From Bacteroidales bacterium (GTDB lineage Bacteria; Bacteroidota; Bacteroidia; Bacteroidales; VadinHA17): a stretch of DNA of 42,801 nt. A program made the position numbers and the translations under genes. Under the pieces are notes generated by a model, which was not told where the DNA came from, searched no databases, and was given only the letters and a program-made list of their open reading frames with translations. The DNA lies in contig PLNF01000095.1 of assembly GCA_003141715.1 (NCBI GenBank), positions 1 through 42,801 on the forward strand. The letters are read 5' to 3'. Shown here in pieces: positions 1 through 42,801 of the stretch (position 1 is the first letter of the stretch; every line of letters starts with the position of its first letter).

Positions 1-22
1 GTCTGAGGAAGGGGAGTATTAA

Positions 23-1345
23 AGTTTTGCTAATTATGCCTTAATAACACCATCTGTTGCAAGAACCATTTCTCAGAATCTGGATGCAAATGTCTTTATT
101 TTTGGTAATATAAATCAAGCATGGGGAAAAATACGTATAAGTGCACAACTGATTGATTCAAAGACAGAAGAGGTCTTTAAATCTTTTCAGCTAGACGGAG
201 AGATTAAAAAGATTCTGGAGATCACTGACTCATTATCGACAATGATAAAGAATTATCTTATTATTTCTTCTTTAAAAAAAGAAATTTCTGCTGAATTTCA
301 AACTATCATGCCAAACTCAGTCGAAGCATATAAGTCTTTTATTCTTGGATATAAGGCATATTTTAAGGGTGATAATTTATCAGCCATTAAATTGTTTTCT
401 CAATCCTTAAAAATCGACTCCAATTTTGTCTATGCATATTTTTGGCTTTCATTGTCATTTGCAAACCAGGGGCTATTTGACCAGACAGAAAAATGGTGCC
501 TGAAAGTTTATGGAAAAAGAGAGCAGTTACCATTCGAGTTGAAAATATGGGCAAACTGGATATATGCCAGGTACCATGAAAAATCAATATATGAGGAGAT
601 AAAATATGCAAAGCAGCTTCTGGAAATTAATGACAGGATTCCGCTCACTCACTGGACAGTTGGGTCTGCTTATTATGAATTGCATCAATATAATAATGCA
701 ATCCCTGAATTGGAAAAAACACTTGAAATATATAAAAGCTGGAATACAAAACCCCTGAACAGCAATTTTTATGAAACGCTCATAATTGCTTATCATGAAA
801 CCGGAAGATACAAGGAAGAAAAAGAGCTTCTTAAAAAAGCGACAGAGGATTTTCCTGATGATTTGGGATTATTCAGAAGGCAGATTATTCTCTCATTTAC
901 TGAAGGAGATTCAGTGGCAGCAAATCAAAATATTAATAAATATATTTCTTTAAGTAAAGACAATTCAGGATCAGATATAGAAATAACAAATAATCTGGCT
1001 GAAATTTTTTATTCAGCCGGCATCCTTGATAAAGCAGAAACAAATTATAGGAAAGCCCTCTCAATGCAACCCGATAATCCTGTCAGGTTGAATAATCTTG
1101 CATATTTTCTTATTGATAAAGACAGAAACCCTGCTGAAGGTCTTGAAATTGTCGATAAAGCTTTAAAATTAAGTCCCGACAATTATTTATTTATTGATAC
1201 TAAAGGGTGGGGATTATTTAAGAGTGGCAATTATGAAGAAGCATTGAAACTACTTAAAAAAAGTGATAGTTTAAAACCTATCTATAATCACGGGTTAGAT
1301 TTCCACCTCCAGGAAGTAAAAAAGGCTATTGCCAGACAAAAATAG
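23..1345 (+). CDS. TPR-repeat protein, 5' part missing or disrupted
   Basis: The first ATG is at 242, but the same frame is open from 23 and encodes a conserved-looking stretch (ITPSVARTISQNLDANVF, then FGNINQAWGKIRISAQLIDS). This resembles the TolB-like/cyclase-associated segment that precedes TPR repeats in many Bacteroidota regulators, so the ATG at 242 is probably internal. Downstream, helical TPR units run from about residue 28 after that ATG to the end; examples are the AYKSFILGYKAYFKGD and ETNYRKALSMQPDNP units. Upstream of 23 the frame holds a TAA at 20-22 and then reads on to the window edge, so the gene carries a nonsense mutation, a frameshift or a read error. No signal peptide or DNA-binding domain lies inside the window. 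TPR proteins of this type usually scaffold protein contacts; the actual role is unknown. Confidence 0.75.
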   Translation, partial: SFANYALITPSVARTISQNLDANVFIFGNINQAWGKIRISAQLIDSKTEEVFKSFQLDGEIKKILEITDSLSTMIKNYLIISSLKKEISAEFQTIMPNSVEAYKSFILGYKAYFKGDNLSAIKLFSQSLKIDSNFVYAYFWLSLSFANQGLFDQTEKWCLKVYGKREQLPFELKIWANWIYARYHEKSIYEEIKYAKQLLEINDRIPLTHWTVGSAYYELHQYNNAIPELEKTLEIYKSWNTKPLNSNFYETLIIAYHETGRYKEEKELLKKATEDFPDDLGLFRRQIILSFTEGDSVAANQNINKYISLSKDNSGSDIEITNNLAEIFYSAGILDKAETNYRKALSMQPDNPVRLNNLAYFLIDKDRNPAEGLEIVDKALKLSPDNYLFIDTKGWGLFKSGNYEEALKLLKKSDSLKPIYNHGLDFHLQEVKKAIARQK

Positions 1346-1459
1346 CACCGAACTATAATAGTTAAATTTATGCGATCTGCATATCTTGACAGAAGTGATG
1401 GAATGAATTATGCTGACCTGATTAGTCTGAAATGGACTAATTCAGGAATTGTTATTTGA
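1346..1459 (+). pseudogene. possible tyrosine recombinase relic
   Basis: A short frame between stops reads HRTIIVKFMRSAYLDRS followed by DGMNYADLISLKWTNSG. The GMN-x-x-DL-x-x-LKW pattern is what Bacteroidota tyrosine recombinases show at the start of the catalytic core. The ATG at 1370 would give only 29 codons, and the frame ends inside the 3' end of the convergent gene at 1452-2315. No catalytic Arg/His/Tyr set is present, so it cannot be functional. Chance resemblance is possible because the match is short. Confidence 0.35.
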
Positions 1460-2315
1460 GAGTTTTCAGATAACTTATCCTATCTAAAGAGTTTTTCCCA
1501 ACATCAGATATCAGCCATCCTGAATTCAGTTCATTGCGGTTAAAATCCCTGACCTTTATGCACCAGCCGGGAATGTCAAGGATATGATATATCACCTGCT
1601 CAACATATTCAAATCTTATCAGTTTTGAATTTATGCAATAGAAAAAGACACTTACCGGATCAAACCTGAAGTCCCGTGATGCATAGTATTGAAGATGATC
1701 AGAATCTTCAAGGGCTCTTTTCAGATTAATGAAATCAGTCTCATTGCTGGTTGGGGGGATGAATCTTACATAAGCTGTGTCGGCCTTTAAAAAATTCATG
1801 ATATCTCCCTTCACATCAAGTATTACCCATTTTACCTTATTTTCACCAATTATTTCCTGGCTGAGAAAGATGCTGATTGTTTGAGGGGCATTTTTATAAA
1901 CGATCCTCGACCTTGCTTCAGCAATGATATTTGGCGAATATTTATTTATCTTTCTGCCGCCAGCTAAAACTTCATCAATAAAAGCGGATTTCAGATCAAT
2001 ATAACTCTTTGAGTAAGAATCAACACCGCTTAGAATTCTTTTATCTTTCAGGTCGAAGATGGAATTCAGAAATTTTCCGCGTGGCATTTTTCTTTTGAAA
2101 ACCGAATCGACCTGGTTACCATTGAAATCAGTTTTATAATTGAACCGGTCAAGGAATTCATTGAACTGTTTTATTCGCGCCAAAAATATTTCTTCATTTG
2201 TTTTTTGTGTACTGACAATTTTCTGGCTGAAGCAATTTGAATTAAAAAACAGGAGAAAGGAAATAGACAGGCACGAACCTATCGATCTGTAATATAATGA
2301 AATAAATCTGATCAT
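1452..2315 (-). CDS. secreted hypothetical protein (287 aa)
   Basis: Not recognised as a named family. Residues 1-31 form a signal peptide ending in NSNCFSQ, so the product is exported, most likely to the periplasm. The mature part is a mixed alpha/beta protein: an N-terminal helical stretch (FLARIKQFNEFLDRFNY), then strands such as QTISIFLSQEI and KVKWVILDVKGDIM. Its general layout resembles the NTF2-like halves of the neighbouring barrel proteins, but that is inference. The start codon overlaps the stop of the upstream gene by four bases (ATGA), so the two are probably translationally coupled. It is the last gene of a minus-strand run beginning with the 1533-aa surface protein. Its 3' end overlaps the recombinase-like relic. 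Confidence 0.8.
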   Translation of the reverse strand: MIRFISLYYRSIGSCLSISFLLFFNSNCFSQKIVSTQKTNEEIFLARIKQFNEFLDRFNYKTDFNGNQVDSVFKRKMPRGKFLNSIFDLKDKRILSGVDSYSKSYIDLKSAFIDEVLAGGRKINKYSPNIIAEARSRIVYKNAPQTISIFLSQEIIGENKVKWVILDVKGDIMNFLKADTAYVRFIPPTSNETDFINLKRALEDSDHLQYYASRDFRFDPVSVFFYCINSKLIRFEYVEQVIYHILDIPGWCIKVRDFNRNELNSGWLISDVGKNSLDRISYLKTLK

Positions 2316-2938
2316 AGAATGCCGGGTTTGGTCTCAGTAGCTTTTATATCACCCAGAAAGATTTTCCACCTCTTTTCGTTGAAGAACTTGTCTTCAACCA
2401 GGTCAATGATGATCTCTACATCTTTTTTCGTGACATCTTTATAAACGATATCATCATTACTGAATCCTGTAAACTCCTGGATTATGGTGGCAGTGGAGTA
2501 ATATTTACCGTCAGGGCCTTTTGTAAATTCACTAATATATGCTATATCATAAAATTTTATAACAACCCTGGTAAAAGGCAGTGATTTGAGCCTTGCCAGA
2601 TATTTTTCCATAGGACGGTTTATTTTCTGTATCGACCCGTCAGGCATTATAGTTGATATTTCCATCTGGGCACCGGTGTAAAAGAGCTTTAATGCCTCTT
2701 TTTCGGCCATATTGCGTTTTTCTGCTGGTTCATCTTTATTTCCAAGTGTCACTATGTACTGTTGAAGCTCTTCGATTTTCTGTTTAGTCTGTTCTTTGAA
2801 CAATTCTATATCGGAGGGGCTCAGATTGATCTCGTCTGTAATTTTTGCCTGTTTGCTTGTAACGGCAGTTTTTGTTTGTCCGGATGCCAGCAGGCTTAAC
2901 AATAAAGTAATTATTAGTAGTAATATTTTATTAAACAT
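2312..2938 (-). CDS. secreted protein with NTF2-like-looking domain (208 aa)
   Basis: A signal peptide covers residues 1-21 (MFNKILLLIITLLLSLLASG). The mature protein begins with a helical segment and then follows the pattern LGNKDEPAEKRNMAEKEALKLF. This lines up well by eye with LGDPQEQAEDKEFYKTSFLKLF in the second N-terminal half of the adjacent 640-aa barrel protein. A run of beta strands follows (TRVVIKFYDIAYISEF, KYYSTATIIQEFTG). The shared pattern suggests a common domain, possibly NTF2-like, found in both proteins. The gene sits 23 bases after the barrel gene and overlaps the next gene by four bases, so all are probably one transcript. It may be a periplasmic partner of the barrel protein. 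No enzymatic motif is visible. Confidence 0.82.
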   Translation of the reverse strand: MFNKILLLIITLLLSLLASGQTKTAVTSKQAKITDEINLSPSDIELFKEQTKQKIEELQQYIVTLGNKDEPAEKRNMAEKEALKLFYTGAQMEISTIMPDGSIQKINRPMEKYLARLKSLPFTRVVIKFYDIAYISEFTKGPDGKYYSTATIIQEFTGFSNDDIVYKDVTKKDVEIIIDLVEDKFFNEKRWKIFLGDIKATETKPGIL

Positions 2939-2961
2939 ATCTTAATGTATTTCAGGTAATA

Positions 2962-4884
2962 TTACAATTTATATGCAAAACTAATTTTTAATCCGAAATA
3001 TTTGATTTTTGTAGGTTGGTGAGCATAGGTTTTACCGAAAATATCCACGTATTTTTTCTTATTGCTTAAAATATCGGATAAACCTATAATTATATCCGGG
3101 CCAATATTTATTGAAGAATAGTAACCCATTGGAATATTAACGCCTATTGAACTGTATAAAGCCATGCTAAAGCCTTTCAGGTTGATCTTACCGTTTTCAG
3201 AAATATTTTCTCTGTTGTAAAAACCAATTTCCGGAAAGTCAAGAGTATCTGTTACAGCAGGGTGGAAAGGAAAATAACCTGATGTTTTATAATTTCCTGA
3301 AATTGAATATGATGTCCTGACAGGAATAGATATTTTAACTCCTCCTTCGGCATAAAATCCAAATTTGCCTGGTTTCCCGCTGGTGTAATTTATTAATATC
3401 GGGAGAGTTAAAAAGTTGATTGTAACCAGGGAATCATAATTTGCTGCAATCATCTTATAGTATAAATTCCCATTGATATCAGCGTTAAAAACATTATTTT
3501 CGAAATTGCCGGTCAGATTGAATTTAGTTGAGTACTTACTGAACTCTATTCCGCTTTTTAAAGCAATATTATCGGTGAAATAGTAACTCACTCCTAGTGC
3601 AATCAGATAACCATAGAGAGGAGAAACATTCCATGAATGCATATTTACTGTGTCCGAAAGTGATGTTATATCTTTGGAGTTTATCTGTGTTTGGCCGAAT
3701 GAACCAGTCACTGATATTCCAATTCCCTTGCGGGTAACGGGTTTTATTACTAATTCTGGTTTTTGTACCGTTGTATTTCCGGGAGTTGTCTCATAAAAAT
3801 TTACAGATGAAATATCTACACTGTTTATAACAAAACCTGTGTATGTTTTTCCGGATGAATTAAAGGATATTTTAAAAATAAGCGGGAACATTTTACGAAA
3901 CACATCCTTACCTTTAAAACTTCCTGAGAAGAACTTATCTGCATATACATAGGTGGAATAACTACCTTCCCCGGCCTTGATTATGTTGCCATATTTTGCA
4001 GAGTCGGTATTAATGGAAATGTTTTTTATACCGATGGGGTAGTTTGTTGTGAAACCGGAGATATAGTCTGAAACAGAGATAAGACTAGTCTGAGGTTCAG
4101 GATTTATATCATTAAATAATCTGACCTCACCACTCTGGAACAGTTTTAAAAAACTGGTTTTATAGAATTCTTTATCTTCGGCCTGTTCCTGCGGGTCTCC
4201 GATTAATGATAGAAAATTAGTATAGTCCTTAAGCAAAGTTTTAAGCTCGCTCCGGATCTTTGCAAGATCCTCTGCATTAAAGTCTTCACTCCTAACCTCT
4301 TTTAGTGTCTGGGAATAATCGATTACATAATTTGATAATGCGTTTCTCACACCAACGATTTTGAAGTTGGATAATGATTTGTTTTCCATGCCAAACGCAA
4401 TTCTGAAAGTCAGTTCTTCAACATTTTTATTAAGTGTCTGATTCAAATAGTTCCCATTTATTGTTTTTTTAACCAGAATGTCAATAGAATATACATTTCC
4501 TTCATGGGTCATAATATCACTGACCTTTGCATTTCCCAGGTCGAGCTGAATTGATAACCCATCAGGATACCAAAGAATAATGTTGGAGGAATATGTCTCA
4601 GCCTCATAGAATTCGCTCAGCTTATGGGCAGGATCAAGATCATTGTAGATAAGTACCTGCCTGTTCACAAATAACTCAAGAAAGCTTTCCGCATTGCTTT
4701 TAGCTTTTTCAATATCATTTACGATATATTCTCCTGTTTTATTAATAATAGTCTGATAATTCTCAAGGATTTTAACAGCATTTGTATAAATTATCGCCTT
4801 CTCCTTAACAGAAAACTCAGTTGCCTTCAATTGAGACAATTGAACGAACAGGAGACCAAGAAAAAACAATGATAATCGTTTCAT
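2962..4884 (-). CDS. outer-membrane beta-barrel protein with duplicated N-terminal domain (640 aa)
   Basis: A signal peptide covers residues 1-22. Residues about 24-190 and 197-355 look like two copies of one domain: both contain a helical lead, an FLELF/FLKLF motif, ND(L/I)(D/N)P, a YP-x-G strand and a closing strand ending in VGVRN or INSVD. From about residue 383 (VTRKGIGISVTGS) alternating amphipathic strands with Gly/aromatic turns extend to the C-terminus (YFGLKISFAYKL), as in Bacteroidota outer-membrane beta-barrels. The 634-aa protein at 16481-18385 is a clear full-length paralog. The gene follows the 1533-aa T9SS cargo by 12 bases, which suggests a cargo-specific anchor or translocation helper. 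It does not look like the PorP/SprF family. The exact role is unknown. Confidence 0.85.
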   Translation of the reverse strand: MKRLSLFFLGLLFVQLSQLKATEFSVKEKAIIYTNAVKILENYQTIINKTGEYIVNDIEKAKSNAESFLELFVNRQVLIYNDLDPAHKLSEFYEAETYSSNIILWYPDGLSIQLDLGNAKVSDIMTHEGNVYSIDILVKKTINGNYLNQTLNKNVEELTFRIAFGMENKSLSNFKIVGVRNALSNYVIDYSQTLKEVRSEDFNAEDLAKIRSELKTLLKDYTNFLSLIGDPQEQAEDKEFYKTSFLKLFQSGEVRLFNDINPEPQTSLISVSDYISGFTTNYPIGIKNISINTDSAKYGNIIKAGEGSYSTYVYADKFFSGSFKGKDVFRKMFPLIFKISFNSSGKTYTGFVINSVDISSVNFYETTPGNTTVQKPELVIKPVTRKGIGISVTGSFGQTQINSKDITSLSDTVNMHSWNVSPLYGYLIALGVSYYFTDNIALKSGIEFSKYSTKFNLTGNFENNVFNADINGNLYYKMIAANYDSLVTINFLTLPILINYTSGKPGKFGFYAEGGVKISIPVRTSYSISGNYKTSGYFPFHPAVTDTLDFPEIGFYNRENISENGKINLKGFSMALYSSIGVNIPMGYYSSINIGPDIIIGLSDILSNKKKYVDIFGKTYAHQPTKIKYFGLKISFAYKL

Positions 4885-4896
4885 AATATTGTTTTG

Positions 4897-7800
4897 TCAT
4901 TCAATAATAATCTTTTTATTTGAGGTTAGCCCATTAATTTGCAGGTAAATAAAATAGATCCCTTTTGATTGTTTGCTGAGGTCAATCTGATTCCGGAAAT
5001 GCTCAGTCGTCTTCTCAAACTTATGATTGAGCACCTGTTTTCCTTCCTGGGTCATTACCAATATCATTAACTCTCCGAATTTCTGGTTTTCCATCTCAAT
5101 AGTAAATATCCCTGAAGTGGGATTGGGGTATATCTTCAGACCGGAAAACGGATCGATATCCTCAATTCCTGTAATCCCGGTTGGGATCGTTATAACATCG
5201 CTTGCAGTATAGCACCCCTTTGCATTTCCAATACTTACATAATAATTCCCGAGATTCTGGTTAGCCACATAGAGATATTTATCAGCTCCGGGAATCAGAT
5301 TCCCATTATAATACCATTTGTAATGCGACGCGTTGACAATACTGCATGCAAGGTACCAGACAATCGGTCCCTGGGAATAAATTGATGGTTTTGCAGGAGC
5401 ATCATTATAAATTATGGATTGCACGGCAGATTCTGTTTTGCATCCCGACAGGCTTACTTCAACAATATAATCACCTGCAGGGAGAATTCCGGAGTAACTG
5501 CTTCCGGTGGCATCGCTGATTGGGGTCCCGTTACGTTTCCATTGATAATTATATTCAGTCACCGGCTGATCAACACTGAGAATGATCTGGTTTTCGCCGG
5601 GGCACTTTCCTTCCTGGTAATTTTCAGGCACAATCACAGGAGTGGCCGGCATATCAAGCTTAGTGACCAGCACTTGCGAAGAAGTGTCCGTGCATGAACC
5701 CCTGGTATTTGTCACTTCAACTGAATAATTCCCTGTCAGTTTTGCAGTATAATTGTTTGCTATTGCATTAGTTATGCCTGTACCGTCAAGCATCCATACA
5801 TAAGAATACTGAGGATTGCTGCCAACCGACAGAGTTACGCTGTCCCCGTCGCAGAATGACAAGTGGGTATTAGCTGTAATTACTGCAACCGGATATGCAC
5901 CGACAGAGACAGTTTTTATTATGGAATCAGCACATCCGTTAGTGGCAATAGCTTTAAGTTTAACTATATAATCTCCTGCATTTATATATCCATGATAGTC
6001 AGGATTCTGTGCCGTGGAAAATAATCCATCTCCAAATTCCCATCTCCAATCTGAAATATTTAGATCATGGATATTTGTCATGTTCAAAAAGGCTGTGACA
6101 GTTCCCTGACAAGCAACATTTGCTGAAAAATCATTTTCTGGCGTATCCCGAACTATTACATCATGTGAAATTTTTACGGTATCATTTAGGATAGAAATTG
6201 CTGTCAAAGTGATCTTAAATGTATCGGCATATGTATAAGTATGTGATGGTGCAGATTCTGTCGCAAAGGTTTTATCGCCAAAATCCCAAATATAAGATGC
6301 TATTGGATCAGTAGATAAAGTCAGATTCGTAAAGTCAGTTGTATTTCCCAGACATACTGAATTAAATTTGAATTCAGGACTGATTGTTGTAACAACAAAG
6401 GAATCTATTGGGGCCCATGGGCCTCCGCAATATGCCTGATCGATAGCTTGTGCAGACCAATAATACTTGCCCACCGGAAGATTTTTGAGGATCCAGGACT
6501 TATTATATTGTACATTCCCCATCTGGACTATTTTTCTAAAACCTGTATTGATATCTGAATAACAAGGCATAATATCCTGCTTCCATGGTTTGGTGCCAAC
6601 AATAATATTGTAGGTTAATGAAGATGAAGGAGTATGATCATCTGTAGCATCGTTCCATGACAGGAGTACATTTAAGCCAGACATTTTAGACTTTAATGAA
6701 GCTGGAGCAGAAGGAGCCACGTTTTTATTAGCATATTGATTAGTGAAAACATATGGACTTTGAAAATAATATCTAGCAAAATAATAGCCTAAGCCTAAAA
6801 TATCAATATCGTGGTCATTGTCAACATCAGATAGCGCAATCGTTTTTAATGTACAGCCTTCATAGGGCAAGTCTACAGCTATAAATCGATTTCCCTGATC
6901 ATTTTCAAATAACTGAATTACATTATTGTTTTGATCGAAAAAGAGTATGTCCAAGTACCCGTCATTATTAAAATCAGCCCAGAAAACCTCAGTCCCAGGA
7001 TAAGTTGAAAGATACGTGCCGGTAAAAACCAACTTGCCACTGTCGTTTCTGAATACTTTGTTTCCTGCAATTAAATCGGGATATCCATCATTGTTATAAT
7101 CACCCCAGGCAGCACATGTGCCTGAATTATCAAGGTATTGATAAAAAGTATATACACCATTATCATTTCTAAATAATGAATCACCAATCAGGACATCATA
7201 ATCCATATCAAGATCTATATCTGCATAGGATATTGCACCAGTTTTTGGTAGAAGCGCCTGGGTTCTAATAATTGTATCAGTTGTATTGATTCTTAGCTTT
7301 TTATAGATGTGGCCATTATTGACTATATCCTCCCTTCCATCATTATCAAAATCGAAACATGCCAATGGTCCTGAAATTTCAGAAGGTAATGCTTTATTTA
7401 AATAGAATATAGGATTTATTACACCCTGAAATGATGGATTGGTAACAGAACCTAATATTAGAAGGTCAACTGTTCCGTCCTGATTATAATCTATAGGTTT
7501 GGCATTATAAATAGAGCCTGTGAAGGGGCCGGCTTCGGTACCACCAATAATGAGATGAACTGGAAATTGTCCGGGTCCAGAAACCGTCTCGAAATAATCG
7601 TATACTGCATCAAGTTTGCCATCATTATTTGCATCATATGACTCAAAAAAGACATTTTGATTTATTGCCGCATACCCGTTACAAGTATTAAAACCTGTGA
7701 AGCTAAATCTCTGAAAATCTATTGTCCCCGTTTTAAATGTGGAGCCTGCAAAACAATTATCAATAGCCTGCACACCAAAATAATAGCTTCCTAATGGTAT

Positions 7801-9498
7801 ATTTTTAATTCTCCAGGAATGATTTTGCCCTGCATTTCCCTCATCAATAATATACCTGAATCCATCTGCCTGATTTGAATTCGGAGATATAATATCGCAA
7901 CCACCGGGTGTAGTAGATAAAAATAGGTTGTAGGTAAGTGCATTTGAAGGTGTTCTATCATCAATTGAAGAATCCCATGAAATAACCAAATCGCCATTTT
8001 CATATTTAGCTGAAACAGTTTGTGGTGGAGCAGGTGGGCTATTCTTCTGAAGGCCTTGATTAATAAAAACGCTATTCAAATTTGCTATATCAATTTTTCC
8101 ATCTTTGTCATAATCAATGAAATATGGATTACTTCCAAAGAAGTTATATTCTGTTTTTTGAAAAGTTCCATTTTTATTTTCATATAAAACTCCACCATGC
8201 AGTAAATCTAAATCTCCATCATTGTCATAATCTCCAAAACTGTTTTTTCCAGCCGGATTATCTATTCTTTGACTTAAATGAAATGATCCCGAGTCGTTTA
8301 TATAAACAACATTACCAATTATAAAATCAGTAAAACCATCCATGTTAAAATCACCAACTGCAACATCTCCACTATCTGGAAGCTGAATAAATTCGGAAAG
8401 CACGCCATTAATATTTTTATAAATTTTATTCCCGATAATAGCATCAAAATCTCCATCATTGTCTATGTCTATCCAGGCACCGGAAGAATTAGTCGAAGTT
8501 ACAGAGACAACTTCATCAAAATTGAATAATCCATCATTTTTATAAACCTTTGTGACATTACCAAGATTTGCATGCTTGCCATTTATCAATAAATCGTATT
8601 TTCCATCGTTATCAAAATCTTTCCAGTCTTGCTTAGTTGCATTGAAAGCAACTATTGAAGGAGTTTTCTGAATAAAGTTTCCATTCTTATAGATAGAAAG
8701 CTGCGTCATATTATTGGAAGACATGGGATCATAACCGCTGCATAAAGCCTCCAGGTAGCCATCATTATTCATATCAATCCATCCTGAACCAGTAATAATC
8801 TGGTTTGAACTTACATTTAATTGATTAGGATAGACAAATAGATTATTAGCAGTTTTATAATAATACTGATCATACCCGCTCATAAATAGCTCATATGTAT
8901 CATCCCTGTTATAATCTAACCAATTAGAAGAAGTTGAAAATTGACCAGCATTCTGAAATGTTATGATGCTATTTGATTTAAAAATTGGTCGTTTTATATA
9001 AACAGTATAATCTTCAGTTTCTCCATAGGCAAATGTATTGCAGGGATCTACTTTAGTATTATAAATACAACGTACTCGCAACCTGGTTTTTACTGAACCT
9101 AATGCTGCAGGAATAGTAAAACTTATTGAATTTATTTGTGAAGCCGCAGTAGATTTAAATTTTCCTATCAGTTCACCGGCATCGCTAAAATCATTATCTT
9201 TATTATAGTCAATCCAAACTGCAAAAGAATCCACGGCATAAGTTCCATTAGTAATTGAAATAGCATAACTATTGCCTACAATTAAAGTCGTGCTTAAGTA
9301 GGTATAATCGCTAAAGAAATTTGGCGCCGGAGCCTTCCCTGTTGAATTGTTAATGCTATCGAGCTTAACCAAGGCAATATAATCGCCATATGTATTGCCA
9401 GATGCATAAGTTGGGATACAATAAGTTTGTCCAAACAAAACTGATTTCTCTGCGAGTAATACTGTGCATAAAATGAAAATTAACAACTTGTTTTTCAT
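4897..9498 (-). CDS. T9SS-secreted GEVED/FG-GAP double-propeller surface protein (1533 aa)
   Basis: A signal peptide (residues 1-23) and a C-terminal T9SS type A sorting domain (about 1450-1533, starting LKIYPNPTSGIFTIEM) mark it as exported through T9SS and attached to or released from the cell surface. Order of domains: GEVED-like domain (about 25-168, ending GETEDYTVYI); FG-GAP/VCBS array of seven repeats (174-486); Fn3 (490-594); second array of seven (595-923); Fn3 (928-1035); two PKD domains (1040-1195; WDFGD and WEFGD); two Ig-like domains (to about 1370); sorting domain. The FG-GAP repeats carry DxDxDG-type Ca2+-binding loops, many of them degenerate. Repeats here are more diverged than in the other two giants. 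The last 0.94 kb of the coding region is almost identical to that of the 2198-aa gene. Probable role: adhesion or glycan binding; no catalytic domain was seen. Confidence 0.92.
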   Translation of the reverse strand: MKNKLLIFILCTVLLAEKSVLFGQTYCIPTYASGNTYGDYIALVKLDSINNSTGKAPAPNFFSDYTYLSTTLIVGNSYAISITNGTYAVDSFAVWIDYNKDNDFSDAGELIGKFKSTAASQINSISFTIPAALGSVKTRLRVRCIYNTKVDPCNTFAYGETEDYTVYIKRPIFKSNSIITFQNAGQFSTSSNWLDYNRDDTYELFMSGYDQYYYKTANNLFVYPNQLNVSSNQIITGSGWIDMNNDGYLEALCSGYDPMSSNNMTQLSIYKNGNFIQKTPSIVAFNATKQDWKDFDNDGKYDLLINGKHANLGNVTKVYKNDGLFNFDEVVSVTSTNSSGAWIDIDNDGDFDAIIGNKIYKNINGVLSEFIQLPDSGDVAVGDFNMDGFTDFIIGNVVYINDSGSFHLSQRIDNPAGKNSFGDYDNDGDLDLLHGGVLYENKNGTFQKTEYNFFGSNPYFIDYDKDGKIDIANLNSVFINQGLQKNSPPAPPQTVSAKYENGDLVISWDSSIDDRTPSNALTYNLFLSTTPGGCDIISPNSNQADGFRYIIDEGNAGQNHSWRIKNIPLGSYYFGVQAIDNCFAGSTFKTGTIDFQRFSFTGFNTCNGYAAINQNVFFESYDANNDGKLDAVYDYFETVSGPGQFPVHLIIGGTEAGPFTGSIYNAKPIDYNQDGTVDLLILGSVTNPSFQGVINPIFYLNKALPSEISGPLACFDFDNDGREDIVNNGHIYKKLRINTTDTIIRTQALLPKTGAISYADIDLDMDYDVLIGDSLFRNDNGVYTFYQYLDNSGTCAAWGDYNNDGYPDLIAGNKVFRNDSGKLVFTGTYLSTYPGTEVFWADFNNDGYLDILFFDQNNNVIQLFENDQGNRFIAVDLPYEGCTLKTIALSDVDNDHDIDILGLGYYFARYYFQSPYVFTNQYANKNVAPSAPASLKSKMSGLNVLLSWNDATDDHTPSSSLTYNIIVGTKPWKQDIMPCYSDINTGFRKIVQMGNVQYNKSWILKNLPVGKYYWSAQAIDQAYCGGPWAPIDSFVVTTISPEFKFNSVCLGNTTDFTNLTLSTDPIASYIWDFGDKTFATESAPSHTYTYADTFKITLTAISILNDTVKISHDVIVRDTPENDFSANVACQGTVTAFLNMTNIHDLNISDWRWEFGDGLFSTAQNPDYHGYINAGDYIVKLKAIATNGCADSIIKTVSVGAYPVAVITANTHLSFCDGDSVTLSVGSNPQYSYVWMLDGTGITNAIANNYTAKLTGNYSVEVTNTRGSCTDTSSQVLVTKLDMPATPVIVPENYQEGKCPGENQIILSVDQPVTEYNYQWKRNGTPISDATGSSYSGILPAGDYIVEVSLSGCKTESAVQSIIYNDAPAKPSIYSQGPIVWYLACSIVNASHYKWYYNGNLIPGADKYLYVANQNLGNYYVSIGNAKGCYTASDVITIPTGITGIEDIDPFSGLKIYPNPTSGIFTIEMENQKFGELMILVMTQEGKQVLNHKFEKTTEHFRNQIDLSKQSKGIYFIYLQINGLTSNKKIIIE
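4980..5920 (-). repeat. near-identical 3' coding segment, copy 1
   Basis: This segment encodes the Ig-like domains and T9SS tail of the 1533-aa protein and is almost identical to 9838-10783. In the 180 bases from 5221 only about five differences are visible. Identity drops sharply past about 5920, inside the second PKD domain. Copy 2 has a 6-base insertion that adds Tyr-Ser. Confidence 0.9.
6730..7715 (-). repeat. FG-GAP array, 7 units (1533-aa gene, second)
   Basis: Seven repeats: SYDANNDG, PIDYNQDG, CFDFDNDG, YADIDLDM, WGDYNNDG, WADFNNDG, LSDVDNDH. Two loops have lost the final Gly. The edges are approximate. Confidence 0.78.
8040..8975 (-). repeat. FG-GAP array, 7 units (1533-aa gene, first)
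   Basis: Seven repeats counted by their Ca2+-loop cores: WLDYNRDD, WIDMNNDG, WKDFDNDG, WIDIDNDG, VGDFNMDG, FGDYDNDG, FIDYDKDG. Units are shorter and more diverged than in the other giants. The edges are approximate. Confidence 0.8.
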
Positions 9499-9698
9499 CT
9501 CTTACGTTTATTTATATACCTAAAAAAAACATACGCCAAACGACTTAGATTTTTGAGGATGAAAAAAATTTTCAATAGTTCCAATATAGTTTTCTAAAAG
9601 TATTATGATAGTAAACGCTTTCATTTCAACTGACGTTAAAAGAAATATCCACAAAATTCAATACTGTCTTCCTTCTTAATCAATTCTATCTATAAGAA

Positions 9699-9733
9699 GT
9701 TGCAAGTTGCTTGTTACAGGTTGCATGTCTGAA
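9699..9733 (+). repeat. degenerate heptamer repeats, downstream flank of the 2198-aa gene
   Basis: Five consecutive heptamers on the plus strand: GTTGCAA, GTTGCTT, GTTACAG, GTTGCAT, GTCTGAA. A related run (GGTGCAA, GGTGCAA, GTTACAT, GGTGAAG) lies at 16441-16468 on the other side of the same gene, in the same orientation. Confidence 0.6.
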
Positions 9734-9744
9734 CCTGCAACAAG
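9710..9744 (-). terminator. hairpin after the 2198-aa gene
   Basis: CTTGTTACAGGTT (9710-9722) pairs with AACCTGCAACAAG (9732-9744) with one mismatch, leaving a 9-base loop. It lies about ten bases past the stop codon of the minus-strand gene. There is no strong T run after it, so it could act as a transcript-end stabiliser rather than an intrinsic terminator. It shares sequence with the heptamer run. Confidence 0.45.
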
Positions 9745-9753
9745 TAAGTTAAA

Positions 9754-12700
9754 TTACTCTACGATCACCTTCTTTATAGCAGAATATTTGTCAATCAGCA
9801 TATTAATCAGATACATCCCTTTTGGCTGACCACTCAGGTCTATCTGACCGAAAAAATGCTCAGTCGTCTTCTCAAACTTAAGATTGAGCACCTGCTTTCC
9901 ATCCTGGGTCATTACCATAATCATTAAATCTCCGAATTTCTGGTTATCCATCTCAATAGTAAATATCCCTGAAGTGGGATTGGGGTATATCTTCAGCCCG
10001 GAAAATGGATCGATATCCTCAATACCTGTAATCTCAGGAGGGATAGTTATAACATCGCTTGCAGTATAGCACCCCTTTGCATTTCCAATGCTTACATAAT
10101 AATCCCCGAGATTCTGGTTAGCCACATAGAGATATTTATCAGCTCCGGGAATCAGATTCCCATTATAATACCATTTGTAATGCGAAGCGTTGACAATACT
10201 GCATGCAAGGTACCAGACAATCGGTCCCTGGGAATAAATTGATGGTATTGCAGGAGCATCATCATAAGCAATGGATTGTATAGCAGATTCTGTTTTGCAT
10301 CCTGACTGGCTAACTTCAACCGTATAATCACCTGCAGGGAGAATTCCAGAGTAAGAGTAACTGCTGTCGGTAGCATTGCTGATTGGCGTCCCGTTCCGCT
10401 TCCATTGATAACTATATTCAGTCACCGGCTGTTTAACACTGAGAACGATCTGGTTTTCACCGGGGCACTTTCCGTCCTGGTATTTTCCAGGCCAAATTTC
10501 AGGAGTGGCCGGCATAACAAGCTTAGTGACCAGCACCTTCGATGAAGTTGTCTTGCACGAACCCCTGGTATTTGTTACTTCAACTGAATAATTCCCTGTC
10601 AGTTTTGCAGTATAGTTGTTTGTTATTGCATTAGTTATGCCTGTACTGTCAAGCATCCATATATAAGAATACTGAGGATTGCTGACAACCGACAGAGTTA
10701 CGCTATCCCCGCCGCAGAATGACAGTGGGGTATTAGCTGTAATTACTGCAACCGGATATGCCCCGACAGAGACAGTTTTTATAATTGTACCGGAGCATCC
10801 GTTATCAGCAGCAGCCATTAAAGTAAGCTGATAATCACCGGCACTAAGGTAGCCATGAGAACCCGGGTTCTGGAATGTGGAACCTTTTCCGTCACCATAA
10901 TCCCATGTCCAGGATAAAATATTGAGTCCTGTTGTATTTGTCTGGTTAACCAGAACTGTTTCAGTCCCCTGGCATGCAACAGATGCGGTGAAATCTACAG
11001 GTGGCACTGCTTTTACGAGTACCTGTTTATTTAAGGTATCTGAATTAGTGGCTGAAGATGCAACAAGGCTTACATTATGCGTTCCCGGGGAACTGAAAAC
11101 ATGGGTTGGATTCTGCAGAATGGAGGTTGTACCGTCCCTGAAGTTCCAAAGATAGTTCTGTATAACATCTCCGTAAGCGGTTGACTGGTTGGTGAAGGTT
11201 GTGCTTAGGCCCATGCATACTGTATCGGCAGAGAAAAAGGCCAGAATATTCTTGACAGCAAATGAATCGACTCTTGACCAGACTCCTCCTTTAAATCCCT
11301 GGTCAACAGCCTGCACGCTCCAAAAATATTTTCTGGCGGGCAAGTTTTTCAGAAGAAATGCAGTATCAGTCTCAGCATTCCCAATGGCTGGAATTTTTCT
11401 GAAACCTGTCGGAGAAGAATTAGATGAACAAATATTTGCGCTGTCTTTTTTTGTGCCTACTCTCACATTGTAGGTCATGCTCTTAACCGGGGTCTCATCA
11501 TTTTTAACAGGGTTCCATTTCAGAATAACGCCTGAGGGTGAATTAGCTGCTGAAAGTCCTGTGGGAGTTGCAGGCGCAGTATTTGGCTTAAATAACCCTG
11601 ATTTCATTATTAAGTTATTCTTATAAATTATTGTCGGGAGACCATCCTTAGCTAATATGAAATCCAGATCACCATCATTGTCATAATCAACCCAACTGGC
11701 ATAACCATACCCTACACTGCTCAAACCTTCATCATCCTGCTGATTAAACCATTGATCAAGTGCGCCCGGTACTGTAATTCCTCTTGTGTTTCTATAAATT
11801 TTGGTATCAAGACCGGGGTTAGTTAATATAATATCGAGGTAGCCATCATTGTCATAATCGCCCCAGGCAGCAGAACACCCACCCTGATAAGGAAGATAAA
11901 CTGCATCGTAAAGCTTGAATTGATTGTTCCCAAGATTTTCATAGATCGACATCTGTCCAGGTTTTGTCATTATAAAATCCAGTTTACCATCTTTATCAAA
12001 GTCGCCCCATGCAGCTGATGAAAAAGAAAAACCAGGTAACTGCATCTGTGTCTGCTCAGAAAAAGTGTTATTGCCATTATTCCTGTAAATTTTTGAAACA
12101 TTGTTAGTATAGTACTGATTATCCAGTGCACCATTTAAAAGAATATCAGTGTTCCCATCATTATCATAATCGCCCCATATTGCAGAACCTTTGAAAACGC
12201 CTGTAAGCGGGATTTGTGCCTGTTCGGTAAATGTGCCATTGCCATTGTTCCGGTAAATTTTTGAAACCGGATTGTAATTAGGATCGCTTCCGGTAGCTCC
12301 TGTCAACAAAATATCCAGATTCCCGTCATTGTTATAATCACCCCAGGCCACTGAGCTGTAATAGACTGGTGTCAGAGATATTTGAGCCTGCTCTGTAAAA
12401 ATATCATTCCCGTCATTTCTGTAAATTTTTGTAACAGGACCGGAAGAAGGATAGCCATTGACAGTGGCGCCGGTAATTATAATATCGAGATCCCCGTCAT
12501 TATCATAATCACCCCAGGCGGCAGCCCCGTCTCTTACGCTAACCAGGGAAATTCCTGTCTTTTCAGTGAAAGTGTTATCGCCATTATTATGATAAATCCT
12601 GGTCGGAAACCCGGGTATAAGAAGATCTAAAAATCCGTCATTGTCATAGTCACCCCACACGGCATTGTTATTGTATGAGTCAGGTAATGTGATACCGGTT

Positions 12701-15700
12701 TGTTGTGTAAAGAGACTTGTACTGAATACTCCGGGGTTACCATCTGCAGTCTGGGTAAAGTATTGTTCAGTTCCCATGCCCCCCATATATTCAATAACAT
12801 GAAAGCTGTATTGAGTTTGATAAGTCAATCCCGTAACATTGACACTATCGTATCTTCCATCATAAACACAGTACCAGCCTGATGAACCGATCTGTCCTCC
12901 AAAGCCATACTGGCTATCCGGTATATAGCCGGTATTGTTTACCGGAGCTGCCAGCCCGGAAGATGCCTCTTTGCAAAACACAGCACACCGGTCTCCATTG
13001 CCTCTTTCCCATTTTAACAATAGGCTGTTATTATCTGATATTGTGGCTGAAAGGCTTTTTGCCTGAACAGGCACCACAGTGAAGGTGCTTTCGGTGGAAA
13101 ATGGGCTGCCTGCAAACTCTTTATCAATTGCCTGGACGCTCCAGTAATAAGTTCCAAAGGGAAGATTCTTAAAGAGGAAGGTTGTATCTAAATTGCAGTT
13201 CCCTATTTCTGCCAGCCTCCTATAGCCTGTTGCAGCGGAAGAATTTGGACTCATTATATTTATTCCACCGCTTACTGTGCCGGTTTGTATATTATAAGAC
13301 ATTGATTTATAAGGAGTGGTAATATCAGTCCGCACACTGTTCCATTTCAGATTCACATCCGATTTATTAACACTGGAGGTTAATCGAACAGGCGCTACAG
13401 GCTTGATATTGGCAACTCCCAGATCGTTTCTGTAGATTTTTGAAACTGCCGCATTTGAAGTGCTTCCTGTCAATATGATATCAAGATCACCGTCGTTATC
13501 ATAATCACCCCAGGCAGCTGAACTAAATCCGACTCCTGTAAGGGAACAAGCCGGATCCTCAGTGAATGTGTTATCGCCATTATTTTTATATACTTTGGTG
13601 AAAGGGGAATAGGATCCGGAGTATCCTGTCAATAATATATCAGGTTTTCCGTCATTGTTATAATCACCCCACACCGCTGTGCCATACATAACTGGAGGCA
13701 AAGACAGCCCGGGGAGTTCTGTAAAGGTATTATTCCCGTTATTATGAAAGACTCTGGAACCTACAAGCAAATCAAGGTTGCCATCGTTGTCATAATCGCC
13801 CCAATCGATCATGCCATAAGAATCGCCGGGTAAATGAATGCCTGTTTGTTCGACAAGATTATTGCCCTTGTCGTTATGATACACTTTTGTGACATCTGTT
13901 CCATTGTTTAGAACTCCTGATAAGAGTAGGTCAAGAAATCCGTCATTATCATAATCACCCCATTTTACATCACCCATCATTACTCCGGTAAGTGAGATCA
14001 AACTTTGTTCGGTGAATGTATTGTTTCCATTATTTTTAAAAACCTTTGCAATATAAGAGCTGGTGGATGTCCGGCCTGTTATCACCAGATCAAGATATCC
14101 GTCATTATTATAGTCCCCCCATGCAACTGCCCCATAAGCAGTTCCGGGGAAAACAATACCAGGCTGCCCCGTGAAGGTACCGTTTCCATTATTCTTATAT
14201 ATTATGGGAGGGTCTCCATTGATTATTATATCAATATAACCATCATTGTTATAATCTCCACATGATGCAGAATAACCGGGAGTGAAAGAAACCGGCAATA
14301 ATGTAAAAACATCATTCCCGTCGTTCCGGTACAGTCTTGTGACAGATTCTCCGACAAGCAACAGGTCAAGATCATTATCATTATCGATATCTATCCAGTA
14401 GCTGTGAGAGCCCTGAGAATACCCTAAACTCGGCGAGGTTACAGGCAGCAGATTTGCATTTTTTGCTTCTGTAAATATTCCGGTTTTATAAATCAGGGGA
14501 TTATTTGCCGATGTGTTTGTATTATATGCTTCAGATCCTGCATTGCCATCGAATTCAATCACCTGGAAGATGTAGTTTGTATTTGCTTTTAAGCCGGTGA
14601 CATTTACCGAGGTTAGCGTTCCCTTATATACACTGTACCAGCCTGAAGTTCCAATCTGAGACCCTGATTTAAATACTGAGGATGCAGTATAGGTAGTATT
14701 ATTAACAGGGGCAGCAACTCCGCTGTTTCCCTCTTTGAGGAATACTATGCAATTTGCGCCGTTCCCGCGCGACCAGGTCAATGTTGATTCTTTTCCGCCA
14801 ATAACAGGAACATTTAACCCGAATGATTGGTATGAAGCTGAATATGTGAATGTTGATTGAGTAGAAAATACACCTCCTTTAAAGCAATTATCCACTGCCT
14901 GAACTTTCCAGTAATATGTTCCTTTTTTAATATTTCTTAAAACAAAGCTGGTATCAAGCTGCCCGTTTCCCATCCCTGAAATTCTGCGAAATCCGGTGGT
15001 GGAAGAGTTAGGCGAAACCTCATTTATGCCTCCTGGAGTAGTCCCGACCATTAAATTATATGATAAAGATCTGGCAGGAGTATTATCAGAAGTGACGGGC
15101 TTCCACTTCAGGATAGCATCATTGCCTGATGAAGCTGAGGTTAATCCTGCAGGCGCAGCAGGAAGAGGATTGATTACAGAAGAATTATTTCTATATACTT
15201 TACATATCTTTGATGTTCCTTTGTTCCCTTCGATCAGGATATCCAGGTCGCCATCATTATCATAATCACCCAGGTCGATAGAACTTCCATTTACGCCATC
15301 CAAAACAATGCTTGTTGCTTCCGTAAATGTATTGTCCCCATTATTAAAATAAATTGTTGTTATATTGCTGCCATTGTAATTACCTGAAATTATCAGATCG
15401 AGATTTCCGTCATTGTTCAGATCTCCCCATTTCCCGGTACCGTTGCTGACTCCCTTAAGAACGATTCCGGACTGCCAGGTAAAAGTATTATCGCCATTAT
15501 TTTTATATATTCCGGAGAAGCCGTTTCCGGTCAGAAGAAGATCAAGAAAACCATCATTGTTATAGTCTCCCCATTCTGATGATCCTCCGATCAGGCTATT
15601 TAGAGATATCCCATTCTGAATAGCAAAAGAATTATTACCCTGATTCCGATAAATTGAAGAAGCAGAGTTGCCAGTTCCTAATATGCCGGTCAGAATGATG

Positions 15701-16350
15701 TCCAGATTCCCATCGTTATCATAATCCCCCCACTTTGAAGAACTCTCTATTAGTCCGGGCAAAGAGACTGAATATTGCTCATTAAAAACAAAATTTCCCT
15801 GGTTTTGATAAATTTTAGTTGAATTATTAGCAGTCAATAAAATATCCACGTCGCCATCATTATCATAATCACCGCAATCAACAGAATTTCCCTGCCAGGT
15901 CAGATAAGGGATTGATGTTTTCAGTGTAAAAGTATTATTACCTCCATTCTGGTAAATCATTAAAACATTTCCATTTGTACTTGAGGGACCTGAAATCAGA
16001 ATATCAAGATATCCGTCATTATCAAAATCAGCCCAGATAGCAGTGCAGGTAGTATTCCAACCCGCATAATTGGCTGGTATTGCCGGTGAGAATATGCTAC
16101 TCTGATCAGTGAAAGTATTATTTCCGTTATTATGGAATACTTTTACTATTAAAAAATTATTTGCATCAAGGCCTGAAACAAGGATATCAAGGTACCCATC
16201 GTTGTCATAATCACCCCAGGCCACTGAACCATTGGAAACCCCGGGTAATACAATTCCGGTTTGTTCAACAAATTGCTGTGGAAACAGGTTAAAAGAAAAA
16301 AACAAGAATAACAGAATTAAAACCTGCCTTTTTTGAATATATCTTTTCAT
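9754..16350 (-). CDS. T9SS-secreted triple-propeller FG-GAP surface protein (2198 aa)
   Basis: The ATG at 16350 starts a good signal peptide (MKRYIQKRQVLILLFLFFSF); the frame extends 30 bases upstream to a TTG that is less likely. Order: FG-GAP array of seven (about residues 26-390); Fn3 (393-505); Fn3-like RGNG domain (507-625); second array of seven (627-980); Fn3 (987-1090); RGNG domain (1092-1210); third array of seven (1212-1583); Fn3 (1592-1695); PKD (1702-1773; WNFRDG); PKD (1784-1853; WDYGDG); two Ig-like domains (1862-2030); a linker; T9SS type A sorting domain (2118-2198). The DxDNDG loops should bind Ca2+. Unlike the two other giants it has no barrel gene directly downstream; 255 bases separate it from the 1533-aa gene. 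Expected at the cell surface as an adhesin or ligand-binding protein. No enzyme domain was seen. Confidence 0.92.
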   Translation of the reverse strand: MKRYIQKRQVLILLFLFFSFNLFPQQFVEQTGIVLPGVSNGSVAWGDYDNDGYLDILVSGLDANNFLIVKVFHNNGNNTFTDQSSIFSPAIPANYAGWNTTCTAIWADFDNDGYLDILISGPSSTNGNVLMIYQNGGNNTFTLKTSIPYLTWQGNSVDCGDYDNDGDVDILLTANNSTKIYQNQGNFVFNEQYSVSLPGLIESSSKWGDYDNDGNLDIILTGILGTGNSASSIYRNQGNNSFAIQNGISLNSLIGGSSEWGDYNNDGFLDLLLTGNGFSGIYKNNGDNTFTWQSGIVLKGVSNGTGKWGDLNNDGNLDLIISGNYNGSNITTIYFNNGDNTFTEATSIVLDGVNGSSIDLGDYDNDGDLDILIEGNKGTSKICKVYRNNSSVINPLPAAPAGLTSASSGNDAILKWKPVTSDNTPARSLSYNLMVGTTPGGINEVSPNSSTTGFRRISGMGNGQLDTSFVLRNIKKGTYYWKVQAVDNCFKGGVFSTQSTFTYSASYQSFGLNVPVIGGKESTLTWSRGNGANCIVFLKEGNSGVAAPVNNTTYTASSVFKSGSQIGTSGWYSVYKGTLTSVNVTGLKANTNYIFQVIEFDGNAGSEAYNTNTSANNPLIYKTGIFTEAKNANLLPVTSPSLGYSQGSHSYWIDIDNDNDLDLLLVGESVTRLYRNDGNDVFTLLPVSFTPGYSASCGDYNNDGYIDIIINGDPPIIYKNNGNGTFTGQPGIVFPGTAYGAVAWGDYNNDGYLDLVITGRTSTSSYIAKVFKNNGNNTFTEQSLISLTGVMMGDVKWGDYDNDGFLDLLLSGVLNNGTDVTKVYHNDKGNNLVEQTGIHLPGDSYGMIDWGDYDNDGNLDLLVGSRVFHNNGNNTFTELPGLSLPPVMYGTAVWGDYNNDGKPDILLTGYSGSYSPFTKVYKNNGDNTFTEDPACSLTGVGFSSAAWGDYDNDGDLDIILTGSTSNAAVSKIYRNDLGVANIKPVAPVRLTSSVNKSDVNLKWNSVRTDITTPYKSMSYNIQTGTVSGGINIMSPNSSAATGYRRLAEIGNCNLDTTFLFKNLPFGTYYWSVQAIDKEFAGSPFSTESTFTVVPVQAKSLSATISDNNSLLLKWERGNGDRCAVFCKEASSGLAAPVNNTGYIPDSQYGFGGQIGSSGWYCVYDGRYDSVNVTGLTYQTQYSFHVIEYMGGMGTEQYFTQTADGNPGVFSTSLFTQQTGITLPDSYNNNAVWGDYDNDGFLDLLIPGFPTRIYHNNGDNTFTEKTGISLVSVRDGAAAWGDYDNDGDLDIIITGATVNGYPSSGPVTKIYRNDGNDIFTEQAQISLTPVYYSSVAWGDYNNDGNLDILLTGATGSDPNYNPVSKIYRNNGNGTFTEQAQIPLTGVFKGSAIWGDYDNDGNTDILLNGALDNQYYTNNVSKIYRNNGNNTFSEQTQMQLPGFSFSSAAWGDFDKDGKLDFIMTKPGQMSIYENLGNNQFKLYDAVYLPYQGGCSAAWGDYDNDGYLDIILTNPGLDTKIYRNTRGITVPGALDQWFNQQDDEGLSSVGYGYASWVDYDNDGDLDFILAKDGLPTIIYKNNLIMKSGLFKPNTAPATPTGLSAANSPSGVILKWNPVKNDETPVKSMTYNVRVGTKKDSANICSSNSSPTGFRKIPAIGNAETDTAFLLKNLPARKYFWSVQAVDQGFKGGVWSRVDSFAVKNILAFFSADTVCMGLSTTFTNQSTAYGDVIQNYLWNFRDGTTSILQNPTHVFSSPGTHNVSLVASSATNSDTLNKQVLVKAVPPVDFTASVACQGTETVLVNQTNTTGLNILSWTWDYGDGKGSTFQNPGSHGYLSAGDYQLTLMAAADNGCSGTIIKTVSVGAYPVAVITANTPLSFCGGDSVTLSVVSNPQYSYIWMLDSTGITNAITNNYTAKLTGNYSVEVTNTRGSCKTTSSKVLVTKLVMPATPEIWPGKYQDGKCPGENQIVLSVKQPVTEYSYQWKRNGTPISNATDSSYSYSGILPAGDYTVEVSQSGCKTESAIQSIAYDDAPAIPSIYSQGPIVWYLACSIVNASHYKWYYNGNLIPGADKYLYVANQNLGDYYVSIGNAKGCYTASDVITIPPEITGIEDIDPFSGLKIYPNPTSGIFTIEMDNQKFGDLMIMVMTQDGKQVLNLKFEKTTEHFFGQIDLSGQPKGMYLINMLIDKYSAIKKVIVE
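9838..10783 (-). repeat. near-identical 3' coding segment, copy 2
   Basis: Partner of 4980-5920. It encodes the Ig-like domains and sorting domain of the 2198-aa protein. Divergence begins abruptly near 10780, inside the second PKD domain. Confidence 0.9.
11600..12715 (-). repeat. FG-GAP array, 7 units (2198-aa gene, third)
   Basis: Seven repeats of roughly 50-60 residues with loop cores WGDYDNDG (three in a row in variant forms), WGDYNNDG, WGDFDKDG and WVDYDNDG. The edges are approximate. Confidence 0.85.
13410..14480 (-). repeat. FG-GAP array, 7 units (2198-aa gene, second)
   Basis: Seven repeats: the first has the degenerate core WIDIDNDN, then CGDYNNDG and five of the WGDY(D/N)NDG type. 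The edges are approximate. Confidence 0.85.
15180..16275 (-). repeat. FG-GAP array, 7 units (2198-aa gene, first)
   Basis: Seven repeats with cores WGDYDNDG, WADFDNDG, CGDYDNDG, WGDYDNDG, WGDYNNDG, WGDLNNDG and LGDYDNDG, directly after the signal peptide. Confidence 0.85.
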
Positions 16351-16440
16351 TATGATCAGGTTTCGAAAAAATAGCCACAAAATTTAATATAATTTTCTGC
16401 CAAATGCAAGTTTTAATCAGCTTATTTGACTAAACAAGAG

Positions 16441-16468
16441 GGTGCAAGGTGCAAGTTACATGGTGAAG
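16441..16468 (+). repeat. degenerate heptamer repeats, upstream flank of the 2198-aa gene
   Basis: GGTGCAA, GGTGCAA, GTTACAT, GGTGAAG in tandem, matching the family at 9699-9733. It sits in the 130-base gap between the start of the 2198-aa gene and the end of the 634-aa barrel gene. Confidence 0.55.
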
Positions 16469-16480
16469 GGGAAGATAGAA

Positions 16481-18385
16481 TTACAATTTAAATGTCAGGC
16501 TCACTCTCAGCCCCAAAGTCATGATCCTGGCCGGCTGATGGGCATAACTTTTCCCAAAGATATCAAAATAAGGTTTGTCTTTCATAATATCTGTAAGCCC
16601 AATATTTACATCTGGTCCGGCAGAGAACCACCAGTAATAACCAAGCGGGATATTTACGCCGGCTGAGGCATAGAAAGCCAGGCTGATCTTATTAAAATCA
16701 GCTTTCCCTGTCTCATCTATATTTTGCCGGTTGGAATAGGGGATGATATAAACCCCATAATCTTTTGCGGGGAAATAGCCTGAATAATTATAATTGCCGG
16801 TAGTGGTGTAAGTTGATCCGACAGGAATGGAAACCTTAAATCCGCCAAAACCATAGAATCCGAATTTCCCGGGTTTCCCGCTGGTGTAGCTTACCAGTAC
16901 CGGAATCGTAACCATATTGATTTTTAGGACAGAATCGAGTGTTGCCGTAACAACTTTATTAAAGCTGATGCCATTGACATCAATTGAAAGAGAATTATCA
17001 GTAAAAGTTCCATTAAGAGCATATTTTGAGGAATAGATATTGAATTCCAAACCACTGGTAATCGCTATATTATCATTGAAATAATAATTTACGCCTGCTG
17101 CGCTCAGGAAGCCGAACATAGGAGTTAAGGTCCATGAGTGCCGGTTGTCGGTCATATTCATAGAGGTGACGTTCTTTACATTTATGCTCGTCTTAAGTAA
17201 TGACCCGACAAATGATATGCCAAATCCTTTCCTTGTAACAGGTTTAATCGTCAGTTCCGGCTTTTTCTCTTCACCTCCACCCGGTGCTGCCTGGTAAAAG
17301 TTTGCAGAGGCAACATCGATGCTGTTGATTATGAAATTTGAAAAAGTCTTGCCAGAAGCTGAGAAGGAAATTTTAAATACAAGCGGAAACATTTTGCGGA
17401 AAGCATCCTTACCCTTATATGAACCTGAAAAGAACTTGTTTGCGTCAACATATATATTATAATTGCCTTCCAGGCTCTTTATCACTTTGCCAAATTTTGC
17501 TGAATCGGCATTAATTGACAGGTTTTTTATACCGTTCGGATAATCTGTCATATAGCTATCGAGGTAATCTGCAACCGATATCAGGCTGGTCTGTGGTTCA
17601 GGAGAAATGTCGTTATAAACTTTTGTATCATTCCCGGGGAAAAGCTTAAGAAAGCTTGTTTTGTAAAATTCCTTATCATCTGAAGATTCCTGAGGGTCTC
17701 CCAGAAGAGAAAGATAATTTCCATAATCCTGAAGCACTGTTTTCAGCTCAGACTGGATCTTTATAATATCATCTTTTGAAAATTCTTCGCTGTTTACCTC
17801 CCTTATTGCCTTCGTATAATCAATTTGCATGTTGGAGGAAGCATTTCGTATTCCGACTATCTTGAAACTTTCCGGAGTTTTGTTTTGGAGGCTGAATGCA
17901 ATCCTGAAGGTAACCTCCTCGGTATTTTTATTCAGCGTCTGGTTAAGGTAGTTACCGTTGATAGCTTTCTTTATCATGATGTCGATCGAGTAGATGTTTT
18001 CTTCGTGAGCCATTATATCGCTCACCTTAGCATTCGGAATATCGAGGTTTATAGTTATTCCGTCGGGATACCAGAGAATGATATTCGATGAATATGTTTC
18101 TGCCTCATAAAATTCACTAAGCTTGTGTGAAGGATCAAGGTCATTGAATATTAGTACCTGCCTGTTCACGAACAGTTCGAGAAAACTCTCGCCATCGCTT
18201 TTTGCTTTTTCAATGTTATTAACAACTGAAACCCCCATGCGGTTAATTATCGCCTGGTAGTTTTCCAGTACTTTCACGGCATTAGTGTAGATTATTGATT
18301 TCTCCTTGTCTGAAAAATCAACTGCTTTTAATCCTGTTGCCTGGATAATTATGAAAAGCAGTATAAGAGCAATCGGTCTTTTCAT
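16481..18385 (-). CDS. outer-membrane beta-barrel protein, paralog of the 640-aa protein (634 aa)
   Basis: A signal peptide covers residues 1-21. Two N-terminal domain copies (about 22-190 and 197-355) share FLELF/FLKLF, NDLDP/NDISP and YPDG/YPNG landmarks with the paralog at 2962-4884. A barrel runs from about residue 382 (VTRKGFGISFVGS) to the end (LGLRVSLTFKL). Similarity to the 640-aa protein is continuous, with blocks such as ELFVNRQVLI and AETYSSNIILWYPDG unchanged. The gene starts nine bases after the stop of the 1610-aa T9SS cargo, the same arrangement as the other copy, so cargo and barrel are probably co-translated and functionally paired. Unlike the other copy, no small secreted genes follow it. 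The molecular role is not known. Confidence 0.86.
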   Translation of the reverse strand: MKRPIALILLFIIIQATGLKAVDFSDKEKSIIYTNAVKVLENYQAIINRMGVSVVNNIEKAKSDGESFLELFVNRQVLIFNDLDPSHKLSEFYEAETYSSNIILWYPDGITINLDIPNAKVSDIMAHEENIYSIDIMIKKAINGNYLNQTLNKNTEEVTFRIAFSLQNKTPESFKIVGIRNASSNMQIDYTKAIREVNSEEFSKDDIIKIQSELKTVLQDYGNYLSLLGDPQESSDDKEFYKTSFLKLFPGNDTKVYNDISPEPQTSLISVADYLDSYMTDYPNGIKNLSINADSAKFGKVIKSLEGNYNIYVDANKFFSGSYKGKDAFRKMFPLVFKISFSASGKTFSNFIINSIDVASANFYQAAPGGGEEKKPELTIKPVTRKGFGISFVGSLLKTSINVKNVTSMNMTDNRHSWTLTPMFGFLSAAGVNYYFNDNIAITSGLEFNIYSSKYALNGTFTDNSLSIDVNGISFNKVVTATLDSVLKINMVTIPVLVSYTSGKPGKFGFYGFGGFKVSIPVGSTYTTTGNYNYSGYFPAKDYGVYIIPYSNRQNIDETGKADFNKISLAFYASAGVNIPLGYYWWFSAGPDVNIGLTDIMKDKPYFDIFGKSYAHQPARIMTLGLRVSLTFKL

Positions 18386-18394
18386 ATTAGCAGG

Positions 18395-21300
18395 TCATTG
18401 GATAATTATTTTGTTGTTTATACTGAATCCCTTAAGAGACATTGTAATAAAACATATTCCCTTTGGCCGTCTGCTTAGGTCCATCTGGCACGAAAAAAAT
18501 TCTGTTGTCTTTTCAAGCTTGGTCTTCAGAATTTCCTTTCCATTCTGGTCCAGCGCCGAAATATAAAGATCGCCGAACAAATTATTGTCCATTTCAACTG
18601 TAAATAGTCCCTGGCCCGGATTAGGATAGATTTTCAGGTTTGCGAAAGGGTCGACATTTTCTATTCCTGTAATGCCGGTCGGTATAGTAACCGGATCGCT
18701 CGCATTATAGCATCCCTTATCGTTTGCAATCGTAACCCAGTATTGTCCGTAATTTCTATTTGCCAGATAAAGGTAGTTGTCAGCTCCAATGATCTGTTTT
18801 CCGTTATAATACCAGATGTATTTTGCTGCGCTTGTATCGCTGCATACAAGATACCATACATTTGGTCCATTTGAGTATATCACTGGTTTTGGCGGGGCAT
18901 CGAGGAAAGATATATTAAGTATATCAGAAGTGGTTGTGCATTTGTCAAGTTTTGCTATAAGAGTATATGCTCCCTGTGAGAAGACTGATAAATATGGCGA
19001 TATGGCATCGCTTATAATAACCCCGTTTCGCATCCATTGATAGTTATATCCTGAGACAATCTGGTCAGCATTCAGCTTTATTGGATCCACTCCGGGACAT
19101 TTACCCCGCTGGTAATTACTGGAATCGATCACTGGCTTGAAAGGATTTGGATTAATTGTAACTGTTTTTTGTTCTGTGTTTGTGACGCAATTGGCCATGG
19201 TATTGGTAACAGTTGCAGAATAGGTTCCCGAGAACAATTTTACCTGATAATTGCTGGAATCAGCATTTGTAAGGTTATTGTTATCCATTTTCCACTGATA
19301 AGTATAGAGAGGATCGTAGTCTGCAGAAAGTTGTACGCTTTGGCCCTGGCAGAATGAGAGCTTACCGTCAATTGATACTGATGATCCGGGGTAACCGGCT
19401 ATAATAACATCTTTGGTTATGCTGTCAGCACAACCATTTGTGGTCATTGCCTGCAACTTTGTCCTATAAGTACCTTTAATTGGAAAGGTATGGGTCCCGG
19501 GCTGTTGAAGAGTTGAAATGAGACCGTCTCCAAAGGTCCACATCCATCCTGATGATGTCAGGCCATTCAGACCTGAAGTATTGGTTATTGCTGTTGGAGT
19601 TCCCAGGCAAACGTTTGGCGCTGTAAAAGAAGCCAAAGGTACGGCCTTCACAATAACATTCTGTAAAAGGGAGTCTTTGTCCCCTGCTTTGCTTGTTACC
19701 ACCAGTTTGACATTATAGATTCCGCTCAGAAGATATAGATGCACCGGGTTCTGCAAAGTTGATGCTGATCCGTCATTGAAATCCCATTTCCAGGATGCTA
19801 TTCCATCAAATACTACAGATTGATCTGTAAAATTTGTCAGCAGCCCTTTGCAGACAGTATCTGTCTTAAAAAATGCCTGTGTATTTTTAATTGTAACAGA
19901 ATCTAAACCTGACCATACACTTCCTGAAAAACTTTGGTCAATCGCCTGTACCTGCCAGTAATATATTCCGGAAGCAGGATTTTTAATGATATAATTCCTG
20001 TTTAATTGAGTATTTCCTAGATTAATTAAACTCCTGTTCCCATTTGCTAAAGCTTCTGGGGCAATTTTCCAATTCGGCTCATTTTTTAATTTGCATTTTA
20101 AATTGTAGCTCATATTTATTGGAGAAGTCTCATCATTAGTAACAGAGTTCCATGATAATTTAACAATTCCAGGAGTTATTTCGCTTGCTAAACCGGTCGG
20201 TGCATTTGGCCGCATATTCGACTTTATCCTACCAGCTTTCATGTAAAGATTATTTCTATAAATTTTTGAAGAAAGTGCACCGGTATAACCCGATATTAAT
20301 ATATCCAGATCACCATCATTGTCATAATCAGCTGATGAAGCGCTACAAGCTATTGCACCAGGTAACTGAATAAAAGTTTGATCAATAAATTTGTGGTTGC
20401 CATTATTCAGATAAATTTTGAACACATAATTTGAACCTGAATCTCCGATTAATAGAATGTCAAGGAGTCCATCATTATTATAATCACCCCAGGAAACTGA
20501 ACCATTATATATACCGGTTAAAGAAGTGCCGGTTTCTTCAGTAAAAGTATTATTACCATTATTATGATAAATCTTTGATATTGGATTATAGTTTGGGAAA
20601 CTTCCTGATGATCCAACTAATAAAATATCGAGATTGCCATCATTATCATAGTCTCCCCAGGCCACGGAGCTATAGCCGGCGCCCATTAATGATATGCCGC
20701 TTTGTTCCGTAAAACTATTGTTGCCATTATTTTTGTATATTTTAGAAACTGGGTTCCCGCTTGCATCTAATCCCGCTATTAGAATATCCAGGTCTCCATC
20801 GTTATCGTAATCTCCCCAGGCTACTGATCCGTTGTAAACACCTGTCAATGAAATCCCGGTTTGCTCAGTGAAAGTATTATCTCCATTGTTGCGATATATT
20901 TTGGATACTGGACCAATGTCAGTATTATAGCCTGTAATTATGATATCAAGATAACCATCATTATCGTAATCACCCCAGGCAACAGAACTATTGTAAACTC
21001 CGGTTAATGATATATCAGTTTGTTCAACAAATGAATTATTGCCATTGTTTTTATAGACTTTGGCAATTGGGCCTAAATCGTTATTATAACCTGTAATTAA
21101 TATATCCAGTAAGTCATCATTATTATAATCACCCCATGCAACTGAACCCCAATATACACCTGGTAATGAAATGCCGATCTGATCTGAAAATGAATTATCA
21201 CCATTACTCCGGTAGATTTTAGTAACGCCATTACTGCTGAGATTCTCACCGGTTAGAAGTATGTCCATGTACCCATCGTTGTCATAGTCGCCCCAGGCTA

Positions 21301-23227
21301 CAGAACTTCTTCTAAGACCTACCATTGAAATACCAGACAGGTTAGTAAATAGTCCGGAGCTGAAAACGCCTATATTATCATTATTTTCATTAGTTGCACT
21401 TGCATATAACTCTGACCCATTAGGTCCTTGAAATTCAATGGCATGAATAGTGTAATCTTTTTGCGGGTCCAATCCGCTGATCATAACAGAATCAGCCTCT
21501 CCTTTATAAATACAAAACCATCCTGTTGTTCCTAGGGGAGAACCTTCTCCAAAAACTGGGTTGGCAAAATAAGTTGTATTGTTTACCGGGCTTGATGGAC
21601 CGGAAGTTCCTTCTTTAGCGAAAAGAATGCATCTGTCGCCATTTCCTCTTTTCCATTTTAACAATAGCGATGTAGTGCTTATATTACTGGCGGTGAGCGA
21701 AGATGGTTGAATGGGAGTTATTTTAAACTGAACCTCATCAGAGAAAAGACCTCCTTTATATGAGTTATCTACTGCCTGAACACTTGCGTAATAGGTTGTA
21801 TCCCAGCGTAGATAATTAAGAATGAAAGTCGTATCAAGCTGGCAATTCCCCATGGTTGCTATACGCCTGAATCCGTTTGAAGCAGAGTGAGATGATACAA
21901 AATCACAAGCTCCGCTTGTTCTTCCTACTCTGACATTGTAGGTTATCGATTTTGAGGCCGTTTCATCTTTATTAATCCGGTTCCATCTTAACAGAGCTTT
22001 CGTATTCTGGATTTCATAACCAAGATTTTTGGGCTGATCAGGATTTTTATTGATTTTTTCGCAATTATTCAGATAGATTTTGGAAATTAAATTGCCAATT
22101 GAATCCTGTCCAGTCAATAAAATATCCAGATCGCCATCGTTGTCATAATCACCCCACGCTGTTGAACTATAACCAACTCCAGTAAAAGCAATGCCGGTTT
22201 GTTCGGTAAAACTGTTGTCGCCGTTATTAAGATAGATTTTAGAAACAGGAGTCAGACCGATATTACCAGTCATTAAAATATCCAGGTTGCCATCATTATT
22301 GTAATCACCCCAGGCAATTGATCCATTTTTTGCTCCTGTTAAAGAGATCCCAGTTTGTTCAAAAAAATTATTTTTACCATTATTCTGGTAGATTTTTATA
22401 ATATTGGTAAAATTTACATCTTCACCGGTTAATAATATATCCAGATAGCCATCGTTGTTATAATCTGCCCATGCAACTGAACTATAAGAAACGCCTTTTA
22501 ATAAAATATTGGTTTGTTCAGTAAAACTACCATCCCCATTGTTACGATAGATCTTTGAAATCCTGTTAATGCTTGTAGTTTGTCCTGTTAATAAAATGTC
22601 GAGATATCCATCATTATCATAATCTCCCCAGGCTGCTGATCCGTAACAGACGCCAGTAAAGGAAGTCCCTGGCACTTCAACAAAGTTACCATTGCCATTG
22701 TTTCGATAAATCTTAGAAATACGTTCTGCTGATTCTGATAAACCTGTCAATAAAATATCGAGATTACCATCATTATCATAATCTCCCCAGGCAACAGAAC
22801 TAAGATAAACACCTGGCAATCCGATTGCTATTTCTGTAAAATTACCATTATCATTACGATAGATCTTCGATATTGCATCAGATGAAAGCCCGGTAGTAGT
22901 TCCGGTTATTAAGATATCCAGATATCCATCATTATCATAGTCACCCCAGGCAACGGAGCCTAGAAAAACACCAATTATCGAAATACCGGTTTGTTCTGTA
23001 AAAGTATTATCACCGTTATTGTGGTATATTTTGGTTACCGGACCTGAGTCTGACCAGCCACTTAATATGAAGTCCAGATAACCATCATTATCATAATCGC
23101 CCCATGCAACAGAACCCTGACTAACTCCCGCAATTGAAATATCGGTTTGTTCTGTAAATTGTTGCGAAAACAGATTAAGTGAAATTATTTGGAAAAACAA
23201 AAATGTTAAAAGATGTAATTTTTTCAT
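18395..23227 (-). CDS. T9SS-secreted double-propeller FG-GAP surface protein (1610 aa)
   Basis: A signal peptide covers residues 1-22 (MKKLHLLTFLFFQIISLNLF). Order: FG-GAP array of seven (about 22-391); Fn3 (393-497); Fn3-like RGNG domain (499-625); second array of seven (626-999); Fn3 (1005-1100); PKD (1110-1185; WKWDFNDG); PKD (1190-1270; WTFGDG); two Ig-like domains (1275-1440); T9SS type A sorting domain (about 1530-1610, LKIYPNPGQGLFTVEM). The repeats are unusually regular at DNA level, with a phrase encoding WGDYDNDG recurring every 160-200 bases. The C-terminal third is homologous to the two other giants but clearly more diverged. The barrel gene follows after nine bases. Likely a cell-surface Ca2+-dependent binding protein. 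No Bacteroidota-type promoter was found in the 213-base gap upstream. Confidence 0.92.
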   Translation of the reverse strand: MKKLHLLTFLFFQIISLNLFSQQFTEQTDISIAGVSQGSVAWGDYDNDGYLDFILSGWSDSGPVTKIYHNNGDNTFTEQTGISIIGVFLGSVAWGDYDNDGYLDILITGTTTGLSSDAISKIYRNDNGNFTEIAIGLPGVYLSSVAWGDYDNDGNLDILLTGLSESAERISKIYRNNGNGNFVEVPGTSFTGVCYGSAAWGDYDNDGYLDILLTGQTTSINRISKIYRNNGDGSFTEQTNILLKGVSYSSVAWADYNNDGYLDILLTGEDVNFTNIIKIYQNNGKNNFFEQTGISLTGAKNGSIAWGDYNNDGNLDILMTGNIGLTPVSKIYLNNGDNSFTEQTGIAFTGVGYSSTAWGDYDNDGDLDILLTGQDSIGNLISKIYLNNCEKINKNPDQPKNLGYEIQNTKALLRWNRINKDETASKSITYNVRVGRTSGACDFVSSHSASNGFRRIATMGNCQLDTTFILNYLRWDTTYYASVQAVDNSYKGGLFSDEVQFKITPIQPSSLTASNISTTSLLLKWKRGNGDRCILFAKEGTSGPSSPVNNTTYFANPVFGEGSPLGTTGWFCIYKGEADSVMISGLDPQKDYTIHAIEFQGPNGSELYASATNENNDNIGVFSSGLFTNLSGISMVGLRRSSVAWGDYDNDGYMDILLTGENLSSNGVTKIYRSNGDNSFSDQIGISLPGVYWGSVAWGDYNNDDLLDILITGYNNDLGPIAKVYKNNGNNSFVEQTDISLTGVYNSSVAWGDYDNDGYLDIIITGYNTDIGPVSKIYRNNGDNTFTEQTGISLTGVYNGSVAWGDYDNDGDLDILIAGLDASGNPVSKIYKNNGNNSFTEQSGISLMGAGYSSVAWGDYDNDGNLDILLVGSSGSFPNYNPISKIYHNNGNNTFTEETGTSLTGIYNGSVSWGDYNNDGLLDILLIGDSGSNYVFKIYLNNGNHKFIDQTFIQLPGAIACSASSADYDNDGDLDILISGYTGALSSKIYRNNLYMKAGRIKSNMRPNAPTGLASEITPGIVKLSWNSVTNDETSPINMSYNLKCKLKNEPNWKIAPEALANGNRSLINLGNTQLNRNYIIKNPASGIYYWQVQAIDQSFSGSVWSGLDSVTIKNTQAFFKTDTVCKGLLTNFTDQSVVFDGIASWKWDFNDGSASTLQNPVHLYLLSGIYNVKLVVTSKAGDKDSLLQNVIVKAVPLASFTAPNVCLGTPTAITNTSGLNGLTSSGWMWTFGDGLISTLQQPGTHTFPIKGTYRTKLQAMTTNGCADSITKDVIIAGYPGSSVSIDGKLSFCQGQSVQLSADYDPLYTYQWKMDNNNLTNADSSNYQVKLFSGTYSATVTNTMANCVTNTEQKTVTINPNPFKPVIDSSNYQRGKCPGVDPIKLNADQIVSGYNYQWMRNGVIISDAISPYLSVFSQGAYTLIAKLDKCTTTSDILNISFLDAPPKPVIYSNGPNVWYLVCSDTSAAKYIWYYNGKQIIGADNYLYLANRNYGQYWVTIANDKGCYNASDPVTIPTGITGIENVDPFANLKIYPNPGQGLFTVEMDNNLFGDLYISALDQNGKEILKTKLEKTTEFFSCQMDLSRRPKGICFITMSLKGFSINNKIIIQ
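20230..21350 (-). repeat. FG-GAP array, 7 units (1610-aa gene, second)
   Basis: Seven repeats, five with WGDY(D/N)NDG cores, one with WGDYNNDD and one with SADYDNDG. The edges are approximate. Confidence 0.85.
22050..23161 (-). repeat. FG-GAP array, 7 units (1610-aa gene, first)
   Basis: Seven repeats, six with WGDY(D/N)NDG and one WADYNNDG core, nearly all ending in LDILLTG or a close variant. Confidence 0.86.
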
Positions 23228-23440
23228 ATAAAATGATTTTTTAAGGCATTTCCCCGGATCTCCTTTATAAGTGTTTCAATTTTTGATAATAATATTTAAT
23301 TTCAACAAAACAATTTTAAAACCCTATTCAATAATTAACAGGATGGGTTTTAATTTTACCCCTATTTACTTAGTACTACTTTCCTGGGTTATCAGAATTG
23401 CTGATAATTTCAAACATCAATGTTTAGATTTAATACCTGC

Positions 23441-26164
23441 TCACTTTTTACAACGAATATAAAAGCCATTGTCATTAGTTCCGGCGAGAGCGAGGCTGAT
23501 ACCGGCGCTGCTATATATAATCTTTACATAGTGCGGGCTGCTGCTATTACTACTCCACCAATAACCGGCATTCTTAAAGTCTACATAAGTATTTGTATAA
23601 CCCCCTCCTCCAAGAGCAGTAAAACCGCTGCTATTATCTGCTCCGGTATTAGGGGAAGTCCAAAAAGAGGTACCGGTCATTTTCATTTTACCTCCGGCTG
23701 AACTGGTCCCTCCAAGATATGTTACCAGAACTGACCAATCATTATCTGTTGCTACATGCCAGCCCGTAGGGCAAATATTTTTATCCCCGTTAAGCGATGT
23801 ATTTACCACATATCCGTTATACAGTTTACCGTATGTGGTATTATAAGCAGAATTATTATTATAATAATGATAGTAAGAGTAAGTTATCGGAAGTTCCATT
23901 GTGTCAACAAATTGGATGAGATTTGATCCATCATTGTATACGGTTACCTTAAGGTTTTCTACTGACCATAATTGCGAGTTAATTATGACAACATCATATG
24001 CATTGCCATCATAATCACTTATTTGAGTTGCAAATGTCTGGTCACTACCTAAAGTTGTTCCTGCGCAATTAACTGCTCTTATTCTGTAATGATATTGAGT
24101 ACCTGGAGATAATCCGATACTTACACTAACAGCTGTATTAGAACTACCTGTAACAGGGCTTTGTGAAGCTGTAGCTGTACTGCCATAGCTTGTGGTTGTC
24201 CCATAATCGAAGGTGACAGTAGTTGAACCATAATTTGCATTTACAGTGCCATTTAGTGTTGCGGAAGTAGTGGCAATAGCAGAAGCAGCATTCGAAGTTG
24301 CGGTTGGTGCAGCACAAGAGGTTGTAAAGGTCAGATCACTGCCATAAGTTGTTCCTCCGCAATTAACTGTTTTTAGCCGGAAATGATAAAGAGTATTCGT
24401 GGTTAATCCAGTGAGACCTGCACTCACTGCTGTGGATGAACTACCTGTTACAGGACTTTGTGATGCTGTTGCTGAATTGCCGTAGCCTGTGGTTGTCCCA
24501 TAATCAAAGGCAACTGTAGTCGAAAAATTATTTGCATTTACAGTGCCATTTAGCGTTGCTGATGTAGTGGAAATAGCAGAAGCAACGCTTGAAGCTGCGG
24601 TTGGAGCAGCACATGAGGTTGTAAAGGACAGATCACTGCCATAGGTCGTCCCTCCGCAATTAACTGTTTTTAGCCTGAAATGATAAAGAGTATTCGGGGT
24701 TAATCCGGTGAGACCTGCACTCACTGCTGTGCCTGAACTACCTGTTACAGGACTTTGTGATGCTGTTGCTGAATTTCCATAGCCTGTGGTTGTCCCCCAA
24801 TCAAAAGTAACTGTAGTTGAAGATCCATTTGCATTAACAGTTCCATTGAGGGTAGCAGACGCAGTTCCAATACCTGAGGCCGGATTTGTTGTTGCTGCAG
24901 GGGCTGTACAAAGAGTTGCAAATGAAACATCTGATCCATATGCCGTACCTGCTGAATTAGTAGCATAAGCTCTTACATGATAAGTCATTCCTTGAGTCAA
25001 ACCGGTTATAGTGCTAGTGAATGACCCTGTACCTGTACCATCAGTAGTTATTGAATTAGAAGTCGTGGGATTGAGAGAAGTGCTCCAGCATACACCATAA
25101 GCAGTAACAGATGCTCCTCCGTCACTGGTTATATTTCCGCCACCACTGGCTGTAGTTTGTGTAATAGCTGTAATTGCAGTTGTCGATAATGTTGGTACTA
25201 CCAGTGTAGCTGCAGCTGTAGTAAATGTTTGTTCATTTCCATATGCTGTTCCAACACTATTTGTTGCATAAGCACGCACATAATAGGTTGTATTGGTTGT
25301 TAATCCTGTAAGGCTGCTTGTAAAGATACCAGTGCCAGTACCACCGGATGTTTTGCTGTTTGTTATGTCCGGATTATGTGAAGTGTTCCAGCACACACCT
25401 CTTACGGTAACAGATGCTCCTCCGTCACTGGTAATATTTCCGCCACCACTGGCTGTAGTTTGTGCAATTGATGTAATTGCTGTTGTGGAAAGGGTTGGCA
25501 CTGCTGTAGCAGATGCAGAGGTGGTAAAACTAACCTGATCACCATATGCAGTACTTACTGAATTAGTTGCGTAAGCCCGGACATAATAAAGTGTACTGGC
25601 AGTGAGCCCGATAATGCTGCTCGTGTAAGTTCCAGTTCCCGAACCATCCGTAGTTTTGTTATCGGCTGTAGTCGGATTAGCAGAGGTACCCCAGCAAACT
25701 CCCCTGGCTGTGACTGCAGAACCTCCGTCGCTTGTTATATTTCCGCCACCGGTGGCATTATTTGCAGTAATGGAAGATACAGTATTAGTTGTGACTGTAG
25801 CGGATGCGGCCATCGTTGTAGCATTGGAAGGATCAGTATCAGCAGAATTGCCGGCGGAATTAAAAGCAAATACCCTGAAGTAATAAATCGTTGCTGCAGT
25901 AAGTCCGGTGTTTTTGTAAGTTACAACATTTGCAGCAGTGGATTTGATATCCGTCCAACCGGAACTTCCATCAGGGGAACGTTCAATTTTAAAGCCGGTT
26001 TCATTTGAAGAGTTGTCTTTCCAGGCCAGGTCGATTTCTGCCTGGGAAATTACTGTTAATGTCAGATCTGTAGGCTTAACAGGAATTTCCTGATCTTTTT
26101 TACAATTAAATACTAATAGGATTATTAATAATAAAAGAAACTGAAGAAATCTGATTGTTTTCAT
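23441..26164 (-). CDS. repeat-rich lipoprotein with FISUMP domain (907 aa)
   Basis: Residues 1-21 look like a lipoprotein signal (MKTIRFLQFLLLLIILLVFN before Cys21). The residues after the cysteine, KKDQE, resemble the Lys/acidic surface-export signal described for Bacteroidota lipoproteins. One Fn3 domain (about 29-125) is followed by three copies of a roughly 97-residue domain with NITSDGG and GVCW motifs, then three copies of a second repeat with ATLNGTVNAN and FDYGTTT motifs. A C-terminal FISUMP domain (about 718-907) has its landmarks SVENLK, CPTGWHVATDNDW, GYWWSSN and FYIRCKK. The FISUMP family is known from Fibrobacter and Bacteroidota surface proteins, but its function is unclear. There is no T9SS tail, so surface exposure would rely on the lipid anchor. 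The gene is divergent from the caspase-like gene across 250 bases. Confidence 0.88.
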   Translation of the reverse strand: MKTIRFLQFLLLLIILLVFNCKKDQEIPVKPTDLTLTVISQAEIDLAWKDNSSNETGFKIERSPDGSSGWTDIKSTAANVVTYKNTGLTAATIYYFRVFAFNSAGNSADTDPSNATTMAASATVTTNTVSSITANNATGGGNITSDGGSAVTARGVCWGTSANPTTADNKTTDGSGTGTYTSSIIGLTASTLYYVRAYATNSVSTAYGDQVSFTTSASATAVPTLSTTAITSIAQTTASGGGNITSDGGASVTVRGVCWNTSHNPDITNSKTSGGTGTGIFTSSLTGLTTNTTYYVRAYATNSVGTAYGNEQTFTTAAATLVVPTLSTTAITAITQTTASGGGNITSDGGASVTAYGVCWSTSLNPTTSNSITTDGTGTGSFTSTITGLTQGMTYHVRAYATNSAGTAYGSDVSFATLCTAPAATTNPASGIGTASATLNGTVNANGSSTTVTFDWGTTTGYGNSATASQSPVTGSSGTAVSAGLTGLTPNTLYHFRLKTVNCGGTTYGSDLSFTTSCAAPTAASSVASAISTTSATLNGTVNANNFSTTVAFDYGTTTGYGNSATASQSPVTGSSSTAVSAGLTGLTTNTLYHFRLKTVNCGGTTYGSDLTFTTSCAAPTATSNAASAIATTSATLNGTVNANYGSTTVTFDYGTTTSYGSTATASQSPVTGSSNTAVSVSIGLSPGTQYHYRIRAVNCAGTTLGSDQTFATQISDYDGNAYDVVIINSQLWSVENLKVTVYNDGSNLIQFVDTMELPITYSYYHYYNNNSAYNTTYGKLYNGYVVNTSLNGDKNICPTGWHVATDNDWSVLVTYLGGTSSAGGKMKMTGTSFWTSPNTGADNSSGFTALGGGGYTNTYVDFKNAGYWWSSNSSSPHYVKIIYSSAGISLALAGTNDNGFYIRCKK
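24020..24925 (-). repeat. three tandem ATLNGTVNAN-type domains
   Basis: Three copies of about 300 bases each in the 907-aa gene. The two copies at about 24325-24925 are very similar at DNA level, and the third is more diverged, which suggests recent unit duplication. The edges are approximate. Confidence 0.8.
24925..25815 (-). repeat. three tandem NITSDGG/GVCW domains
   Basis: Three Fn3-like copies of about 97 residues in the 907-aa gene. Each has a G-G-G-NITSDGG strand, GVCW and a closing YYVRAYATNS-type or YHVRAYATNS strand. Confidence 0.8.
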
Positions 26165-26414
26165 GTTTCCGGATATTAATACACTGTAAATAAGAATAGA
26201 TTTTTCATAATTAAGATATAAACCTGGTAAAATTTCGGAATTTTTTTCTACATAAATGAACTTTTTTCATTTTATTTGACTAACGTACAGGTTATTGGTT
26301 GTGAATGATCGGGAAAATGCAATAAAAATTTTAAAAGCGAATTATACATGTTCATAAAATTTTGTACCTTGTGAATTGAAGGAAAAAAGTGATATAATTT
26401 AATATTATATAATC

Positions 26415-28247
26415 ATGTTGTTAAAAAGGTATATTTCTTTATCAGTGTTTTGCTGTTTTGCAATTTTGCTTTCAGCACAGGAAAAACCGGCCCCGTCTGA
26501 TTATTCCTTCAGCAACGGGTTGAAATCTCAGTTTGTCTTCCAGGATGACTTCTCCAGATTCAGTAACTACTGGCTGCTTGGTATAGAAGAAAACAGCTGG
26601 TCGGAAAATATTGAAGGCGGCCACCTGGTATTTCAGTCTTTGACTGATAAACCCAAGGAAGATCTGCTCCCTGTAATTATCGATCAGAACCGAAATTTTG
26701 AAATCGAAACCTCAATAAGATTCGTCGAAGGAGAAATGGATAAAGGCTATGGTCTTCAGTGGGGCAAAGCAATTAACCCTCTCAGACAGTTTGACTTCCT
26801 TTTAACCGGGGCAGGGCACTACACAATAGATAAATATACAGGAGAATTTCAGGATTATGTTCCATTTACCATCTCTGATAAGGTAAACAGGTATGCTTTT
26901 AACAAGCTTACAGTAAGGAAAGTCGGTGAAATGTACTATTTCTTCCTCAATGAGAAACTGGTTCATTCAATGCCTTTTGAACCATTCTTCGGTAACATGC
27001 TTGGGTTCCAGGTAGCTGAAAAGTCAACAATAATGGTCGACAACATAGATATTGCATATCTCGATAAAAAAGAGGAAACCAAATCGAAAGTGCTTATCAT
27101 GGATTATAAGTTCAATACGAACAACGATAAAGTAGCCATCGGAAAACCTGTCAGCTTAACACTTAATGTTACCAATGTCGGAGATAAGGATGCCAATGCT
27201 CTTGATATAAGTTACAAGCTGCCATCTAATGTCGAAGTGGTTGATTTTAAGAGTATTCATAATCTAAAGACCGGTGAAGCACAACTGATAAACCTTCAAT
27301 TTTTTGCCAATAAGAATTACACAGATTCAATTATACCTGTAAAATTTGACATTACAGGTGCCGATATTACAAATGTTAACGACATAGACCTCTCGGTTGC
27401 AATTGATCATCCTGTAAGAAAAACTGTCGATAAATCTATGGCCCAGAATTACGCAGAGTTCCGCGGAGGCAATGACCCTCTGAAAGGGTTAAATGTTGCC
27501 AGGGCTATGAAATCAGTTGATGTGGGAGAGTATTATGGCCTTATAATCGGAATCGATGAATACAGCGGTGAATGGCCTCAGTTGAGAAATGCAGTGAATG
27601 ATGCAAAAGGTGTAGCTGAATTATTATCCTCTAAATATACCTTTCAGTCGCTGAAGACTCTTTATAATAAAGAAGCTACCAGGACTAATATTCTAAAAGA
27701 ATTTGAGCTGCTTCTGAAGAATGTTAAGGAAAATGATAATGTACTGATCTATTATTCTGGTCATGGAGAATATATTCAGAACATGGATAAAGGTTTCTGG
27801 GTTCCTGTTGATGCTTCATCAAAATCTATTTCCGGATATATTTCAAATGAGGATATAAGATCTTTTCTGACCGGGATACATTCAAAACACACATTACTGG
27901 TTACTGATGCCTGCTTCAGCGGTGACATTTTCAGAGGAAAAACAATGACAATTCCATACGAAAATTCCACAAAATATTATTCGAAGATGTATTCACTAAA
28001 CAGCAGAAAGGCCTTAACATCAGGTGGTGTTGAACCGGTACTTGATAAGGGAAAGGATAATCATTCAATTTTTGCGTATTACTTTCTTCAGGCACTGAAA
28101 GACAATACAGAGAAGTACTATGATGCCGGCCAGTTATTCGACTTTCTTAAAATTCCGGTGGTAAATAATTCAAATCAGACTCCGGCCTACAGCCCGATAA
28201 GGAATGCAGGTGATGAAGGAGGACAATTTATTTTTATAATGAAATAA
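26415..28247 (+). CDS. secreted caspase-like peptidase (C14 family), multidomain (610 aa)
   Basis: A signal peptide covers residues 1-22 (ends LLSAQ), so the protein should work outside the cytoplasm. Residues about 40-215 form a jelly-roll-like region (FQDDFSRFSNYW, then YGLQWGKA) similar in outline to LamG/DUF1080 folds. Residues 225-345 look like a CARDB-type beta-sandwich. The caspase-like domain spans about 372-600: strand GLIIGIDEY, catalytic His450 in YYSGHGE and catalytic Cys500 in TDACFSGD, so the dyad is intact. Bacterial C14 peptidases usually cut after Arg/Lys or Asp; specificity cannot be read here. The sensor-phosphatase gene follows after 67 bases on the same strand, probably in one transcript. 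The 250-base upstream gap is AT-rich and shows only a weak promoter candidate (TACCTTG, around 26375). Confidence 0.9.
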   Translation: MLLKRYISLSVFCCFAILLSAQEKPAPSDYSFSNGLKSQFVFQDDFSRFSNYWLLGIEENSWSENIEGGHLVFQSLTDKPKEDLLPVIIDQNRNFEIETSIRFVEGEMDKGYGLQWGKAINPLRQFDFLLTGAGHYTIDKYTGEFQDYVPFTISDKVNRYAFNKLTVRKVGEMYYFFLNEKLVHSMPFEPFFGNMLGFQVAEKSTIMVDNIDIAYLDKKEETKSKVLIMDYKFNTNNDKVAIGKPVSLTLNVTNVGDKDANALDISYKLPSNVEVVDFKSIHNLKTGEAQLINLQFFANKNYTDSIIPVKFDITGADITNVNDIDLSVAIDHPVRKTVDKSMAQNYAEFRGGNDPLKGLNVARAMKSVDVGEYYGLIIGIDEYSGEWPQLRNAVNDAKGVAELLSSKYTFQSLKTLYNKEATRTNILKEFELLLKNVKENDNVLIYYSGHGEYIQNMDKGFWVPVDASSKSISGYISNEDIRSFLTGIHSKHTLLVTDACFSGDIFRGKTMTIPYENSTKYYSKMYSLNSRKALTSGGVEPVLDKGKDNHSIFAYYFLQALKDNTEKYYDAGQLFDFLKIPVVNNSNQTPAYSPIRNAGDEGGQFIFIMK

Positions 28248-28314
28248 AATAGAACCACAGAGGCACATTCTTCTTCATTGTTCCAGCTGAATCTCTTAAC
28301 CTGAATAAAATGTG

Positions 28315-31300
28315 ATGTTAAAAAAAGCTCTGATATTTGCTGCTTCAGTTCTTCTGCTTCAGACGGATTTATTCTCACAGCAATACTTCTTCAGAAGATA
28401 TTCAGTTGAACAAGGTCTGCCTCAATCCTCAGTGTATTGTTTGATGCAGGATTCCCGTGGATATATATGGATGGGAACTGATGGAGCTGGTGTTGCACGA
28501 TTCGATGGTCAGAAATTTGAAACATTCAGCAAAACCAATGGACTTTCCGACAATCTTATAAGAAGTTTGTTTGAAGACAGCAAAGGGAATATCTGGATCG
28601 GAACGGATAATGGATTAACCCTTTATGATGGGTTTGGTTTTAAAACAATCGGGTCTGATAAAGGATTCTATGGCAGGTCAGTTACCAAAATAATTGAGAG
28701 TAGCAATGGAACAATCTGGGTAGGGACAGGCGACAAGGGATTATATGGATTAACTTTTGGCGATTCCTTATTAGTTGTTAACTATTCAATTGAACAAGGG
28801 TTATTAAACAATCTGGTCCTTGATATTTATGAAGATAGCAATAAAAGGTTGTGGCTGGCTATGGCAAAGGGGGTGAATATCATCGAATTTTCACAGGACA
28901 CCCTGTCAAAAATTAAGCACATCAGCAGACTGGATTTTAAAATGGATGTTGATTCCATATGCATTTATTCAATAGGACCTGACAGGAACGGAACAGTCTG
29001 GCTGGGAAGCAATTATTATGGCAAAGGGCTTTTCAGAGCTGTACCAGCAGCAGATAAGAAGAGCTATACTGTGGAACCCTCTCAAATAAATAGAAGCATT
29101 CCGGGACTCAAGATCTGGGATATTATGTGCAGAAAGGATGGCGAAGTTTGGGTTGCAACCGATAATAACGGAGTAATAAAACTCAGGGATGATAAAATCA
29201 CAGGAAGCTTTACCAGGGAGAATGGACTCTCTTCAAACCAGATACTCGATATCATGGAAGACAATGAAGGGAATGTATGGTTCGCTTCGTCCGGTCAGGG
29301 TGCGCTAATGTACGAGGATGAGAAATTCATAAGTTATAAAGAAAACAATGATATCATCGGTACTCAGGTTCTGAATGTATTATTTGCGGAGGATAATATA
29401 TTCTATGTAGCCACAGAAGAGGGTCTGTTAAAGTTTAAAAAAGAAGGAACCACCATCAAACGATTAAACTATTTTACTGCTAAGAATGGTTTAAATGATG
29501 TTGGCGCCTGTGCTCTCGCGAAATCTGATAAAGATCAGATATGGATTGGAACCAATAAGGGGATAAATATTCTAAAAGGGTCAGAGCTTACGAAGTTTTA
29601 CGGGAATAGCAGATTAACTAATGACCATATAAACTGCCTCCATGCAGACAGTCAAAAAAATATGTGGATAGGAACATCTGGCGGATTTGGTAAACTATCA
29701 GGTGATAATTTATTTTTCATGGATCAGGATCAGAGGCTGATAAACAATGAAGTTCAAACAATTATTGAAGATAAGAAAGGCAGGGTTTGGATGGGTACTC
29801 TGGGAGGATTGGTAAGAGTAGACAGTGTATATACCGATTTCGATGCTGAGGAGGGGCTCACCACCTTAAAAGTGTACTCCCTGGCTGAAGATCCGGCAGG
29901 GAATATTTGGATCGGTACTTTTGGCGGCGGAATATATAAATTTGATATCAGTAAAAAATCAATTCCAATATCGGTTATTGCCACAAAAGATCTTCTTTCT
30001 TCAAACACAATTAATTCACTGCAATTCATCTGTGATACTTTGCTGGTTGCCGGAAATGATAAAGGATTTGATCTCCTGATATTAGATAAACGTCAGGCTA
30101 TAAAAAAAGTAATTAATTATGGTATAAATGACGGCTTTTCAGGCGGAGAAAATAATCCTAATTCAATTTCAATTGATAACGATGGATTAGTATGGTTTGG
30201 GACAAAAAGCGGCCTTATAAGATATGATCCCCGTATAGATTTTAATAACAAATATCTACCTGACGCCTGCATTACAAACATAAAACTCTTCTTCCAAAAA
30301 GTAGATTGGGCATCAAGGGATTTAAAGGTCAGCAGGTGGTCGAATCTACCTGAAAATCTTATTTTATCTCACAACGAGAACCATCTGACATTTGATTTCA
30401 CAGGCTTTTGTTTTCATAATCCTGATGATCTTGAATTTTCATATTATCTTGAAAATCAGAATAAAGAATGGTCTCCCTTCAGCCGGAACAGAGAAGTCGT
30501 TTTTTCCGGGTTAACCCCTGGCAGCTATTCATTTAAAGTTAAAGCACGGAATAAATTTGGTTTGATTGGAAAAACTTCTGAATTTCAATTTGTTATTAAA
30601 CCACCTTTCTGGCAGACGGCATGGTTTTATATCCCGGCTTCCTTTCTTTTTGTGTTTCTTATTATAACAATTATCAGGATAAGGATAAGGAATCTGATCA
30701 AAGAAAAAGAGAAACTGGAGAAGATTGTTGAAGAAAGGACAAAGGAGGTTGTTGAACAAAAGGATGAAATAGCAAGGCAGAGAGATGTTGTTACTTATCA
30801 GAAAAAGGAAATAACCGACAGCATCCAATATGCAGAGACTATTCAGCTTGCAGTGCTTCCTGAAGTAAGGATCCTTAAAAATAATTTTGAGGGCTATTTT
30901 GTTTTATTTCGTCCAAAGGATATTGTCAGTGGGGATTTTTACTGGATGAGTTTAAAAAAAGGCCATGTAATATTCACTGCAGCAGATTGTACCGGACATG
31001 GTGTTCCGGGTGCTTTCATGAGCATGCTCGGAGTCAGCTTCCTTAATAAAATTGTTAATGAATCGGGAGTGGTGCGACCCTCTGAGATATTGAACGATTT
31101 GCGCAAAAATATTATCAGCGCCCTGAAACAAAAAGGATCTTTTGAGACTAGCAAGGATGGAATGGATATAGCCATGTGTTCAGTCGACAAAAAGAAAATG
31201 AAACTTTGGTTTGCAGGGGCGAATAATCCTCTTTTCATTGTCAGAAAAACAGATAGTGGTTATGAACTGATTGAAAGAAGAGGAGATTTGATGCCGGTTG

Positions 31301-31590
31301 GCTTCCATTCCCGAATGGATGATTTCACAAACCATGAGCTTGATATTCAAAAAGGTGATACAATTTATCTTTTTTCGGATGGATTTCTTGATCAGTTTGG
31401 CGGACCTGCGGGCAGAAAATTTATGAAAGCTAATTTTAAACAAATGCTTCTCGATAATCAGGCTCTCGACATGGCTTCCCAGAAGGATGCTTTCAACAAA
31501 ACACTTGAAGAGTGGATTAACTATCCCTCAGAAGATTGTCTGCCTTTCGGGCAGGTAGATGACATTATACTTCTTGGCGTAAGAATTTAG
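28315..31590 (+). CDS. two-component-propeller sensor with SpoIIE-type PP2C phosphatase (1091 aa)
   Basis: The ATG at 28315 is chosen over the GTG at 28312. A signal peptide (1-22) is followed by a long run of Reg_prop strands (about 23-660; repeated (I/V)W(I/V/M)GT and N-IWIGT), expected to form a periplasmic propeller sensor. Then come a Y_Y_Y domain (681-765), one transmembrane helix (773-787), a coiled-coil (about 790-825) and a cytoplasmic SpoIIE phosphatase domain (862-1091). Metal-binding acidic residues are all present: Asp869 and Asp874 in DIVSGDF, Asp891 in AADCTGHG, Asp1022 in FSDGF, Asp1082/1083 near the end. Such proteins dephosphorylate anti-sigma-factor antagonists or similar partners in response to an outside ligand; no such partner is encoded nearby. 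The output is therefore unlike the usual histidine-kinase hybrid. Probably co-transcribed with the caspase-like gene. Confidence 0.92.
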   Translation: MLKKALIFAASVLLLQTDLFSQQYFFRRYSVEQGLPQSSVYCLMQDSRGYIWMGTDGAGVARFDGQKFETFSKTNGLSDNLIRSLFEDSKGNIWIGTDNGLTLYDGFGFKTIGSDKGFYGRSVTKIIESSNGTIWVGTGDKGLYGLTFGDSLLVVNYSIEQGLLNNLVLDIYEDSNKRLWLAMAKGVNIIEFSQDTLSKIKHISRLDFKMDVDSICIYSIGPDRNGTVWLGSNYYGKGLFRAVPAADKKSYTVEPSQINRSIPGLKIWDIMCRKDGEVWVATDNNGVIKLRDDKITGSFTRENGLSSNQILDIMEDNEGNVWFASSGQGALMYEDEKFISYKENNDIIGTQVLNVLFAEDNIFYVATEEGLLKFKKEGTTIKRLNYFTAKNGLNDVGACALAKSDKDQIWIGTNKGINILKGSELTKFYGNSRLTNDHINCLHADSQKNMWIGTSGGFGKLSGDNLFFMDQDQRLINNEVQTIIEDKKGRVWMGTLGGLVRVDSVYTDFDAEEGLTTLKVYSLAEDPAGNIWIGTFGGGIYKFDISKKSIPISVIATKDLLSSNTINSLQFICDTLLVAGNDKGFDLLILDKRQAIKKVINYGINDGFSGGENNPNSISIDNDGLVWFGTKSGLIRYDPRIDFNNKYLPDACITNIKLFFQKVDWASRDLKVSRWSNLPENLILSHNENHLTFDFTGFCFHNPDDLEFSYYLENQNKEWSPFSRNREVVFSGLTPGSYSFKVKARNKFGLIGKTSEFQFVIKPPFWQTAWFYIPASFLFVFLIITIIRIRIRNLIKEKEKLEKIVEERTKEVVEQKDEIARQRDVVTYQKKEITDSIQYAETIQLAVLPEVRILKNNFEGYFVLFRPKDIVSGDFYWMSLKKGHVIFTAADCTGHGVPGAFMSMLGVSFLNKIVNESGVVRPSEILNDLRKNIISALKQKGSFETSKDGMDIAMCSVDKKKMKLWFAGANNPLFIVRKTDSGYELIERRGDLMPVGFHSRMDDFTNHELDIQKGDTIYLFSDGFLDQFGGPAGRKFMKANFKQMLLDNQALDMASQKDAFNKTLEEWINYPSEDCLPFGQVDDIILLGVRI

Positions 31591-31702
31591 ACTTTCTTCC
31601 GTTAGTGTCTTACGGCAAAAAAACAAAGTGCAAGGAACCAAGCCTTGTATTAAATTTATTTTCCCTCCCCGGCCTTAAATAACGTCCATCACCTGATTTA
31701 TC

Positions 31703-32365
31703 TTAATCCCTAATACAACGTATAGAATAACCGTTCTTCTTAATGCTGAAGATCCTGAGAACATCAATGCCAACGCATCCCATTGTACGGCACCATGAAG
31801 CTGTTGGATAGTTCTCTGTAGCTGTCCACCAGAAACCAAAGAAACCAATGTTGGCAAACGCTCCTTGGTTGTTCCGATAGCCACCAGGAAGAGTTGTAAA
31901 ACCACTTCCATTGGTCGCTCCGGTATTCGGTTTTTCCCAGTGGGTAATACCTGCTTCTCTAAGTTTACCGCCAGCAACATTTTCACCACCCAGAAAGGTC
32001 GTGAGGGTTGTCCATTCTGCATCAGAAGATACATGCCACCCCTTGGGGCATAATTTATTTGTACTAACAGTGTACCAGTTATACAAAGCCCCGAATGTAT
32101 TCTTATTGACGATTGCATCTTTATTATACCAGCATAATGCAGGTGTTGTTAATGCTCCCCATGCCTGATCATCGTTGACCAATGGTATAACTGCACCATC
32201 ATTGAATTTGGTGGTTTTCAAATTCTCTGCCATCCAAACCTGAGTGCCAATAGTTACCGTTTTGTAAACATTGCCTTCAATATCTTTCACGCTCTGTGCT
32301 TGTAGTTCGTTTAACCCAATGCAAAGAAAGACTACTACTATTAACATTACATTTTTATGCTGCAT
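31703..32365 (-). CDS. short secreted FISUMP-domain protein (220 aa)
   Basis: A signal peptide covers residues 1-23 (ends ELQAQ). The rest is a single FISUMP domain with all landmarks: QVWMAENLKTTKFNDG, ALYNWYTV, LCPKGWHVSSDAEW, GFWWTATEN and GYSIRCIRD. It is the same domain as the C-terminus of the 907-aa lipoprotein, but here it stands alone, as in many Bacteroidota proteins. Function is unknown; a surface or periplasmic location is likely. It has an AAGGAG ribosome-binding site. A TAGTTTTG box (32440-32447, minus) could be a -7 element but has no matching -33 box. The gene is convergent with the phosphatase gene and 118 bases downstream of the 129-aa gene. Confidence 0.88.
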   Translation of the reverse strand: MQHKNVMLIVVVFLCIGLNELQAQSVKDIEGNVYKTVTIGTQVWMAENLKTTKFNDGAVIPLVNDDQAWGALTTPALCWYNKDAIVNKNTFGALYNWYTVSTNKLCPKGWHVSSDAEWTTLTTFLGGENVAGGKLREAGITHWEKPNTGATNGSGFTTLPGGYRNNQGAFANIGFFGFWWTATENYPTASWCRTMGCVGIDVLRIFSIKKNGYSIRCIRD

Positions 32366-32372
32366 TTTTGTT

Positions 32373-32378
32373 CTCCTT
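32373..32378 (-). promoter_or_regulatory. Shine-Dalgarno site of the 220-aa gene
   Basis: AAGGAG on the minus strand, seven bases before the ATG. Unusual, because most genes in this window lack such a site. Confidence 0.6.
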
Positions 32379-32483
32379 TTTTAATTTTTAGTGCGGAATC
32401 TTAATATTAAGTGGATTTAAAGAAACCCACTATTACATTCAAAACTAATGTAATTCAATACCTTACACCTCTCAAATGGTTCA

Positions 32484-32873
32484 TTACTTGAGGTATGTAA
32501 ATTCCCTCCATTCACTGTACACTCCTGGTTTCCCTGTAGCTTTAGAAAAGGATCTTACTCTCCAGCGGCCTGGCTGTTTTCCGATAAAATCCAGAGTATA
32601 AGAAGGTACATTAGTTGTTGCACTTTTTTGTAGCTTCCATTTGCCGTCGTTGTATTCAACCACAATTTCATATTTATTAGCACCTTCAACATGCCTCCAC
32701 TCAAATACGGTTTTACGAGGAAACATATTTATTTTTGCACCTGCTATCGGTGCTACAAGTTCAGGCGGTGCAATCTGATCGGGTTTTGAGACCCTGTGTG
32801 TTTGCGCCTCTGCCTTAAATGTTAGATTCAATAAAATGATTGAAATGGACAACAAAATAATTTTACGTTTCAT
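32484..32873 (-). CDS. small secreted beta-sandwich (Fn3-like) protein (129 aa)
   Basis: A signal peptide covers residues 1-23 (ends FKAEAQ). The mature protein of about 105 residues is one Fn3/Ig-like sandwich: PPELVAPIAGAKI, then FEWRHVEGANKYEIVVEY, PSYTLDF, GRWRVRSFS and SEWREFTYL. This order matches the core strands of an Fn3 fold. No catalytic motif is present. It follows the 450-aa oxidoreductase gene by 51 bases and has a strong AGGAGG site, so it is probably translated from the same transcript. It could be a binding accessory for the exported sugar enzymes, but that is inference. Confidence 0.8.
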   Translation of the reverse strand: MKRKIILLSISIILLNLTFKAEAQTHRVSKPDQIAPPELVAPIAGAKINMFPRKTVFEWRHVEGANKYEIVVEYNDGKWKLQKSATTNVPSYTLDFIGKQPGRWRVRSFSKATGKPGVYSEWREFTYLK

Positions 32874-32880
32874 TTTAATT

Positions 32881-32886
32881 TCCTCC
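32881..32886 (-). promoter_or_regulatory. Shine-Dalgarno site of the 129-aa gene
   Basis: AGGAGGA on the minus strand, seven to eight bases before the ATG; a near-perfect anti-16S match. Confidence 0.65.
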
Positions 32887-32924
32887 TGTTATAATTTATA
32901 ATTTAGAAATTTATTAGAATCTAT

Positions 32925-34277
32925 TTAGCTCTTAATTGAATGAGTACTTTCGTCCCAGAAGACTGTTTTCTTACTGAAATAAGCTTCATTTGCCATATGA
33001 CAGGCTATAGCTGCATGATTACCAAAAACAGCATCTTCAACAACAGGCTTACGCGATTTTACCGACTCAAAGAAGTTCCACATGTGGGGAATCATGTCAT
33101 CCCAGTCGTGACCACGATAGTTCACCTCATCATAAAGTGGTTCCTTCCCAAGTTTGGGAGCATGTTCACTGTACCACTTACTCTCATATTCTGCACGCAT
33201 CTTCTGCGGAAATCCGCCGGCATAATAACTGGGAGCCAGATCAATACCAGGTTGTGGTGCATATCGCAGATTAAACTCTCCTGCATCGAGAATACCCTTT
33301 GGACCCATAAACCGGGCCAGCTCAGGAGTCTCCGTTCCAAGTCCTAACCGGCAATAAACAGGGATTCCATGATAATCAAACAGCACAACATGCAAATCGG
33401 GCATGTTTCTTCCATCTTTCCAGCGGAAGATTCCTCCGAGAGCTGTAGCAGACCGTGGAGCTTCATTCCATCCTAATGTAACCATCATGCCACTGACTAA
33501 ATGAACCATGAGATCACCACCAACTCCTGTGCCATATTCTTTCCAGCAGCGCCAGCGTGCAAAACGATCCTTGTTAAACGGTATCTTTGGAGCATCATTC
33601 AGCCATGTATCCCAGTCAAGAGTACTTGGAGACAAATCAGTTGGCGGAGGGTACTCCCATGCACCTGTGGGATCATTACGACCAAGGGTTATTTCAACCT
33701 GTTCTATATCGCCAATGGCTCCGCTGCTATAGAGCTCTCGTGCTTTTTCACAAAGCATGGAGCTTACCCTCTGAGAACCAATCTCCACAATACGGTTGTT
33801 CCTGGTTGCAGCTTCCACCATATCAAAACCATCAGCCACGGTATGCGACATAGGCTTCTCACAATAAATATCTTTACCTGCGTTACAGGCGTCCACAACT
33901 ACACGTTTATGCCAGTGATCAGGAACCGCAGCAAGGATGCAATCTATATCCTTGCGATCGAGCAATTCCTGATATTTACGGGTTGTATACAGGTTGGGGT
34001 TATTTGTTATTTCTTTTGCGAGCGTATGTCTGCCATCATAAAGATCAGCAGCAGCAACACATTCAACTCCAGGCAGGGTTATGGCACCTGTGAGTAGTCC
34101 TGAACCCTCCATGCCTATACCTATTATTCCAAATCGGAGCTTATCGCTTGGGGCGATTTTCTTAGACGAAGAACCAGAAGGATGTGCATCAAGCTGAATA
34201 GCTCTTGCAGCCAGCAGACCACCGGTTGCCATAGCTCCTGTCTGGATGAATTTACGTCTGGTCAGATTGTTTTTCAT
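32925..34277 (-). CDS. Tat-exported Gfo/Idh/MocA-family oxidoreductase (450 aa)
   Basis: A twin-arginine signal (TRRKFIQTGAMATGG, Arg7-Arg8) indicates folded export to the periplasm, typical of glucose-fructose-oxidoreductase relatives that keep a bound NAD(P). The Rossmann motif GIGMEGSG lies at about 53-60. The EKP motif (140-142, IYCEKPMSH) supplies the usual catalytic lysine. A C-terminal alpha/beta substrate domain follows (GVGGDLMVHLVSG). Likely reaction: NAD(P)-dependent oxidation or reduction of a sugar or glycoside hydroxyl; the substrate is unknown. The 464-aa protein at 35469 is a paralog. It has a strong AAGGAGG site eight bases before the ATG. A TAAATTTG box at 34391-34398 (minus) is a weak promoter candidate. 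It is divergent from the epimerase-like gene. Confidence 0.92.
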   Translation of the reverse strand: MKNNLTRRKFIQTGAMATGGLLAARAIQLDAHPSGSSSKKIAPSDKLRFGIIGIGMEGSGLLTGAITLPGVECVAAADLYDGRHTLAKEITNNPNLYTTRKYQELLDRKDIDCILAAVPDHWHKRVVVDACNAGKDIYCEKPMSHTVADGFDMVEAATRNNRIVEIGSQRVSSMLCEKARELYSSGAIGDIEQVEITLGRNDPTGAWEYPPPTDLSPSTLDWDTWLNDAPKIPFNKDRFARWRCWKEYGTGVGGDLMVHLVSGMMVTLGWNEAPRSATALGGIFRWKDGRNMPDLHVVLFDYHGIPVYCRLGLGTETPELARFMGPKGILDAGEFNLRYAPQPGIDLAPSYYAGGFPQKMRAEYESKWYSEHAPKLGKEPLYDEVNYRGHDWDDMIPHMWNFFESVKSRKPVVEDAVFGNHAAIACHMANEAYFSKKTVFWDESTHSIKS

Positions 34278-34285
34278 AAGTCGTA

Positions 34286-34292
34286 CCTCCTT
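34286..34292 (-). promoter_or_regulatory. Shine-Dalgarno site of the 450-aa oxidoreductase
   Basis: AAGGAGG on the minus strand with an eight-base spacer; it fixes the ATG at 34277 as the start. Confidence 0.7.
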
Positions 34293-34460
34293 TTTTTCTA
34301 ATTGGAAATGAAATTCCTGTTATTTTGATTTAAGTTGATTTTCAAGAAACATTATAGTAAAAGTAAAAATAAATCAACAAATAACACCAACAAATTTAAA
34401 ACAGATGGATGGTCTAAGCTTAAGTTAACTATTAAGAGCAACCTGAACACCTTTTTTGAC

Positions 34461-34468
34461 TATCTTTG
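34461..34468 (+). promoter_or_regulatory. Bacteroidota -7 box upstream of the epimerase-like gene
   Basis: TATCTTTG matches TAnnTTTG and is followed by CAT. No good TTG box lies 19-21 bases upstream. It overlaps the TTG at 34466, which argues that this TTG is not a start codon and that the ATG at 34496 is. Confidence 0.45.
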
Positions 34469-34495
34469 CATATTAATATTAACAAATCAACACAT

Positions 34496-35368
34496 ATGAA
34501 AATCAAACTGTTTTTAATCGTAATCCTGTTCGCAGGACTTTCTGTTTTCAATTCAACCGGTCAGACACCGAGATTTAAAATCTCTCTTGCCGAGTGGTCG
34601 TTTCACCGTGCATTGGGAAAGGGGGAAATGACTAATCTTGATTTTCCGAAAATTGCAAAAACTGCATACAATCTTGATGCAGTAGAGTACGTTTCATCAT
34701 TTTTTAAGGGGAAGGCAGAAGATACTGAATACCTTAAAAGTTTAAAAGACACTTGTTCAAAATATGGTGTTAAAAGCTTATTGATAATGGTTGACAGTGA
34801 AGGTAATCTGGCAGATACTTCTGCCACAGCAAGGCAAAAAGCTGTTGAAAACCACTATAAATGGGTTAAAGCGGCTCAATTCCTGGGATGCCATTCAATA
34901 AGGGTTAATGCAGGCGGAAGAGGAACAATGGGGCAGATGCAGGCAGCAGCTATTGACGGTCTGAGCAAATTGTCGGATTATGCAGCAAAGTATAATATCA
35001 ATGTTATTGTGGAAAACCATGGGGGTAATTCTTCGATAGGAAAATGGCTGGCGGAAATTATGAAAGCCGTTAACAGACCCAATTGCGGAACTTTGCCTGA
35101 TTTGGGTAATTTCTACGAATATGACCGTTATGCAGGAGTCAAAGACATGATGCCATACGCAAAGGGAGTCAGCGGGAAAACCCACGAATTTGATCTGGAT
35201 GGGAATGAAACAGTAATTGATTATGTAAAAATGATGAAGATTATTGCCGACTCAGGGTTTAAGGGTTATATTGATGTTGAATATGAAGGCGAAAAATTAA
35301 GCGAAGCTGACGGCGTGAAAGCTTCAATAGCTCTGGTAAAAAGGGTTATTGCTCCGTATAATAAATAA
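34496..35368 (+). CDS. periplasmic sugar phosphate isomerase/epimerase-like TIM barrel (290 aa)
   Basis: A signal peptide covers residues 1-23 (MKIKLFLIVILFAG, ends STGQ). The rest is an AP-endonuclease-2/xylose-isomerase-like barrel. Probable metal ligands are in place: Glu173 (IVENHGG), Asp202 (LPDLGN), His230 (KTHEFD) and Glu262 (VEYEG). Members isomerise or epimerise sugars, keto-sugars or inositols with a divalent metal. Export makes a phosphate substrate unlikely despite the family name. It lies between two Gfo/Idh/MocA genes, so a keto-sugar passed between oxidoreductase and isomerase is plausible. The start is set at the ATG because a TAnnTTTG promoter box covers the upstream TTG. The gene ends just before two palindromic repeats. 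Confidence 0.88.
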   Translation: MKIKLFLIVILFAGLSVFNSTGQTPRFKISLAEWSFHRALGKGEMTNLDFPKIAKTAYNLDAVEYVSSFFKGKAEDTEYLKSLKDTCSKYGVKSLLIMVDSEGNLADTSATARQKAVENHYKWVKAAQFLGCHSIRVNAGGRGTMGQMQAAAIDGLSKLSDYAAKYNINVIVENHGGNSSIGKWLAEIMKAVNRPNCGTLPDLGNFYEYDRYAGVKDMMPYAKGVSGKTHEFDLDGNETVIDYVKMMKIIADSGFKGYIDVEYEGEKLSEADGVKASIALVKRVIAPYNK

Positions 35369-35373
35369 ATTAA

Positions 35374-35399
35374 TAGGGACATGCAATGGCGTGTCCCTA
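35374..35399. repeat. REP-like palindrome, copy 1
   Basis: An 11-bp stem (TAGGGACATGC with GCGTGTCCCTA, one G-T pair) and an AATG loop, six bases past the stop of the epimerase-like gene. It is 22 of 26 bases identical to copy 2. It probably also acts as a transcript end for convergent genes. Confidence 0.7.
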
Positions 35400-35421
35400 C
35401 AATTATCCATAATATTATAAG

Positions 35422-35449
35422 ATAGGGTCATGCCATGGCATGACCCTAT
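35422..35449. repeat. REP-like palindrome, copy 2
   Basis: A perfect 28-base palindrome whose 26-base core is TAGGGTCATGC, CATG, GCATGACCCTA. Relative to copy 1, one stem pair is swapped (A-T to T-A), so pairing is kept. It lies 19 bases past the stop codon of the convergent 464-aa gene. Confidence 0.75.
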
Positions 35450-35468
35450 AATATAACAACCAATTTGA

Positions 35469-36863
35469 TCAGACTAGCTTCATATTCACCGGATCCCAGT
35501 TAATTATTTTTTTCTGGAAATAACTGTCATTGCATGCGAGACAAGGGGCACATGCCCTGAATGCAAATACAGGATCCTCAACTACAGGTTTTCCGGTTCT
35601 GACTCCCTCGAAGAAATTTGCAAAATGCTCAAGGTGTTCATCATAACCTTCAGGAGCAGAGTATTTTGTCCCTGGCTTAACAGGTCTTTCCTGATCTGCT
35701 TTTGAATATTTCTGGTTGTATCTTTTCAGCAGTTCTTCCTGCATAGCCTTGGGATAGGTATCGAAGGCATCCCATCCTCCTATTCCCGGAGCCTTTGACA
35801 TAATGCTGTTGGTGACAACAAATCCGTTATCAACCATTTCAATAATGCCTTCGCTTCCAATAAACCTGGTGACTGACTTTTCCCCGTTGCCGCTAACAAA
35901 ATTCACCCTTAGCATTACCTGGAATGCCGGATGTTCTTTTGTCTCTGGATACTGCATTATTGCTACCATAACATCCGGAACATCGCGTTCATCTTTCCAC
36001 CAGGTGAGCTGACCGGAAGCGAATATCTTTTCAGGACCTTTGGAGTCGGTCAATAGATGTATACCTGATAATAAATGGATAAAAAGGTCCCCCGCAACAC
36101 CGGTTCCAAAATCACGGTAATTTCTCCACCAGAAAAATTTCCTGGCATCATAAGGCATCTTAGGCGTACCTTCTATATACCTGTCCCAGTCAACTGTCTG
36201 CGGTGATCCGTCGGTAGGCATAGTGTACTCCCAGGCACCGAGAGCATCCTGCCTGTCGAATGAAGCTTCAATACAGTTAAGCTTACCAATAATTCCTGTT
36301 TTATATAATTCTTTAGCCTTTCGATAAACAATGCTGCTTACCCTCTGGCTGCCTACCTGCATAGTTTTTTTAGTCTTATCCCGGGTTGCTATAACATCCA
36401 GCCCCTCACTTAGCTTATGCACCATGGGCTTTTCACAATAAACTGATTTCCCGGCGTTCATGGCATCCATCGATATCCTTGCGTGCCAGTTATCACTTGT
36501 AGCAATAACAACTGCATCAATGTCTTTACGGTTCAGAATTTCCCTGTAATCTCTGGTTGTAAAAACATCTTTACCATATTTCTCCTTTACTCTCTCAAGC
36601 CTTCCAGAATAGAGGTCGCAGGCAGCAACTAACTCTACTCCAGAGACTTTTACAGCCGTATCAATATCCTGGTTGCCCATGATGCCCATTCCAATGCCGG
36701 CAATCCTTATTTTGTCATTAGAAGAGAAACTCTTGCTATAAGCAATAATATGTTCTTCCATTTTTTCGCGGGAAGCAAAACCAGCCAATGGTCCTGCAGA
36801 TAAAAGCACTGCAGTGCCTCCAAGGTTCTGGAGAAATTTTCTCCTTGATGTCTGTGATTTCAT
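35469..36863 (-). CDS. Tat-exported Gfo/Idh/MocA-family oxidoreductase (464 aa)
   Basis: The Tat signal (SRRKFLQNLGG, Arg7-Arg8) predicts periplasmic export. The NAD(P)-binding motif GIGMGIMG is at about 56-63 and the EKP motif at 144-146 (VYCEKPMVH). The C-terminal domain contains GVAGDLFIHLLSG. It aligns along its whole length with the 450-aa protein, sharing VGSQRVSS and GAWEY, but the sequences are clearly diverged, so the substrates may differ. It begins ten bases after the stop of the papain-fold peptidase gene, so the two are probably one operon. Likely role: oxidation or reduction of a sugar derivative in the periplasm. Confidence 0.92.
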   Translation of the reverse strand: MKSQTSRRKFLQNLGGTAVLLSAGPLAGFASREKMEEHIIAYSKSFSSNDKIRIAGIGMGIMGNQDIDTAVKVSGVELVAACDLYSGRLERVKEKYGKDVFTTRDYREILNRKDIDAVVIATSDNWHARISMDAMNAGKSVYCEKPMVHKLSEGLDVIATRDKTKKTMQVGSQRVSSIVYRKAKELYKTGIIGKLNCIEASFDRQDALGAWEYTMPTDGSPQTVDWDRYIEGTPKMPYDARKFFWWRNYRDFGTGVAGDLFIHLLSGIHLLTDSKGPEKIFASGQLTWWKDERDVPDVMVAIMQYPETKEHPAFQVMLRVNFVSGNGEKSVTRFIGSEGIIEMVDNGFVVTNSIMSKAPGIGGWDAFDTYPKAMQEELLKRYNQKYSKADQERPVKPGTKYSAPEGYDEHLEHFANFFEGVRTGKPVVEDPVFAFRACAPCLACNDSYFQKKIINWDPVNMKLV

Positions 36864-36873
36864 ATGAGCTAAA

Positions 36874-38136
36874 TTAATTTGATTTAAATTTCTCTAAAAG
36901 ATCCTTCACAGCATCTTTGTGTACCATGAAGTCCATCATCTTCAGTTTTACGTAATCAGAAGAGAAGAAATAATAACCGAATTCACCGGCATTGGGGTCG
37001 TTGTTTCGTGAACCGGAACCCGAATCTTTTATCAGATACCAGTCCTTCCCATCCTTTTCGAGGTATCCCACCAGGTGCAAACCATGATCATCTGTTGTCG
37101 TCTCATTTGAGAACCTGAACTGCCGGGCATCATCGTTTATATAGGCTGAAGGAATATCAAAATCAGGGACAATTGCACATTGTGTCTGCCTGTCAAATCC
37201 GGGTTCAGATACGTCTCCACCAATACTTACGGTGTACCCGTTATGAACGACTTTTTTTAATGCCTCCATGAAAATATCAAGAGGAACATTACAATAATCT
37301 GAACTATGCCACCAGTTATCCGGTACTTTGTATTCCACGTGTTTATAAAATGGTTCCTGTTCATAAGAAAGAATGTCGACATAATCATCAGGATTGATGC
37401 GGATAACATCGTGAAGATACTGCTTCGGGTTCATCTTTTTCCCATCGACAATGATTTCTGAAGGAGGTTCTCCAATATAATGATTCATGATAGATTTTAT
37501 GGTTGCCACTGCAGCCTCTTCATCCCAAGCTGAATTAGCTTTTAACGACTGGAGGTAAGCTTTCATTTCTGTAATCATATCCTCATGATTATGGAATTTT
37601 CTGGAAACAGGTAACCCTGTATAGTCCGACTCCGGAATAATCCCATATTTTCCCCATGTACGTGTAACGGCATTTGCTTCAGAACCCTCATCAAAAGCGG
37701 AGTTACCTCTTTCCTGAATAAACCGGCGGGTCTTTTCCACATATTCCCAGTACACGGTATACATTTCAGAAAGTTTTACTTTCATTTTGTTAATCCTGTA
37801 AACCTCCGATTCAAGAAAAGAAGTGGTTGAAAAACACCAGCAGGTGTTTGTATTGCCTTGTGAAACAGGAGGATTATGCCATTGGTGATTTTTGTAAAGC
37901 TCCACTTTGTTGGGAAACTGGTAACCCGAAAGATCAACGCCAAATACCTTGTTCTCTTTTAAAGGAGTTATCTGTTCTTTAACTTCCCGGTCATCTTTCA
38001 GTATAGAATTCTGATAAAACCCCGGCTTTGGTATGGTAAAAATGGCTTTGTCTTTATTTTGTCCGTTAACCGGCATAAAAAGCACTAATCCTGTGATGAT
38101 CATGCCATATAAGTTTCTTAAATTCATTTTGTACAT
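36874..38136 (-). CDS. secreted papain-fold cysteine peptidase, aminopeptidase C/bleomycin hydrolase-like (420 aa)
   Basis: A signal peptide covers about residues 1-25; an alternative ATG at 38127 (Met4) would also work. The C1 active site is readable: oxyanion Gln93 and catalytic Cys99 in VSQGNTNTCWCFSTTSF, and His351 in TDDHGLHLVGY. The third active-site position, normally Asn in the IKNSWG motif, reads Asp371 in WYLIKDSGSGSRN. The length and long insert between Cys and His fit the bleomycin-hydrolase/aminopeptidase C group rather than papain proper. Those enzymes are usually cytoplasmic, so export is notable but known in Bacteroidota. It probably degrades peptides in the periplasm. It is the first gene of a two-gene unit with the 464-aa oxidoreductase (ten-base gap). 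No convincing promoter was seen; TTAATTTG (38206-38213, minus) is one mismatch off. Confidence 0.9.
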   Translation of the reverse strand: MYKMNLRNLYGMIITGLVLFMPVNGQNKDKAIFTIPKPGFYQNSILKDDREVKEQITPLKENKVFGVDLSGYQFPNKVELYKNHQWHNPPVSQGNTNTCWCFSTTSFLESEVYRINKMKVKLSEMYTVYWEYVEKTRRFIQERGNSAFDEGSEANAVTRTWGKYGIIPESDYTGLPVSRKFHNHEDMITEMKAYLQSLKANSAWDEEAAVATIKSIMNHYIGEPPSEIIVDGKKMNPKQYLHDVIRINPDDYVDILSYEQEPFYKHVEYKVPDNWWHSSDYCNVPLDIFMEALKKVVHNGYTVSIGGDVSEPGFDRQTQCAIVPDFDIPSAYINDDARQFRFSNETTTDDHGLHLVGYLEKDGKDWYLIKDSGSGSRNNDPNAGEFGYYFFSSDYVKLKMMDFMVHKDAVKDLLEKFKSN

Positions 38137-38443
38137 ATTTTAAGTTTTTAGGTTAATAAAATTAATGTTTTTAATGAAATCAACACTTCTTGTTCCATTG
38201 TTGGTCAAATTAATTGCATTGCCCTATTCGCTGGCCTTCACCTGCTTCCTGAGCCGCAATTATGGTTTTTGTAAAAGTATGAAATTTAATTTTCAGGATA
38301 AAGAGGATTAATATATAGTTAAGACAACTTTGCTCTTTATTGGTTAGATTTACTCTCGTAAAGCCTGAATCGGTACATAAGGTGCTTAAATTTTATCCTG
38401 CCAGTCCGGAAGGCAGGCAATACGAGTAACGATTTATCAAATT
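38137..38443. other. divergent intergenic region with no clear gene
   Basis: A 307-base AT-rich gap between the peptidase and CBM9-like genes. It holds a 48-codon frame (38165-38311, plus; MFLMKSTLLVPLLVKLIA) with a hydrophobic start but no other support. A CAACTTTG near-match to a -7 box is at 38325-38332, and a leader hairpin lies near its right end. Confidence 0.5.
38397..38417 (+). promoter_or_regulatory. leader hairpin before the CBM9-like gene
   Basis: CCTGCC pairs with GGCAGG around a nine-base loop (AGTCCGGAA), ending 26 bases before the ATG. It may be a dispersed palindrome rather than a regulator. Confidence 0.35.
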
Positions 38444-39187
38444 ATGAAAATGAGAAAAAATAGCTGTTCCGCACTTCTTGTCCTTTTTCTAATCATGGGA
38501 GTAAAATATGTTAATACCGGATTACTGGCAGCAAATTTGGACCATGATTCGGTTGTAATTAAAAAATGTCAGGATTTTAAGATAACCGGTGATGGGCTTT
38601 CCGACCCCTGGAAAAGCACCGTGTGGATAAACCTGGTTCAGCAGGATCCGAATACTTTGTCGTACAAGACTAGTGTTAAAGTCCTCTATTCTGAAACAGG
38701 AATCTATTTTCTTTTCAACTGTGAAGATAAAAAGCTGACCTCGACAATGAAAGCTGATAATCTGAATCTTTGGGAAGAAGATGTTGTTGAAGCTTTTCTC
38801 TGGACTGATGAAAATTTCCCGGTTTATTTCGAGTACGAACTTTCTCCGTTTAATTTCGAGTTGCCGATTATGGTACCTAATAATAAAGGAAATTTCCTGG
38901 GCTGGCTTCCCTGGCATTACGAAGGAGACAGAAGAACTCAACATGCCACAAGCGTTACAGGAGGCAGCATGGAAAGCGGAAGTACTATATCAGGGTGGAT
39001 TGCCGAGTTTTTTATTCCTTATAAATTGCTTACACCGTTAAGCAATGTACCCCCTGTATCGGGAACAAGATGGAGGGCAAATATGTATCGTATTGATTAT
39101 GATAATGGTGAAGTGGCTTATTGTTGGCAAAAAACAAGCAAAACTTTTCATGAGTATAATAAATTTGGGATATTTATTTTTGAATAA
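38444..39187 (+). CDS. secreted CBM9-like (carbohydrate-binding family 9-like) protein (247 aa)
   Basis: A signal peptide covers about residues 1-29 (ends TGLLA). The mature part is one beta-sandwich of the CBM9-like/DOMON-like type: VKVLYSETGIYFLFNCEDK, then LWEEDVVEAFLW, YFEYELSPFN, GWIAEFFIPYKLL, WRANMYRIDY and the closing HEYNKFGIFIFE. The EEDVVEAFL and W-RANMYRID motifs are typical of stand-alone members in Bacteroidota. CBM9 modules bind sugar chain ends; stand-alone members have no proven enzyme activity. Two starts (ATG at 38444 and 38450) are possible. It is divergent from the peptidase gene. Confidence 0.85.
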   Translation: MKMRKNSCSALLVLFLIMGVKYVNTGLLAANLDHDSVVIKKCQDFKITGDGLSDPWKSTVWINLVQQDPNTLSYKTSVKVLYSETGIYFLFNCEDKKLTSTMKADNLNLWEEDVVEAFLWTDENFPVYFEYELSPFNFELPIMVPNNKGNFLGWLPWHYEGDRRTQHATSVTGGSMESGSTISGWIAEFFIPYKLLTPLSNVPPVSGTRWRANMYRIDYDNGEVAYCWQKTSKTFHEYNKFGIFIFE

Positions 39188-39281
39188 AATATGGCATTTT
39201 ACTTATTGATCTCAAACAATAAACTCTCTGGTTTGTTTTTCTTATAAACGTCATTTTGAAAGGTTTCATAAGAAAATAAAA

Positions 39282-39312
39282 TTGCATTAAAATAAACTAA
39301 AGTTTAATTTTG
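39282..39312 (+). promoter_or_regulatory. promoter of the DUF4342 gene (TTG-N20-TAATTTTG)
   Basis: TTG at 39282-39284 and TAATTTTG at 39305-39312 are separated by exactly 20 bases, matching the Bacteroidota primary sigma-factor consensus. The ATG is 22 bases downstream of the -7 box. Confidence 0.65.
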
Positions 39313-39334
39313 ATATTAAATTAATTTAGTTACT

Positions 39335-39604
39335 ATGGAACAGAAAGAGAAATCAAATCATGAATCGTTTAGAGTTTCTGGTGATGAGATTTTATCAAAG
39401 GTCAAAGAGATAATTAAAGAAGGCAATGCCAGAAGGATAATTATTAAAAACGAAAAGGACGAGATCATCATGGAATTTCCCCTGACAATTGGTGCCATTG
39501 GAGTCGTTTTGGCTCCAATATTTGCGGCTGTTGGCACTTTAACTGCTCTTGCAACACATTGTACAATTGTAGTCGAAAAAAGAAATAGTGAGGAAGAAAA
39601 ATGA
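39335..39604 (+). CDS. DUF4342 domain protein (89 aa)
   Basis: The sequence matches the DUF4342 pattern: an N-terminal amphipathic helix (SGDEILSKVKEIIKEGNARR), a strand (IIIKNEKDEIIMEFPLTIG) and a hydrophobic segment (GVVLAPIFAAVGTLTALAT) that may touch or cross the membrane. The family is small and of unknown function, sometimes discussed with UBA-like helices. It has its own promoter directly upstream and is followed after 32 bases by the DUF2934 gene, so the two probably form a small operon. No signal peptide was seen. Confidence 0.8.
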   Translation: MEQKEKSNHESFRVSGDEILSKVKEIIKEGNARRIIIKNEKDEIIMEFPLTIGAIGVVLAPIFAAVGTLTALATHCTIVVEKRNSEEEK

Positions 39605-39636
39605 TTATTAAGTTTTAATTAAATAATATTGGAACG

Positions 39637-39858
39637 ATGAAAACAACTAAAGCAAAAACAGTAAGCAAAACAAAAAAAACTCCGGAAGCCGATAAACCAT
39701 TAAAGAAGACAAAAGTTACTGCTGGCAAATATGTACCCAGTGAAGAAGAGATACGCGAAAAAGCCAGGGAAATCTATTACGAACGTATCGCGCGTGGTGA
39801 GCATGGAACACCCGAAGATGACTGGCGTGAAGCAGAGGAACTTTTAAAAGGCTCCTGA
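39637..39858 (+). CDS. DUF2934 domain protein (73 aa)
   Basis: A Lys/Thr-rich, probably disordered head (residues 1-30) is followed by a DUF2934 core: SEEEIREKAREIYYERIARG, then GTPEDDWREAEELL. This is a short helical domain of unknown function, widespread in environmental bacteria and often in small stress-related or nucleic-acid-linked proteins. The basic head could bind DNA or RNA; that is inference. It is the second gene of the DUF4342 unit. Confidence 0.8.
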   Translation: MKTTKAKTVSKTKKTPEADKPLKKTKVTAGKYVPSEEEIREKAREIYYERIARGEHGTPEDDWREAEELLKGS

Positions 39859-39892
39859 TAATTTGAATGTTAAAACTCCGGGAAAATTTGAT

Positions 39893-40027
39893 CTAATTGA
39901 AGAAGAAGGTAGAAATGTAAGTGAATCCATTTTCACGTAACCACCAGCGAAAAGCTTTGGCAATCTTTCTTTTTTTTAATAAGACAACGCCATGCTCGTT
40001 TGATATAATCCGATAGACAGTTTTCAT
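39893..40027 (-). CDS. possible small basic protein (44 aa)
   Basis: An ATG frame reads MKTVYRIISNEHGVVLLKKR and continues through AKAFRWWLRENGFTYIS. It is basic and Trp-containing and lies 27 bases after the lysozyme-like gene on the same strand. The composition looks protein-like rather than random, but there is no known domain and only a poor ribosome site, so it may be spurious. Confidence 0.3.
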   Translation of the reverse strand: MKTVYRIISNEHGVVLLKKRKIAKAFRWWLRENGFTYISTFFFN

Positions 40028-40054
40028 AGCTGCTTTATTCTGCTTTCTTCTAAA

Positions 40055-40621
40055 TCAGTTCAGATCATAATTCCTAAATTTCTTTAGATAATCGAATATT
40101 GATGTTCCAAGAACATCTTTCTTGTTTATTCTTCCATTTGAATTCAGAAATTTCTCTAATGAACCTGCGCCACCCAGATGTGATGCAGCTATCATCCCTG
40201 ATTTCGTAATTATGACACCATTAATTGAATCCCCGATAAAATGTTCATAATCCGCCAGGATCAGAAGATTTACCCTTATCAGAGTCTTCAGAACTTCCAT
40301 TTGCAATTCCCTGGGGAAAATTCCGGGATTTGCTTTAAACTTCTTCAATGTTATTTTCCTGTATCCGAGACATTTTAAGGTAGATTCATCAAACTGCCAT
40401 TCACCGAAACAACCTATCCGGTTAATACATAACCAGTTATTCCCTGATTCGCTATAGCCAAGGTCATTTATAAACCTGGAGAATTCCGATTCATGATATT
40501 TCTCATTAACAAAATCTGATAACGATTTGAATTTAAGCATTCCCAGCTTAAAATCAATCTTCGGAGCGCCGCAGATATGAGAAATAAAAATAAACAGGAA
40601 TGTAAGAAATACTTTTCTCAT
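40055..40621 (-). CDS. secreted lysozyme-fold/transglycosylase-like protein (188 aa)
   Basis: A signal peptide covers about residues 1-18 (ends ISHICG). The rest follows the small lysozyme-fold pattern: a helix with a candidate catalytic Glu58 in LGYSESGNNW, then the glycine-rich turn GCFGEWQFDESTL and a late helix SGMIAASHLGGAGSLEKFL. Such proteins cleave or bind peptidoglycan in the periplasm. Glu58 is the only clear catalytic candidate, as in single-Glu lytic transglycosylases. A good promoter lies 55 bases upstream of the start codon. A possible 44-codon gene follows downstream. Confidence 0.8.
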   Translation of the reverse strand: MRKVFLTFLFIFISHICGAPKIDFKLGMLKFKSLSDFVNEKYHESEFSRFINDLGYSESGNNWLCINRIGCFGEWQFDESTLKCLGYRKITLKKFKANPGIFPRELQMEVLKTLIRVNLLILADYEHFIGDSINGVIITKSGMIAASHLGGAGSLEKFLNSNGRINKKDVLGTSIFDYLKKFRNYDLN

Positions 40622-41033
40622 GATTACACAGATTAAGAATTATATTCCTTCAATTAAAATGTTTAATTATCTATACAAAGTTAGACCTTGTATATACGGA
40701 AGTCAATCTCTGGAAACTCTGATCCGTGTTAAATGAGTCATTATTTTTTATGTTTCATCACAGAAAATCAGACGGTTAGTTAAAAGAATAAAGGATTAAT
40801 AAACAGATTATGTCGGTTCGTCAAAATGCAGTCAAAATTTACTAATAGTTTGGGTAAAATGCAGTTATTGAGATACATTGCAAAGAGATAAAACAAAGAT
40901 ATTCAGAGCTATATATAAATATGAAAATCTCTGATTCAGACTTTTTCCGTAAATTGAGAATTTGACCAAATATCAATTAATTTAGATAAAAAATCAGGCG
41001 TCTTTCCTATCCCCCTGAGTCCACATCTGTTTT
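40622..41033. other. 412-base intergenic region
   Basis: It contains the promoter of the lysozyme-like gene (40676-40706). Otherwise it is AT-rich with no frame worth reporting. A direct repeat AAAATGCAGT occurs at 40823 and 40856. The right part is the 3' flank of the Kelch gene; no clear terminator is visible. Confidence 0.5.
40676..40706 (-). promoter_or_regulatory. promoter of the lysozyme-like gene (TTG-N20-TAACTTTG)
   Basis: On the minus strand TTG (40706-40704) and TAACTTTG (40683-40676) are exactly 20 bases apart, the Bacteroidota consensus. The leader to the ATG at 40621 would be about 45-50 bases. Confidence 0.62.
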
Positions 41034-42152
41034 TCATTTCAAATTGAATACCTCGATGTCGACAGGATGATTCTGTTCAGGCTGGGCCTGTGGTCTGTTT
41101 CCTTGAGGCGGCATCCCCTGGGTTCCAGGTTTATTTGAAGGTGGCGGGCCATTGGGGTTTCCCTGAGGAGGTCCGCCGGGACCACCCGGACCGCCACCAG
41201 ATCCGCCAGCAGCATAAATTTTATTATTCAGGACTGCTGCTGCCATTCCGTTTCGGGCAAAATGCAGACTGTCGGTTTCCGTCCATTGATTTGAACCAGA
41301 CGGATCAAGGAAAAATGTATTTTTTTGTGGCGCGTTCCTCTCGGTTTCAGTTGCTCTTTCTCCCCCCATATAATAAAGTACATTGTTTAAATTCACTAAA
41401 TTGCCACCGCCACTTCCCAAAGTAAGCCTTGCTGAAAGAGTTGACCATCTGCCGGAAGAAAAGTCATAAACATCCACATCGAGGACTGTTTTTGCGAAAA
41501 ACTGCACTTTGTTTTCAGGATCCCGGAAACTTGTGTTCCTGCCACCCACCACATAAAATTTGTCCTTAATGACTGTTGCAAAGCAATGGTCCCTTATATG
41601 TGGTGCATCAGCCAAAACAGTCCATGTTTTTGTTTCAGGATCATAACAATCAAACAAATTATTGGTTCCACTGGAATGTCCATGCTTTATCCCTGCAATT
41701 AAATACAATTTACCTCGATATTCAGCGGCCCCTGCGCCAGCTCTTCTTCTGTCAGATGGAATTTCACCCCCCTTTTCCCATGTATTATTTTGGGTGTCAT
41801 AACTATAAACATTAGCCATAGGCACCTGATCCGGAAATCCTCCTCCAGAGAAAGCATCCAGAACATATATTTTATTATTATAGGCGACAGCCTGAAAATG
41901 ATGCATTATAACAGGTGCCTCAGCAAGTTTTGTCCATGTAAGTGAACCCGGATCAAGGCACTTTACCGGTGTAGTTACATCTCCGTCATTACCAACCAGA
42001 TACAATTTCCCGTTTACTGCTGCCATACCACATTCACTGCAATCTGGCACAGTGTTCACTGTTTTCACAACCTGCCAGTAACCTTGTTGCGCGTATACAC
42101 TATATAAACAAAACGATAAAAACAAAAAGGCTGAAACTGTTATTTTTTTCAT
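41034..42152 (-). CDS. secreted Kelch-repeat beta-propeller protein (372 aa)
   Basis: A signal peptide covers residues 1-22 (ends YSVYAQ). About six Kelch units follow, each with a strand such as KLYLVGN, KIYVLDA, KLYLIAG, KFYVVGG, VLYYMGG or KIYAAGG, and then a Y/F-D-x-x-x-x-x-W pattern (YDTQNNTWEKGG, YDPETKTWTVLAD), so a six-bladed propeller is likely. The last blade is split by a Gly/Pro/Gln/Asn-rich insert at about residues 316-363, after which the closing strand DIEVFNL resumes. Kelch propellers bind proteins or glycans; no catalytic residues can be assigned. It lies between two small lysozyme-like genes on the same strand. Confidence 0.88.
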   Translation of the reverse strand: MKKITVSAFLFLSFCLYSVYAQQGYWQVVKTVNTVPDCSECGMAAVNGKLYLVGNDGDVTTPVKCLDPGSLTWTKLAEAPVIMHHFQAVAYNNKIYVLDAFSGGGFPDQVPMANVYSYDTQNNTWEKGGEIPSDRRRAGAGAAEYRGKLYLIAGIKHGHSSGTNNLFDCYDPETKTWTVLADAPHIRDHCFATVIKDKFYVVGGRNTSFRDPENKVQFFAKTVLDVDVYDFSSGRWSTLSARLTLGSGGGNLVNLNNVLYYMGGERATETERNAPQKNTFFLDPSGSNQWTETDSLHFARNGMAAAVLNNKIYAAGGSGGGPGGPGGPPQGNPNGPPPSNKPGTQGMPPQGNRPQAQPEQNHPVDIEVFNLK

Positions 42153-42290
42153 TTTTAAATCATAATCACAAACATTAAAAATTACTGATTAAGGAAACTT
42201 GTTTTGACTGCACTGTTCAAGATTGCTGATGGAAATGAAGAAGCAAAAGATTAGACAATTCCATAATAGATGGAAGCTTACAGATCTCTT

Positions 42291-42713
42291 TTACAGGTAC
42301 TTTTTTATCCTGTGCCAGTAATTGGTTGTAAGATGGCCGGATCCATTCCATTTTCTGGCTATCTGTTCCAGATTATAAGGACCAACCTGATCGGCGTAGT
42401 ATAAAAAAATCTTTTCTGAAATTTCATAATTAAAAAGATCTTCCCTGGTATAGTTGATTCCTGTTCGTTTATTATAATCAATTAGTCTTATAGGACGTAT
42501 CTGAAAAATTCCTGCTGCTCCTTCCAAAGGATTGTAAGCCATGGTATCACCTTTTGTTTCTATCATTCCTACCGCAAAAGCCAGCATCTTATATGGTTCT
42601 ATCGGTGCCTGCTCAAAAATAGTAAATGATTTCATGCTGGGTGCTGAAAGCGGTAGTGAAAGGGATAACAATATAAAACAGATAATTTCTATTTTTTTTG
42701 CATTAATGTACAT
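42291..42713 (-). CDS. secreted SLT/lysozyme-like protein (140 aa)
   Basis: The ATG at 42713 gives a compact signal sequence (MYINAKKIEIICFILLSLSL). A longer frame begins at a TTG (42746) that lies in a TTTGCAT promoter-like string and is less likely. The mature part shows a lytic-transglycosylase-like core: candidate catalytic Glu52 in AVGMIETKGD, then the NPLEGAAGIFQIRPIRL turn and the helix EQIARKWNGSG. It is short for the family (the usual SLT domain is about 110-150 residues), so it is nearly a bare domain. It probably acts on or binds peptidoglycan in the periplasm. The Kelch gene lies 138 bases downstream. Confidence 0.8.
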   Translation of the reverse strand: MYINAKKIEIICFILLSLSLPLSAPSMKSFTIFEQAPIEPYKMLAFAVGMIETKGDTMAYNPLEGAAGIFQIRPIRLIDYNKRTGINYTREDLFNYEISEKIFLYYADQVGPYNLEQIARKWNGSGHLTTNYWHRIKKYL

Positions 42714-42801
42714 ACCAAAACGTTGAATAATTCTTATAAAATGCAAATCTGAAATTTTGTCTGTTAGTTAAAATTATTTAATATGAGTATCGGCAATCAT
42801 G

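Follow-up and report, generated by a model that had tools for sequence, protein, structure and literature searches.

The window analyzed here, which is 42,801 nucleotides in length, is one whole contig (PLNF01000095.1) of a 3.7 Mb Bacteroidales genome (GCA_003141715.1). The named relatives are Bacteroidia MAGs. The minus strand of the window contains seven consecutive genes in the transcription order G3-B2-G2-G1-B1-O2-O1. G1, G2, and G3 are giant T9SS type A cargos, B1 and B2 are outer-membrane barrels, and O2 and O1 are shorter proteins. The intergenic gaps measure 9 bases between G3 and B2, 100 between B2 and G2, 255 between G2 and G1, 12 between G1 and B1, and 23 between B1 and O2, and the O1 and O2 reading frames share a four-base overlap. 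A first-pass annotation of this DNA had described a giant cargo followed by a paralogous barrel, occurring twice with gaps of 9 and 12 bases, and a third giant lacking a barrel of its own. The open reading frames bear out this description, with the third giant being G2, directly downstream of which there is no barrel gene. Absent from that annotation were O2, O1, the doubled N-terminal domain of the barrels, and a domain common to the cargos that precedes the C-terminal domain, hereafter referred to as the CTD. The G2-G1 gap contains one promoter-like site, the frequency of which is no higher than in shuffled sequence. There are no terminator-like sites in the two larger gaps (B2-G2 and G2-G1), and the stretch searched revealed neither a tRNA nor an Rfam match at gathering scores.

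The three cargos consist of 1610 residues for G3 (18395..23227, minus strand, as are all features of the seven genes), 2208 for G2 (9754..16380), and 1533 for G1 (4897..9498). The start of G2 as called is a TTG codon, and the first internal methionine lies ten residues further in. According to Pfam, all three proteins contain FG-GAP repeats and PKD domains in addition to Ig/fn3 domains, with fn3 listed for G3 and both GEVED and Ig_7 for G1. Each terminates in a type A CTD (Por_Secre_tail, PF18962), delineated by 18401..18631 in G3, 9760..9990 in G2, and 4903..5133 in G1. The PF18962 scores are 50.8-58 bits for G1, 46.0-53.7 for G2, and 31.9-39.1 for G3, all above the cut-off of 27, and the NCBIfam model TIGR04183 is likewise over its cut-off in G1 and G2. 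Immediately N-terminal to the CTD is an Ig-like domain, which we refer to as the handle, at 18680..18889 in G3 (99 bits), 10039..10248 in G2 (107.6 bits), and 5182..5391 in G1 (108 bits). Note that the handle profile includes both G3 and G1. The last 300 residues of G2 are 84% identical to those of G1 and 50% identical to those of G3, and thus the barrel-less G2 resembles the cargo neighboring B1. At the DNA level, G1 and G2 share 87-89% identity at their ends (4936-5235 and 5492-5791 versus 9793-10092 and 10355-10654), and the two proteins share 53% identity over their best alignment of 929 columns. We read the C-terminal part of G1 and G2 as the outcome of a recent duplication or of gene conversion.

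The barrel proteins B2 (634 residues, 16481..18385) and B1 (640 residues, 2962..4884) are 61% identical over 640 aligned columns. Their match to OMP_b-brl_2 (PF13568), with scores of 44.2 and 44.3 bits against a cut-off of 27, is confined to the last ~220 residues, and the barrel domains extend over 16484..17248 in B2 and 2965..3747 in B1. PorT/SprT belongs to this same family, and barrels of this type are eight-stranded; the membrane topology of B1 and B2 is inferred. The first ~375 residues have no Pfam family and are built from two related copies of one domain, the NTD, positioned at 17807..18340 and 17261..17806 in B2 and at 4306..4839 and 3760..4305 in B1. The NTDs would lie in the periplasm. 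The barrels had been described as unlike PorP/SprF, and this holds: Pfam assigns PF13568 and no PorP/SprF or PorV-type family, and NCBIfam gives no match whatsoever up to an E-value of 0.1, in libraries that we take to include a PorP/SprF model. Membership in the PorP/SprF family was rejected on the basis of the missing family-model match and the type A CTDs of the partners, and membership in the PorV family because there is no match to NF033710.

O2 (208 residues, 2312..2938) begins, by eye, with a signal-peptide-like sequence. It is a single-domain protein homologous to the NTD (hhalign E-value of 1.8e-6 over 127 columns). Profile searches of PDB sequences gave nothing significant for either the NTD or O2, and an NTF2/SnoaL-like fold for both is a guess. 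O1 (287 residues, 1452..2315) directly follows O2 and has no Pfam family; comparisons did not support it as a homologue of the NTD or O2. The order of cargo, barrel, O2, and O1 recurs in six loci (L021-L026). In one of these, L025, the contig end leaves only a 97-residue CTD tail of the cargo, and the barrel reading frame is broken. Across the six loci, the O2 counterparts share 79-86% identity with O2 of the window. The barrels are less conserved than O2, with identities of 57-63% to B2 and 58-75% to B1, and O1 also falls below it at 53-61%. Of 393 genomes of the order, 81 contain a match to the O2 profile.

Upstream of G3 and divergent from it is a gene for a caspase-domain protein (PF00656, 26415..28247, plus strand), whose role in the unit is uncertain. 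It is followed, beside the cargo array, by a Reg_prop/Y_Y_Y/SpoIIE protein (28312-31590, plus strand). Two Fib_succ_major proteins (PF09603) are encoded at 23441-26164 and 31703-32365, both on the minus strand, one of which contains internal repeats of ~297 bases together with fn3. Caspase genes recur at several cargo/barrel loci, and at six (L058, L061, L072, L087, L164, and L180) such a gene directly follows a barrel with a single NTD. In another genome (L167:9930-15079), a cargo array is flanked by a caspase gene and by a gene of 1088 codons, comparable in length to the Reg_prop/SpoIIE gene.

Members of the barrel family can be sorted by their NTDs. Class A barrels, which include B1 and B2, have tandem NTDs and number 20 from five families of the order. 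All 20 have a CTD-A cargo directly upstream, 19 have O2 directly downstream (the exception being B2), and 17 have O1 after O2 (not B2 or L057, with L083 cut by a contig end). Class B barrels have one NTD and are 409-503 residues in length among those read. Class C barrels have no NTD and contain 268-353 residues as called. The first five class C members, which were found by similarity to B1/B2, all have a CTD-A cargo directly upstream, and one of the five is located elsewhere in the genome under study on contig C69. No O2 or O1 accompanies the class C pairs in the stretches read. Genome G051 (L025:302-2051 / L227:4673-6422) has an interrupted class A barrel gene followed by open O2 and O1 frames, reflecting either real decay or an assembly error.

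A gene-neighborhood search of the barrel family, suggested as a check in the first-pass annotation, was carried out in 98 related genomes. The profile search revealed 43 barrel-family places in 29 genomes. Of these, 34 places, spread over 22 genomes, hold a strong barrel, defined as one scoring at least 113 bits; the next-best place scores 96, and the cut was chosen after this gap had been seen. Three of the 43 places are located at contig ends, and 40 were judged. In 34 of the 40, a CTD profile (>15 bits) identifies the immediate upstream neighbor as a CTD-A cargo, a count made up of 32 by script, two of which score only 16.6 and 17.5 bits, and of L151 and L227 by reading. In four others (L219, L220, L224, and L225) the upstream giant has, by eye, a CTD-like end, and Pfam finds no Por_Secre_tail in these giants or in that of L222. 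The remaining two places, in genomes G083 and G031, have neither directly upstream, and in G083 a handle cargo lies three genes upstream. Ten of the 43 places were rows of the search model, without which the counts become 24, 4, and 2 of 30. In the barrel model A12, class B is represented by members picked among the cargo-adjacent ones, which biases the search against cargo-less members. The gap between cargo and barrel is less than 50 bases in 27 of the 32 script-counted pairs, the largest being 224 and 474.

The NTD was also followed throughout the order, where its profile matches 24 of 295 genomes, the present one included. There was no match in 391 other genomes of the phylum, for each of which up to eight first-look candidates were scored. 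Barrel-length NTD proteins of the order were read, leaving out G143:C71 and G111:C15, and 20 were judged; L058 and L073 start at contig ends and stand outside this number. A cargo is found directly upstream in 11 of the 20 (B1, B2, L057, L061, L062, L063, L064, L068, L070, L072, and L074). In L059 a handle cargo lies three genes upstream, and an OmpA-domain gene follows the barrel. The other eight have no CTD-A cargo in the stretch read, namely L060, L065, L069, and L071, which form one family, and L066 (twice), L067, and L075. The barrel profile matches the former four and not the latter four, which thus perhaps lie outside this barrel family. In L060, L065, L069, and L071 the NTD-barrel follows a protein of 851-893 residues of unknown family and precedes a pair of genes encoding 122-130 and 767-771 residues, with CarboxypepD_reg-like and PKD domains in the pair of L060; these barrels thereby have a constant set of partners of a different kind. 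The L066 cluster (3270-18294) encodes two barrel-length NTD proteins and two O2 proteins without a CTD-A cargo, as well as a C-terminally extended O1, a papain-like protein, and a Fib_succ_major protein.

Alignment of the cargo ends revealed that the handle, ~70 residues in length, lies directly before the CTD in cargos paired with close barrels. The handle alignment of 28 rows, all drawn from one joint alignment, contains invariant W, G, Y, C, and S residues. Left out were the L074 cargo, which has no visible handle and no handle-profile match, that of L025, which is cut by the contig end, and some near-duplicate rows. Profiles built from one class recognize the handles of the others: the class A profile scores 39-66 bits to B and 23-46 to C, the class B profile 38-67 to A and 38-60 to C, and the class C profile 14-38 to A and 28-46 to B. 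There are 20 CTD-A cargos over the cut-off in the genome under study, and the 16 that are unpaired give best scores of 9.3, 11.2, and 13.8 bits across the three class profiles; the margin between the lowest cross-class score (13.9, C to A) and the best unpaired one (13.8) is thus minimal. As a caution, the handle may be a generic Ig_7-type domain.

In the 98 genomes, strong handles (at least 59 bits) occur at 38 places in 18 genomes. The next score is 52.9, and again the cut was chosen after seeing the gap, down to 53 bits. The neighborhoods of the 20 places new to the analysis were read. A family barrel is encoded directly downstream in 13 (L151, L154-L161, and L163-L166), and L167 adds one more cargo to the array terminated by the L024 barrel. 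The cargos of L149, L150, and L153 are orphans, with a barrel elsewhere in their genomes. In L148 the handle cargo precedes a second FG-GAP giant, which runs off the stretch, with a barrel elsewhere in the genome, L152 lies at a contig end, and in L162 the next gene is, by eye, an ATPase-like open reading frame, with barrels elsewhere in the genome. As controls, 20 regions with weaker Ig-like matches (33-53 bits) were read, and a family barrel adjoins the cargo in three of them (L171, L180, and L068, the last corresponding to G092).

By genome, strong handles and strong barrels occur together in 18 cases, the barrel alone in 4, the handle alone in none, and neither in 76, seven of which have a weaker barrel. 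The Fisher P value for this table is 4e-16, which is too small given the relatedness of the genomes. The corresponding counts are 15, 1, 0, and 42 within the genus and 3, 3, 0, and 34 outside of it. The four genomes with a strong barrel and no strong handle are G051, where the cargo is cut by a contig end, and G083, G092, and G074, with best handle scores of 53, 40, and 40 bits. The first-pass annotation had suggested an unrecognized partnership between type A cargos and these barrels. Neighborhood, handle, and co-occurrence speak for it, and the eight cargo-less proteins among the 20 order-wide NTD proteins speak against it. The partnership looks real, and it is wider than that annotation saw.

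Chance adjacency was evaluated within the genome under study, which has 15 matches to PF13568 corresponding to 14 genes, with two frames of equal length on one contig counted as one. With 3,200 genes assumed, ~0.09 cargo-barrel neighbors would be expected versus the three observed (B1, B2, and that on contig C69), giving a Poisson P of ~1e-4 for pairs that are not independent, since B1 and B2 are duplicates. On this basis, chance adjacency was rejected. No listed CTD-A cargo lies within 8 kb of any of the remaining 11 PF13568 genes on their respective contigs, contig ends not being taken into account. B1 and B2 differ from PF13568 barrels in general on this point and in having an N-terminal domain without a Pfam family.

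More distant barrels were found in 15 of 391 other genomes of the phylum (E-values up to 1e-14, with up to six candidates per genome scored), 14 of which belong to one genus of another order. In that order the gene directly upstream ends, by eye, in a CTD-A-like manner in 17 of 18 places. The CTD profile gives 10-25 bits for 16 of these tails and nothing for one. Of four tails submitted to Pfam, two are over the Por_Secre_tail cut-off, one reaches 24.3 of the 27 bits required, and one has no match. Handle scores in this order are weak, ranging from none to 44 bits. All five long distant barrels tested are fused to an OmpA domain (PF00691), namely L235 and L241 from the other order and L222, L223, and L225 from the 98-genome survey. 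Four of the five are cargo-adjacent, the exception being L222, and PF13568 is below its cut-off in two and at the cut-off in one.

Among the parts compared over 43 pairs, the handle diverges least, with a mean distance of 0.70 as compared to 0.79 for the CTD, 0.81 for the barrel, and 0.91 for the pre-handle region. In class C, barrel distances correlate with those of both the handle and the CTD (r of 0.80 each) versus 0.21 for the pre-handle region. In class A the values are 0.65 for the handle, 0.71 for the CTD, and 0.65 for the pre-handle region. A handle that diverges least, together with the class C pattern, is as might be expected of a docking end, with shared descent explaining part of it. 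Within classes the barrel also diverges in step with the CTD, and in class A with the pre-handle region too, which leaves the CTD as a possible contact and makes shared descent part of the signal; by distance correlation, either the handle or the CTD may be the contact. Barrel loops L2 and L3 are conserved to about the level of the best strands in class C and are not outstanding in class A, a comparison given little weight since the strand borders were set by eye.

According to PMC12618676, PorV recognizes all type A CTDs, and PMC10994853, PMC10202324, and PMC12618676 describe PorV as the carrier of type A cargos, which are subsequently either released or attached to lipopolysaccharide. The genome under study has a PorV gene on a separate contig (493 bits, NF033710). 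We favor, with a probability of roughly 0.6, a model in which the small barrel docks the handle/CTD end of the neighboring type A cargo and thereby ties the giant to the envelope. By their domain content, G1-G3 are ordinary type A T9SS substrates, which would cross the outer membrane first. The extracellular loops of the barrel encoded directly downstream would then dock the handle Ig domain, possibly together with an uncleaved CTD, such that the giant is held on the cell surface. The periplasmic part of the barrel would tie the complex to the cell; this part consists here of two NTD copies together with the soluble O2 and O1, elsewhere of OmpA, and in the simplest cases of nothing. The OmpA domains on the one hand and the NTD/O2/O1 set on the other look like alternative periplasmic ties. 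G3 would be served by B2 and both G1 and G2 by B1, an assignment suggested by position and by the nearly identical ends of G1 and G2. Given PorV in the genome and the ordinary type A CTDs, the most likely point of action for the barrel is after PorV or alongside it. Of the roles put forward in the first-pass annotation, namely anchoring, presentation, and signal transfer, anchoring is favored on account of the OmpA domain in some barrels of the family.

Three other explanations were weighed against docking. The barrel might be a dedicated shuttle that replaces PorV, pulling the CTD from the SprA/Sov pore and handing it on in the manner of SprF. Its co-divergence with the CTD would suit such a role, but the CTDs of G1-G3 are ordinary type A with PF18962 over the cut-off, PorV is present, and the part peculiar to paired cargos is the handle. 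Moreover, the barrel belongs to PF13568, unlike the known T9SS shuttles, which are FadL-like and larger. The location of the barrel gene directly downstream repeats the gene order of type B cargo and SprF given in PMC12618676. A lysine within the last nine residues in 41 of 47 paired CTDs, on the other hand, fits the PorV contact described in PMC10994853, and on balance a shuttle is unlikely.

Somewhat less probable still is a relationship of co-expression only, in which an old operon is retained and its products act separately, or the barrel is a transient folding or quality-control helper. A single ancestor could account for all of the pairs, and the four barrels of one family in L060, L065, L069, and L071 have no adjacent CTD-A cargo. 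Yet the cargo heads differ (FG-GAP, LRR, fn3, and Ig_7) while the handle and CTD stay with the barrel, the heads of distant-pair cargos, whose CTDs were identified by eye, include a BspA-type LRR and a GH38-type glycosidase, and no strong handle occurs in any of the 76 genomes that lack a strong barrel. The least probable of the three is a surface sensor, with the cargo as the ligand-binding head, the barrel as the transducer, and NTD/O2/O1 as a relay to the periplasm. It would account for the conservation of the class A NTDs (0.54 and 0.51 versus 0.38 for the barrel), for O2 being a homologue of the NTD and, in L021-L026, better conserved than any other gene of the unit, and for the frequent caspase neighbors, followed in the window by the Reg_prop/SpoIIE protein. 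Class C barrels, however, keep the pairing with cargo without an NTD, and without O2 or O1 in the stretches read, and a barrel of presumably eight strands offers no evident route for passing a signal.

PorQ and PorV are PorV-family barrels. In the PorZ-PorQ and PorU-PorV pairs of the attachment complex a type A CTD is kept on an outer-membrane barrel uncut, that of PorZ staying on PorQ, as described in PMC10202324; here this would only perhaps be the case. Those pairs are core parts of the machine, whereas the present ones combine giant repeat cargos with a neighboring barrel. There is also a likeness to the type B cargo and PorP-SprF pairs, such as SprB-SprF and PG1035-PorP-PorE, where, according to PMC12618676, PMC9143113, and PMC10202324, the cargo gene is directly followed by that of its cognate barrel, a single barrel may be shared by several cargos, and there is a peptidoglycan-linked periplasmic part, PorE in that case and OmpA in some of the barrels here. 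Unlike those pairs, the present ones have a type A rather than a type B CTD, a PF13568 barrel, a separate Ig-like handle before the CTD, and NTD/O2/O1 parts, of which we saw no mention there. If our inference holds, the cargo/barrel unit would work like PorP/SprF without belonging to that family.

No earlier description of the pairing between handle cargos and barrels was found in open-licence PMC texts. We consider it an even chance that these barrels constitute a second class of cargo-specific outer-membrane partners in Bacteroidia, in which an OmpX-sized barrel holds handle-bearing type A cargos and the periplasmic module is exchanged like an adapter. If so, release and A-LPS attachment would be joined by a third fate for type A cargos, namely a cargo-specific anchoring route with its own recognition domain. 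Sequence data would then help in predicting which type A cargos remain cell-bound, and functions would be suggested for a PF13568 subfamily and for the O2, O1, and NTD proteins.

O2-like proteins also occur in a separate cassette, as in L088:3900-8762, where an O2-like protein and O1 are followed by a protein of 807-903 residues. By the ORF caller used, the cassette is present in nine of the 11 loci read (L088-L098, not L093 or L095). In several of these a small gene that is, by eye, lipoprotein-like lies 5' of the cassette. Some of the 807-903 residue proteins have an NTD- or O2-like start, and all five tested contain LRR_4.
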